DNA from: Mesostigma viride
Taxonomy: Eukaryota > Streptophyta > Mesostigmatophyceae > Mesostigmatales > Mesostigmataceae
Length of the DNA stretch: 64,000 nt
Direction of reading: 5' to 3'
NCBI GenBank assembly: GCA_009746045.1
Contig: RPFO01000231.1
Span: 98,501-162,500 of the forward strand
The translations under genes and the position numbers were made by a program. The notes beneath the pieces were generated by a model that was not told where the DNA came from, ran no database searches, and saw nothing but the letters and a program-made list of their open reading frames with translations. Shown here piece by piece: positions 1-64,000 of the stretch (its first letter is position 1; every line of letters starts with the position of its first letter).

Positions 1-440
1 TCAGGTGGTCACATATGCAGGCCATCAACCTGAGCAGTTCTTGTCACAATGACCCCCAACCTTGAGCACACGTTGTTGTCAGCGTGCAAGATATGTGCTT
101 TGGCCAGTTTGCAGATGTCTTTGATGAAGAAGGAGGTGCTTGTGTGTCTAAATGGTTACTAAAACCTCCTCAGTGTAGCATCTAGATGGGAGGCCGTCTT
201 GGAATGGTGGTAACTTGGGCAGGTCTTGTCAGAATGGCGTCAAACCTTTGACATAGGAGTTACCATATGTGCAGAGGATGGTAGCATGTGGTTTGGCCAG
301 TTTTCACATGGCTTGGATGGATAAAGAGGTGTTAGTGTGGTTAAATACTAGCTAAAACCTCCGTTAGCGTCGTCACAGGTGGCAGCCTAGGAGTATGATT
401 TCATCAACTAGGGCTGCACTTGCCAGAATGACCTGAAAAT
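1..440. repeat. Diverged tandem repeat, about 185-bp period
   Basis: Related blocks recur: a GGCCAGTTT segment, then GAGGTG, then CTAAAACCTCC, then CAGAATGRC, seen near 110-235 and again near 290-430. The copies are strongly diverged and no protein similarity was recognised. This may be the edge of a larger minisatellite or an old repeat family. Confidence 0.4.
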
Positions 441-590
441 TTGGGGCTGCATGTCTCCCCACCTGTTATATTTGAAAATATGTGATATGACATTATTCCA
501 TGTGTTTATGATTTTTTGTGTGTGTGTGGAAAAAAGTACCCCTTTTGCGAGAAAATCCATCAATGGGTCTAAATATTATTATTATGTGCT

Positions 591-1489
591 AATTAATAAA
601 TTAATTAATAGACACGTGACTGCGTCACGTGAGCATAAGTCCTCAGTGGGAGGGGAACATGGGATGGAATGGATGGTATAAGCTATCTAGGTCCTAGTTA
701 CAGGGGTGTGGGCACCGCGGCCCGAATCGCTATGAATGCCATACTTGGTCACACGCGGAGCCCCCACAGGCTTGGGGGTGGTCTCCTTCATCACTACTTG
801 CCATCTATCCTTGCGCACCATCTGCCTCCATATTACAGACAAACCAGGAGGCTGCCCGGGTGTGAGCCCGTCACGTCTAGTGTAGCACATGTCCATGCCG
901 AGTCTATCACGAAAAGTCCACGGGTGGCGGCCCTGCCGCGCGCGGCCGGGGGCACGCCAGGTGAGGACATATCGCCCAGGCTGGGCGGGCTTGGTGCCAG
1001 CTAGTCTATCTGATGTATCTACCTGATCTGTGCGGGCCAGGTGCCCGGCTAGGCCCAGGCGCCTGTGCCTAATAATGTGGGAAACATAGGGCAAATCAGC
1101 GTACAAATCCTCATTACTAATGTGCAAACCAAAGGGGATGTTAAGGGCCTTGCGCAGCATCTTGGTGACGGCGCCGTCGAGTCGTTGCTCCAGCTCCTGC
1201 ATCAGTGTCCACGTCTCGGCGCCGTAGGTCAGGATCGTCAGAATGACGACCTTGAAGAGGTCACGCTTGACGATCCGGGGTAGGGCGGGGTTGCTCCACC
1301 AGCGGCGGCGGTCATGGAGGTGCGCCCACGCCATGCCGATCCGTGTCGTCATGTCGTCCTCGCAGTCGGGAAGCCAACTGCCGAGCAGCTTGAAGCGGCC
1401 TGAAGGAGGGTAGTTGACCTCGGTGTCGTCTAAGAGGCGGAGTGTGGGTGGGGGCCCTGCCATGCCGAGGGCCAGGGCCTCCGTTTTGG
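591..1489 (-). mobile_element. LINE family 1, 5'-truncated copy B (RT C-terminal part and 3' tail)
   Basis: The minus strand from 1463 to 687 is open for 258 codons. It encodes the C-terminal third of the same ORF2 as the long element at 61,861-63,474, from MAGPPPTLRLLDD to the terminal PVTRT. It includes the KRDLFKVVILTILTYGAETW block and the RRLGLAGHLAR block. The 3' tail follows toward position 591: the inverted repeat CACGTGAC/GTCACGTG and then TTAA repeats. The copy stops abruptly at 1489 inside the ORF, which is typical 5' truncation during target-primed reverse transcription. Confidence 0.88.
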
Positions 1490-1611
1490 GCTATTATGGG
1501 TTATTATTAACTATTAATTGGGTTATTATGTGCTAAAAGTTAGGTATAATTTCTTTTAAGTGGGGGAACTATATGGAAATATGTTATTTGGTCCCAATAT
1601 GTTTGCCCATT

Positions 1612-1682
1612 CTCCTAGGGGAATTAATTAATTAATTAATATAGACACGTTACTGCGTCACGTGAGCATCCTCCTAGGGGAA
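1612..1682 (-). mobile_element. Tail-only LINE insertion with 12-bp TSD
   Basis: A 47-bp insert (1624-1670) holds only the TTAA run and the terminal CACGT...CACGTG hairpin of LINE family 1, in minus orientation. It is flanked by exact direct repeats CTCCTAGGGGAA at 1612-1623 and 1671-1682. The duplication shows this was a real retrotransposition event of an extremely truncated copy. Confidence 0.8.
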
Positions 1683-1874
1683 ATAGGCCAAAAATTGCGT
1701 CTTTTCTATTTTTAGCACATAACGGGCACCTGCTCGGGGGTAGTACCCCCCCTGCAAGTGGCTGGAAACTTTTTTTAAATAATAATAATGGTCCCCAATC
1801 ATCATTGGATTTTTATCCCATGCATAGGTATGCCACAAACCTGTAACTAGGACCAACTCACCACCCCTTCCCAG

Positions 1875-1952
1875 CTCGCTGACACCCCCCTCCGCGCTAC
1901 CATCGCCAACATTGAGGCCAGTCTCCAGAAGCAACAGCAGCTCATGCATGCA
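1875..1952 (+). pseudogene. ORF1 fragment of a related LINE
   Basis: The frame starting LADTPLRATIANIEASL and ending in a QQQ stretch aligns with the HADTSIHSAITHI...QQQQQLLHQ segment of ORF1 in the long element (near 58,990-59,070). Divergence is clear, so this is a different subfamily or an old copy. It is cut off at 1953 by a LINE tail. Confidence 0.55.
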
Positions 1953-1953
1953 C

Positions 1954-2007
1954 CATTAATTAATTAATAGACACGTGACTGCGTCACGTGAGCATAAGTC
2001 CTCAGTG
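1954..2007 (-). mobile_element. LINE family 1 tail fragment
   Basis: TTAA repeats followed by the hairpin (ACACGTGACTGCGTCACGTG) and CATAAGTCCTCAGTGGGA, as in the other minus-strand tails. It abuts a plus-strand LINE fragment at 2008. No clear target duplication was found. Confidence 0.7.
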
Positions 2008-2194
2008 GGACTCCTAGGCCTAGCTAGCCGGGCACCTGGCCCGCATAGATCTGGTAGACACTTCAGATAGACTAGCTGGCATCCAGCCCGCACAGCCCGG
2101 GCGTTTTGTCCTCACATGGCGTGCCCCGGGCCGCGCGTGGCCGGGCCACCATCCGTGGACTTTCCGAGATCGATAGGCTAGGCATGGACATGTG
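2008..2194 (+). mobile_element. LINE ORF2 C-terminal fragment
   Basis: Nucleotide similarity to 63,105-63,275 of the long copy: CTAGCCGGGCACCTGGCCCG, then the block encoding CGCGCGGC and GTGGACTTT. It is diverged, with several substitutions, and is followed directly by copy A. Confidence 0.7.
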
Positions 2195-2203
2195 CATTAA
2201 TTA

Positions 2204-4812
2204 CACATAGTCCAGATGCTTTGGTCACACACACCTCGCCAACTGGCACTGAACGCTGTGCACATCGACTATGTTGTAATGCGCAAGGGTCATCAAGGAT
2301 CTGTACTAGCTGCTCGCTCGCACGTGATCCCCCTGGTGCGCTCCGATCAACGCATCGTCACCGCCCGCATCCGCCTGCGATAATGCCCCTCGCCCTTTCG
2401 TAAGCACGTGGCACCACCTGATTTGCGCACACTGCAGTTGCTTGAGAAATCTGATGACGCTCTGGAGGACTTCCCTGAAAAACGCGCCCACAAGCGCGCG
2501 GCAGAGGCGTTCGTCGACGCGCTGGACATCCCGGCCAGCCACGCCCAGCTGTTCGCTGCCGGCCCGGCATCGGCCCTTCGGCACCTCGCTGGCAAGCTGC
2601 CCGCGCCCGGGGCCCTGAGTGCCCCCCCGCCGCCCGCCCCGCTTCACCAGCCTGCACCGGCTCCCCGCCGTCATCCAGGCCCGGCAAGCCCTGCGCGACA
2701 ACCGCGACCCCGCCCGCTACGCCCGCCTCAAAGCTGATTACCACTTGGCCATCCGGCAGGCGACCAAGGAGCAGGAGGACCTCCATGTCCGCGAGTACTT
2801 CGCCCACCTCATGAGGCCCCAGCACGGCAAGTACTGGACCCGCCTGCGTCACGCCCAACGGCCCGCCGGCGGCGCGCAGCCGGCGCCGCGGACGCTCTCT
2901 GGCTCACCGCAGCAGCAGCTCGACCAGTGGTATTCCTCCCAGTCCCGGCTGCTCGGCGCCCTCCCGCCGCCTCCGCCGCTTGGCCCTCTGGCGGCCGTGC
3001 GCCTGGCAGTAGCGCCTGCGGACGTCCCTGCGCCGCCCACGCCGCCCGCAGCTGAGCAGGACTACACGTACCCAGCCCTGACGGAACCCCTGGCCGACCC
3101 CAACGAGCTACCGCCGTTCCCCGAGCTCGAGCTGAGCACCGCCGCCAATTAGCAACTCCGCTTCTACGCCGCCGTTGGACCTGACCAGCTCCCCACCCCG
3201 GTGGTTAAGCTGACGGCGCTCACGGGGTTCCTGCTTGACGTCTGCAACCGGATCCTGCTTGCCGACGCGCCGCCGATTCCTGAGTGGCAGCACAGCTACC
3301 GTATTATGCTGTACAAAAACAAAGGTTCCCCTGACGACCCCGCCAACTACCGAGGAGTCTGCATCCAGAGCGCCGCACTCAAGTTGTTCATGCGCATGAT
3401 CCTCAACCGCCTTCGTTCTGCTCTCGACCGTCACCTAGGGGAAAGTCAAATGGGCTTTCGTCCTGGGCGCAACACTGTCATGGCCATCTTCGTCGCGTTT
3501 CGCCTCTTCGAGGAAATTGCTCTCCTGCAACCTGGTGAGTTTCCCGCCATCCTGATCTTCGTCGACTTCATCAAGGCTTTTGATTCTGTCCTCTGGGACA
3601 CTCTATGGGCTGTACTTGCTCGCGCTCGCGTCCCCACTCCCCTGATTACCGTCATCCGCACGCTGTATGAGGGGTCGATCCCATTTTCCCCTCCTACTGA
3701 GGACTTATGCTCACGTGACGCAGTCACGTGTCTATTAATTAATTAATTAATTAATTAATTAATTAATTAATTAATTAATTAATTAATTAATTAATTAATG
3801 AGGGGTCGACCACTTCGGTGCGCACTCAACACGGCTTTTCCCCGCCATGCCCACTGTAGACCGGCGTCTGGCAGGGTTGCGTCCTGTCGCCGTACTACCT
3901 GTTTATTATTGTAGTGGATTATGTTATGCGCCAGGCACGTGCTCGCTTTGCTAGCATTGCAGGCCGTGCCCCTGGCCTAGCGATCACGAACGAGCTTGGA
4001 GAAGGGGGGCCGACTAACAAGCATAATTTACTAGCTGAACTCATTTATGCCGACGACATCACGCTCATCGAGAAGCCGGAGTCTGCCCAACTTTGGCTGG
4101 ACTGCCTGGCGCTCGAGGCTCAGGCGGTTGGTCTAGAAATCAGCCCCAAAACGGAGGCCCTGGCCCTCGGCATGGAAGGGCCCCCACCCACACTCCGCCT
4201 CTTAGACGACACCGAGGTCAACTACCCTACTCAGTTCAGGCCGCTTCAAGCTGCTCGGCAGTTGGCTTCCCGACTGCGAGGACGACCTGACGACACGGAT
4301 CGGCATGGCGTGGGTGCAACTCCATGACCGCCGCCGCTGGTGGAGCAACCGGCCCCGCCCTACCCCGGATCGTCAAGCGTGACCTTTTCAAGGTCGGCAT
4401 TCTGACGATCCTGACCTACGGCGCCGAGACCTGGACACTGACGCAGGAGGTGGAGCAACGACTCGACGGCAACGTCACCAAGATGCTGCGCACGGCCCTT
4501 AACATCCCCTTTGGTTTGCACATTAGTAATGAGGATCTGTACGCTGATTTGCCCTATGTTTCCCACATTATTAGGCCCAGGCGCCTGGGCCTAGCCGGGC
4601 ACCTGGCCCGCACAGATCAGGTAGACACATCAGATAGACTAGCTGGCACCAAGCCCGCCCAGCCTGGGCGATATGTCCTCACCTAGCGTGCCCCAGGCCG
4701 CGCGCGGCAGGGCCGCCACCCGTGGACTTTTCGTGATAGACTCGGCATGGACATGTGCTACACTAGGCGTGACGGGCTCACCCCCGGGCAGCCTCCTGTT
4801 TTGTCTGTAATA
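2204..4812 (+). mobile_element. LINE family 1 copy A, endonuclease end to RT C-terminus, interrupted
   Basis: Colinear with 60,880-63,330 of the long copy. The order is the end of the APE-type endonuclease (2221-2400), the linker rich in Pro/Ala (2408-3150), the RT fingers/palm (3201-3668, with SPDDPANYRGV and FVDFIKAFDS), the catalytic YADD (about 4048-4059) and the ETWTL region (4420-4440). It carries a stop at 3150-3152, several frameshifts, and a nested tail insertion at 3679-3797 that splits the palm domain. The match breaks at 4812 at CTGTAATAT and resumes at 5589. It cannot encode an active protein. Confidence 0.88.
3667..3809 (+). mobile_element. Nested LINE tail insertion in copy A, 12-bp TSD
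   Basis: A 119-bp insert (3679-3797) begins with TCCCATTTTCCCCTCC, continues through the terminal hairpin TCACGTGACGCAGTCACGTG, and ends in an unusually long TTAA run (about 3735-3797). It is flanked by the direct repeat ATGAGGGGTCGA at 3667-3678 and 3798-3809. The uninterrupted sequence is seen at 62,325-62,340 in the long copy, so the empty site is present in this window. Confidence 0.9.
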
Positions 4813-5588
4813 TTTTTTCCCGTCTTTGTTCTTATCGTGTTGATTTCATCACGACTCTTGTTGAACTCTTGCAGCGTTTATTGGTCAAAGACTATGACCG
4901 AGACATTATGCTCCGTCAAGTCCGACATGTTTTTTGCAACGTCACCCACATCTGTTCGGTGCTGCCCCTTGGCACAAGCTCTACAAACAGGTCGTGGACC
5001 GGCTGGATCGCATAGTATCTCCGCACATCTGAACCCTGTGATGCCAGATCTCCTTTGCGGCCGTTCCGAGCTTGGCACTGGATTTGTTGCCCACATCGTC
5101 GCGTCGCTGCAGCAACACGATGTTTTCTGGCATCCGCGGGCTTTTGGTTCCCGCCGCACATTTGAAAGTGCTGTCCTCCGGCTTTTTGCCTTTGCACCGT
5201 GTGCAGTTCTTGGACGTTTGGAATCATGGCATGGCTAACGTGATGACTGACTAGCTACCTTTTCAGTGGTTTTCCATTTGCGGGTATTTCCTCGTAAATG
5301 GTGGGAGAGCGATCGCAGCAATGGTGCTCACCACTAGACACTCCCGGCCAGTTAGGCTCGAAACACACGCCCTGATCAAGCATGCTGTTTCCGGCCCCAC
5401 CGTCTAGGTCATCTAGTCGCTCTACACGTACGCCAGCCATAATTTCAATGCACAAGGATACACATTTCCATCACCATTCATCTTCATCATCCTGAACGAC
5501 TCGAACACGCGGACAAGATAACGGCAGGCTCGAGCTACCATGGTCCGGATTCTCCCGATTTCTGGCCTGCGCTGGTTGTCTCCTTGAT
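4813..5588. other. 776-bp unassigned insert splitting LINE copy A
   Basis: LINE homology stops after CTGTAATAT at 4812 and resumes at ATGGAGGCAG at 5589, adjacent bases in the long copy (63,330). The insert has no obvious terminal inverted repeat. ATAT at both edges could be a very short duplication. Short open frames exist (for example 4747-5238 plus), but none resembles a protein I know. It could be a captured host fragment or a piece of another element. Confidence 0.5.
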
Positions 5589-6299
5589 ATGGAGGCAGAT
5601 CGATGGTGCGCAAGGATAGATGGCAAGTAGTGATGAAGGAGACCACCCCCAAGCCTGTGGGGGCTCCGCGTGTGACCAAGTATGGCATTCATAGCGATTC
5701 GGGCCGCGGTGCCCACACCCCTGTAACTAGGACCTAGATAGCTTATACCATCCATTCCATCCCATGTTCCCCTCCCACTGAGGACTTATGCTCACGTGAC
5801 GCAGTCACGTGTCTATTAATTAATTAATTAATTAATGGAGGCAGATGGTACGCAAGGATAGATGGCAAGTAGTGATGAAGGAGACCACCCCCAAGTCTGT
5901 GGGGGCTCCGCGTGTGACCGCGTATGGCATTCATAGCGATTCGGGCCGCGGTGCCCACACCCCTGTAACTAGGACCTAGATAGCTTACACAGTTACACCA
6001 TCCATTCCATCCCATGTTCCCCTCCCACTGATGACTTATGCTCACGTGACGCAGTCACGTGTCTATTAATTAATTAATGGAGGCAGATGGTACGCAAGGA
6101 TAGATGGCAAGTAGTGATGAAGGAGACCAACCTCAAGTCAGTGGGGGCTCCGCATGTGCCCCAGTTTGGGCGATTCGGGCCGTGGTGCCCACAACCCTGT
6201 AGCAGGAACTAGATAGCTAGCATCATCCATTCCATCCCATGTTCCCCTCCCACTGAGGACTTATGCTCACGTGACGCAGTCACGTGTACATCAATTAAT
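5589..6299 (+). repeat. Tandem array of three LINE 3'-end units
   Basis: Units at 5589-5834, 5835-6077 and 6078-6299 each start at the same point (ATGGAGGCAG), run through the last codons of ORF2, the terminal CACGTGAC/GTCACGTG hairpin, and end in TTAA repeats. Units 2 and 3 share GGTACGCAAGG where unit 1 has GGTGCGCAAGG, so unit 3 probably derives from unit 2 or the reverse. The unit is about 220-245 bp. Confidence 0.8.
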
Positions 6300-6400
6300 G
6301 AGTCAATCTCATCCCATTGACCCATCCCATGACCATCTCACTGAGGACTTATGAGCACTCACGTGACGCCATGTCCGTTACGTGTCGCAATTACCTTATT
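6300..6400 (+). mobile_element. Degenerate LINE tail
   Basis: CATCCCATGACC...CTCACTGAGGACTTATG followed by a damaged hairpin (TCACGTGACGCCATGTCCGTTACGTGTC). It continues the tail cluster that precedes it. Confidence 0.55.
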
Positions 6401-6469
6401 ATTATTCGGTTTTATTGCACAACAGGCACGTGGAGTAAACAAAAGTAAGCATGATCTGCAAGGAGAATT

Positions 6470-6700
6470 TACACGTAACTGCGTCAGGTGAGCAGAAGTC
6501 CTCAGGGAAATGAATATAGGATGGGGTGGATGGTGTAGCTATCGAGATCCTAGTTACAGGATTGCGGGCACCATGGCCCGAATCGCTATGCATGCCAAAC
6601 TTGGTCACAGTCGGAGGCCCCACCAACTGGGGGGCGGTGTCCTTCATTACTGTCTGCCTCGTATCTTCAAACCAAGGATACCTGTCTGCATGGAGAAAAC
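6470..6700 (-). mobile_element. LINE family 1 3' end, diverged, at the 3' end of the DNAJC8-like gene
   Basis: Minus-strand similarity to the terminal about 220 bp of the LINE: the damaged hairpin ACGTAACTGCGTCAGGTGAGC, then ATCCTAGTTACAGG, GGCCCGAATCGCTATG and the GTCCTTCATTACT block. It lies just downstream of the stop codon of the minus-strand J-protein gene (6737), so it may be part of that gene's 3' UTR. Confidence 0.7.
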
Positions 6701-6736
6701 CAGTTCGCATTATAATAAGTTTTAACTTCGAGATAA

Positions 6737-9700
6737 TCACCCCCTCTGGACTGGCCGCTGGACGTAGGACTTGACAGAATCGGACGTTTTCAACTTGGGG
6801 GGGCGCAGCTCGCCCACAGCCTGCAGGTTCCCAACATGCAAGGGACCATCCAAACCACTGATGCGTTCAAATGTCATGCGAGATCCAAATAGAGATGTAA
6901 AAGGGAGATCACTGGGGCATGGAGCAGAAAATTCAATGGCTTAATAGGGTGGACAGGTGCAATAAATGAGCTAAAACAATAGCGACCCCCACACTCCAGT
7001 CATATCGCACTATCTACCTCGCTTCAATCTAAAAGAGGGATGAACGGAAAGAATGCACGGAAAGCCTGCAATTATAAGCTAGATAGTAATCCCTTCCATT
7101 CCATTTCAATCCCGCTTAGGACTTGTGCTCACGTGACGCAGTCCACGTTTAATGCAAGGAAAAGCTAAATCCAAAAGTAAAGGAATACGTAGCACAATCC
7201 CAAATACAGACCCATTGGTGGGGGGAAGAATGCAAGAGTATGTGTGTCTCTGTGCTTTGCGTGGTCGATGAGTAGCGTAGAAAAACAGGCTCACATTGTC
7301 TCTCCACAAATGCACACCGTAGCTGTCTCTCCATTAGTTCATTAATCAACTGGGTCACGTGATCATAATCCCTGGACAAAATGGGAAGCTGTCTCTCTAT
7401 GCACAACGTACACTAAGGAATACCGCCGTGTTGCCTTGCTGAACTTGCATGCCTCTTGACACTGCCAAACGCGTTTCTAACTTGGCAGCAATCGCACCCT
7501 GTTCATCCTGCATCTCCCAAAACACGCAAATGACATGCAAAATCTTAATTCACAAAACCTTAACCTTCAATAAAATACTAGTACAATACAATGTAGTGTA
7601 CACTCTGTATAATTGTGTACTCACACAATTGTCTACAATTGTGAGCTCGCGGCTGCCTTACCCTCGACGCTGCTCACCTTTTTCTTCCCCGAGTCCTTCT
7701 TCTTTGTCTGGAAGTCCCGCCAGCTTGCTACCTGTCGCACAGCAGCGCACGCATATAACATTGCAACAGCCGTCAGTCAATCAAGCGCAATCAAGCACAA
7801 GCTAATCAACCACCAATCAATCGCCATGTTGCGTGCATTGTGCTCATGTCTTGTGTGCAATCACCCAGCCTCGGCTATGCTTGAAATTCCATTCGATATT
7901 TCTAGTACCAACAGGTGACCCGAACCACAGCTCTGGTTTCCATAAGGCTTTGGTCCAAATTAGCCCAGGATAGGGTTTAGGGTAGGGTGGGAGCGAGGGC
8001 GGGGTGGGGTGGGGTGTGTGGGGGAGGAAGGACACTGGCGTACCGGGCACTTGACCTTCACCCTGCCCTCCCACTCCTCTGCATAGGCCTGCACCTTATC
8101 CCTCCCAACAACAGCACCTCGGCCTACACTTCTATTTTCACTATAGAGTCATGAGTGTCACATAAACTATAGAGTCACCATAGTTCATGAATGAAAGAGT
8201 TGAACGGATGCCACCCGCCACCGTCCCTGCCTTCCCTGTGTGTACCCTTTTCTTTCTCTGCCTACTCCCCCCCAATCATTCCCCCCCCCCCCCTTCCCCT
8301 CCTTCCTTCCTCTGCCTAGGACCTGTGAGAGAAACAGGGACAGCCCCTCTTAGCCCCAACACGATGGTGGGCACGTCGGCAACAAGCCACGCCCATGTGT
8401 GACCCCCCTGATGTAACTGCCCCTCCCGCGTGTCCTCCCACTTGTCACACGTGTAAAAATCCTCTTCTCTTATCACTGGCAGCTTCATGTGAGCATGTGT
8501 GCCCCCTTACCCTCCCCTCGCGCGTGTGCTCCCACTTGTCGACATCACCAACCCCATTGACAATCTCGCCAGCAGGTCTCAGCGTGACCTTGCTTGCCCC
8601 TTACCCGTCCCTCGCGCGTGTCCTCCCGCTTGTCTGCGTCCTCCCACTTGCCCCTGTGCATACCTCTGACCCCACAGGATTGCTGGGGAGCTATAGGACC
8701 ATAAGCAACACTCCCTCTACCCAGGGACCCGCCCGTCGCGCGTGTCCTCCCGCTTGTCAACACCCTCTTCTCCTATCACAAGCAGCGGGAGCATGTGTGC
8801 CCCCTTACCCGCCCCTCGCGCGTGTCCTCCCACTTCTCCGCGTCGTCCCGCTTGCGCTTGTACATCTCGCGCGTCTCCGCCTCCTCCTGCTCCACGCGGG
8901 TCTCCTCCTCGGTGATCTGGGGGGGCGGGGTGAGGGACAAAGGAGGGAGTAGGGACCAGGGAAAGAATGTAAGTGCAAGACGAGGGCATGTCGCCTCCTC
9001 GGTGATCTAATTGTGTGTGGAGGGGGGGCCGGGGGGGGAGGGAACGGGAATAGGGACCAGGTGGAAAATATTAGAGGGAAGAGGATGGCAGGTCTCCTCC
9101 GGCTCCACCCGCGTCTCCTTCGTGATGATATAATGACAGCACAAATACTAGGATACTAGTATAAATACTAGGATACAAGTAGTACAAATACTAGGATACT
9201 ACTAGTAAAAATGCTAGGATACTACTAGGTCATGGATTAGTGTGATTGATTATGACAGGGGGATCCCGCCACGCACATTATGAGAGGGGGATCAAGGAAC
9301 AGGGGGTCCACAGCATTGAGTGGCAAGAGTGCACAAAGCCACGCGTCTGCTCCTCCGTGATCTGAGAAGGGAAACATAATGAGAGCAAATAGAAGGGGAG
9401 CTCATAGAAGGGGAGAGCATACAAGGGAGTCTATAGCAAATAGAAGGGGAGCGCATGGAAGGGGAGAGCATACAAGGGGAGTACATACATGGGGAATATA
9501 CAGATAGATAAACAGGGCAAGGGACAGAATAGGGACAAGTGCAAGACCATTAAAGAGCGTGTCAATCCGGTAGAACCTCCTCAGGGAATACAAGGATTTC
9601 ATGGGGCTGACCAGTTCTTGCTTCTAGTTGCCCACTGGTGCTAGAGCAGCTCCTACTGACCCGCTTGTACTAACCCGCGGCGTAACCTTGCGGTGTCGCC

Positions 9701-11890
9701 CCACGCTGCAAAACCTGGCTAGCACCCAGCCACCAAGAAAAGAGGGAAACTACATGCCCATGACTGGAAATGCTTTTATATTGGTACTTCGTCACTTTGT
9801 GGAATACCTCCATTAGCTAGAGGTAGAATGTTGCACGAGAGCGACTCTTGCGTACCCGCTGCGTCATCTTGCGGCGCCGCCACTCGTTCTGGGTGATGAC
9901 CTCGCGCGCCTTCATCTTCCAGGCGTGCTGGAACGCGTCTGACAGCAGATAGCTCTCCATTTCGTCCTGCGCAGCGGGTGCCAGCACAACCGTGTAAGAA
10001 GCAAAAAATGAAAACTTATCCGCACCATGCTGCTCTCCAAAACATGCAACGTCCATCTCGACATAGGCAGCGATGCAAAGAAGGTAATTGACTAGCCCAG
10101 AACGTTGGTGCCTCCTATTAAGTGTAGCTCTCTAGCCTGCTTTCCTGCTAGTTAGTCCTCTACTCGCTTCTTATCAGCAAACCATCCAGCTGTACTCGGA
10201 CGGAAATCTACTTGATGCGCGTGACATCAGCATCTGGGGCGCATGAATTCCGCATCTTGACACCAGCTGTGACATCAGCAGTCAGGAAGCAGCCTTGGTC
10301 TACCTAAAAACCTGAATCTGTTCTATCTCGAAACCTGATCTATCCATCTTACCAATCTGTTAGGCTATCTGTCTTACCAATCTGAATCTGTTCTATCTCG
10401 AAACCTGATCTATCCATCTTACCAATCTGTTAGGCTATCTGTCTTACCAATCTGAATCTGTTCCATCTCGAAACCTGATCTATCTATCTTACCAATCTGT
10501 TAGGCTATCTATCTTACCAATCTGTTAGGCTATCTATCTTACCAATCTGTTAGGCTATCTATCTTACCAATCTGTTAGGCTATCTATCTTACCAATCTGT
10601 TAGGCTATCTATCTTACCAATCTGTTAGGCTATCTATCTTACCAATCTGTTAGGCTATCTATCTTACCAATCTGTTAGGCTATCTATCTTACCAATCTGT
10701 TAGGCTATCTATCTTACCAATCTGTTAGGCTATCTATCTTACCAATCTGTTAGGCTATCTATCTTACCAATCTGTTAGGCTATCTATCTTACCAATCTGT
10801 TAGGCTATCTATCTTACCAATCTGTTAGGCTATCTATCTTACCAATCTGTTCTGTTAGGCTATCTATCTTACCAATCTGTTAGGCTATCTATCTTACCAA
10901 TCTGTTAGGCTATCTATCTTACCAATCTGTTAGGCTATCTATCTTACCAATCTGTTAGGCTATCTATCTTACCAATCTGTTAGGCTATCTATCTTACCAA
11001 TCTGTTAGGCTATCTATCTTACCAATCTGTTAGGCTATCTATCTTACCAATCTGTTAGGCTATCTATCTTACCAATCTGTTAGGCTATCTATCTTACCAA
11101 TCTGTTCTGTTAGGCTATCTATCTTACCAATCTGTTAGGCTATCTATCTTACCAATCTGTTAGGCTATCTATCTTACCAATCTGTTAGGCTATCTATCTT
11201 ACCAATCTGTTAGGCTATCTATCTTACCAATCTGTTAGGCTATCTCGAAACCTGATGTATCTATCTTAACAAATGAATGAAATGAAGTGAATGATTTGAA
11301 CGTGAGACTCGCGGGCTTTCACATAACGACATGGACGAGGACTAAGGTACCTCTTCCAGAAGTTCCAACAGGGAAAGTATCAAGTGTCGGCTGCGTCCAA
11401 TCAAGACATGTGCCCCCTTCGTGCGCTAGCATAAAATGGCCCCAACACACCTTTACTTCCAGCTTCTCAACACCTTTACGTCCAGCCTCTAAACGCCTTT
11501 ACTTCCATCCTATCTAATGCCTTGACACTGCAGGCTATCAGGATAAACAGCTCCACATGCGTAAAAATCGGGTATTGAGTTTTTTTTGTCAAAAGAGCAC
11601 TACAGGCTCACCTTTTCCAGATAGATGCTTTTGAGTGTTTACGTCTAAAAAGCATCTGACTCTCCTCTTCCAAATGACATCCACGTTTCGGTTCTAGACA
11701 CCATTGCTGGTTTTACCTTTTCCAGGTGCTTCAACAGCGGGTTGGCGGTTTGCTCCGTTTTCTTCTTCTTCACCTCCTTCTTGTGCTCGTTCACCACCAG
11801 CTCTGGGCGACAATGGCCGACAGCAAAAGCCGACAATGAGGGCCGGCAACGAGGGCCGACAACAAAAGGTGATGCCCATGCGCAGGGCCA

Positions 11891-11928
<38 letters not shown>

Positions 11929-14900
11929 CTTAAGAAAGTTAGCACAGTAGCACGACAGCCCCGACCTCATCTGGAGTGATTAAGCACCATTGACGACAAA
12001 TGACACAGACGTGTCAAGTCCCTAAGCAGGAACAGGACATAACGGCGCACACTAACATGACGTACTCACACATATTAACACGGCATACTGGTATATATTA
12101 CCATGAAGCACACTTATAAACCTGACACATATAAAAGTCCTTATGTGTGGGTAAATAACCATTTAAAACAGCTTCAGAATCCGATCGCGTACGACCAGCG
12201 CTGGGATAGCTTGTTCTCGCCTGCTCTCTCAGAAAACTAATCAAGTCCCCTCAGACAACTAGTCAAGTCTTCTCAGACAACCAGTCAAGCCTTCTCAGAC
12301 GGCTAGTCAAGCCTTCTCAGATAGCTGGTCAAGTCTTCTCAAACAACTAGTCAAGTCCTCTCAGACAAGTCAACTATCCCCTCAGACAACTAGCCAACTG
12401 TCCTCTCAGACAGCTAGTAAGTCTTTACAAGACGCAGGAGCGCCAAGTGTCCAGGAACGCTGGTCCCACTTGGCAGTATTGTTCACAAACACATATTAGT
12501 TGTCTCAGATGGACAAAATACTGGTACCACTTGATAGTTAGTGTTACCAAACACAGATTAGTTACCTCAAATAGACACTGGTCTAACTTGATAGTTAGTG
12601 TTACCAAACACAGAATAGTTGTCTCAGATGGACAAAATACTGGTCTAATTTGATAGTTAGTGTTATCAAACACAGAATAGTTACCTCAGATGGACACCGC
12701 CCTGCGCTCACCTCGCGCGAAATTAAGCGTCGCTCGGAGGTTGTCCATCAGCGCGTCGTTCTGGAGCTCCTCGTACGCCTTTTGAAGGACTGCGGGCAAC
12801 AGGGAGTAAAATGATCCACCCCCACCCCCGAAGACCCCCACCCCACAAAAGAGGTGCATGGCACGTTAGCATTTACAACCCTACAACTCCTCGTAAGCCT
12901 TCCGGAGGACTGCAGGCAAATAAGGAAATATACACGAAAAAAGTAGTCTAGTTGAACGCTACAGTCGTACGTCCACGTAGGATTTCTGGAGGGCTGTGAG
13001 CCATCAAGGAAATATAAACACAAAAAGGTGTCTAGTTCACTTTAAGTCATAGGTCCTCATAGGCCCTTCTGGATAGGGGAAACAAGAAAGGGCAAACACA
13101 ATAAAAACATCTCGCAAAAACGAAGCCTTGTTCAACGTCACAGTTTTGGAGATCTTGCTGGCTTTTTCAAATGCAAAGGTAAAGCCTTCGGCCGGGTGGT
13201 GGTATCCCGCTGAAACGAAGGGTCTGACCCCACTTAACGAAAAGGGCTGCCTTTTGAAATGGTACATGAGGGTAAATGGTAGACAAGGGTTGCCTTTAGA
13301 GGCGGTAAATAAGGGTAAATGGTAGACAAGGGTTGCCATTAGAGGCGGTAAATAAGGGTATGTGGTAGACAAGGGTTGCCATTAGAGGCGGTAAATAAGG
13401 GTAAGTCGTATACGAGGGTTGCCTTTCGAGGCGGTAAATAAGGGTAAGTGGTAGACAAGGGTTGCCTTTCGAGGCGGTAAATAAGGGTAAGTGGTAGACA
13501 AGGGTTGCCTTTCGAGGTGGTAAATAAGGGTAAGTGGTAGACAAGAGTTGCCTTTCGAGGCGGTAAATAAGGGTAAGTCGTATACGAGGGTTGCCTTTCG
13601 AGGCGGTAAATAAGGGTAAGTGGTAGACAAGGGTTGCCTTTAGAGGCGGTAGATAAGGGTAAGTGGTAGACAAGAGTTGCCTTTAGAGGCGGTAAATAAG
13701 GGTAAGTCGTATACGAGGGTTGCCTGTTGCAGCAGTAGCTCCACGATGCCATCGCAAAATACCTGACCTAGCACTGTAGCATGAGACCGGGTTCTAATAC
13801 AGCTCCTCATTTGTGTGACGCCAAGGCGACCATGGCCGCGGTGAACAAGGACCGATGTTTTAAGAACTGCGCAAAGCGGGCCCTTCATTGACACAACGGA
13901 AAGAGGACCATCCACCATTGGTGCGAAACCACGAGTAATTACAAGCGACCACGGCCCCTTCTCGTTGTGAGTACAACCGAGCACACATGGCCCAGGCCAC
14001 TCGCAAGTGCAAGCAAGCGCGGCTGGTGCCGACCGCAAGCATACAAGTAACGCGTGTAAAGAGTATCAACATCGTGAGCGATACAGTCGAAAAATCATGA
14101 TCAACACAACGATCGACGCACCGCCAAAGGCCTCCTTGGCTTGCGGGTGGTGGCACTTGTCGGGGTGGATCATCAGGGAGATCTGCGCCACACGCAGGGT
14201 GGCAGCCAGGGGATAAGCAGCGCCACAAAAGCATAAGCCTTGAAAGTGCTGGTCAAGGGCTGGTCGTGGCATCCTCGCAGGATGCAGGATGTCAGTCCGA
14301 TAGCGTGAAAGTTAGAAAACACACCCTCGATCGGATCATGTTGGAGACAAAAAAATCCAAACGGTCCACCTACACATACCACAAAATAAGAACATAACCA
14401 ACGGAACCACGTTCTGCCTTGAGACCTCCTACCGTCTGACCCGCTACTATATGAACAACTGCTGTCTGACCTACTATTGGCTGACCTACTACTGTCTGAG
14501 GCGAGCTATAGGGGAGAAGGGGGCAGAGGGGGGTGGGATGAGGGGTTGAGGGGATGGTTTGGGAAGAAAGTCCTGTCGACATATATCTGAAACGTGCCAC
14601 GGCGACGATGTAGGAGTATAAAGCAAGTAAAGGATGCGGCCACGAGCCGCAGGTGTCGTTAGAAACCGCATCATGTCTGAGCTCTGACCAGCATTGCAAG
14701 GGGGCCCAGACCAGGATGCCCATTCCACCCGTTTGTAGAAAGGCGTGCACAGGATGAGCTCACCTTTCTGTACTGTTTCTTGATGTCTTCTTTGCCCGCG
14801 TCAAATTTCAGGTTAAGCTGCTCGTAAGGGTTCAGCTTGAACGCGCCCAAGATCCTGTGCACGCACGCACAGGCGGGCATCAGACGTACAAGTTTTATCA

Positions 14901-15108
14901 GATGCTTGTTTGCTACAAAGAGCCAGTTTATATCTAACGGTCATCTTTGGATCCATGGAGTTGGCGCAACTCTAAAACGAACCCGTCCAGAGAAGTGTGG
15001 TTACCTAATCACTTCCGCATCACGCTGCACCGTGGAAACCTCCGAGAAGAACTCTCTCAACAGGGCATCTGGATCCTGATCCGCCCCGGCATCAGACGAG
15101 GAAGCCAT
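6737..15108 (-). CDS. DNAJC8: DNAJC8/SPF31-like spliceosome-associated J-domain protein, 9 exons
   Basis: Exons (minus strand): 15108-15005, 14854-14764, 14182-14122, 12789-12712, 11802-11717, 9966-9856, 8916-8809, 7731-7678 and 6820-6737. They join in frame to 258 aa plus stop, close to the family length of about 250. All junctions are GT-AG. Domains: N-terminal LLREFFSEVS; a short J domain from FKLNPYEQLNL (about residue 40) with HPD at 71-73 and HPQAKEAFG after it; a charged helix; EWRRRKM (about 169-175); EKWEDTREGR; VASWRDFQ; then RPPKLKT and SYVQRPV at the C-terminus, as in plant orthologues. The HPD loop is what stimulates Hsp70 ATPase. The human orthologue SPF31 co-purifies with spliceosomes, so a nuclear role is expected. 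The start is the first in-frame ATG, at 15108. The gene is divergent from the CTNNBL1-like gene, 734 bp away. Exon calls are by eye from protein conservation. Confidence 0.92.
7095..7152 (+). mobile_element. Degenerate LINE tail in DNAJC8-like intron 8
   Basis: CCATTCCATTTCAATCCCGC, then GGACTTGTGCTCACGTGACGCAGTCCACGTTTAA: the family 1 tail with a one-base insertion in the right hairpin arm. Confidence 0.6.
8416..8756 (-). repeat. Four decayed copies of the exon 7 end plus donor (DNAJC8-like intron 7)
   Basis: Exon 7 ends with the codons for EKWEDTREGR and the donor GTAAGG (8809). On the plus strand this reads CTTACCCGCCCCTCGCG, CGTGTCCTCCCACTTCTC. Similar blocks occur at about 8416-8445, 8505-8540, 8595-8645 and 8717-8756, spaced roughly 90-120 bp, each with CGCGCGTGTCCTCCC or a close variant. 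They lie inside the intron immediately downstream of the real exon. Confidence 0.75.
8990..9372 (-). repeat. Decayed copies of the exon 7 acceptor side (DNAJC8-like intron 6)
   Basis: The true exon 7 begins CAG/ATCACCGAGGAGGAGACC on the minus strand. Partial copies appear upstream of it in the gene: about 8990-9010 (CCTCCTCGGTGATCT), 9090-9135 (GTCTCCTCCGGCTCCACCCG, then CGTGATGAT) and 9340-9372 (TGCTCCTCCGTGATCTGAGA). At least two keep an ATC-ACG start like that of the exon. Confidence 0.7.
9130..9235. repeat. Short tandem repeat based on ATACTAGGATACTAGTA
   Basis: About four imperfect repeats of a 25-30-bp AT-rich unit within DNAJC8-like intron 6. No coding content. Confidence 0.55.
9655..9712 (-). 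repeat. Decayed copy of the exon 6 end plus donor (DNAJC8-like intron 6)
   Basis: Plus-strand ACTAACCCGCGGCGTAACCT followed by TGCGGTGTCGCC mirrors exon 6 (GTACCCGCTGCGTCATCTTG, then CGGCGCCGCC). The splice donor position is kept. It lies about 150 bp downstream of the exon in gene orientation. Confidence 0.7.
10305..11270. repeat. 25-bp minisatellite in DNAJC8-like intron 5
   Basis: About 30 near-identical copies of TAGGCTATCTATCTTACCAA plus TCTGT, with a few five-base slips (TCTGTTCTGT at about 10,849 and 11,101). The array is preceded by two or three copies of a longer unit containing CTATCTCGAAACCTGATC, which also reappears at the far end. It fills most of the 1,750-bp intron. Confidence 0.92.
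11885..11930. repeat. (GCAC)n microsatellite
   Basis: A run of ACGC repeats just upstream (in gene orientation) of DNAJC8-like exon 5. Confidence 0.85.
12240..12425. repeat. About 26-bp tandem repeat, TCAAGTCTTCTCAGACAACT type
   Basis: Seven or so diverged units in DNAJC8-like intron 4. Confidence 0.75.
12480..12700. repeat. About 70-bp tandem repeat in DNAJC8-like intron 4
   Basis: Three copies of a unit containing GATAGTTAGTGTTACCAAAC, ACAGAATAGTTGTCTCAGAT and GGACA. It runs up to the donor of exon 4. Confidence 0.8.
12886..13075 (-). repeat. Decayed copies of the exon 4 acceptor side (DNAJC8-like intron 3)
   Basis: The real exon 4 start reads CTCCTCGTACGCCTTTTGAA, GGACTGCGGGC on the plus strand (12,769-12,797). 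Similar blocks follow at about 12,886-12,918 (CTCCTCGTAAGCCTTCCGGA, GGACTGCAGGC), 12,970-13,003 and 13,050-13,078, each followed by an ATCAAGGAAATATA-like stretch. Period is roughly 85-110 bp. Confidence 0.75.
13262..13727. repeat. 43-bp minisatellite in DNAJC8-like intron 3
   Basis: Ten to eleven copies of AAGGGTTGCCTTTMGAGGCG followed by GTAAATAAGGGTAAGTGGTA and GAC. The array is open in some minus frames but has no protein similarity; these frames are not genes. Confidence 0.92.
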
Positions 15109-15842
15109 GCTTGCAGAACCAAGATCCGAGCTATCCAAGTCTCACCGCTGCCTCGCAGGTAATCATACTACCAACATCGCTCAGAAACTCTCAACGCGAA
15201 TCGTTCATAAATCACTGGTATTTCCCTCCTGCATAATGCGAAAAAAACGATATGGAACCTGTGCAAGAAGCGGGCAATCGCAATTCACGCCAGAGTATTG
15301 CCTGCCCACTAATTGACGCTCTTGCTCCATAGCCAAGGTAGGTAGGTAATTTCCTTGTTCAGTAATTGCTGGCTCGTGATGCCTGTTGTTTGCCAATTGC
15401 CATCGACTTGCCCGTAACTAAGTTGGGTACGAGCATCGGTCTCGTACCAGTATTTTAACTTATTGTAGTAAGGACCTGTGTACGGCAATTGTTTCATTAA
15501 TCATACAGCAACTACTTATAGTGTGTGACAATATTCAGAGTCGTAACACAACTTTTGTTCAAGCCAATGGTGAATTTTATAGCAACGGCTGCACCTGGTC
15601 AGTACAAATCAGCTTTGTAAGTGTCCTAGGCTTTTTCAAGGTCAGCGATGAGGGCAGAGATGAAATACTGGAAACTCGTCGAGGTCACTTGTCTCCGAAA
15701 CCGAGAACTGAGCCAAAATATAAGGTATGGCGTTCCAGGATGCAGTTGCAGCGTTTTCTAGGTAGCCTTTGTAGGCTTTCGCTCATTTCGGGGTGCATCT
15801 GTGGGTCCACAACGTGAAACTAGCGTTTTATCGAGCATAGCC
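15109..15842. promoter_or_regulatory. Shared upstream region of the divergent DNAJC8-like and CTNNBL1-like genes
   Basis: 734 bp separates the two start codons (15108 minus, 15843 plus). No transposon or tandem repeat was recognised here, in contrast to almost all other non-coding sequence in the window. It must hold the 5' UTRs and core promoters of both genes. No convincing TATA box or named element could be assigned by eye. Confidence 0.6.
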
Positions 15843-18800
15843 ATGGCTGACCTTCCGGACTTGAAACGGAGGAAAGTCGCCTCAACCCCAATGGCTGTCA
15901 TAGATGAAGCCATCAGGGGAATGGAGGAAGATCTGGAGGAAGCGGCTGGCCCATCTTCAGCGGGACCTTCCACGGCTGCTGCGGGCCCGAGCATGCCCTC
16001 TCGCAACGAGTCAGCTCAAAGCAAAGAGGAATACGCCTTGGCATTGCTTGCTGCAGCAGAAAATGCCGCCAATGCTGCAGCGGTGAGCCTGCCTTGCCTG
16101 CGTGATACTTGATACTTAAGTAACTTCTCTTCTGTAGTGCCCTGCCTGCAAGGTCGCCTACCTTCAAATCCATGCGGCGAAGGGGCCATGCAATTCAGTG
16201 CAGTTAGATCAGCACGACAGGCTGCCAAGCCCACCAATTCTCCTTGTTAAATCTAAATATGCACGCAACACAACGGTGCTTGCACTTGTCTATCGCCTGC
16301 CTGCCTGCCTGCCTGCTGGCCTCGCTGGCTGCTGTTGGCGTCACCTTCCGGCCAGGTCGAAGTCATGGACCTGCGGGCGTTGAAGAAGCTGGTGCTGACC
16401 TTCGAACGAAAGGTTCGTGTTGGGGCAGCCGCGCCTTGTTGTTTCATCTCTGCCCCTAGCCTGTCCTGGAAAGCAGCGGTACCATCCCAACTGCCCTCTA
16501 CACGCTGTGCAGCCCAACATGAGATGCCAACAGACAAAGTTGACCTGAGGTCTGCTCCTGCCGTGCAATGCCTGTGCATGCGTCAGCATGAGTCGTACCC
16601 ACGCATGTCCGTAAGAACTCATATGTGTGAGCATGTACGTATATTGTATTACGGCTTCGATCCGGCCAAAACTTTCCTTGGTAGGGCTTGTGTTTGCGTT
16701 TGGTGGTAAGTATGTGTGTGAGCAGGGGTCTTAGGCACATCCCAACCAGCTTGGCTGCGTATGCTGCCTCCCCTGCCCCACATTATCTGTACTTTGGTGA
16801 CCCACTTAAAAATATGACTAAATTAATCATCCTGAGATTGGTTTAACTATTCTTTTCAGATGCCGCTTGAACACCTTTCTGAGAACCGCTTCCCCCTCCC
16901 CCCCCCCCCCCCCCTTATCTTTCTTTGAACCAAATTATCACCTTCCCTGTCCTCCCTGCCCTCCCTTGCCTCCTCGTGCTTCCTCAACCACTGCATGACA
17001 ACCTGCCCCCCCTGAGTCTTCTGGTGTCATGCATCACTGCTTTTTATTTCCTGTTGATTGCCTTATATTTCACTGCCTTCTATTCCCTGTCATGAATTAC
17101 TGCAGGACTGTCTCTAGTTCCCTCCCATACAAGCACACCCGCATATGCATCGGCAGGCTTTCGGCATGCTTCCCTCAACGGCCGCTTGGCAATCTCCTAC
17201 CATTGTGATTTGCTCTCAAGAACCACTCTCCTGCAATCCCTTGTGATGAGCTGTCGCATGAGTCTGTTCTCTCCCCAACAGCTGCGTGACATAACCACTT
17301 GCCATGACGTCCGCGTTGTGGTTGGCTGCCCTACACGGACCAGCCAAACCCCTACACCCACACCCGCTACTGTCATTCACGCCTTAGGTTGGGTTTGCTT
17401 GTGTTGTTTCTTGCCTCAAGTTGGGTCGCCAAAGATTCGACATCCTAGTAAAGCATAGTTCAAACGGGTTCAGATTAGTAGTAGTACGTGTTTAGAATCT
17501 TTAGTTCAAATTAATGCAATAAAGTACATCCACTCACGCCTGAAGTTGGGAGGACCCGATTTATCCGGCGAACCCAACTTGAGGAGTGGATGACTGTACC
17601 CTAATGGCATGCTCCCCTCAACAGCTGCGTGACCACCCGTCCGCATGTTCTTTATATTCAATTAACCCGTCCGCCTTGTGTTTCGTATTTTATTTATTTA
17701 TTTATTAGCTCACGAACACCTGTCCTGTATATCTTCCTGTGATGAACTGTTTCGTGAATCTGTTCCCTCCCCTACCTGCGCGACCCCCTGGCCGCCCTAT
17801 GCATCGTAGCATGCCCTGCACGACCAGCGGGCCGCCCTCATGAACCGTAGTGTGCCCTGCCTTCCCGTGTCATCGTGTGATCTGTCACCCCCACCCTCTC
17901 CCATCACCTGCGCAACCACCTGGCTGCCCTATGCATCGTACTCATGAACCGCTGCCCTGTATTCCCTGGTTGTAATGTGATCTGTCCCCACCCCTCAGCT
18001 GCGAGACAACCTGGCTGCGCGCATCAAATACGCCGACCAGCCCGAGAAGTGAGTGACGGTTGCCAGCGCTACTCTGGAGATGGCGAGGAATGGTAGGCTA
18101 GACAGGGTTAGCATCGGGGTATGCCGACCAGCCCGAGGAGTGAGGGGCGGGTGGCAGGAATATTGCAGTTAAGTTGGCAGTGGTACTATAGGGCGAACCT
18201 GTTGGGCGACCCGGTGGTACGATAAAGTGATGATTTGGTCCCCCGACTAGTCGGCCAAGGGAGTTGTGGCGGGGATACAGTTCGGTGCCAGTGGCGAGGG
18301 AAGTGAGTGACGGTTGCCCGTCATGCCGTAAGGGTGGCAGTGATAATATAATTGTGGGAGTGGTAGTATAACCCATAGTGTAGCCCTGTAGGTGGCAGCG
18401 ATGCGGCAGCCCATGGTCTACTGTACATTAATAGTATAACCCATACTGTAGCCCTGTAGGTGGCAGTGATGCGGCAGCCCATCGTCTACTGTACATTAAT
18501 GGTATAACCCATACTGTAGCCCTGTAGGTGGCAGCGATGCGGCAGCCCATCGTCTACTGTACATTAATGGTATAACCCATACTGTAGCCCTGTAGGTGGC
18601 AGTGATGCGGCAGCCCATCGTCTGCTGTACGTTGATATTGTACATTAATGAATGTCGCGCTTGTTCCCCGACAGGCCTGATATGTGAGTGACAGGTGGCG
18701 ATCATGGGACGAATGGGGCATGCCGGGTTTGGCGTTGGGGCATTCCCGTGATAGGAGAAGTGATTAATTCGTTCATTAATTTGTCACGCAGTCCCGCTGG

Positions 18801-21800
18801 GAGCCGCGGAGCATCAAACCGTGATAAGAGAAGCGATGGGTCAGATGGGTGGCAGCAAAGTTATTGATGTCGCGTGCTCGTGATATGTTCGGCGAACAGG
18901 GATCTATCTGCCTTTGCTATCTGCCTTTGCTATCTGCCTTTGCTATCTGCTGTTGCTGTCTGCCTATGCTATCTGCCTTTGCTATCTGCCTTTGTAATGT
19001 GGATTTAATTTGTGCCTTGGATATCTGCCTTTGATGTGTGATCTTGATTTGTGCCTTTGATTTGTGCCTATGCTTGGAGAACTGAGGAATAGGGCCCAGC
19101 GACACCGTGTGGTAGCAGGGATACTTGCCTGTGTAAGACAACTGCCATTGACAGGTGTCAGAGACAATTGAAGCGGTATTGGCATGTGTTAGTGACCATG
19201 GACATGGCATGGACAGGTGTCAGGCGTTTTCTACTCCCTCCAAGTGACCGCAGACATTGCCTTCGCAGCCGCCAGCGACGCCAGTTAGAACAAAAGCGGC
19301 AGAATGTGGTTGCGGGCGCTAGTTCAGCGACTTGTTTCTGGCTTGATCCTGGCATGTTGTTCCGTTTATGGAACCACACCTTCGTTCCACCTACCTTCCA
19401 ACCACCCGCCTTCCATCCACCAGGTTCATGGATTCGGAGATCGAGCTGGACGAGGAGGTGAAGAAGCTCAACGCATTGGCTACCGCGCCGGTGAGGAGGG
19501 GTGCCTGCTTTTTTGATTTGGGTGTGGTACTCTTGGTGTGCTATTGCCAATGCGGCTTGGTGTTGTTTTGAAAGGTGTGAAGAAGCTCAACGTGCTGGCA
19601 ACCGCACCGGTGTGGAGGGCCGACTCCTTGTTTGCTTTTGGAGTAGTATTGTCGATACCTCAGTACACAGTACACAGTAGTCCGTGCTATCGATTGGTGC
19701 TTCAATAGAGGCCGGGATCGAGCATCGGTTTGTGCTTTTTATTCGTGCTTCGATAGAGGCCGTGATAGAGGATCAGTTTGTGCTATCGATTTGTGCTTAG
19801 ATAGAGGCCGTGATCGAGGATCAGTTTGTGCTATCGATTTGTGCTTAGATAGAGGCCGTGATCGAGGATCAGTTTGTGCTATCGATTGGTGCTTAGATAG
19901 AGGCCGTGATCGAGGATCAGTTTGTGCTATCGATTTGTGCTTAGATAGAGGCCGTGATAGAGGATCAGTTTGTGCTATCGATTCGTGCTTAGATAGAGGC
20001 CGTGATCGAGGATCAGTTTGTGCTATCGATTGGTGCTTCAATAGAGGCCGTGATCGAGCATCAGTTTGTGCTATCGATTGGTGCTTAGATAGAGGCCGTG
20101 ATCGAGGATCAGTTTGTGCTATCGATTGGTGCTTAGATAGAGGCCGTGATCGAGGATCAGTTTGTGCTATCGATTGGTGCTTAGATAGAGGCCGTGATCG
20201 AGCATCAGTTTGTGCTATCGATTCGTGCTTAGATAGAGGCCGTGATCGAGGATCAGTTTGTGCTATCGATTTGTGCTTCAATAGAGGCCGTGATCGAGCA
20301 TCAGTTTGTGCTATCGATTGGTGCTTAGATAGAGGCCGTGATCGAGGATCAGTTTGTGCTATCGATTGGTGCTTAGATAGAGGCCGTGATCGAGCATCAG
20401 TTTGTGCTATCGATTTGTGCTTAGATAGAGGCCGTGATCGAGGATCAGTTTGTGCTATCGATTGGTGCTTAGATAGAGGCCGTGATCGAGGATCAGTTTG
20501 TGCTATCGATTGGTGCTTCAATAGAGGCCTTATCGCAGCATCGCATTGCTCGCCCATGCTTTTTCTCCTGCGCTGACAGCTGTACTTTTGTACGGCGGGA
20601 ACACCCGTACGCCGCTTGGCCCTCCCGGTTGCAGGAGCTCTACCCGGATTTTGTGCGCCTGGGCTCCATCCAGAGTCTCGTCGGGCTACTGGGCCACGAG
20701 AATACTGATATCCTCTCTTAATCTGTCATGATGTATATTAGAGATATGTGTTATTTTAGAGCCTGGTCGGGCTACTGGGCCACGAGAATACTGATATCCC
20801 TTTCCACAGGAAGCCTAAGACTACCATGCTCTTGATCCATCATTATATATTAGCGATATAAATATATATAATCTTTACTATATTAAAGCCTCGTCAGGCT
20901 ATCTGGGCCATGGTGATACTGATATCCTTTTCCACTATAACCACTTGTGCTTTGTGCTTTACGTAGGTTATAACCCTGTTACGTTAAAACGGCAAGGGGG
21001 TGAACCCCATTTTGCCGCAAGAAGTTTGCTTATGCTGTCGGCACCAAATGCCTTGTGACGATTCGCGGTCGGTGCACAGGCCAAGTTATCGGTGCACAGG
21101 TGCTGTAGTTTCAAGTTGGATGAAGGATGCAGTCCCCCCTTCTCGATCTTACAAGGCAATATTTCACGCGGCCTTTTACCTGGCTGGAAGCAGAGCCACA
21201 GTGGCGCCTTTGGCTTTGGGGAAGCTCCACTAGAGTTGAAATAAATGCGGCACTCAATTAATAATACATTACCGCACCCTTGGTTATGTTAGCCTGGTGT
21301 GTTTCTGATAGGATTTCGACTAGTTGTTAATCACTCCCCTCCCCTCTTGCCGACTATTCCCTTATTCCCTTATGTCTTATTTCCCTTATTTCCCAAAGCT
21401 ACCCTACTAGACTGTTTCAATACGTAGTTAAATATTTTCTATACCCAAAGCTACCCTTCGCTGACTGCGCAAGTTTCCTTTCTTGCACAACAAAGACGTC
21501 TTCCTTGACCTGATTCCATCCCCTTGTCCCAACCTTTGTTATGTGCCCATCTCTGTTATCTAATACTCTCTACTACACGTTTATGTGCCCATCTCTGTTA
21601 TCTAATACTCTCTACTACACGTTCATGTGCCCATCTCAATTTTATTTCTGTGTCATGCTCCCATCTCTTTTCCCTACTGCGCTATGCTCCCATCTCGCAT
21701 GCCTCCTGCGCCATGCCCCCATCTCGCATGCCTCCCGCGCTATGCTCCCATCTCTTTTCCCTCCTGCGTCACGCTCCCATCTCGCATGCCTCCCGCGCTA

Positions 21801-24800
21801 CGCTCCCATCTCGCATGCCTCCCGCGCTACGCTCCCATCTCGCATGCCTCCTGCGCCATGCTCCCATCTGGCTTATGCCGACTGCGCCATGCTCCCAGGA
21901 CCGAGCTATTCCTGTGACTCTCCCCTTTGCACTGCTTGTCGCCCATTGTGCTTCCTTTGGCCTTTTCATTACCAATCAATGTGCTCCAAAATTTTTTTTT
22001 TTTTTTTCTTATGTATCTATGGGGTCGATTGTAGTGCCACAGTGTACTTCTTTGTTTTTAAAAAAATCTCGGTGGGGCTGTTTTAAAAACTTATTTTTTG
22101 CCTTGTATCCTAATCCCTCGTTGTGTTTCCTTGTGTGGTACCGTAGAGTATACTGCCATACTCCTGTAACCAATACTCTCTATAGTAATCTATTATCGTC
22201 TATTACTAATCTACTATCGTCGATTACTCTCTATAGTAATCTATTATCGTCTATCATTTTCTATCATAATTTCTATCACCATCCATCACGGTCGACCACC
22301 AATCATCATCCTGGTCTTCTTCTTCCTCCTATCTATACTGGCGCCTCTCAGCTGTCTCCATCAAAACGTCTTCGAGCTGCCATCCTGTGTTACCATGTAT
22401 TATTATTATTATTATTATTATCATTATCACTATCTTATTGCCATACCCCGTTACCCCCAGCACATATCTCCATCGACGTCGTCGAGCTGCTTAGCGAGCT
22501 GACGGACGGCGATGTGGTCACCGACAGCGACCAAGAGGCGCTCGAGTTGGCCAACGCGCTGGTGGATGTGAACGTGCTCGAGTCGCTGGTGCAGGTGGGG
22601 GTGCCACCTGTCATCGTCAACAGGCAGTACATTGCATGTATGCTGTGCGCTGGTAGTAGTATGGCGTGTGTTTGTGCTCGAGTCGCTGGTGCAGGTGGGG
22701 GCATGCCGCGTGCTTGTGCGTGTACTTACGTACAAGAGGGCACATGGATATCATAATACCTGGCATACTTACGTACTAGAGGGCACACGGATATCATAAT
22801 ACCTGGCATACTTGCGTACTAGAGGGCACATGGATATCATAATACCTGGCATACTTACGTACTAGAGGGCACACGGATATCATAATACCTGGCATACTTG
22901 CGTACTAGAGGGCACATGGATATCATAATACCTGGCATACTTACGTACTAGAGGGCACATGGATATCATAATACCTGGCATACTTACGTACTACAGTAGA
23001 GTGACCTAGTTCCTCGGTGGGGACCAGGACGTGTGGTTGTTTGGTTTACTTACTTGGTATAGTAGAATGGTCCAGTTCTTTTGCCAGTACCAGGAGCCGT
23101 GGGTGGTTGTAGGTGCACTCGGCGGCGTGTTCGTGCTCGAGTCGCTGGTGCAGGTTGGGGTGCCACCTATCCTCATCAACAGGCAGTACACAATATGTGT
23201 ACTGAAACATAGTACTGTAAATAATAATATAATGAAAACAATATAATGCTGTCTCATAATAGTTATGTGTATACTGTGCACTGGTAGTGCACTCTACCAC
23301 TACATATTTCATGAGCAAACGAATGCCGCTCTGTTATGTGCCAGCATTATCTACTGTATGGGGTAATGTTGTTCAAAGGTCCGCAAAGCTTGCTATCGCG
23401 CTGATGGGCTTGGATATACCAGAGTCATGGGGGGTCCTGGAGGGGCAGCTTTTTCTATGGTAGCGGTTTTTCGAATGCATGCACTAGTAGTATATGGTAG
23501 GGAAAACGGTTTAAGTGTCGAAGTATTAGGGGTTGTCTATGCTGTAGAGTAGGGGTTGTCTATTCGTAGTATTTGTGTGTTAGGAGCTTGAAGGCCATTA
23601 GCCGAGCCTATTTCGCGAAGGTGCTCGAGACATTGGTGGAGATTAGGACACCGCTCTTGATGGGAGTGTAGAGCGGCAGCTTCGCAGTGACTTCAACTTG
23701 TTAGTGTAACTAATGTGACCATGACTGTCGGTGTGCTTTTATTCCAGATGTGTGCGGATATCCCACATGTGCATGCGCAGACTGCACTAAGGAATACTAA
23801 CACAAGACCACATTGATTAAGCACCAACGGTAACTGCAAGAAAAAAAACTGCAAGCAAAATGCCCCCAAATCTCTGTGCAATTTAGAATGCGGGCATGTC
23901 TGTCCTCCCGCCTAGTGCCTGCAATACCTGTCGCGCCTGGATCCCTGGATGCACCGCTTGCGTGCTGGTTGCCTCGATTGCTGGCACCTGTACGTCACAG
24001 AACCAGCTGGGCCTATAGTAGCGCTTGTTCACGTTCCCTTCATTAGAATAGAATATAGCTGATAACGTTTGTCTCCTATCGCAACGCTTGACCAGGTTTC
24101 GTCTTTATCTCTGGCACCTGTACGTACACAGGACCTGCGCCGTCTGGCCTTGAAGTAACGCCTGTTTGCGTGTTGACTTGATTGCTGGCATCTGTGCACA
24201 TACACAGAACCTGCACCGCCTGGAGGAGACCATACCGGATGAGGCGCAGTGCGTGCACAACACGCTGGGGACGATTGAGGTGAGGCGGTTATAGTGGCAT
24301 AGTATCTACTCGTATGTTTCATAGCAGTGAAGTATTCTTATAGTAGTAGCAGAGGCATGCAGCGCGTGCACAACACGCTGGGGACGATTGAGGTGAGGCG
24401 GTTATAGTGGCATAGTATCTACTCGTATGTTTCATAGCAGTGAAGTATTCTTATAGTAGTAGCAGAGGCATGCAGCGCGAGCACAACACGCTGGGGACGA
24501 TTGAGGTGAGGCGGTTATAGTGGCATAGTATCTACTCGTATGTTTCATAGCAGTGAAGTATTCTTATAGTACTAGCAGAGGCATGCAGCGCGTGCACAAC
24601 ACGCTGGGGACAATGGAGGTGCGGATGCAATCACAAGATATCTACTGTTTTATTGCTGATGGTCTCTCTTAGCATGCAGCACGCAGTGCATGCAGAGCAA
24701 GCCTGGGACAGTATGGGTGAGGCTGTTTGCAGTATCAACGAGACAACCAGCGCTGGCCAAATTATGTTAAGGATACTTGAGTAGTTGTATAGTGGGTAGT

Positions 24801-27800
24801 TGTATAGTTGGTAGTCTTACTGTGGGTAGTTTTATAGTTGGTAGTTTTACAGTTGGTAGTTTTTATAGTTGGTAGTTTATAGTTGGTAGTTTTGTTTTGT
24901 TGTGCCAGCATAGGGCACTTTTGTTGTTGTGGTGCAAGCACGGGGCACTTTTGTTGTGGTGGTGCAAGCATAGGGCACTTTTATTGTTGTTGTGCTACCA
25001 TAGGGCACACAATACATGAAGAATATGCGGGGGGGTTGAATAGAAAGAAGCAAAGCTTCCTTGGCCTGTCATTACGGCGGCGCACGTTGGTTTTGTGCCT
25101 AAACGCAACCCGCACATGGGAATGATGGTTCTCAAAAGCATGCAATTATTTCGTCTTAGTAGCATGCGCCATACCAGTACTTCTGGTGGGTATGGAGTAC
25201 CACTGCTTACCGGGCTCGCCCCTACAGAAAATGCCCCATTTCCCCCTCGTTGCTCCGAGGTAGTGGTTACCTTGCTGCGTGGTCGGTTTTGTTATGGCTT
25301 TCTGCGTGGTTTCCTTTTTCAAATTTTCTTTAGCACGGCTGACGGAGCCGACCGGCTGTTGATGCTAGGATTCCTCTGGCCCGCCCACTACATTGGCTTT
25401 TGCTGCCTCGCGTCGACGGCTACGCCACGAAGGCACCCACCTTGGTTTCCGTAATCGCTGAAACCTGAACAAGTGGTACCCACCCACCAACCAACCCACC
25501 CACCCACCCACCCGCCCACCCACCCACCCACCCACCCACCCACCCACTAACCCACCCACCCACCCACCCACCCACCCACCCACCCACCCACCCACCCACC
25601 CACCCACCCACCCACCCACCCACCCACCCACCCACCCACCCACCCACCCACCCACCCACCCACCCACCCACCCACCCACCCACCCACCCACCCACCCGCC
25701 CGCCCACCCGCCCGCCCGCCCGCCCTGAGGTGGTGTTTAGACCACCCCTCAACTGAGGTGAAATGTGCCACCATAAGCCGTGGGGTTAGAAACTTTAGCG
25801 TGCTCAGGCTGGCAGCTGCCAGCGGCGAACACAAAAGGCCAACACCACCTTGGCCTGGCGTACCACTGCCAGCGAAGTAAAAACGCCAACATCCTGCCAG
25901 GCGATCAGTGCGCACCGTGCCAGATGGCACCGTGCGACGATGCTCCTGCACGCCTAGAATAGACACACGGTATGCCATGCAAAAGGCAACAAGCTCCTCT
26001 ACCCGGTAGCTATGGTGGCCATCTGCTAGCAATGTGCGTACGTTAAAAGTTACAAGGGCCCGCCCGCCCGCCCGCCCGCCCGCCTGCCCGCCCGCCCGCC
26101 CGCCCGCCCGCCCGCCCTCCCACCCACCCACTAACTAGATAGCTGCGTGTTCGCTCATGACCGGCAACCCGAGGCAATTGTCTTCTTGCCGCCTTGTTTC
26201 CTTGGTGACTGCCCCCTGGTTGCCACATTGCATGCTTGCGCCGGTCAAGTGCGTGCGAGCGAGCGGGCCTGATCTGATAAGCTTTCTCTGCCCCTTTCGA
26301 AAGTAGGAAAGTGACAGTGTGCTTTCAAGGGGCCAAGAAAGCAACAAGTGCCCCTTCTGACAGTGTGATATAATGGCTTCCTCGGCCCCTTGTGACATCG
26401 GTGCATTGTCTGTACGTTGCGTGCGACAGAATGTGATCCAACTCAGATGTTGCCTCATCCCCTTGCTCCCTTGCTCCCTCGTTCCCTTGTTCCCTTGTTC
26501 TCTTGTTCTCTTGTTCTCTTGTTCTCTTGTTCTCTTGTTCTCTTGTTCTCTTGTTCCCTTGTTCTCTTGTTCTCTTGTTCCCTTGTTCTCTTGTTCTCTC
26601 GTTCCCTTGTTCTCTTGTTCCCTTGTTCTCTTGTTCTCGTGTTCTCTTGTTCTCTTGTTCTCTTGTTCTCTTGTTCTCTTGTTCTCTTGTTCTCTTGTTC
26701 TCGTGTTCTCTTGTTCTCTTGTTCTCTTGTTCTCTTGTTCTCTTGTTCTCTTGTTCTCTTGTTCCCTTGTTCTCTTGTTCCCTTGTTCTCTTGTTCTCTT
26801 GTTCTCGTGTTCTCGTGTTCTCTTGTTCTCGTGTTCTCTTGTTCCCTTGTTCTCTTGTTCTCGTGTTCTCTTGTTCTCTTGTTCTCTTGTTCCCTTGTTC
26901 TCTTGTTCTCGTGTTCTCTTGTTCTCTTGTTCTCTTGTTCTCTTGTTCCCTTGTTCCCTTGTTCTCTTGTTCTCTTGTTCTCTTGTTCTCTTGTTCTCTT
27001 GTTCTCGTGTTCCCTTGTTCTCGTGTTCCCTTGTTCTCTTGTTCTCTTGTTCTCGTGTTCTCTTGTTCTCTTGTTCTCTTGTTCCCTTGTTCTCTTGTTC
27101 TCGTGTTCTCTCGTTCTCTTGTTCTCTTGTTCTCTTGTTCTCGTGTTCTCTTGTTCTCTTGTTCTCTTGTTCTCGTGTTCTCTTGTTCTCTTGTTCTCTT
27201 GTTCCCTTGTTCTCTTGTTCTCGTGTTCTCTTGTTCTCTTGTTCTCTTGTTCTCTTGTTCTCGTGTTCTCTTGTTCTCTTGTTCTCTTGTTCCCTTGTTC
27301 TCTTGTTCTCGTGTTCTCTCGTTCTCTTGTTCTCTTGTTCTCTTGTTCTCGTGTTCTCTTGTTCTCTTGTTCTCTTGTTCTCGTGTTCTCTTGTTCTCTT
27401 GTTCTCTTGTTCCCTTGTTCTCTTGTTCTCGTGTTCTCTTGTTCTCTTGTTCTCTTGTTCTCTTGTTCTCGTGTTCTCTTGTTCCCTTGTTCCCTTGTTC
27501 TCTTGTTCTCTTGTTCTCGTGTTCTCTTGTTCCCTTGTTCTCTTGTTCTCGTGTTCTCTTGTTCTCTTGTTCTCTTGTTCCCTTGTTCTCTTGTTCTCTT
27601 GTTCTCTTGTTCTCTTGTTCCCTTGTTCTCGTGTTCTCTTGTTCTCTTGTTCTCTTGTTCTCTTGTTCTCGTGTTCTCTTGTTCTCGTGTTCCCTTGTTC
27701 CCTTGTTCCCTTGTTCTCTTGTTCCCTTGTTCCCTTGTTCCCTTGTTCTCTTGTTCTCGTGTTCCCTTGTTCTCTTGTTCTCGTGTTCTCTTGTTCTCTT

Positions 27801-30800
27801 GTTCTCTTGTTCCCTTGTTCTCTTGTTCTCTTGTTCTCGTGTTCTCTTGTTCTCTTGTTCTCTTGTTCTCTTGTTCTCGTGTTCTCTTGTTCTCTTGTTC
27901 TCGTGTTCCCTTGTTCCCTTGTTCTCGTGTTCCCTTGTTCCCTTGTTCCCTTGTTCCCTTGTTCCCTTGTTCTCTTGTTCTCTTGTTCCCTTGTTCTCTT
28001 GTTCCCTTGTTCTCTTGTTCTCTTGTTCCCTTGTTCCCTTGTTCTCGTGTTCTCTTGTTCTCTTGTTCTCTTGTTCTCTTGTTCTCGTGTTCCCTTGTTC
28101 TCTTGTTCCCTTGTTCTCTTGTTCTCTTGTTCTCTTGTTCTCTTGTTCTCTTGTTCCCTTGTTCCCTTGTTCTCTTGTTCCCTTGTTCCCTTGTTCCCTT
28201 GTTCTCTTGTTCTCGTGTTCCCTTGTTCTCTTGTTCCCTTGTTCCCTTGTTCCCTTGTTCTCTTGTTCTCTTGTTCTCTTGTTCTCTTGTTCTCTTGTTC
28301 CCTTGTTCTCGTGTTCTCTTGTTCCCTTGTTCCCTTGTTCTCTTGTTCTCTTGTTCTCGTGTTCTCTTGTTCTCTTGTTCTCGTGTTCTCTTGTTCCCTT
28401 GTTCCCTTGTTCCCTTGTTCTCTTGTTCCCGTGTTCTCGTGTTCTCTTGTTCCCTTGTTCTCTTGTTCTCTTGTTCCCTTGTTCTCTTGTTCTCGTGTTC
28501 CCTTGTTCTCTTGTTCTCTTGTTCCCTTGTTCTCTTGTTCTCTTGTTCTCGTGTTCCCTTGTTCTCTTGTTCTCGTGTTCTCTTGTTCTCTTGTTCTCTT
28601 GTTCTCTTGTTCTCTTGTTCTCTTGTTCTCTTGTTCTCTTGTTCCCTTGTTCTCTTGTTCTCTTGTTCTCTTGTTCTCTTGTTCTCTTGTTCTCTTGTTC
28701 TCTTGTTCTCTTGTTCTCTTGTTCTCTTGTTCTCTTGTTCTCGTGTTCTCTTGTTCTCGTGTTCCCTTGTTCTCTTGTTCTCTTGTTCTCTTGTTCTCTT
28801 GTTCCCTTGTTCTCTTGTTCTCTTGTTCTCGTGTTCCCTTGTTCCCTTGTTCTCTTGTTCTCTTGTTCTCGTGTTCTCTTGTTCTCTTGTTCTCTTGTTC
28901 CCTTGTTCTCTTGTTCCCTTGTTCTCTTGTTCTCTTGTTCTCTTGTTCCCTTGTTCTCTTGTTCCCTTGTTCCCTTGTTCTCTTGTTCCCTTGTTCCCTT
29001 GTTCCCTTGTTCTCTTGTTCCCTTGTTCCCTTGTTCCCTTGTTCTCTTGTTCTCTTGTTCTCTTGTTCTCTTGTTCTCTTGTTCTCTTGTTCTCTTGTTC
29101 TCTTGTTCTCTTGTTCCCTTGTTCTCTTGTTCTCTTGTTCTCTTGTTCCCTTGTTCTCTTGTTCTCGTGTTCTCTTGTTCTCTTGTTCTCTTGTTCTCTT
29201 GTTCTCGTGTTCTCGTGTTCTCTTGTTCTCGTGTTCCCTTGTTCTCGTGTTCTCTTGTTCCCTTGTTCTCTTGTTCTCTTGTTCTCTTGTTCTCTTGTTC
29301 TCGTGTTCTCTTGTTCTCTTGTTCTCTTGTTCTCTTGTTCCCTTGTTCCCTTGTTCTCGTGTTCTCTTGTTCCCTTGTTCTCGTGTTCTCTTGTTCTCTT
29401 GTTCCCTTGTTCTCGTGTTCTCGTGTTCCCTTGTTCTCTTGTTCTCGTGTTCTCTTGTTCTCTTGTTCTCTTGTTCCCTTGTTCCCTTGTTCCCTTGTTC
29501 TCTTGTTCTCTTGTTCTCTTGTTCTCTTGTTCTCTTGTTCTCGTGTTCCCTTGTTCTCTTGTTCTCGTGTTCTCTTGTTCTCTTGTTCTCTTGTTCTCTT
29601 GTTCTCTTGTTCTCTTGTTCTCTTGTTCTCTTGTTCCCTTGTTCTCTTGTTCTCTTGTTCTCTTGTTCTCTTGTTCTCTTGTTCTCTTGTTCTCTTGTTC
29701 TCTTGTTCTCTTGTTCTCTTGTTCTCTTGTTCTCGTGTTCTCTTGTTCTCGTGTTCTCTTGTTCCCTTGTTCCCTTGTTCCCTTGTTCTCTTGTTCTCTT
29801 GTTCTCTTGTTCTCTTGTTCTCTTGTTCTCTTGTTCTCGTGTTCTCTTGTTCTCTTGTTCTCTTGTTCCCTTGTTCTCTTGTTCTCTTGTTCTCTTGTTC
29901 TCTTGTTCCCTTGTTCTCTTGTTCTCTTGTTCTCTTGTTCTCTTGTTCTCGTGTTCTCTTGTTCTCTTGTTCTCTTGTTCTCTTGTTCTCTTGTTCTCTT
30001 GTTCTCTTGTTCTCGTGTTCTCGTGTTCTCTTGTTCTCGTGTTCCCTTGTTCTCGTGTTCTCTTGTTCCCTTGTTCCCTTGTTCTCTTGTTCTCTTGTTC
30101 TCGTGTTCCCTTGTTCCCTTGTTCTCTTGTTCTCTTGTTCTCGTGTTCTCTTGTTCTCTTGTTCTCTTGTTCCCTTGTTCTCTTGTTCCCTTGTTCTCTT
30201 GTTCTCTTGTTCTCTTGTTCCCTTGTTCTCTTGTTCCCTTGTTCCCTTGTTCTCTTGTTCCCTTGTTCCCTTGTTCCCTTGTTCTCTTGTTCCCTTGTTC
30301 CCTTGTTCCCTTGTTCTCTTGTTCTCTTGTTCTCTTGTTCTCTTGTTCTCTTGTTCTCTTGTTCTCTTGTTCTCTTGTTCTCTTGTTCCCTTGTTCTCTT
30401 GTTCTCTTGTTCTCTTGTTCCCTTGTTCTCTTGTTCTCTTGTTCTCTTGTTCTCGTGTTCTCTTGTTCTCTTGTTCTCTTGTTCCCTTGTTCTCTTGTTC
30501 TCGTGTTCTCTTGTTCTCTTGTTCTCTTGTTCTCTTGTTCTCGTGTTCTCTTGTTCCCTTGTTCCCTTGTTCTCTTGTTCTCTTGTTCTCTTGTTCTCTT
30601 GTTCTCTTGTTCTCTTGTTCTCGTGTTCCCTTGTTCTCTTGTTCTCGTGTTCTCTTGTTCTCTTGTTCTCTTGTTCTCTTGTTCTCTTGTTCTCTTGTTC
30701 TCTTGTTCTCTTGTTCCCTTGTTCTCTTGTTCTCTTGTTCTCTTGTTCTCTTGTTCTCTTGTTCTCTTGTTCTCTTGTTCTCTTGTTCTCTTGTTCTCTT

Positions 30801-33800
30801 GTTCTCTTGTTCTCGTGTTCTCTTGTTCTCGTGTTCTCTTGTTCCCTTGTTCCCTTGTTCCCTTGTTCTCTTGTTCTCTTGTTCTCTTGTTCTCTTGTTC
30901 CCTTGTTCTCGTGTTCTCTTGTTCTCTTGTTCTCTTGTTCCCTTGTTCTCTTGTTCTCTTGTTCTCTTGTTCTCTTGTTCTCGTGTTCCCTTGTTCCCTT
31001 GTTCTCTTGTTCTCTTGTTCTCGTGTTCCCTTGTTCCCTTGTTCCCTTGTTCCCTTGTTCTCTTGTTCTCTTGTTCTCTTGTTCTCTTGTTCCCTTGTTC
31101 TCGTGTTCTCTTGTTCTCTTGTTCTCGTGTTCCCTTGTTCTCTTGTTCCCTTGTTCTCGTGTTCTCGTGTTCTCTTGTTCTCTTGTTCTCTTGTTCCCTT
31201 GTTCTCGTGTTCCCTTGTTCCCTTGTTCTCTTGTTCTCTTGTTCTCGTGTTCTCTTGTTCTCTTGTTCTCTTGTTCCCTTGTTCTCGTGTTCTCTTGTTC
31301 TCTTGTTCTCTTGTTCTCTTGTTCCCTTGTTCTCTTGTTCTCTTGTTCTCTTGTTCTCGTGTTCTCTTGTTCTCTTGTTCTCTTGTTCTCTTGTTCCCTT
31401 GTTCTCGTGTTCTCTTGTTCTCTTGTTCTCTTGTTCCCTTGTTCTCTTGTTCTCTTGTTCTCGTGTTCCCTTGTTCCCTTGTTCTCTTGTTCTCTTGTTC
31501 TCGTGTTCTCTTGTTCTCTTGTTCTCTTGTTCCCTTGTTCTCTTGTTCCCTTGTTCTCTTGTTCTCTTGTTCTCTTGTTCCCTTGTTCTCTTGTTCCCTT
31601 GTTCCCTTGTTCTCTTGTTCCCTTGTTCCCTTGTTCCCTTGTTCTCTTGTTCCCTTGTTCCCTTGTTCCCTTGTTCTCTTGTTCTCTTGTTCTCTTGTTC
31701 TCTTGTTCTCTTGTTCTCTTGTTCTCTTGTTCTCTTGTTCTCTTGTTCCCTTGTTCTCTTGTTCTCTTGTTCTCTTGTTCCCTTGTTCTCTTGTTCTCTT
31801 GTTCTCTTGTTCTCGTGTTCTCTTGTTCTCTTGTTCTCTTGTTCCCTTGTTCTCTTGTTCTCGTGTTCTCTTGTTCTCTTGTTCTCTTGTTCTCTTGTTC
31901 TCGTGTTCTCTTGTTCCCTTGTTCCCTTGTTCTCTTGTTCTCTTGTTCTCTTGTTCTCTTGTTCTCTTGTTCTCTTGTTCTCTTGTTCTCGTGTTCTCTT
32001 GTTCTCTTGTTCTCTTGTTCCCTTGTTCTCTTGTTCTCGTGTTCTCTCGTTCTCTTGTTCTCTTGTTCTCTTGTTCTCGTGTTCTCTTGTTCTCTTGTTC
32101 TCTTGTTCTCGTGTTCTCTTGTTCTCTTGTTCTCTTGTTCTCTTGTTCTCTTGTTCTCTTGTTCTCGTGTTCTCTTGTTCCCTTGTTCCCTTGTTCTCTT
32201 GTTCTCTTGTTCTCGTGTTCTCTTGTTCTCTTGTTCTCTTGTTCTCTTGTTCTCTTGTTCTCTTGTTCTCTTGTTCCCTTGTTCTCTTGTTCTCTTGTTC
32301 CCTTGTTCTCTTGTTCTCTTGTTCCCTTGTTCTCTTGTTCCCTTGTTCTCTTGTTCTCTTGTTCCCTTGTTCCCTTGTTCTCTTGTTCCCTTGTTCTCTT
32401 GTTCTCTTGTTCTCTTGTTCTCTTGTTCTCTTGTTCTCTTGTTCTCTTGTTCTCTTGTTCTCTTGTTCTCTTGTTCTCTTGTTCTCTTGTTCTCTTGTTC
32501 CCTTGTTCTCTTGTTCTCTTGTTCTCTTGTTCCCTTGTTCCCTTGTTCTCTTGTTCTCTTGTTCTCTTGTTCTCTTGTTCCCTTGTTCTCTTGTTCTCTT
32601 GTTCTCTTGTTCTCTTGTTCTCTTGTTCCCTTGTTCTCTTGTTCCCTTGTTCTCTTGTTCTCTTGTTCCCTTGTTCCCTTGTTCTCTTGTTCTCTTGTTC
32701 TCTTGTTCTCTTGTTCCCTTGTTCTCTTGTTCTCTTGTTCTCTTGTTCTCTTGTTCTCTTGTTCTCTTGTTCTCTTGTTCTCTTGTTCCCTTGTTCCCTT
32801 GTTCTCTTGTTCTCTTGTTCTCTTGTTCTCTTGTTCCCTTGTTCCCTTGTTCTCTTGTTCTCTTGTTCTCTTGTTCCCTTGTTCCCTTGTTCCCTTGTTC
32901 TCTTGTTCTCTTGTTCCCTTGTTCTCTTCTTCCCTTGTTCCCTTGTTCTCTTGTTCTCTTGTTCCCTTGTTCTCTTGTTCTCTTGTTCTCTTGTTCCCTT
33001 GTTCTCTTGTTCCCTTGTTCTCTTGTTCTCTTGTTCCCTTGTTCTCTTGTTCTCTTGTTCTCTTGTTCTCTTGTTCTCTTGTTCCCTTGTTCCCTTGTTC
33101 TCTTGTTCCCTTGTTCTCTTGTTCTCTTGTTCTCTTGTTCTCTTGTTCTCTTGTTCTCTTGTTCTCTTGTTCCCTCGTTCCCTTGTTCTCTTGTTCTCTT
33201 GTTCCCTTGTTCCCTTGTTCTCTTGTTCTCTTGTTCTCTTGTTCCCTTGTTCTCTTGTTCTCTTGTTCTCTTGTTCTCTTGTTCTCTTGTTCCCTTGTTC
33301 TCTTGTTCTCTTGTTCCCTTGTTCTCTTGTTCTCTTGTTCTCTTGTTCCCTTGTTCCCTTGTTCCCTTGTTCTCTTGTTCTCTTGTTCCCTTGTTCTCTT
33401 CTTCCCTTGTTCCCTTGTTCCCTTGTTCTCTTGTTCTCTTGTTCCCTTGTTCTCTTGTTCTCTTGTTCCCTTGTTCTCTTGTTCCCTTGTTCTCTTGTTC
33501 TCTTGTTCCCTTGTTCTCTTGTTCTCTTGTTCCCTCGTTCCCTTGTTCTCTTGTTCTCTTGTTCTCTCGTTCCCTTGTTCTCTTGTTCCCTCGTTCTCTT
33601 GTTCTCTTGTTCCCTTGTTCTCTTGTTCTCTTGTTCCCTTGTTCTCTTGTTCCCTTGTTCTCTTGTTCTCTTGTTCCCTTGTTCCCTTGTTCTCTTGTTC
33701 TCTTGTTCTCTTGTTCTCTTGTTCCCTTGTTCTCTTGTTCTCTTGTTCCCTTGTTCTCTTGTTCCCTTGTTCTCTTGTTCTCTTGTTCCCTTGTTCCCTT

Positions 33801-36800
33801 GTTCTCTTGTTCTCTTGTTCTCTTGTTCTCTTGTTCTCTTGTTCTCTTGTTCTCTTGTTCTCTTGTTCTCTTGTTCTCTTGTTCTCTTGTTCTCTTGTTC
33901 TCTTGTTCTCTTGTTCTCTTGTTCCCTTGTTCCCTTGTTCTCTTGTTCTCTTGTTCTCTTGTTCTCTTGTTCTCTTGTTCTCTCGTTCTCTTGTTCTCTT
34001 GTTCCCTTGTTCTCTTGTTCTCTTGTTCCCTTGTTCTCTTGTTCCCTTGTTCTCTTGTTCCCTTGTTCCCTTGTTCTCTTGTTCTCTTGTTCTCTTGTTC
34101 TCTTGTTCTCTTGTTCTCTTGTTCTCTTGTTCTCTTGTTCTCTTGTTCTCTTGTTCTCTTGTTCTCTTGTTCTCTTGTTCTCTTGTTCTCTTGTTCTCTT
34201 GTTCTCTTGTTCTCTTGTTCTCTTGTTCCCTTGTTCTCTTGTTCTCTTGTTCTCTTGTTCTCTTGTTCTCTTGTTCTCTTGTTCTCTTGTTCTCTTGTTC
34301 CCTTGTTCTCTTGTTCCCTTGTTCTCTTGTTCTCTTGTTCTCTTGTTCTCTTGTTCTCTTGTTCTCTTGTTCCCTTGTTCCCTTGTTCCCTTGTTCTCTT
34401 GTTCTCTTGTTCTCTTGTTCTCTTGTTCTCTTGTTCTCTTGTTCTCTTGTTCTCTTGTTCTCTTGTTCTCTTGTTCTCTTGTTCTCTTGTTCTCTTGTTC
34501 TCTTGCTCTCTTGTTCTCTTGTTCTCTTGTTCCCTTGTTCTCTTGTTCTCTTGTTCCCTTGTTCCCTTGTTCTCTTGTTCTCTTGTTCTCTTGTTCTCTT
34601 GTTCTCTTGCTCTCTTGTTCTCTTGTTCTCTTGTTCCCTTGTTCTCTTGTTCTCTTGTTCCCTTGTTCTCTTGTTCTCTTGTTCTCTTGTTCCCTTGTTC
34701 CCTTGTTCTCTTGTTCTCTTGTTCCCTTGTTCCCTTGTTCTCTTGTTCTCTTGTTCTCTTGTTCCCTTGTTCTCTTGTTCTCTTGTTCTCTTGTTCCCTT
34801 GTTCTCTTGTTCCCTTGTTCTCTTGTTCCCTTGTTCCCTTGTTCTCTTGTTCTCTTGTTCTCTTGTTCCCTTGTTCCCTTGTTCTCTTGTTCTCTTGTTC
34901 CCTTGTTCTCTTGTTCTCTTGTTCTCTTGTTCTCTTGCTCCCTCGATCCCTTGTTCCTTCGCCCCCTTGTTGCGTTGGTGCGTGCTCGACTTGCTGCGTG
35001 CGTGCCTCGCTGCGTGCTTGCCCCGTTGCGTGTGACAGAATCTGATCGAGATCAAGCCGGAGGTGGCCACGCTGGTGTGCGAGAAGACCAAGATTTTGAA
35101 ATGGCTACTCACCCGGATAAAGGTGCGCACCAGAATTAGCCGAATAGGTGAAGGAGGTTATGCCATCAGAGCCATGCAGACGAAATGATTTGTGATGGCT
35201 GCTTACCCGGATAAAGTTGCGCGCTTTAACTAGCCTATTAAATGCAGGCGAGCACACCATCATGGCAGTTTGAACAGAAACGTGACGGCTGCTGGAATGG
35301 AGCAGGTGGGCAGTACTTGGCAAAATGAAAGAAGGGCACTTGGCCACCAAAGGGGGGGGGGGGAAATAATCACATAGGGCCATCGGGCCATGGGGTCAAG
35401 CTGAGCCGTGGTCGGATTGATAAACCAATGGGGCTGCAGTGCGGCACTCAAGTGACTAACCCACCCCCTCCCCGAGCCTACCGTTCCCCTAAGTCCTCCC
35501 CCCAACCTGCCCCCATCCCCCCTGCCCCCCTGCCTCCCTCGTGTCTCCCCCTTCTGTTCCCTCCCATTCCTCACCCCTCCTCCCCTCCCCTCCCCACCTG
35601 CCTCCCATCACCTCTCCCAGGCCAAGGAGTGCGACGCCAACAAGCTGTACGCGAGTGAGATGATTGCCATCCTGCTGCAGGTATGCATACAATTAGCTCT
35701 ACTAGGGTTCAGGTAGCAAGCAGTTAGTTAGCAATTAGTTAGTAAGAATGCTGATACCATGCACTGTGAAATATTCAGCTGTACGTGAGCGACGAGACTG
35801 GCAGTAAGTCACGCTATGTGATGCTGCATTCTCGGCTTGCGTCAGGTTGCCACCGAGTGCATGAGCCAATGCCACCAATTGTCGGGTACGTTATAGATTC
35901 AAAAGAAATAATTAGTATGATAACAATATGATAAGAATACTAGTATGAAAACAATATATGTACTATGATAACAATGGAAAAAAATGATTGGAATAGGTAA
36001 CTTTTCGGATGCATGGGTCAGCAAGGCCACGTTCCTTTGGATGCAACGCCAGTCATCGGGATGTCGTGATCACGCACCCAGGGATATGCAGTTCCCTGGG
36101 GCCACCAGTTGATTGTGAGTGACTGCCTACCCTGGGATATCTCAGCTTTCATTCCTGCCCCCTGACATGGCGGCCCCCTCTTATTCCCTCACTAGGTAGA
36201 CGTATCTACCTGACTCAACAGTTGTCCCCTGACATGGCGGCCGCCTCTTATTCCCTCACTAGGTAGACATGTTTACCTGACTCAACAGTTTTTCCTTTTT
36301 TAAATCTTTTCCCTCTCCTAGTCACTCATCGTCCTGTCTATAACCCTGATGGAGGCATGGATGACGTCCTGTGGTGATGCATGCAAAGCAATCCAACCCA
36401 AGGATGACCGTATTCATAGTGACAACAATAAGCACATAGTAATAGTATGGTCGTATTCATGGCTTCAGGAGCTTGGAAGGGATGGGTTTGGCCATGCACC
36501 AATATTCATGGTGGTATGTCCAAACAAGCCCTGCTCCTCACCCCGCTGTCATGGTTGTCCTCGGTCCCTGGTCATCCTCTGTCCCTGCAGGGTAATGCAG
36601 CGAACCAGAAGCGCCTGGGCAACATGGGTGGTGTGGACGCCTTGCTACAGGTGCAGACCACGGTCTTGTTATAGTGTGGACAGAAAGCCAAGTATATTTG
36701 CGAGGACGCCTTGCTACAGGCCAGACCACGGTGCACTTGTAATGTTGATGTTGACTCAAGGGAAACTATATTTGCTTGGACTCTTTGCTATTTGTGCAAA

Positions 36801-39800
36801 CCACGGCCCTACCACCAAGTTCCCGGCAACCACAGAAAACTAGGATCCACCATTTTTGTGGATGCCTTGCAATGCTTAACGACACAAACCTTACAACTAG
36901 GTCTATAAAGTGAGCCCTGGACAAATAGATAGTGGATGCCGTGTAGGAGGCAATAACGATCGGACAAATAGATAGTGGATACCGAGTAGGAGGCAATAAC
37001 AATCGGCGTATAATTAACGGTATATGTCAAGTGATCACAGGCCATTCGTGGGGTGCGTTGCTGCTGTTTAGGGCAGCAAGCCTGTAATTAGGTTCATGGT
37101 AACCATCAGGAGCGATCCTGTCTATTGGAATGCTAGCCTGTAATTAGGTTCATGGTAACCATCAGGAGCGATCCTGTCTATTGGAATGCTAGCCTGTAAT
37201 TAGGTTCATGGTAACCATCAGGAGCGATCCTGTCTATTGGAATGCTAGCCTGTAATTAGGTTCATGGTAACCATCAGGAGCGATCCTGTCTATTGGAATG
37301 CTAGCCTGTAATTAGGTTCATGGTAACCATCAGGAGCGATCCTGTCTATTGGAATGCTAGCCTGTAATTAGGTTCATGGTAACCATCAGGAGCGATCCTG
37401 TCTATTGGAATGCTAGCCTGTAATTAGGTTCATGGTAACCATCAGGAGCGATCCTGTCTATTGGAATGCTAGCCTGTAATTAGGTTCATGGTAACCATCA
37501 GGAGCGATCCTGTCTATTGGAATGCTTTGCTACAGGTAATGGCAACATTACTCTAGTCATGACTTTTATCTACCCGCAGCGCATCTGGTATCTTTCTTGA
37601 ATTACATTCATTCTAGTTGCTTGAAGTTGGCTAAATTATCTGTAGCAACGATGTAGCAACTTCCACCTGTTGAAATAGGCACACTGCTGTAACTAGCAGC
37701 TTTGAGATTATAGCCACAGCCACGAAACATCTGCCTCCTTGCGTTATTTTCTCCCCCCCCCCCCCCCCCCCTTTGTACTCATCGCACGTGACAACCTTGC
37801 CACCTCACCTCGACTCTCACCACGGAATCCTCCTTCCTTGGGCCTCTGGTTTCCCTGTGCCTCAGGCACTGGCGTTCTACAAAGGCCGCACGCCCGCCGC
37901 GGGGGAAGAGGAGGAGATGGTGGAGAACTTCTTCGACGCGCTGTGCAGGTATCTGTGTCTTTGGTTCTAGTGCGGTGTCTTTGGTGTTATACCAATTTGT
38001 TGCGGTACTGGTGACAGGGGAAGAGGAGGAGATGGTGGAGAGCTTCTTCGACGCGCTGTGCAGGTTGGGGCTAGTGCGATATCTCTATTGTTGCAGTGGT
38101 ATATGCTAACTAATGTGTAGTAGGATGGTGCCGGTAATAGGGAAAGGAGATGGTGGAAGGCATTTTTTATGGGTGCGCAGTTAACGTCCCAAGCCAGCCA
38201 ATGCGAAAGATCTAAGCTAGTGCAAGGTGCAATTGATCAAGCTGGCTTAGCCGCGTATCCGCGTACCGCGATAGCAAGCAAGATCGCAGTAAATCGACTA
38301 ACTGAGTTGTGGCTTGTCCTCAGCTAGGCCTGATAGCATGGTTAGTTAATCTAGCTATGCTACATGGCATACCCTGAGGCAAATGGCATCCGGAATAGTG
38401 CCCCTTGGTCTGAGAGAGTCGTAAACTCTCGTTTCATCAATCACCAAACCAAAGAGGACGAGTCGATCGTCCTCGGACCAATTTCACCCAGCTGCGCTAC
38501 CAAGCTGGCAAGTTGGTGTGCGGGCGCGCTGACATGTGCGCCGACCTTCTAGAGACTGCCGTCAGGCCCCAAAAGATTCCGTCTGACGTCTAGGGCCGAC
38601 CGAGCCCCTAGAAGATCTCGTACTTCTGGCTAGGCCCAAAATAACTGGTCCGAAACACACAAAGTACCAAATTACCACACAAAGTCCCGAACTTAGGACC
38701 CATGCCCAAATACGTCCCGAATTGAGTCCTATAGCGGGCGATGAAAGCGAGCTATCGAAAGTCCCAAACGAATAGCAAATGACTCTCGGCTTACTTATTT
38801 GAGACACATACAAAGGTCTGGGCCGAAACACTCCTCCCTTTCCCAGGGGACGATAGCTCTATCGTCCTGGCTTGGAGCGCACGCAACGAGACAAGCACAA
38901 ACAAAATTAGCAAGAAAAGCAAATCACATGCAAAGCAGGCAACACACACACAATAGCGACAAGCCCTGGCAGGCTGGGAAGTCCACCTGGGTCTCAGTCA
39001 GCCATGAAGGTTAACTATGGATCCATCCTCTATCCATCCATCTATCTTACTACATACAACACTACTACCTTCGCGGTAGCCTAGTGGAGGGCATGCTTGG
39101 CCTTACACTCGCAAAGCAAGCGTTCACACCCTTCTAGCTCGTTCTCGCTTCGCCACGAATCCTCGTAATTATGCTGAGCAAAACGCCACCGTAGGCGATA
39201 CTGCCGGTGTCTACCTCGCCCATGCTTGATGTCCCGGTGGTCGACAATCTCGTCCACCTCATCTTCCTGTTCTCCAGTCTCCGGGTTGTACTCTGCAGGG
39301 GCTGGCGGGTTGAGCCGACCTTGGATGGAGTTCTGGTGGTATAACTTGAGCTGGTCTCGATGGAAGTTGGGGGAAGTGTTCCAGGAGCTCGGGATGTCCA
39401 CCTTGACCATCACGTATCCCAGCTTCTGCAGCACCTTGTGTGGACCTAGGAACATATGGCCCTAGACGCGACGCCGCGCAGCGGCACCGTGCTGATAGGT
39501 GACCGCTGCGCGGCGGTGTGCGAGCACATCCCCCACCTTTCACAGCTTATGCTTGATGTCGATCACATCCCACTCCTCCCACGGTATCTCCGCCAAGCGC
39601 TTCAGCACCTTGTCTGGTAGTTACGGATCGAGCGCCTCAATGAACCTCACCCTGTATTCTGTCCAGGTCAGGTCCTCGAGGCGAGCCGAGAATGCCTAAA
39701 ACTCCGTCAGGAACTCCCGGAACGGCGTGGTGCCTTGGCTTAGCTTGGAAAAAGCCAGACGCTCGTAAAGCTTCCAGTCAGGGCCACCAGCTTGCGCGGA

Positions 39801-42800
39801 ATGAGCTCCGACAGCTCCTCTACTGTGCGAGAGGGTACAGGCGCGACACGACCCTGTCACAGTTGAGCATCCTGACCACCGAGGGATCCATGCAATTTGT
39901 GACGACGTAGGAGATAAGAACGTAGGAGATAAGAACGTAGGAGATAAGAACGTAGGAGATAAGAACGTAGGAGATAAGAACGTAGGAGATAAGAACGTAG
40001 GAGATAAGAACGTAGGAAATAAGAATGTAGGAGATAAGAACGTAGGAAATAAGAACGTAGGAGATAAGAACATAGGAGATAAGAACGTAGGAGATAAGAA
40101 TGTAGGAGATAAGAATGTAGGAGATAAGAACATAGGAGATAAGAATGTGGTCTGCAGCTTGGACTGTACGCGCCAGACGCGATGACGCTGGCCCATCCTC
40201 ATCGTATACCGGCGGCGGAACCCTAGCCTCGACCTGGGTCCACAGCGACGTCGCATTGGACTGCAGGTCACCACCAAGAGAAACCAGTCGACCGCTCGTC
40301 CAGGGATGCTGTAATCGTTGGGTTCGTTGCGTGTGATGTAGGTCGCGTTCTGACTAAGCGGACCACACATCTGCGACATGGTCAGCTTGCTTAGCGGCGG
40401 CTGCTGCAACTGCTGATGCTGATGCTGATGCTGATGCTGATGCTGATGCGGCTGCTGCCACTCAGGTTGCTGCTGCCGCAGCGGTGGCTGCCGCTGTCTG
40501 CCATCGCTGCTGCTGCACTGAATGCTGCTGTTGCGAATGCACCGGGTGCTGCTGCTGCGGCTGCACTGGCTGGTGCTGCTGCAGCTGCCCTTGCTGGACT
40601 GCACTCGTGGGATCTGGGGGCCTCATTCTCCCCAACCCGTTCCATCTGCTGGTTGTAATCAGCCTGCATTCGCTGCGGCTGCTATTCCTCAATACTATCC
40701 ACCCTATCATCTCCTCGTGGCCTTCGCGGCTCACGGGAGGTACTAGCCAGCTCACCTTGGTGACCTACAGGGCTGCCTTGCTGGGAGGACGATCCCTGCT
40801 GTGCTGTACCTGGTACTCTGGGCTGCCCTGGCTATCCCTGTATATATGCACCTGTATATACGCACCTGTATCCTCGGATTGACTCCTAGTCGTACCTCGT
40901 CCCTTCTTGTTACTTCGCGGCATGCTTACCTGTACCACATCCACAAGAGAAGGAAGGAGAGAGGAAGAAAGAGGAAAATGCCAAACACATGCGCGCAAAC
41001 ATCCAACCCACTGCCCTAAATTGCTATACGAAGAGCCCTTGTGTTGAAGCCGCAAGGTGCGTTTTGAATAGCGCAGGGCCTGCGCAGGGCCAGCCCACAA
41101 TTTAGCAAGAAATAAAGCTGAGTTCATCCGCGCCAGCCTGGGAAACTGGCCGTGGTCAACGGCGGCGTTGTCTAGCTTAAAGGGCGGCCAAATTGTAGGG
41201 TTTGGACTTGAAAGCATCCTGTCGACTGGGCACCGACGGGCAGCTCGGGTCTACACGACACTAGGAATCGGCGCCAAGCCAGCAAGAAAGCGGGCTGAGC
41301 AACGTGAAGGTATGTTTGTCATGCATTATGTGGTAGTCGCTTGCAGCCCAACTGCCTTGCTCCGTCCCTCTTGCCTGCGCGCATAGGAGGCGATGTTATG
41401 TGCGCCCTTCCCTTGTGTTTGTGTTTGTGAATGTCGTTTCTTGTGACCGTTTGTGAGCGTCCTGGCTGCGGAAGTCGAGGAAATCGTTAGGGTGGCCTCC
41501 GTGATAAACTGCCTGCCTTTTCGCAAGCACGAAGCCAACGGAAACCACTCTAACGACGTCCTCGACTTCCGCAGCCAGGACGCTCACAAACGGTCACAAG
41601 AAACGACATAAAAAAAAAAAAGGGAAGGGCGCACATAACATCGCCTCGTACGCGTGCAGGCAAGAGGCACGGCGCAAGGCAGTTGGCTGCAAGCGACTAC
41701 CACATAATGCATGACAAACATACCTTCACGTTGCTCAGCCCGCTTTCTTGCTGGCTTGGCGCCGATTCCTAGTGTCGTGTAGAGCCGAGCTGCCCGTCGG
41801 TGCCCAGTCGACAGGATGCTTTCAGACCCTACAATATGGCCGCCCTTTAAGCTAGACAATGCCGCCGTTGACCACGGCCAGTTTCCCAGGCTGGCGCGGA
41901 TGAACTCAGCTTTATATCTTGCTAAATTGCGGGCCGGCCCTGCGCAGGCCCTGCGCTATTCAAAACGCACCTTGCGGCTTAATCACGAGGGCTCTTCGCG
42001 AGGACTTATGAAAACCCTCTAGAAACACCTCCGATCTAGTGTTACATCCCAAACCAGCCAATGCGAAAGATCTAAGCTAGTGCAAGGTGCAATTGATCAA
42101 GCTGGCTTAGCCGCGTATCCGCGTACCGCGATAGCAAGCAAGATCGCAGTAAATCGACTAACTGAGTTGTGGTTCGTCCTCAGCTAGGCCTGATAGCATG
42201 GTTAGTTAATCTAGCTATGCTACACGGCATACCATGAGGCAAATGGCATCCGGAATAGTGCCCCTTGGTCTAAGAGAGTCGTCAACATCGTTTCATCAAT
42301 CACCAAACCAAAGAGGACGAGTCCATCGTCCTCAGACCAATTTCACCCCGCTGCGCTACCAAGCTGGCAAGTTGGTGTGCGGGCGCGCCGACATGCGTGC
42401 CGACCTTCCAGAAACTGCCGTCAGGCCCCAAGAGATTCCGTCTGACGACTATGGCCGACCCAGCCCCTAGAAGATCTCCTACTTCTGGCTAGGCCCAAAA
42501 TAACTGGCCGGAATCACACAAAGTCCCAAATTGACACACAAAGTCCCGAACTTAGGACCCATGCCCAAATACGTCTCGAATTGAGTCCTACAGCTTTGCG
42601 GGCGATGAAAGCGAGCTATCGAAAGCCCCAAACGAATAACAAATGACTCTCGACTTATTTATTTGAGACATGGTTACACCCATACAAAGGTCTTGGCCGA
42701 AACACGCAGGTAGGCAACACCTGAGAGTAGACAATGAAGCTTTGGCAAAGCAGGCAGCTTTGCATAGATAATATTTCTGCATCGCACTTAGTTATAATTC

Positions 42801-45800
42801 ATATTTTTTACCATTATTATCAAGGGGGGTACTCAAAAACAAGAAAATTGACATCATGCTGGATTCGAGTAGATCTCGCGAAAACAAGCATGTTTGCCAC
42901 TGGTCGCAACCCCAGGGGGTATCTAGGTAAGAAGTTACAGAGCCTCAAAACCCGTTAACTTAAAGGGTAGTTAGGTAGGGTGCCGGGCCGATATGGGTTT
43001 TTTACAACAAAACAATTGGATTTTCTGCTAGCTCCCTGTATGGTCGGAATTTTGAAACGGTTTGACGGACAAACTGATAGCACTTGGCGAGCTGAACCCA
43101 AATCTGCAGTCAAAATTTTCGCAGGTACCATAGAGGGGGGGGGGGTTGCCCGCAAGATGGTGCTGCCCCTAGGCACGGAAGTATGCTGCCGTCTGCCACC
43201 ACTACAAGGCTTCGGCTATCCAGCGCCGTGCCGTGCCAGTATCGCGTCGCGCCGGCCAACGACCCATTTCAGAAAACCGGAATTTTCCCATACACCAATA
43301 TGCTCAAACGGTAGAGCTCGCTGAGACGATCATTTTTGCTCCCTAGGTCGACCCCTAGAACCCATGGGACCTCGGGGTTTTGCTAGGTATAGCGCCTACA
43401 TGCTAGGTAGGTAGGGTCCAAGGGCCAACTTTTGGAAAATTTCAGCATGGTGTCTTTTATTTTTGTTTTGAGTACCCCCCTTGTTATTATTATTAATTGG
43501 GCTTGCGAGTCTGATCCGTGCATTGTTTTTATAATGCTTTCCGTTTGTGCATGCCAGGGACATGGAAATGCTTTCTATGATATGATCATGCAAAGCGGGT
43601 GACCTCTCCCCTTTCAACACAGCTGCCTGCCACTGCTGTTTCACTGGTTGCCATCGCTCCTCCTTTCGCCCCCCCGTAAAACCTGAAGCTATAGCCAATC
43701 ACCCCCGAATGCGAAGTCAGATGGAGAGCTAACAGCTCCCCTTTCCCTGACACACCCTGTTTCCTTATTATGCTGGCTATTCCCGTCCGACAAGATTCCC
43801 TCTTCGTCATTCCCCATGCTTTATTTCATCTTTCCCCATCCCCTCTTCATCGTTCTCCACTCCCTTTCCAGCATGGTCATGCCGGTGGAGAACAAGCTCA
43901 AGTTCGTCAAGGCGGAGGGGCTGGAGCTGATGGTCATCATCATCAAGCAGGTGCGGCATCACGGGATAAGGGAGGGACCCATCCAATGTTCACACAAACC
44001 CTACTGATGGCCACCCGCATGCACACACCCCAGGCATGTTAAGCTCAACCACTGCTCGTCATGTGCGTGCAGTTTTCCTTTCTTTTCTCGGCCCCCGGCG
44101 ATCGCCCGCCCCCACGCCCACCCCCGCCCCCACCCATACCCAACATCCACCCCATGCGCACAGGCCAAGCTCAAGCACAACTACAGGCCAAGCTCAAGCC
44201 ACAACCCGTGCTTGCTCCCCCTTCCTTGCTTGTTTCCTATTGCTTGTTCCTTTCAATCTTTCCTGGTCACCCACACCCACACTCTCGTACCCAACCTCCA
44301 CGCCATATGCAGGCCAAGCTCTACCGCAATTCTTGCTTGCAGGCCAAGCTCAACCGCAATTCATGCTTGCAGGCCAAGCTCCACCGCTTCTCATGCTTGT
44401 TCCCCTTCCCCTCGTTCCCGGTCACGCACACCCCACACCCTCAGGCCAAGCTCAACCGCTACTCGGCACTGCGCGTGCTGGACTTCTCGATGACGAACTT
44501 CCCGCCCGCATGCGAGCGCTTTGTGGAGGTCCTCGGCCTCAAGACCGTCTTTGCCGTGTTCATGGGCAAGGTGGGGTGCTGTCACTAGTCATTCTGTCCT
44601 CTGTCACCACCCCCCTAGCATTCCTCGGCCTCAAGACCGTCTTCGCCTTGTTCATGGGCAAGGTGGGGCGTCGTCGCTGTACCCATCCATGGGGTGTTGT
44701 CGCTTTCTGCATGGGCTTGGTGGGGCCTTCTATCAACTTCCTGTTGCCCAGGGGACGGACAGCATGATGGCGTTACCTGGCGTCCTGTATCGCCACCTCG
44801 TCCCTGTTGTCCTGGGTGTCCGGGGATGGGCATGGTGGTGCGGACACCTGACCGAGCACTCGAGAGTAGTATAGTAAAGTATAGTATAGTAAAGTATGTA
44901 GTATTGTATGTAGTATTGTATGTAGTATAGTATCGTATGTAGTATAGTATAGCACGTAGTATAGTATAGTATGTAGTATAGTACAGTATGTAGTATAGTA
45001 TAGTATGTAGTATAGTGTAGTATGTAGTATAGTATCGCCTCTATCGCCACCACCCTACCAGTGCTCGGCCTCAAGACCATCTTCGCCGTCTTCAAGGGAA
45101 GGTGTGCCCCTTTGCCTTTTTCATGGGCAACGTAGTGCGCTGTCTGCTATTCATGTCGCCCTCTATCGCAATCACCCTACCAGCACTCGGCCTCAAGGCC
45201 AAGTTTGTCGTGTTCATGGGCAGGACGGGTGTTTCCTGCACCCTAGGCTGATTGGTCAGGCTTCTGCTTTCTTCTTGGACACAGGTGGGGGGCCATCATG
45301 GCCCTCTTCATGGGAAAGGAGGGAGCCCTTGACTCCTAAGTTGCTTTATAGGACTTGGCAGTTTCTTTCACGGGCAGGAGTGTGTGTGGGGGGTTAATCT
45401 CATGGGCCAAATGTGAGGTGCTGTTGCTCTCTTGATCAGCAAGGTGTGTGGGTTTCGCTGCCCTCTATCGCCACCAATTGATGAATGCCTCTCGTCCATG
45501 TTCTTCTGTGCTGGAAACTCAGCGTCTTGCATCGCGCTCACTATAGTATATGTTTATGATTATTATATTAATATTATGTTTATTGATCTCCGATGCTACG
45601 GGGCATTTATGCAGGCGCATAAAGGGAAGAAGTCGGACGTCACGCCCGAGGAGGAAGAAGGCCGCGCACTGTCCATCATTGCATCCCTTGGCGGTAAGCA
45701 CCCGTCCCAGACTATGAAACTAAAATGGATGGGTTTTAAATGCTCCTTGTAATCTCGCCAAAACCTGTTCTTGCATTTCTAAAGGAATAAGACTTGTCTT

Positions 45801-48800
45801 GGGAGCAGTTAAGGGAATGGTTGCTAAGTAAACCCGCATTATGACTATTGCGACCCCACCTATGCGTAGTGAAACCAATCATCGCTTAGCAAAACTCGCA
45901 GATGGGCTAGGCAATAGGGGCAATACTGCATAGGGGACAATCTAGATCACTCACTGACCGCCTTGTGTGTGGCATTGGCTGCGCAGATGGGCTGGACACG
46001 GCTTCACCTCATAGGAGATGATAACACCACTGTCCACTGAATGCTTTTAAATAATATAACACTACTATTATAATACTAATACTATAATACTACTAATATA
46101 GTTATGGATTTTTGTAAATGGAATTCATCTGTGCAGGTGGGCTGGACAAGCCATCCGGGTGATAGGGTGGTACGTCATAGGGGATCCTATCAGCAGTGCT
46201 TTTTCTAACGGGAGGAATTCGTCAACTGGTTTGACGCAATGTTTAGGGTATTCGTCAACCACGCGAGTCAGGTCCAGCGGCGCGTAGCAGCCGAATCTTA
46301 GGTATGCTGCAGTACAGGTCATACTAGAGTTGGTTTGGAAAGACAGTACAGTCCAGTACAATGTCAGTCCGGTACCAAAACTGAAGTACTGAACTAAACT
46401 GTGCAGCGGCCAGTTTGTGAGACGAGGAAGGCAGGACCTCCGACCTCTGGCCGTCTGGCGACTAATATTAATGTAATAAAATATTGCATGCGAACTTGTT
46501 TCTATAATGGCGGCCTGCGATGTTTAGTAAGTATTGAGCTAGAGAATGTCCAAGAAAAACGGTTTGGCAGGTTTCAAGACCAGTACCTTAGATGCTCTGT
46601 TTAAAAAGCAAGCTGGAGAAACTGTTCCGGAAGCAACGGAAAATATCGTCGACCTAGGGACCTCGCAGTTTAGATGAAAAGGAGGGCAGGCAGGGCCGCG
46701 ACAAACGCAAGAGAGTAGAGGTTGACGAACAGGATGTGTCTAATGCGCAGGAAGAGGAAGATGGCGGCCAGTCATCATCTGACGAGAGTGATGCATTTGA
46801 CAGCGCCTCAATTTCTGGCGAGGAGGAATCTAGTGAAAAGGAATCTGGCCAGGAGGGGGCCAAGACAGCAAGGAGCGAGGCCGGTGATGGCGGCAGCTCT
46901 AAGCCAAGGAAGAAGAAGGGCAAGGGAAAGCCAGCTCCCAAGACGAAAAGTCAGAGACAGGATTACTACAAGCAGTATAGCAAGGAGCGGCCGGACCGGA
47001 GCAGTGGTGGGAAAACGGAAAGTACGAATGGGCCCAACAGGTCACGGCGCCCAACGGTGCGAAGATGATTCAGTGCATCCCGTGCTCTATGACGAGCAAG
47101 CCTAACCTCATGCGGTACAAGAAGCAAGCGATGGGCCAGCGCAGGCGTGGCAACACGCACAAGCGTAGAGCAAAGAAGTTTATTATTAAGTAATAAAGCT
47201 TCCCCCCCCCCCCCCCCCCCCCCCTCCTCCCCCAAGGTTTGACGAATTGCTAAGGCAAATAGTCAACCAGTTTGACGAATTGCCGAGGCAAATAGTCAAC
47301 CATTTGACGAAGTGCCGAGGCAAATAGTCAACCAGTTGACGAATGCCAAAACCCCTTAGTAAAAGCACTGAATAATAACTTCTTCTCTATCTTATCAACC
47401 ACTGAATAACAATAACACTTTGTCTAACTGTGTGTTTGAAAGTTTATTGTTGTTGTTATTTGCGCAGATGGGCTGGACAAGCCGTCGCTGCGCGAGCGTT
47501 TCGCGAGCAAGTTTGTGGAGGCGGAGCACGAGAAGTGCGATCGGCTGATGGAGCTGTATGACAAGTGAGTGCGTTTGTTGTGATGCTATCATATCTTCAT
47601 ACGAGCAGCACTATGCAATACGGTTTGGTTAGTTGCGACCGGCAGACCGAGCTGTACGACAAGTGAGTGCGTTTGTTGTGATGCTATCATATCTTTATAA
47701 GAGGAGCACTATGAGATTCGGTTAATTGTGACCGGCTGATGGAGCTGTAGGACGAGTGCTCTTGCTATTATTTCTGCAAATTCATCACCAATTTCACCAC
47801 TTATATGTTAAGTCTTACAGTCCTTGTCCATGGCATTCTCTACTAGCTGTACTACCTTTTGTGGCGTCTAACCGTTTTGTGGAGGCAGAGTGCTCTTCCA
47901 TCTAGTAGGCTGTCAATTATACTAATAACTTTTTGGTGGGTCAGATATGAGGAAGGCCGTATGATGGAGCTGTACAGCAAGTAGGCCTTCATGCGTCATC
48001 GTCTGGTGGTCGTGACGGCAAGTAGTACCTCCTCCACGTGCCATCGTCTGGTGGTCGTGACGGCAAGTAGTACCTCCTCCATGTGCCATCGTCTGGTGGT
48101 TGTGACGGCAAGTAGTACCTCCTCCACGTGCCATCGTCTGGTGGTCGTGACGGCAAGTAGTACCTCCTCCACGTGCCATCGTCTGGTGGACGTGACGGCA
48201 AGTAGTACCTCCTCCACGTGCCATCGTCGGGTGGTCGTGACGGCAAGTAGTACCTCCTCCATGCGTCATCCTCTGGTGGTCGAGACGGCAAGTAGTTACT
48301 CCTTCATGCGTCATCGTCTGGTGGACGTGACGGCACGTTCTTATACATCCTGCGCCTCCATGCTTGCCATATATGCCTCTTGGCAACATTTCCTGCACCT
48401 CCAGGTATGCTGCCAAAGTGCGCGCGCTGACACGGCGAATGGAGGAGGAACCCACGGAAGAAGAGGAGGTATGAGGAGTCTACTGCAATAAGCGGTTATT
48501 CACACACTAATTTGACCAATGAGTGTAGCTAATTCATGATGGACAAGCTGAACCCCTGGGAAATGAGTAGCTCTTGACGAGTTTCTCTTTGTCTCCCCCC
48601 TACCTGTGTCTGGTGCCTTTGGACCCCCCTGCCCCAGGAGATGGCGGTGTCTTTCGTTCTCTTGTTCTTGATTATTTGTTTCCTTTCCGCTGGCTGTGTC
48701 CGGTGCCTTTGGATCCGACGCCCGCAGGATATGGACGAGGAGGAGCTGTACTTGCTGAAGCTTGATGGGGGGCTCTTCTCCCTGCAGGCACGTGACAACC

Positions 48801-51800
48801 CGTCCCATCCCCCCCCCCCCCCCCGGGCATAGTGCCCTTTGCAACTGTGGCCTGTTCCCCAGATAAAGCGCTCCATCCATTAACAACAGGCACTACATCG
48901 ATCTACTACAGGCAGTGCATCGATCTACTACAGGCAGTGCATCGATCTACTACAGGCAGTGCATCGATCTGCTAGAGGCAGTGCATCGATCTACTTAAAG
49001 TTTAGTTTCATACGGATGCCTTACTAACTTCTTAATGCCTTACTAACTGACTACTTAAAGTTTAGTTTCATACGGATGCCTGGGCGCTGCCTCCATGGCA
49101 TCTTGCGCTTTTAAATGTGTGTTAGTTCAAGCAAACAAGGTGTGCAGTTCTGTTTGCACACTTCACCTCAACAAGTTCTCCGCGAGGTTGCCCGGGCTTG
49201 CGATGCTGACCAGGAGGCATACCCGGCAGAAAGGCGCCTGCCCTTGGGGATTATGGGGGGTCGCTTTCCTCCTCCTATTTGTATGCACCCTACGCATGAA
49301 TAGGCATGCGGAACCCCTTCCCCGTCCTTTTTCTGCGTATGGGGATTGCGTCCAAAGTACTCATGTTGGAAGGTACAGCTTAACGAATCTGTTTGCCCCG
49401 TTAACGGCTTGTGAGGTATTTTTCGCCACGATGTTCGCTACTTGGCTAGGTGTGTGGGTGGATAGGTGGATAGGTGGATAGGTGCATCGGTGGATAGGTG
49501 GATAGGTGGATAGGTGGATAGGTGGATAGGTGGATAGGTGGATAGGTGGATAGGTGGATAGGTGGATAGGTGGATAGGTGGATAGGTGCATCGGTGGATA
49601 GGTGGATAGGTGGATAGGTGGATAGGTGGATAGGTGGATAGGTGGATAGGTGGATAGGTGGATAGGTGGATAGGTGGATAGGTGGATAGGTGGATAGGTG
49701 GATAGGTGGATAGGTGGATAGGTGGATAGGTGGATGGGTGGATAGGTGGATAGGTGGATAGGTGGCTCGGTGGCTCGGTGGACCGGTGGACTGGTGGACC
49801 GGTGGCTAGGTGGATAGGTGGCTAGGTGGCTAGGTGGTAGTTGGCTAGGTGGCTAGGTGGATGGTCCGCTAGTTAGCTAGTTGGCTGATTCCCTGCCATC
49901 GTTGTTTGCTAGTTGGCTAGGTCGCCGCTGCCTGATTTTTTTCCCTGGACACAGCAGTGAGCAGGTGCAGGTGCTGTAAACCTACTTGTTCCGTTGCCTT
50001 ACCTTCTTGATTTGCCATCAAGACAAGTGTCCTGCTCTCGAAACCTGGTAGTACTCATTGTAACACCTGTCAGGGGCTATCGGGCCTGCGGAAGCGGAAG
50101 CTTTTCTTACCCTTGGCCGGTCTCCTCCTTCATGAGCCAATGCCCAACAACCAACTCTCTTGTGGCATTTGACAGTCTCCTCCTCGGCCTTTGCGATTCT
50201 ATCAACCAAGTCAAATCCGTCAAGCTTTTTTTATTCGTCTTTTTCTTTTTTTTTCAAAAGATACCCATCGGCTCTGTGTGCCTTGGGTGTACTTGCATCC
50301 ACATCGAGCTTGTCCACGTCTGCCATATTTTCTTATCGCTGCTGTTTCATTTCGATTGCGTTATGCTGGCATCTTACGCGACCGTCATGCGACACATCCC
50401 ACGTCCGCTGTGCAGAGCGTCCTTCCCTATGTATCATGATCTATTATTCTTCTCTCTTGTTCTTCTCTATTACTCCCTTCCCTATGTATCATGATCTATT
50501 ATTCTTCTCTCTTGTTCTTCTCTATTACTCCCTTCCCTATGTATCATGATCTATTATTCTTCTCTGTTGTTCTTCTCTATTACTCTATAGTTTGATGCCT
50601 GATTCCACGTCCTCTGCGCGGTGTGATCCTGTTTGATACGTAAACCCACATCCACGCCTGGGGGGTATGCATGTGACATCTCACATCCGGCCTGTTGCGG
50701 GGAACATGCTTTCCTGGCCCCCACCACCAAAATGTGCCTCCGTGTGATTCCCTGAATGAATACGTGACATCTACACAATCACCGCCTGCGTGTTCCTGGG
50801 CACAACCTCCCCCACGTCACATCGTCCCGTGGTCCCATCACTGCCTCATCCACGCGATCATCCCCACATCCCATCATCTCATCGACTCACCGTCCGCGGG
50901 AGCAGCTCATCTGCCAAATATTCGCGCATGTGTGGGCCACGAGGTGAGTCCTCCGGTGCCTCATGTGGCGCGCAGCGTGGATGGAATGGACACGAGATGG
51001 ATTGCTGGCATAAAACTGCCATAAAACTGCCATAAAACTGCCATAAAACTGGCATGTAGTTGGCATAAAGCCGTCCTTTTGGCATTAATGCCTATGCAGT
51101 GCTTCTAGTAACGGTACGCGTGCGTCAGCCGCTGACGCGTCAGTGTCTGACGCGTCCAACTTTTTCGTCCGCGCGTCAGACAGCTGACGCGTAAATTTTG
51201 GCTCTGCGTCAGTCGACTGACGCATAAATTTTGTCTGCACGTCAGTCGTCTGACGCGTAAATTCAGGCAGCACGTCAGTACTTATGGGCACCGAGTCTAT
51301 GCGTCAGGCAGGGTCAATATATAGTGGGTACCTACTAATGTACTGAAGTCCACTGAAATGCTAACTTCGTACTGGATATCTACGAATTCAAGTTCACCAG
51401 TTCAGGTCTGTTCGTTGATATGCTTCAAGATTCTAGGCCGTTATCATGCCCATGCCAGACCCGCCGGCCCTTAGCCTGCTTGGCGGCGAGAGTGACGAGA
51501 GTTCTAGACGAATGTAAAGTTGTAACCCAGGACGACTGGCCATGGTCGATGTCTCGATGATGGCAAAGGTTTTAGGAATATGATTGATGAGCTGATTGAT
51601 GAAGTGTTGCGAGGTTGCCTGATTTACATATTGCTTTGAATCGAATTCCAGGTGTGTTTATTAACGCTGTAGATTTTTTGCATAAGAAAGAATTCTGTCC
51701 AGTACTAGATGCGTAGGGAAATTTCGGGCCGGGTCAGTAATATTGTATAAACATTTAACAACGTTAATGGTTTAGTCCGATAGTCAACTAGCAAAGTTAG

Positions 51801-54343
51801 CGACCTGGGGGTTGGAAGTTTTTGGGTGAAGGGATGGAGCCGGAAGGAATACTGGGAAAAATTAAATCTGGGGGGATCGCAGCTTTTTTCATGCCGAAAC
51901 AGGCCGCCGACACGGCCAAAGCGCCTGCGCCTGGTCCGCGTGCCATTGTTGGCGTAGGCCAGGCAGCCGACGCGCTGAACCGCAGCAAGAGGAAAAGGGG
52001 GAATGATAGCAATGCAGCCAGCAGTGCAGCAGCAGCATCGGCTCAGTCCGGCAATGCTGGTGAGCCCCCAGGCTGACGCGCCGCTAACGGCGGCAAGTCA
52101 GCCGTCTGACGCGCTGCCAACGGCGGCAAGTCAGCCGTCTGACGCGCCGCCAACAGCGGCAAGTCAGCCAGGCTGACGCGGACAAAAACCCTTACTAGAA
52201 GCACTGTGCCTATGTGCAGAGGTTTGCCTGCGAGCTTGCAGCCTGAGAAGTGAAGAGCGTGCTCAAAACCGGTCTTGTTCGGTTGCGGAACTCTTTGTGC
52301 TCGGTTTTGACGGGGTGCAGAGAAGTTAATTAGTCAGTCTTCCTGATTCTTCTCAGTTTTGAAGGGGTGCAGAGAAGTTAATTAGTCCGCCTTGCTATTT
52401 CTTCTCAGTTTTGAAGGGGTGCAGAGAAGTTAATTAGTCAGTCTTCCTATTTCTTCCTTTGTGCCTTCAATACACGAAGAGCACCACATGGGAAGATCGG
52501 GGTGACCCGGCCATAAAGGGGAAGATAAAGGGGAAGGGGACACCTGCCCGGACAGTAATGGTTATGACCTCCCCTTATACTAACATGAACTAGCCTTATT
52601 ACTGGACAGTAATGGTTATGACCTCCCCTTACACTAACATGAACTAGCCTTATTACTGGACAGTAATGGTTATGACCTCCCTTTATACTAACATGAACTA
52701 GCCTTATTGCTGCGAACCCGGGTCACTAGCATGGCAATGGTCTTCTTCGGTTTTGGGAACTTGGGGTTATTAATTAATTCATTCATTAAAAGACACGTGA
52801 CTGCGTCACGTGAGCATAAGTCCTCAGTGGGAGGGGAACTTGGGGTTATGAACTGTCTCATCTTGCCAATGGGAAGGCCCTCCATCCTCACTATCCATTC
52901 CCCTGAGGATTCTCCGCGAGGCGGTCACCATATATAAATTGTTGAATCTCATTCTAGTCCGGCTGACGTGCCAACTGCTGGCCGATGCGCCAACTGCTGG
53001 TTCAATCTCATTTTTGTAACTTGATTGATGCGCCAACCGCTCGTGCCCGCAGGGACAAGGGCCTCCAGGGACGCCTGCGGCAGCTGCTGAATCAGCGCGG
53101 GGTCAAGATCCAGGAGATCCTGGATGTGCTCCAGGTGGGTTTTGCCAGGGACGTGCTCCAGGTGGGTTTTGCCAATTCAACCGGCGACTGCCTTCCCCTC
53201 CATTCCATCTCCACCCGCCATTCCAGGGAGGATGTATGCTCCGTGACGCTGTCACGTGATTTCGCTTGGTTTTCAATCCAACCTGGGTGTGGGTATCTAG
53301 GGGGCGGTGGTTAGCTATGGGACCTGCCTAGCAATATTCTGGCTGATGGGTTGTCTTGTGTGCATGGCAGCTTAACTAGGTAAAGTTGGGTTAGCAAGGT
53401 TCATTACTTTAGACGGCATCATTACTTAAGGATAGCAAGAGCGTAATTGGCATCGCAATCGCCGCTATGCCTGTTTCATCTAGGCCATCCACCCAGTTTT
53501 CCCCTACCAGCTGGTTGTACCCTAAACAGTTTCTTGACTAGCGCATGGGAACCCGCCAAAGTCTGCCTGCCGCACATCCCAATAGCAGGAAAGCATAGCT
53601 GGGCAGGAGTGTTCCCTAATCCCTACCTCCAGCCTGAAGTTTTGGAATCTGACCACTCTTAGGGGTTGGATTGCGCCCTTAAAAGGGTTGGATTACGTAA
53701 GCCTACGTTGTGTCCTGCATGTTGTAGTGTGCCGCTCGAAGGCATGCCCCGCGCGTGTGTGGAGACATCTCTTTCGGGGCACGCTGCTCCTGTCTTATTG
53801 TGCGTGTCATGTCGATAGCTCGGGCTCAATCTTCATGACTTTCCCTGGCTCATTATCCTTGCAGCTGATAGGAACAGGTGGGGCAAAACTGTCCCACCAC
53901 TCCCTGTCAGTGGCTTTCCTCACAAATTGACGGCGGATTTGCATCCCTTAAAAATATTCGGTAGCTGACAACGATGTGTTACCGCTTTCACCAGCCTATG
54001 AATTCTCTGGCCTATGGGTTACCTTGTGTGGATGGGTGATCGATTTATTGATCAAAAGTACGCAACTGCCTTAACTGAGCACAAATTCTCAACAAATTGG
54101 GTGGTAGAGTGCAATGGAGGTGTCTCTCTGACCTCGAGTTGTGGGATTGCGGGCGCCACGGCTCGAACCGCTATGTTTACCATCGTGGATTAATTGATGT
54201 TTACGGTTTCGGATGGGTGATCTGTTGAGTGCTCACACGTGCAGGGACTGGCCTCCCGCCTGGGAGATGCGAATGGAGAGGAGGAGAAGACCAAACGGCT
54301 TGAAAAGTTGCGGGCGCTCGTGGCGGAAATGGAGAACTACTAG
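15843..54343 (+). CDS. CTNNBL1: CTNNBL1-like ARM-repeat spliceosome protein, 20 exons over 38.5 kb
   Basis: Exons: 15843-16082, 16356-16412, 17999-18048, 19424-19490, 20635-20707, 22464-22594, 24208-24279, 35039-35122, 35621-35680, 36591-36650, 37866-37948, 43872-43950, 44445-44570, 45615-45693, 47468-47564, 48405-48468, 48728-48787, 50906-50943, 53053-53134 and 54245-54343. They join in frame to 1,701 nt: 566 aa plus stop, against 563 in human. Landmarks: basic LKRRK at residues 7-11 (possible NLS); an acidic region; LRALKKLVLTFERK (86-99); ARM repeats from ELYPDF (139) on, including LLGHENTD, NLHRLEE, LLKWL, CERFVEVLGLKT and DRLMELY; a C-terminal charged helix ending EMENY. The family binds CDC5L/PRP19 and NLS-bearing splicing factors in the nucleus. 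Odd points are the AT-AC intron 5, the GC-AG intron 17, the 38-nt exon 18, and introns packed with repeats. Exons were found by matching plant-like protein sequence and splice phase; transcripts were not available. Confidence 0.93.
16083..17998 (+). other. Introns 1 and 2 of the CTNNBL1-like gene
   Basis: Intron 1 is 273 bp and intron 2 is 1,586 bp, both GT-AG, around the 57-nt exon 2. Intron 2 holds a poly-C run (about 16,897-16,913), C-rich low-complexity sequence and loosely repeated segments near 17,740-17,990 (CGTAGCATGCCCTGC, CATCGTGTGATCTGTC types). No mobile element was recognised. Confidence 0.6.
18395..18645. repeat. About 68-bp minisatellite in CTNNBL1-like intron 3
   Basis: Four copies of a unit containing ATAACCCATACTGTAGCCCT, GTAGGTGGCAGYGATGCGGC and AGCCCATCGTCTACTGTACA. 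The repeat is followed by a CTGCCTTTGCTAT-type short repeat at 18,905-19,010. Upstream, the GACCAGCCCGAG of the exon 3 end is also echoed at 18,124-18,140. Confidence 0.85.
18770..18815 (-). mobile_element. Possible degenerate tail of a second LINE-like family
   Basis: ATTCGTTCATTAATTTGTCA followed by CGCAGTCCCGCTGGGAGCCG and CGGAGCAT resembles the TTAA plus GGAGTCACGGAGCA tails at 54,697-54,746 and 63,805-63,862. The match is weak. Confidence 0.3.
19574..19618 (+). repeat. Copy of exon 4 end plus donor (intron 4)
   Basis: GTGAAGAAGCTCAACGTGCT, GGCAACCGCACCGGTGTGGA copies the end of exon 4 (GTGAAGAAGCTCAACGCATT, GGCTACCGCGCCGGTGAGGA) 84 bp after the real donor. The GT position is preserved. 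Confidence 0.88.
19685..20530. repeat. 48-bp minisatellite, about 17 copies (intron 4)
   Basis: The unit contains TGCTATCGATTGGTGCTTAG, ATAGAGGCCGTGATCGAGGA and TCAGTTTG. Because 48 is a multiple of three, it is open on both strands (261 codons plus, 272 minus), giving 16-residue repeats such as DRGRDRGSVCAID. No start context, no homology, and it sits inside an intron, so it is not called as a gene. Variants (GGATCAG/GCATCAG; TTAGATAG/TTCAATAG) are interspersed. Confidence 0.93.
20766..20931 (+). repeat. Two copies of exon 5 end plus U12-like donor (intron 5)
   Basis: Copy 1 at 20766-20803 (GTCGGGCTACTGGGCCACGA, GAATACTGATATCCCTTTCC) is exact across the exon part. Copy 2 at 20891-20933 is decayed but has the perfect donor ATATCCTTTT at 20922. 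Each copy is preceded by (A)GAGCCT or AAAGCCT and short TATATTAGAGATAT-like sequence. Confidence 0.9.
21537..21905. repeat. Degenerate about 30-bp tandem repeat, ATGCTCCCATCTCGCATGCC type (intron 5)
   Basis: Around ten units, preceded by three copies of a unit with ATGTGCCCATCTCTGTTATC. It creates open plus-strand frames that read through into exon 6 but carry no recognisable protein upstream of it. Confidence 0.8.
22674..23300 (+). repeat. Two copies of exon 6 end plus flank (intron 6) with a 43-bp array between
   Basis: The exon 6 end (GTGCTCGAGTCGCTGGTGCA/GGTGGGG) recurs at 22,683-22,705 and at 23,133-23,160. The second copy also keeps intron sequence (GTGCCACC, CATCAACAGGCAGTACA). Between them (22,715-22,992) lie six to seven copies of a 43-bp unit, ACTTACGTACTAGAGGGCAC plus ATGGATATCATAATACCTGG and CAT. 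Confidence 0.9.
24246..24722 (+). repeat. 113-bp tandem duplication of exon 7 end plus donor (intron 7)
   Basis: GCAGYGCGTGCACAACACGC, TGGGGACGATTGAG/GTGAGG begins at 24246 (true exon), 24359, 24472 and 24585, exactly 113 bp apart. The fourth copy has lost part of the donor side, and a decayed fifth lies near 24,673-24,722. Each full copy keeps a usable GTGAGG donor. Confidence 0.93.
24775..25015. repeat. Short tandem repeats (TAGTTGGTAGTTT and GGGCACTTTTGTTGTTG types)
   Basis: Two adjacent arrays in intron 7: about eight TAGTTGGTAGTTTTA-like units, then four units of about 35 bp with GCAAGCATAGGGCACTTTT. Confidence 0.75.
25477..25728. repeat. (CCCA)n microsatellite
   Basis: About 250 bp of CCCA with CCCG interruptions at both ends. 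It yields GGW/GGV-rich open frames on the minus strand, which are not genes. Confidence 0.95.
25733..26057 (-). pseudogene. LINE endonuclease N-terminal fragment between two tetranucleotide arrays
   Basis: The minus strand encodes LVTFNVRTLLADGHHSYRVE, then GVQEHRR, CWRFYFAGSG and GGVGLLCSPLA, close to the start of the endonuclease in the long LINE (60,244-60,590: ATFNARTLQPD, GIQEHRR, GWRFYYGGGD, GGVGLLCSPLA). It belongs to a different family or subfamily. It is flanked on one side by (CCCA)n and on the other by (CCCG)n, and the frame runs on into both. Confidence 0.8.
26058..26130. repeat. (GCCC)n microsatellite
   Basis: About 70 bp of CCCG repeats that abut the endonuclease fragment. Confidence 0.92.
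26416..26446 (+). repeat. Decayed copy of the exon 8 acceptor side, left edge of the giant array
   Basis: GTTGCGTGCGACAGAATGTG, ATCCAACTCAGA resembles the real exon 8 boundary at 35,025-35,056 (GTTGCGTGTGACAG/AATCTG, ATCGAGATCA). The 8.5-kb array thus lies between two copies of the same acceptor. Confidence 0.7.
26459..34970. repeat. 8.5-kb (TTGTTCTC)n array, adenine-free plus strand, in CTNNBL1-like intron 7
   Basis: About 1,060 units of 8 bp. No A was seen on the plus strand from about 26,458 to 34,945. Register is constant: every 120 bp from 26,521 to 34,921 the phase is the same, so no net indels outside multiples of 8. Variation is mostly T/C at unit position 7 (TTGTTCCC) and T/G at position 1 (GTGTTCTC). 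The GTGTTC variant is frequent up to about 32,220 and absent after. It is stop-free over some 2,880 codons in all three plus frames (LFSCSLVL) and in minus (ENKRTREQ), simply from composition. Confidence 0.97.
35193..35240 (+). repeat. Copy of exon 8 end plus donor region (intron 8)
   Basis: TGATGGCTGCTTACCCGGAT, AAAGTTGCGCGCTTTAACTA copies the exon 8 end (AAATGGCTACTCACCCGGAT, AAAGGTGCGCACCAGAATTA) about 95 bp downstream. The donor GGTGCG became GTTGCG. Confidence 0.85.
35776..35804 (+). repeat. Decayed copy of exon 9 segment (intron 9)
   Basis: CAGCTGTACGTGAGCGACGA resembles CAAGCTGTACGCGAGTGAGA of exon 9. Intron 9 also holds a direct duplication of about 63 bp (36,163-36,288: CTGACATGGCGGCC, CCTCACTAGGTAGACRT). 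Confidence 0.5.
36703..36880 (+). repeat. Decayed copies of exon 10 end (intron 10)
   Basis: The exon 10 end GTGGACGCCTTGCTACAG/GTG, CAGACCACGG recurs as GAGGACGCCTTGCTACAGGC, CAGACCACGG (36,702-36,731), GGACTCTTTGCTATTTGTGC, AAACCACGG (36,778-36,806) and GTGGATGCCTTGCAATGC (36,859-36,876). Confidence 0.8.
37075..37540. repeat. 56-bp minisatellite ending in an exon-10-like donor (intron 10)
   Basis: Eight nearly identical copies of TGCTAGCCTGTAATTAGGTT, CATGGTAACCATCAGGAGCG, ATCCTGTCTATTGGAA. The last copy runs into ATGCTTTGCTACAGGTAATG, again an echo of the exon 10 end (GACGCCTTGCTACAG/GT). Confidence 0.9.
38016..38182 (+). repeat. Two copies of exon 11 end plus donor (intron 11)
   Basis: Copy 1 (38,016-38,076): GGGGAAGAGGAGGAGATGGT, GGAGAGCTTCTTCGACGCGC, TGTGCAG/GTTGGGG, almost identical to exon 11. 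Copy 2 (38,137-38,180): decayed AAAGGAGATGGTGGAAGGCA, then GGTGCGCAG, cut exactly there by the LTR element; its continuation GTAGGCAAC is at 42,710. Confidence 0.9.
38181..38830 (-). repeat. 3' LTR (in element orientation)
   Basis: 650 bp, similar throughout to the right-hand LTR. It contains CAGCCAATGCGAAAGATCTA, GGCAAATGGCATCCGGAATA and, at its outer side in element orientation, TGTTTCGGCC. Confidence 0.92.
39081..39455 (-). CDS. Integrase C-terminus and chromodomain of the LTR element (partial)
   Basis: 124 codons open. MFLGPHKVLQKLGYVMVKVD, then NTSPNFHRDQLKLYHQN is the typical Ty3/gypsy integrase tail (GPf.V...G...Y...LP...FH...LK.Y). EVDEIVDHRDIKHG, YRLRWRFAQHNYEDSWRSEN and LEGCERLL form a chromodomain (V..I..hR, Y.v.W.g, W.....l). 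Such domains in chromoviruses target integration to specific chromatin marks. The upstream integrase core is absent, so it is a remnant. Confidence 0.85.
   Translation of the reverse strand: MFLGPHKVLQKLGYVMVKVDIPSSWNTSPNFHRDQLKLYHQNSIQGRLNPPAPAEYNPETGEQEDEVDEIVDHRDIKHGRGRHRQYRLRWRFAQHNYEDSWRSENELEGCERLLCECKAKHALH
39500..40610 (-). pseudogene. Gag-like region of the LTR element with in-frame 15-bp repeats
   Basis: Minus frame 40604-39696 (302 codons) starts with Ser/Gln/His-rich low complexity and ends in LAFSKLSQGTTPFREFLTEF, then a stop and AFSARLEDLTWTEYRVRFIE, matching the retrotransposon Gag pattern (L..L.Q...sv.eY...F..L...l). Between 39,903 and 40,145 sits an array of about 16 units of 15 bp (GTAGGAGATAAGAAC) that encodes [T/M]FL[S/F]P repeats in frame. 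Several stops break the Gag frame. Confidence 0.7.
41030..42003. repeat. Near-1-kb inverted repeat (foldback) in the LTR element leader
   Basis: The left arm runs from about 41,030 (CGAAGAGCCCTTGTG) to 41,495; the right arm from about 41,545 to 42,001 (ending GAGGGCTCTTCG). Arms match closely: CGCAAGGTGCGTTTTGAATA against TATTCAAAACGCACCTTGCG, and AGGTATGTTTGTCATGCATT against AATGCATGACAAACATACCT. The central spacer is only about 50 bp. The right arm holds an A-run (41,610-41,621) absent from the left. No clear target duplication was found. It lies between the 5' LTR and Gag. Confidence 0.9.
42040..42704 (-). repeat. 5' LTR (in element orientation)
   Basis: 665 bp, plus-strand ends TGTTACATCCC...GGCCGAAACA. 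Small indels relative to the other LTR (for example an extra TGGTTACACC near 42,671). The sequence just inside (minus: CTAGATCGGAGGTG) does not match a primer-binding site I recognise. Confidence 0.9.
42821..43483. mobile_element. 663-bp non-autonomous TIR element
   Basis: Termini are inverted: CAAGGGGGGTACTCAAAA at 42,821 and TTTTGAGTACCCCCCTTG ending at 43,483, with weaker inverted similarity continuing for about 45 bp (GACATCATGCTG versus CAGCATGGTGTC). Both flanks are ATT-rich (ATTATTAT before, TTATTATT after), compatible with a 7-8-bp TSD but ambiguous. No transposase. Superfamily not assignable. Confidence 0.75.
44160..44400 (+). repeat. Copies of the exon 13 acceptor side (intron 12)
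   Basis: The real boundary is CTCAG/GCCAAGCTCAACCGC (44,445). CAGGCCAAGCTC recurs at about 44,161, 44,186, 44,311, 44,340 and 44,370. The later ones read GCAGGCCAAGCTCNACCGCA and CTTGCTTG in tandem, about 29 bp apart. All could in principle act as acceptors. Confidence 0.9.
44618..45330 (+). repeat. Copies of exon 13 end plus donor (intron 13)
   Basis: The exon 13 end CTCGGCCTCAAGACCGTCTT, TGCCGTGTTCATGGGCAAG/GTGGGG recurs at about 44,626-44,672 (near identical), 45,063-45,105, 45,185-45,231 and, decayed, 45,300-45,325. The (TAGTATAGTATG)n run at 44,868-45,035 lies between copies. CACCCTACCAG precedes several copies, so the duplicated unit includes intron sequence. Confidence 0.9.
45890..46165 (+). 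repeat. Three copies of the exon 15 acceptor side (intron 14)
   Basis: Real boundary: TTGCGCAG/ATGGGCTGGACAAGCCGT (47,468). Copies: CTCGCAGATGGGCTAGGCAA (about 45,895), GCTGCGCAGATGGGCTGGAC (45,981) and CTGTGCAGGTGGGCTGGACA, AGCCATC (46,131). Each is followed by a related CATAGGRGAT stretch. Confidence 0.88.
46194..47370 (+). mobile_element. hAT-like non-autonomous DNA transposon 2 (intron 14)
   Basis: Terminal inverted repeats CAGTGCTTTTTCTAACGGG (46,194) and the reverse of CAGTGCTTTTACTAAGGGG (ending 47,370). Subterminal repeats of GTCAACYRGTTTGACG and GCAAATAGTCAACC type occur at both ends. Target duplication not detected: 8 bp before is CCTATCAG, after is AATAATAA. A poly-C run (about 47,203-47,224) interrupts the right side. 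Contains a basic, Ser/Glu-rich coding remnant. Confidence 0.78.
46546..47068 (+). pseudogene. Transposase N-terminal remnant inside hAT-like element 2
   Basis: ORF 46546-46677 starts MSKKNGLAGFKTSTLDALFK and ends at TGA. A second open frame (46,736-47,068) is Ser/Glu-rich then Lys/Arg-rich (KPRKKKGKGKPAPKTKSQRQ), possibly a nuclear-localised N-terminal region. The ALFKKQ motif parallels AAFFMPKQ in element 1. No DDE-type catalytic region or hAT dimerisation domain is present. Confidence 0.45.
47636..47985 (+). repeat. Copies of exon 15 end plus donor (intron 15)
   Basis: The exon 15 end GATGGAGCTGTATGACAA/GTGAGTGCGTTTGTTGTGAT recurs at 47,647-47,690 (GACCGAGCTGTACGACAAGT, GAGTGCGTTTGTTGTGATGC), at 47,730-47,760 (CGGCTGATGGAGCTGTAGGA, CGAGTGC) and at 47,961-47,983 (TGATGGAGCTGTACAGCAAG, TAGG). 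Confidence 0.88.
47985..48335. repeat. 45-bp minisatellite (intron 15)
   Basis: Seven to eight copies of GTGGTCGTGACGGCAAGTAG, TACCTCCTCCACGTGCCATC, GTCTG. Open in several frames because 45 is a multiple of three; not coding. Confidence 0.92.
48788..48795 (+). other. GC-type 5' splice site of intron 17
   Basis: Exon 17 ends CTTCTCCCTGCAG and the intron starts GCACGTGA. All other U2-type donors in this gene start GT. The phase and the conserved LDGGLFSLQ/LICQIF junction support a GC donor here; using the nearby GT four bases on would break the frame. Confidence 0.7.
48885..49080. repeat. 22-bp and longer tandem repeats (intron 17)
   Basis: About five copies of AGGCAGTGCATCGATCTACT, AC, then a direct duplication of CTACTTAAAGTTTAGTTTCA, TACGGATGCC. 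Confidence 0.8.
49450..49870. repeat. (GGTGGATA)n 8-bp array (intron 17)
   Basis: About 40 units with GGTGCATC, GGTGGCTC and GGTGGCTA variants at the right end, grading into GTTGGCTAGGTGGCTA. A second 8-bp-unit array in the same gene. Confidence 0.93.
50423..50590. repeat. 55-bp tandem triplication (intron 17)
   Basis: Three near-identical copies of TTCCCTATGTATCATGATCT, ATTATTCTTCTCTCTTGTTC, TTCTCTATTACTCCC, lying about 300 bp before exon 18. Confidence 0.88.
51089..52214 (+). mobile_element. hAT-like non-autonomous DNA transposon 1 with 8-bp TSD (intron 18)
   Basis: Perfect 8-bp target duplication TGCCTATG at 51089-51096 and 52207-52214. Terminal inverted repeats CAGTGCTTCTAGTAACGGT and the reverse of CAGTGCTTCTAGTAAGGGT. 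Dense subterminal TGACGCG/CGCGTCA motifs at both ends (51,118-51,305 and 52,072-52,182) look like transposase-binding sites. Length is 1,110 bp; it lacks a transposase catalytic region. TIR start and TSD length fit the hAT superfamily. Confidence 0.93.
51834..52076 (+). pseudogene. Transposase N-terminal remnant inside hAT-like element 1
   Basis: 80 codons from ATG at 51834: MEPEGILGKIKSGGIAAFFM, PKQ, then Ala/Pro/Ser-rich sequence with a basic SKRKRG patch. It ends at TGA 52,074-52,076. The hydrophobic-aromatic AAFF motif followed by basic residues is common at hAT transposase N-termini. Function of the rest unknown. Confidence 0.45.
52285..52710. repeat. Two triplicated minisatellites of about 51 and 54 bp (intron 18)
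   Basis: 52,285-52,455: GGGGTGCAGAGAAGTTAATT, AGTCAGTCTTCCTATTTCTT units. 52,549-52,710: GGACAGTAATGGTTATGACC, TCCCCTTATACTAACATGAA, CTAGCCTTATTACT units. Confidence 0.88.
52755..52849 (-). mobile_element. Tail-only LINE insertion with 16-bp TSD (intron 18)
   Basis: A 63-bp insert (52771-52833): TAATTAATTCATTCATTAAA, AGACACGTGACTGCGTCACG, TGAGCATAAGTCCTCAGTGG, GAG. It is flanked by GGGAACTTGGGGTTAT at 52755-52770 and 52834-52849. Nothing but the terminal hairpin and TTAA-type tail is present. Confidence 0.9.
53124..53177 (+). repeat. Direct duplication of exon 19 end plus donor (intron 19)
   Basis: GATGTGCTCCAG/GTGGGTTTTG, CCAGGG is followed at once by GACGTGCTCCAGGTGGGTTT, TGCCAATTC. A second intact donor lies 28 bp after the real one. 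Confidence 0.92.
53195..53268 (+). mobile_element. Degenerate LINE tail (intron 19)
   Basis: CCCCTCCATTCCATCTCCAC, then GGATGTATGCTCCGTGACGC, TGTCACGTGATTT: a mutated family 1 tail. Confidence 0.6.
54125..54190 (-). mobile_element. Degenerate LINE 3'-end fragment (intron 19)
   Basis: GAGTTGTGGGATTGCGGGCG, CCACGGCTCGAACCGCTATG matches the LINE end (TAGTTACAGGATTGCGGGCA, CCATGGCCCGAATCGCTATG at 6,551-6,590). Confidence 0.6.
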
Positions 54344-54599
54344 GGCATTCGTGACCAAGTCACATCACCGCTTTTGATGGGTCGCAATCGAAGGCTAAGT
54401 CTGGTCAGGCTGCCATGTTCAGGCTGCGATGGCCAAGATGCCCTGACCAGCCACGGCCATGTGCTATCCGTAGCCATGTGCTGGGGCGACCCATTAGAGT
54501 ATGAGGCACACTACTGGACAAAAGTAGGCCGCTGTGTGTGACAGTTTCCGCGAAGCACCCAGCCCATAGCTTTGTATCTATGTAGACCCCAACATGCCG

Positions 54600-54690
54600 T
54601 CTCATTCATTCATTCATTAATTTACATGCAGACTGCGTCACGTGAGCAGAAGTCCTCAGTGGGAGGGGAACATGGGATGGAATGGATGAT
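54600..54690 (-). mobile_element. LINE family 1 tail downstream of the CTNNBL1-like gene
   Basis: TCATTCATTCATTAATTTAC, then a damaged hairpin GACTGCGTCACGTGAGCAGA, AGTCCTCAGTGGGAGGGGAA, CATGGGATGGAATGGAT. It lies about 260 bp after the stop codon. The 54,344-54,600 stretch holds no recognised feature. Confidence 0.75.
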
Positions 54691-54691
54691 C

Positions 54692-54748
54692 GAATTCATT
54701 AATTAATTAAACTCGTGCTCCCGTGGGGGAGTCACGGAGCATTAACCC
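54692..54748 (-). mobile_element. Tail of a second TTAA-ending element family
   Basis: ATTAATTAATTAAACTCGTG, CTCCCGTGGGGGAGTCACGG, AGCATTAA. TGCTCC..GTG and CACGGAGCA can pair as a hairpin. The same block is at 63,805-63,862, so it is a separate repeat family with the same design (hairpin plus TTAA tail). Confidence 0.6.
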
Positions 54749-54750
54749 CG

Positions 54751-54923
54751 ATGGAGGGAGGGAGGGAGGGAGGGAGGGAGGGAGGGAGGGAGGGAGGGAG
54801 GGAGGGAGGGAGGGAGGGAGGGAGGGAGGGAGGGAGGGAGGGAGGGAGGGAGGGAGGGAGGGAGGAGGGAGGGAGGGAGGGAGGGAGGGAGGGAAGGAGG
54901 GAGGGAGGGAGGGAGGGAGGGAT
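54751..54923. repeat. (GGGA)n microsatellite
   Basis: About 43 units with one GGAG slip and one GGAA. Produces GREGGREG-type frames on both strands that are not genes. Confidence 0.95.
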
Positions 54924-55003
54924 GGGTGCATGCAATCCTACCGGTCTATTCTATCTAGTTACAAACAATCCTACTGGTCTATTGATCTAGAGTGTGGCAG
55001 ACC

Positions 55004-56450
55004 CTAGGGGTCTTGCCTAGCGTGCTTGCAAACACGCGGCTTCCCCACTGGGGGGGTGGCATTGTCATCTACAACCTGAGCCCACTTGGCCTTGTCCATC
55101 ATCTTTTTCCAAATCAGTTGGCCTTGTCCATCATCTTTTTCCAAATCACGGAGAGGCCAAGGCCCCCTGGCCATGTCCTCGACTAGCTGCTCCTTGAAAG
55201 TGCGGGCCTTGCGGCGTCGAGCCTTGCTGGGCCCGTCCCACGTGAGGAGGTGCCTGCCAGGCTGAGTAGGTCGCAGCCCTGCGGATGGGCCACGAGATGT
55301 GTCTACCTGGTTGGTGCGAGCTAAGTGCCCTGCTAGTTGCAGTCGACGCTGCTTGATGGTGCTGGTGATAAGTGGCATCTCCTTGATCAATAAGTGGCAT
55401 GCCTAGGTACAAGTCCTCCTTGCGGACCTGTACAACATAGCCCACACGGAAAATGGACCGCAGCATGTTGGTGACCGCGCCGTCCAGCATTTTTGCAAGG
55501 TCGGCTGTCACGGTCCATGTCTCGGCCCCATATGTGAGGACAGGGAGGACCAGGACCTTAAACAGGTCCTGTTACTCTAGCTTGCCCAAGGGCTTGCGCC
55601 ACAGGGCCCTGCATTGGCGTAAAGCGTGCCAGGCGAGGGAGATACGGTGGTCCACGTCGGCCTCGGAGCTGGGGAGTAAGCTACCCAGCAGCTTCACGCG
55701 GTCCCGGTACTGGAAGCGAGAGCCATCAAGGAGGAAGAGGTCGGGTGGTGGCTGAGCGAGCCCTACCGCCAGGGCCTCTGTCTTCTTGCTGATCGACCTC
55801 GAGCCCCACCACCCGGGCCTCGATCGCGAGGCAGTCAAGCCATGTCTGCACGTGCTGAGTGTCCTCGAAAAGGGTGGTGTCATCTGCATAGATGATTTCC
55901 GCTAGCCTAATCTCCGTGCATGCCCGCCCCGCCGTGTCAGAACTTGCTGGCGACTTTCACCCCGGGTTCCCTACCCACAATACGAGCAAAGCGCTTGCGC
56001 GCCTGAATCATTACGTAATCAACCACAATAATGAATAGGTATGACGGGGCCACGCAGCCCTGCCACACACCCTTCTGAGGAGGCCATGGTGGCGTGGACC
56101 CGTAGGAAGTGCGCACCGAGGTGGTGCATGGCCCTTCATACAGGTTGCGAATGGCAGCAATAATGGGGAAGGCCGGGGATCCGGAACAGTGCAAGGATGT
56201 CCGGCAGCGCAGACCAGAAAACCGAGTCCAAGGCTTTGATGAAGTCCACCAGCAGAATGTGCAAAGGGGACTCACCACCAGTTGGAGGCGGTGCAGTTCT
56301 TCCACAAGGCAGCGAGTAGCAAAGAGCGCTCGTACGGTGTTTCGGCCAGGACGCCGGAAGCCGAGCTGAGTCTCGCTGAGGTGGCCGTCCAACCTTGGCA
56401 GTGCGCAGGCGGTTCAAGATGAGCTGCATATCAAACCGCTGTGCGGGTGT
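55004..56450 (-). pseudogene. Divergent LINE ORF2 fragment (family 2), frameshifted
   Basis: Several minus frames join into an RT resembling family 1 but clearly different: LSETQLGFRRPGRNTVRALF (56,380), KGVWQGCVAPSYLFIIVVDY, VMIQARKRFARIVGREPGVK (about 55,950-56,060), LLGSLLPSSEADVDHRISLA (about 55,650) and the C-terminal RRLQLAGHLARTNQVDTS (about 55,300). At least three frameshifts. The segment with YADD is damaged (near 55,880-55,910, IIYADDTT in one frame). Confidence 0.8.
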
Positions 56451-56479
56451 GCTTTGAATACACCCCCCCCTGTAGTTGC

Positions 56480-56636
56480 CGGGAATGGAATGAATGATCC
56501 TAGCTATCTAGTGCCTAGTTACAAGGTTGTGGGCACCATGGCCCGAATCGCTAAGAATGCCAACTGGGTCACACGCGGATCCCCCACTGACTTGGGGGTG
56601 GTCTCCTTCATCACTACTTGCCACCTAACCGTGCGA
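56480..56636 (-). mobile_element. LINE family 1 3'-end fragment, inverted relative to copy D
   Basis: CTATCTAGTGCCTAGTTACA, GGGCACCATGGCCCGAATCG, then the CTTGGGGGTGGTCTCCTTCA block: the last about 155 bp of the element in minus orientation. It joins directly to plus-strand ORF2 at 56,637. Confidence 0.75.
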
Positions 56637-57735
56637 GCAGGGTTGCGTCCTGTCGCCGTACCTGTTTATTATTGTAGTGGATTATGTTATGCGCCAGGCA
56701 CGTGCTCGCTTTGCTAGCATTGCAGGCCGTGCCCCTGGCCTAGCGATCACGAACGAGCTTGGAGAAGGGGGGCCGACTAACAAGCAGAATTTACTAGCTG
56801 ACCTCATTTATGCCGACGACATCACGCTCATCGAGAAGCCGGAGTCTGCCCAACTTTGGCTGGAGTGCCTGGCGCTCGAGGCTCGGGCGGTTCAGTGGTC
56901 TAGAAATCAGCCCCAAAACGGAGGCCCTGGCCCTCGGCATGGCAGGGCCCCCACCCACACTCCGCCTCTTAGACGACACCGAGGTCGACTACCCGTCCTT
57001 CAGGCCGCTCCAAGCTGCTCGGCAGTTGGCTTCCCGACTGCGAGGACGACATGACGACACGGATCGGCATGGCGTGGCGCACCTCCATGACCACCGCCGC
57101 TGGTGGAGCAACCCCGCCCTACCCCGGATCGTCAAGCGTGACCTCTTCAAGGTCGTCATTCTGACGATCCTGACCTACGGCGCCGAGACCTGGACACTGA
57201 CGCAGGAGCTGGAGCAACGACTCGACGGCACCGTCACCAAGATGCTGGGCAAGGCCCTTTGGTTTGCACATTAGTAATGAGGATTTGTACGCTGATTTGC
57301 CCTATGTTTCCCACATTATTAGGCACAGGCGCCTGGGCCTAGCCGGGCACCTGGCCCGCACAGATCAGGTAGATACATCAGATAGACTAGATGGCACCAA
57401 GCCCGCCCAGCCTGGGCGATATGTCCTCACCTGGCGTGCCCCAGGCCGCGCGCGGCAGGGCCGCCACCCGTGGACTTTTCGTGATAGACTCGGCATGGAC
57501 ATGTGCTACACTAGACGTGACGGGCTCACGCCCGGGCAGCCTCCTGGTTTGTCTGTAATATGGAGGCAGATGGTGCGCAAGGATAGATGGCAAGCTAGTA
57601 GTGATGAAGGAGACCATCCCCAAGTCTGTGGGGGCTCCGCGCGTGACCGCGTATGGCATTCATAGCGATTCGGGCCGCGGTGCCCACACCCCTGTAACTA
57701 GGACCTAGATAGCTTACACCATCCATTCCATCCTC
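56637..57735 (+). mobile_element. LINE family 1, 5'-truncated copy D
   Basis: Starts in the RT palm (GCAGGGTTGCGTCCTGTCGC) and runs to the 3' UTR (CCATTCCATCC) but lacks the hairpin and TTAA tail. YADD is present near 56,810-56,821. Frameshifts near 56,890 and a deletion around 57,258 (AACATCCC lost) break the frame. An LTR fragment follows directly. Confidence 0.85.
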
Positions 57736-57828
57736 TTTGGTTTGATGATTAATGAAACGAGTGTTGACGACTCTCTCAGACCAAGGGGCACTAATCCGGA
57801 TGCCATTTGCCTCATGACATGCCTTCAC
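57736..57828 (+). mobile_element. LTR fragment of the chromodomain element family
   Basis: TCTTTGGTTTGATGATTAAT, GAAACGAGTGTTGACGACTC, CGGATGCCATTTGCCTCATG is the reverse complement of LTR positions about 38,366-38,462. Orientation is opposite to the intron 11 element. Confidence 0.8.
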
Positions 57829-57868
57829 ATTTACTCCCGACGAATGCCATGGGATGATGTGACGGAAT

Positions 57869-58371
57869 GCAATATACGAGAATGCTCATAACTTTTGACT
57901 CCGGCCATGAAATTTCATCGGGTTGGTTGCATTAGACTCGTCTTTTGAAGACGAACACGCTGATATAATTTTCTACAGCTATCGCTCAATATTTCCGAAG
58001 ATACCGCCACCGCCCTGCCCAGCAAATATCGCTGTTGCAATATACGAGAAAGCTCATAACTTTTGACTCCGGCCATGAAATTTCATCGGGTTGGTTGCAT
58101 TAGACTCGTCTTTTGAAGACGAACACGCTGATATAATTTTCTACAGCTATCGCTCAATATTTCCGAAGATACCGCACCGCCCTGCCCAGCAAATATCGCT
58201 GTTGCAATATACGAGAAAGCTCATAACTTTTGACTCCGGCCATGAAATTTCATCGGGTTGGTTGCATTAGACTCGTCTTTTGAAGACGAACACGCTGATA
58301 TAATTTTCTACAGCTATCGCTCAATATTTCCGAAGATACCGGCACCGCCCTGCCCAGCAAATATCGCTGTT
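57869..58371 (+). promoter_or_regulatory. Three tandem 168-bp 5' monomers of the long LINE
   Basis: Units begin GCAATATACGAGAAWGCTCA at 57869, 58037 and 58204 (168, 167 and 168 bp). Each ends in GCAAATATCGCTGTT. ORF1 starts 14 bp after the last unit. They are almost identical and include GTCTTTTGAAGAC (palindromic) and ATTTCATCGG. Tandem 5' UTR monomers act as promoters in some LINEs such as mouse L1, so a promoter role is inferred from position. Confidence 0.75.
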
Positions 58372-58384
58372 TTTTCAGCTCGAT

Positions 58385-59854
58385 ATGGCGGAATACGACT
58401 CATCCCAGCAATCACAAGCGTCCGCGGCCCTGCACCAACTCGCTGATGAAGCCATGGCGTCATTGGAAACACCCTTGCACGCTATGCCGGACGCCACTGT
58501 CAACATCCAGCCGCTCCACTCCACCGCTCCGCCGAACAGCGACCCTGCCATGGATACCCGCGAGGAGGCCTTTTCTGCCGAGGAAGCTGCCGCATTTTTA
58601 CCTGGCAAATGGCCAGGCCTTAACGCCATCATGCGCCTGTCCCGAGCTGCCGCCCTCACCATCCTGCACCTGGCTGCCGAGAAAAAGTGCGAGATCCGGG
58701 ACTGCAACCAACAGGTTACCCACCTGTCGGACTTTCTCCACGACGACCCCGACGACACTGACCTCTGCCTCGCAGTCTGGTGGACGTGCTCCCGTCTTTC
58801 CGACAGCGCCCTTGAGAGCTTTGTCATGGCCTCTCTGGACCTGGGAGCCGACCCCACTGTTGCGGCCGCCATCAACATCACCGCCAAGCAAGTCGCCAAT
58901 ACCTGCTTCGATCGCCTCCCTCCCCTCCTCAACGCTGCCCTCAACCCTGTCCACAACCACCTCGCCACCCACCACGCCCATTCCTCACACGCCGACACCT
59001 CCATCCACTCCGCCATCACCCACATTGCAGCAGGGCTGCAGCAGCAGCAGCAGCTCCTCCACCAGCTCCAGCAACAACTTGCCGCCTCCATAACTCCTGC
59101 CAAGACCACCTATGCCGCCACGCTTCAGAACCCTACGGAGCTCATCAACGAAATCAAAACAGCCGTCAAGGCCAGCACAAGGGATGCTATGCACGAACCC
59201 ATTCGCTCATGCAGTATTGTGGTACGTGGCGTCCCCTCGAACGTCAACGATGCACGCCTGGGCACCTACCTCCGGGGCGACCCCTTCCTGGGGAAGCTCG
59301 GCGTGGCCCAAAGCGTCGTCATCAAAACGGCACGACGGCTCGGCGGCCCCACCGCCCCTGTCTTGGTGGAATTCCACCGCAAGGAGGACAAACTGCAGGT
59401 GCAGAAGGCCCGCCGGAACCTCCACGATACCCAACTGAGCATCGACGATTACTATACCCCGGAGCAGCTTGAGGCCCGGGCTGCCGCTTTGAACCGGCCG
59501 GAGGTCCACGAGGCTCGGGCAGCCAAGCAGGCCAACCCGCAACTACGGTGCAGCATCTATGCCCGCCTCTTTAATGGCGTCTTCATCGTCCGCATTAACG
59601 GCCAGGACCTTCCTCCAATGACGGCGACCCCCATGGATACCGCCGTGCCAGCGCCCCAGCCCCCTGCTCGGCCCCCGCCGTCACCGCCATCGCCACCGGC
59701 ATCGACGGTCACCTGCTCCCCAGCACGTGTGGGGATCCGCCGGGGCAACTTCAGCTCAGGTATGGCTGCCAGGCTTGGCCGTCCCCCTAATAAATTCGTT
59801 CGCTTTGCACCTGAGCCGGAGCCCGCGCTGCGAACCCTTCTCTCCTATCAATGA
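58385..59854 (+). CDS. LINE ORF1 protein, 489 aa
   Basis: Intact from ATG 58385 to TGA. The N-terminal half is Ala/His-rich with a poly-Gln stretch (LQQQQQLLHQLQQQL, about residues 217-231), likely helical and perhaps a coiled coil for oligomerisation. The central part (about residues 275-345: SIVVRGVPSNVNDARLGTYL, VLVEFHRKEDKLQVQKARRN) looks like an RRM-type nucleic-acid-binding fold as in L1-like ORF1. After it, YYTPEQLEARAAALNRPEVH resembles the conserved segment that follows the RRM. The C-terminus is Pro-rich. No CCHC knuckle was seen. Role inferred: RNA binding and RNP formation. Confidence 0.75.
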   Translation: MAEYDSSQQSQASAALHQLADEAMASLETPLHAMPDATVNIQPLHSTAPPNSDPAMDTREEAFSAEEAAAFLPGKWPGLNAIMRLSRAAALTILHLAAEKKCEIRDCNQQVTHLSDFLHDDPDDTDLCLAVWWTCSRLSDSALESFVMASLDLGADPTVAAAINITAKQVANTCFDRLPPLLNAALNPVHNHLATHHAHSSHADTSIHSAITHIAAGLQQQQQLLHQLQQQLAASITPAKTTYAATLQNPTELINEIKTAVKASTRDAMHEPIRSCSIVVRGVPSNVNDARLGTYLRGDPFLGKLGVAQSVVIKTARRLGGPTAPVLVEFHRKEDKLQVQKARRNLHDTQLSIDDYYTPEQLEARAAALNRPEVHEARAAKQANPQLRCSIYARLFNGVFIVRINGQDLPPMTATPMDTAVPAPQPPARPPPSPPSPPASTVTCSPARVGIRRGNFSSGMAARLGRPPNKFVRFAPEPEPALRTLLSYQ

Positions 59855-60096
59855 CGACGCTCGCGGCCCCGCGGCTCCGCGGCTTAGCAGTGGGATCTGC
59901 CTAACTCCCCTTCCCGCCCCTTTGCCTTCGCAGCCCTCGGGCTGTCGGAGAGAGAGCACGGGTCGGCAGTGAGCCAGGTTCGCCCCGCCTCGCGCGGCCG
60001 CCTCCGAAACCTCCTCAGACTGCACGCATTTCTTATGCGTGCAGACGCAGACTCATTCTACCTGGCCACCCGAGCCGTCGGCGTCGCCTCGACGCG

Positions 60097-63000
60097 TTGG
60101 CAGGAAGAATCGAAACGGTGATTGAAAGCATAAGTCCCCAACCCGCCCCCCCTACCCCACCACCTCCACCCCCACCCCCATCACCACCCTGCTCCATCTC
60201 CGCCCCCACCCCCGCCTGCACCCCCCTTTTCGGTCAACGCGCGCCCTTGGTCATCGCCACCTTCAACGCCCGCACGCTCCAGCCCGACGCTGACCGCTGT
60301 CACTGCCTGCGCAGTGACGACTGTCAGTGCCATCGAGTCTCCAATCTTATTGGTTTCTGCATCGACAATAATATCGCCATCCTGGGAATCCAAGAACACA
60401 GGCGCACTGCATCGGCCCGCGGATCAACTGCCCTTGTTGCTGACGACATCGACGGCTGGCGGTTCTACTACGGAGGCGGCGACGGCACCGGGAACGGGGG
60501 CGTCGGTCTCCTCTGCTCCCCGCTCGCCGTACGCCACATGGGCGAACCCCAGCTGGTCAACGCTCGGCTCCTCGTGGCCACTTTTCATTCGATGGAGGGC
60601 CACTCGACCTACGCCCTGACGGTGGGCGTTGGTTACGCACCCCACTCCGGCCACCCAGAACAAGACCGCAAGGACTTCTTTGCAGCGCTGGAGAACCTGG
60701 CGAACGGCATCCCTGGTCGCAACTACCTCGCTCTGCTGCTGGACGCCAACGCCACGCTACCACCGGGTACTGGCGGATGTCAGCACGCCCCCAACGGTAC
60801 GGTCTCCAATGCCAACACTGAACTTTTTGCTGATTTGCTTACGACATGCGATTTGGTCACTGCCAACACCGCTTTCCACATAGTCCAGATGCTTTGGTCA
60901 CACACACCTCGCCAACTGGCACTGAACGCTGCATTGACTATGTTGTAATGCGCAAGCGTCATCAAGGATCTGTACTAGCTGCTCGCTCGCATGTGATCCC
61001 CCTGGTGCGCTCCGATCATCGCATCGTCACCGCCCGCATCCGCCTGCGATTCCCCTCGCCCTTTCGTAAGCACGTGGCACCCCTGATTTGCGCACACTTC
61101 AGTTGCTCGAGAAATCTGACGACGCTCTGGAGGACTTCCCTGAAAAACGCGCCCACAAGCGCGCCGCAGAGGCGTTCGTCGACGCGCTGGACATCCCGGC
61201 CAGCCACGCCCAGCTGTTCGCTGCCGGCCCGGCATCGGCCCTTCGGCACCTCGCTGACAAGCTGCCCGCGGCCGGGGCCCTACTGCCCCCCCGCCGCCCG
61301 CCCCGCTTCACCAGCCTGCACCGGCTCCCCGCCGTCATCCAGGCCCGGCAAGCCCTGCGCGACAACAGCGACCCCGCCCGCTACGCCCGCCTCAAAGCCG
61401 ATTACCACTCGGCCATCCGGCAGGCGACCAAGGAGCAGGAGGACCTTCATGTCCGCGAGTACTTCGCCCACCTCAAGGACCAGCACGGCAAGTACGCCTG
61501 GACCCGCCTGCGTCACGCCCAACGGCCCGCCGGCGGCGCGCAGCCGGCGCCGCGGACGCTCTCTGGCTCACCGCAGCAGCAGCTCGACCAGTGGTATTCC
61601 TCCCAGTCCCGGCTGCTCGGCGCCCCCCCGCCGCCTCCGCCGCTTGGCCCTCTGGCGGCCGCACGCCTGGCAGTAGCACCGGCGGACGTCCCTGCGCCGC
61701 CCACGCCGCCCGCCGCTGAGCAGGACTACACGTACCCAGCCCTGACGGAACCCCTGGCCGACCCCAACGAGCTCCCGCCGTTCACCGAGCTCGAGCTGAG
61801 CACCGCCGCCAAGCAACTCCGCTTTATGCCGCCGTTGGACCTGACCAGCTCCCAGCCCCGGTGATTAAGCTGACGGCGCTCACGGGGTTCCTGCTTGACG
61901 TCTGCAACCGGATCCTGCTTGCCGACGCGCCGCCGATTCCTGAGTGGCAGCACAGCTACCGTATTATGCTGTACAAAAACAAAGGTTCCCCTGACGACCC
62001 CGCCAACTACAGAGGAGTCTGCATCCAGAGCGCCGCACTTAAGTTGTTCATGCGCATGATCCTCAACCGCCTTCGTTCTGCTCTCGACTGTCACCTTGGG
62101 GAAAGTCAAATGGGCTTCCGTCCTGGGCGCAACACCGTCATGGCCATCTTCGTCGCGCGTCGCCTCTTCGAGGAAATCGCTCTCCTGCAACCTGGTGAGT
62201 TTCCCGCCATCCTGATCTTCGTCGACTTCATCAAGGCTTTTGATTCTGTCCTCTGGGACGCTCTATGGGCTGTACTTGCTCGCGCTCGCGTCCCCACTCC
62301 CCTGATTACCGTCATCCGCACGCTGTATGAGGGGTCCACCACTTCGGTGCGCACTCAACACGGCATTACCCCGCCATGCCCACTGCAGACCGGCGTCTGG
62401 CAGGGTTGCGTCCTGTCGCCGTACCTGTTTATTATTGTAGTGGATTATGTTATGCGCCAGGCACGTGCTCGCTTTGCTAGCATTGCAGGCCGTGCCCCTG
62501 GCCTAGCGATCACGAACGAGCTTGGGGAAGGGGGGCCGACTAACAAGCAGAATTTACTAGCTGACCTCATTTATGCCGACGACATCACGCTCATCGAGAA
62601 GCCGGAGTCTGCCCAACTTTGGCTGGACTGCCTGGCGCTCGAGGCTCGGGCGGTTGGTCTAGAAATCAGCCCCAAAACGGAGGCCCTGGCCCTCGGCATG
62701 GCAGGGCCCCCACCCACACTCCGCCTCTTAGACGATGCCGAGGTCAACTACCCTCCTTCAGGCCGCTTCAAGCTGCTCGGCAGTTGGCTTCCCGACTGCG
62801 AGGACGACATGACGACACGGATCGGCATGGCGTGGGCGCACCTCCATGACCACCGCCGCTGGTGGAGCAACCCCGCCCTACCCCGGATCGTCAAGCGTGA
62901 CCTCTTCAAGGTCGTCATTCTGACGATCCTGACCTACGGCGCCGAGACGTGGACACTGATGCAGGAGCTGGAGCAACGACTCGACGGCGCCGTCACCAAG

Positions 63001-63474
63001 ATGCTGCGCAAGGCCCTTAACATCCCCTTTGGTTTGCACATTAGTAATGAGGATTTGTACGCTGATTTGCCCTATGTTTCCCACATTATTAGGCACAGGC
63101 GCCTGGGCCTAGCCGGGCACCTGGCCCGCACAGATCAGGTAGATACATCAGATAGACTAGCTGGCACCAAGCCCGCCCAGCCTGGGCGATATGTCCTCAC
63201 CTGGCGTGCCCCCGGCCGCGCGCGGCAGGGCCGCCACCCGTGGACTTTTCGTGATAGACTCGGCATGGACATGTGCTACACTAGACGTGACGGGCTCACG
63301 CCCGGGCAGCCTCCTGGTTTGTCTGTAATATGGAGGCAGATGGTGCGCAAGGATAGATGGCAAGTAGTGATGAAGGAGACCACCCCCAAGCCTGTGGGGG
63401 CTCCCCGTGTGACCGCGTATGGCATTCATAGCGATTCGGGCCGCGGTGCCCACACCCCTGTAACTAGGACCTAG
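60097..63474 (+). pseudogene. LINE ORF2: APE endonuclease plus reverse transcriptase, frameshifted
   Basis: Endonuclease: ATFNARTLQ (about 60,257), GIQEHRR, GVGLLCSPLAV, LALLLDANAT and, in a shifted frame, SDHRIV (61,014-61,031), the catalytic end motif. Linker 61,088-61,820 is Pro/Ala-rich. RT is open from 61,861 to 63,474 (537 codons): SPDDPANYRGV, GFRPGRNTV, FVDFIKAFDS, WQGCVLSPYLF and YADD at 62,572-62,583, then YGAETW and the RR.GLAGHLAR tail. Frame changes occur near 60,890, 61,080 (one base fewer than copy A in GGCACC-CCTGA) and 61,822-61,830 (one base fewer than copy A). The RT core itself looks intact. Confidence 0.85.
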
Positions 63475-63569
63475 ATAGCTTATACCATCCATTCCATCCC
63501 ATGTTCCCCTCCCACTGAGGACTTATGCTCACGTGACGCAGTCACGTGTCTATTAATTAATTAATTAAT

Positions 63570-63655
63570 CCATTCCATCCCATGTTCCCCTCCCACTGAG
63601 GACTTATGCTCACGTGACGCAGTCTGACACGTGTCTATTAATTAATTAATTCATT
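63570..63655 (+). mobile_element. Second LINE tail in tandem
   Basis: CCATTCCATCCCATGTTCCC, then ACTTATGCTCACGTGACGCA, GTCTGACACGTGTC and TTAA repeats, directly after the tail of copy E. A CTGA insertion in the right hairpin arm distinguishes it. Confidence 0.8.
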
Positions 63656-64000
63656 ATTATTAGGTGAGACAACTAATCTTGGAGGCATGACGTTCTGGAA
63701 CTGAAGTGAGACAAAAGTGGAACTTGATGTAAGGACAAGAGTAGTTGTCTATAGACCATGCAGATGGTAGATCTAGCTCTAACGTAGCAGTTATTGTTCG
63801 TGCACTATTAATTAATTAATTAAACTCGTGCTCCGGCCGTTGGGGAGTCACGGAGCATTGGACACAGTATTGGTGTGCCTTCCAGCTTGTGATTCTATGA
63901 AGTGATATGCCTGCTTGTGGTACTATTCCGACTTGTGATTCTATTTATAGAAGTTCCAATATTGACATTAAGATGAAGTGAGACAACTATTAATTACACG
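63656..64000. other. Window edge, no gene recognised
   Basis: AT-rich sequence with short repeats: GTGAGACAA appears three times (63,664, 63,706 and 63,978) and CTTGTGATTCTAT twice. Apart from the second-family tail nothing is assignable. Confidence 0.5.
63805..63862 (-). mobile_element. Tail of the second TTAA-ending family
   Basis: ATTAATTAATTAATTAAACT, CGTGCTCCGGCCGTTGGGGA, GTCACGGAGCATTGG: matches 54,692-54,748 with a longer loop. Confidence 0.6.

What the first reader, a model, noticed from the sequence alone, without database searches (positions are those of the whole stretch)
6737..54343. Introns of both host genes carry decayed local copies of the adjacent exon end with its splice site
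Seen directly at many introns. Donor-side copies follow CTNNBL1-like exons 4, 5, 6, 7, 8, 10, 11, 13, 15 and 19 and DNAJC8-like exons 6 and 7. Acceptor-side copies precede CTNNBL1-like exons 8, 13 and 15 and DNAJC8-like exons 4 and 7. They range from exact (exon 7: 113-bp period, four copies; exon 19: 28-bp direct repeat) to barely recognisable. Copies are always local and carry intron sequence with them. This suggests introns here grow by repeated tandem duplication at exon-intron boundaries, seeding minisatellites and supplying many decoy splice sites. I know of proposals that tandem duplication of AGGT-containing exon sequence creates introns, but not of boundary duplication as a general feature of one gene.
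Basis: partly seen in the sequence, partly recalled or inferred. Interest (0 to 1): 0.88.

Follow-up and report, generated by a model that had tools for sequence, protein, structure and literature searches.

The report
Decayed splice-site copies in algal introns
In the single-celled alga Mesostigma viride, about a third of the exon ends examined have a second, decaying copy of themselves and their splice site just inside the following intron, likely left by ordinary small DNA duplications that splicing would tolerate on that side and would tolerate less at the start of an exon.

Summary
The window is Mesostigma viride nuclear DNA with a 20-exon CTNNBL1 gene and a 9-exon DNAJC8 gene. Copies are direct (inverted matches at chance level) and lie on the boundary's own side. 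Donor copies also occur in 13 of 28 kinesin loci and the one chaperonin locus examined. Pooled: 33 of 99 donors, 10 of 105 acceptors; intron-interior points about 12%.

A boundary hotspot is not needed: among the youngest copies donors (8.6%) match intron interior (9.0%). Old exon-end copies likely stay visible because the exon does not decay, whereas both halves of an intronic repeat do. Decoy donors decay as expected without selection (dinucleotide kept in 25 of 33; 26.7 expected). The unexpected part is the threefold donor/acceptor asymmetry (p = 3e-5; 0.04 without splice calling), most simply selection against duplicated acceptors, not shown directly. Half of the nearest offsets lie at 70-115 bp. 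Intron gain by tandem duplication does not fit. Use of the decoys is untested; I had no RNA data.

The parts
15843..54343 (+). CTNNBL1 gene, 20 exons; intron 5 is AT-AC, intron 17 GC-AG
6737..15108 (-). DNAJC8 gene, 9 exons
18120..18157 (+). copy of exon 3 end and donor, offset 91
19577..19648 (+). copy of exon 4 end and donor, offset 119; exon part 28/33, intron part 29/39
20758..20799 (+). copy of exon 5 end with AT-type (U12-like) donor, offset 86
20903..20928 (+). second copy of exon 5 end with AT-type donor, offset 214
22674..22701 (+). copy of exon 6 end and donor, offset 100
23132..23190 (+). second copy of exon 6 end and donor, offset 559
24246..24621 (+). 113-bp tandem array that starts inside exon 7 and repeats its end and donor
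35189..35248 (+). copy of exon 8 end, donor dinucleotide TT in the copy, offset 94
36704..36720 (+). copy of exon 10 end, donor dinucleotide GC in the copy, offset 69
38017..38065 (+). copy of exon 11 end and donor, offset 115; exon part 46/47
44622..44668 (+). copy of exon 13 end and donor, offset 92
45061..45231 (+). further decayed copies of exon 13 end
47634..47758 (+). copies of exon 15 end and donor, offsets 98 and 191
53149..53174 (+). second unit of the 27-bp direct repeat of exon 19 end and donor
9673..9700 (-). copy of DNAJC8 exon 6 end, offset 181
8394..8758 (-). four copies of DNAJC8 exon 7 end and donor region
17900..17927 (+). upstream copy of exon 3 start
24119..24147 (+). upstream copy of exon 7 start
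44024..44357 (+). upstream copies of exon 13 start with acceptor
45980..46155 (+). two upstream copies of exon 15 start with acceptor
26415..26438 (+). weak upstream copy of exon 8 start, beyond the octamer array
12887..12919 (-). upstream copy of DNAJC8 exon 4 start
8990..9364 (-). upstream copies of DNAJC8 exon 7 start

Best explanation
The copies are likely remnants of small tandem duplications (nearest offset 60-120 bp in 22 of 33) that would strike introns throughout this genome and are seen at exon ends because a duplication spanning a donor site is likely harmless and stays recognisable long after it has decayed. Shown: copies are direct, lie on the boundary's own side, often carry aligned intron sequence, and were found at donors in both window genes, 13 of 28 kinesin loci and the one chaperonin locus; the youngest donor copies are no commoner than young intronic ones; decoy sites are kept at the rate expected from the exon part of the same copies. 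Inferred: after duplication the first donor keeps being used, so the second exon end falls into the intron and drifts, while the real exon stays under selection and acts as a fixed ruler. Inferred: a duplicated acceptor puts an intact decoy upstream, where it would be met first, so such duplications are removed more often, which gives the threefold donor excess. Untested here: the DNA-level cause; unit size and the short junction overlaps would fit end-joining repair of staggered breaks or paired nicks.
For: Pooled donors 33 of 99, acceptors 10 of 105, Fisher p 3.1e-5, the same counts with no complexity filter. Direction: with probes anchored on profile hits and no splice calling, exon end against downstream intron 20 of 86, against upstream intron 2 of 86; exon start against upstream 9 of 86, against downstream 0 of 86; reverse strand 1 and 0 of 86, at a 1% threshold. 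Exon-internal probes 0 of 42. Intron-part homology z>2 in 16 of 25 copies; 25 of the 27 then in hand were tested, two short-offset ones left out. Age-matched youngest class: donors 8 of 93 (8.6%), interior 9.0% (bootstrap 6.0-12.1%), acceptors 2 of 99. Decoy decay: dinucleotide kept in 25 of 33, expected 26.7. Nearest donor offsets have quartiles 70, 92, 115, not different from interior repeats (median 72, p 0.29, crude clusters). Of 62 fresh two-copy rows, which include nested multiples of a few arrays, 40 overlap by 0-2 nt at the junction. Replication loci fetched after the test was fixed: donors 5 of 23, acceptors 2 of 26, interior 12%; then donors 1 of 6, acceptors 0 of 6.
Against: Age matching is rough: in the middle classes donors still exceed interior (19 of 93 against 11.0%, p 0.06; 24 of 93 against 11.7%, p 0.004, both against the upper bootstrap limit), so a mild donor bias is not excluded. 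Several copies have a much better kept exon part than intron part (exon 11: 46/47 against about half; exons 5, 6, 13 similar), more than twofold decay predicts, though copies were chosen by their exon part; at exon 15 the two parts are equally diverged. In 9 of 25 copies the intron part shows no clear homology. Without splice calling the donor/acceptor contrast is only p 0.04-0.05. Surviving acceptor decoys are not clearly disabled: of 10 nearest, 6 score lower than the real site, 2 equal, 2 higher, and 21 of 33 donor decoys also score lower, so selection on acceptors is not visible there. Nearest-offset frame: 6 of 32 in frame (p 0.05), unexplained. L019 and L021 look like paralogues sharing one event.
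Confidence: 0.68

Rival explanations
1. Donor boundaries are a mutational hotspot: something tied to transcription or splicing at the 5' splice site raises the rate of tandem duplication there.
For: Donors exceed interior threefold overall and about twofold in the middle age classes; donors exceed acceptors.
Against: The youngest class shows no excess (8 of 93 against 9.0%); unit lengths do not differ detectably from interior repeats (p 0.29).
Confidence: 0.17
2. The copied exon ends are kept for a function, for example as decoy U1-binding sites or regulated alternative donors.
For: Exon part far better kept than intron part in several copies, notably exon 11; 21 of 33 decoys would pass as donors.
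Against: Dinucleotide retention equals the expectation from the copies' exon parts (25 against 26.7 of 33); BLAST alignments give roughly 2:1 intron:exon divergence at exons 3, 4, 8, 13 (third copy) and DNAJC8 7; 26 of 32 nearest units would shift the frame if used.
Confidence: 0.08
3. These are traces of intron birth by tandem duplication of AGGT-bearing exon sequence.
For: Exon ends with AGGT-like sites are duplicated.
Against: That model puts the second copy at the intron's 3' end. In the 13 window cases, where intron ends are known, the nearest copy lies 27-181 nt from the donor in introns of 498 nt or more; in the other 20 it lies 25-205 nt away with the next matched exon at 335 nt or more, though an unmatched exon could lie between.
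Confidence: 0.03
4. Assembly artefact of long-read data in repeats.
For: Some copies are exact or nearly so (exon 7, L019, L034).
Against: Many copies are diverged, with different states at different copies of one exon, and the published assembly was polished with 162x short reads (passages of PMC6947507).
Confidence: 0.02

Closest known systems
Intron gain by tandem genomic duplication (review PMC3443670, passages seen; Hellsten 2011 and Gao and Lynch 2009 seen only as references there, not held)
   Same: Tandem duplication of sequence around an AGGT-like exon boundary.
   Different: There the duplication creates an intron bounded by the two copies; here it enlarges an existing intron and the copies sit near its 5' end.
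Small tandem duplications from break repair (PMC8355091, start of abstract and passages seen; Schiml 2016, plants, seen only as a reference title)
   Same: Short head-to-tail duplications of tens of bp, with little junction homology in the main pathway.
   Different: Those were induced by nickases in cultured cells; nothing here tests the enzymes.
Long, repeat-rich introns of M. viride (PMC6947507, passages seen)
   Same: Same species; mean intron 1142 bp and 30.1% repeats in introns reported.
   Different: The passages seen do not mention exon-end copies or splice-site duplication; the paper was not read whole.
Introners (PMC9860276, start of abstract seen)
   Same: Repeated sequence tied to splice sites.
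   Different: Introners are copies inserted into many genes; these copies resemble their own exon end, in the introns compared.

Membership tests
Small tandem duplication | Head-to-tail direct copies next to the source | tested here: met
   offset scans, reverse-strand and wrong-side controls
Small tandem duplication | Copy is contiguous across the boundary, exon and intron together | tested here: met
   16 of 25 with intron-part homology z>2; the other 9 not resolved
Small tandem duplication | Made by break repair (paired nicks, staggered breaks) | not testable with these tools
   junction overlap of 0-2 nt in 40 of 62 rows is only compatible
Intron gain by tandem genomic duplication | Intron lies between the two copies, second copy at the acceptor | tested here: not met
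   0 of 13 in the window; 0 of 20 elsewhere judged by the next matched exon
Introner | Same sequence inserted in many genes | tested here: inconclusive
   exon-end probes match their own intron above the level of all other introns compared; the whole genome was not searched with the copies
U12-type intron (CTNNBL1 intron 5) | AT-AC ends with an ATATCCTYTY-like 5' site (consensus recalled) | tested here: met
   ATATCCTCTC at 20708, AC end at 22463; U11 RNA in the genome, 62.9 bits against a cut-off of 39
U12-type intron (CTNNBL1 intron 5) | U12 branch-point motif close to the acceptor | tested here: inconclusive
   no clear match by eye in the last 40 nt; the U12 RNA search did not complete

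The most novel reading that the evidence does not exclude
Intron ends in this genome are a fossil record of splice-site choice: duplicated donors pile up freely because the exon-proximal donor always wins, whereas duplicated acceptors are purged because the first acceptor met wins. The donor/acceptor ratio of decayed boundary copies would then measure the polarity of splice-site selection in any genome that duplicates its introns this often.
Probability: 0.4. Interest if true: 0.72.

Novelty: new variant of a known kind. Interest (0 to 1): 0.5.

Why it matters
It separates two ideas that are easily confused: a special mechanism at exon-intron boundaries, and a general duplication process that exons merely make visible. 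It also gives a measurable asymmetry, donor against acceptor, that bears on how splice sites are chosen, and names genes whose introns hold near-functional decoy donors (including two decoys of an AT-AC intron), a natural test bed for exon definition.

Tried and rejected
A first self-BLAST listing suggested that boundary units were never shorter than 69 bp; it had missed the 27-bp repeat at exon 19, presumably because such hits lie near the self-diagonal, so it was replaced by an offset scan. The window alone suggested that boundary units (mostly 84-119) differ from intronic units (mostly 11-68); with more loci the difference was not significant (p 0.29). A constraint on the copied exon ends was considered because of exon 11 and not adopted after the dinucleotide count. 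Tandem-duplication intron gain was tested and set aside. Nine paper searches listed no paper that by title or abstract start reports exon-end copies as a general feature of introns; one search returned none; listings were not opened apart from the papers named. The own-genome searches with PF00004 and PF08393 did not complete.

Rows dropped before counts: of 52 and 27 kinesin exon hits and 7 chaperonin hits, donors without a site scoring 5.4 or more (9, 4, 1) and acceptors without 3.8 or more (6, 1, 1). Kinesin loci used: 28, holding 79 of the 129 matches, chosen mostly for several exons within 10 kb, not at random; of the chaperonin matches (58) one locus with 7. In one search, 25 of 27 copies were tested. 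The spanning test stops at offset 600, so the exon 15 acceptor copies (1331 and 1481) are not in its counts.

Full report
What the window is. The CTNNBL1-like gene encodes a protein identical, over the 87% of it that aligns, to the Mesostigma viride model jgi/Mesvir1/13793, and the DNAJC8-like gene is identical over 258 aa to jgi/Mesvir1/13790. That 'Mesvir1' means Mesostigma viride is recalled; it agrees with the assembly size: the window lies on contig C1713 of a 440-Mb assembly, and the published long-read assembly of strain NIES-296 has 442 Mb (PMC6947507, passages seen). My CTNNBL1 model has 20 exons with standard sites except AT-AC in intron 5 and GC-AG in intron 17. The public model lacks exon 18 and runs out of frame after exon 17; the alignment to the solved beta-catenin-like protein 1 (human by recall) supports the 20-exon reading. 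Which donor is used is inferred from protein continuity and these models; I had no RNA.

Noticed in passing
window 20708-22463: CTNNBL1 intron 5 is an AT-AC, U12-like intron, and a U11 RNA gene is found in the same genome (G000:C1535:2842495-2842623), so the minor spliceosome is probably present in this early streptophyte.
   Followed up: partly
window 26462-34956: 8.5-kb array of about 1060 copies of the octamer CTTGTTCT in CTNNBL1 intron 7, with AT skew of -1.000, i.e. no A on the + strand, from 28001 to 34000; it separates the real exon 8 acceptor from a weak decoy copy.
   Followed up: partly
window 38184-42587: About 545-nt direct repeats (93-97% identical in two blocks) 3.86 kb apart in intron 11, LTR-like, with long inverted repeats (41029-41998) inside.
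   Followed up: partly
window 46200-47350: Insert in intron 14 with short open frames that by eye is flanked by TTTGACGAAT-like repeats; by eye intron 18 (51100-52190) has a similar layout with CTGACGCG repeats.
   Followed up: no
window 1-6400 and 63487-63651: By eye, unconfirmed: reverse-transcriptase-like broken frames and several copies of a repeat holding CACGTGACTGCGTCACGTGAGC with TTAATTAA tails; a related repeat lies at 63487-63651. Most of 56001-64000 was not read.
   Followed up: no
P0001 (jgi/Mesvir1/13793): The public CTNNBL1 model skips exon 18 (window 50906-50943) and ends in a different frame.
   Followed up: yes
L019 and L021: Two kinesin loci share a 70-bp donor duplication at an exon covering the same part of the motor domain, so at least one boundary copy may predate a gene duplication or have been converted.
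   Followed up: no
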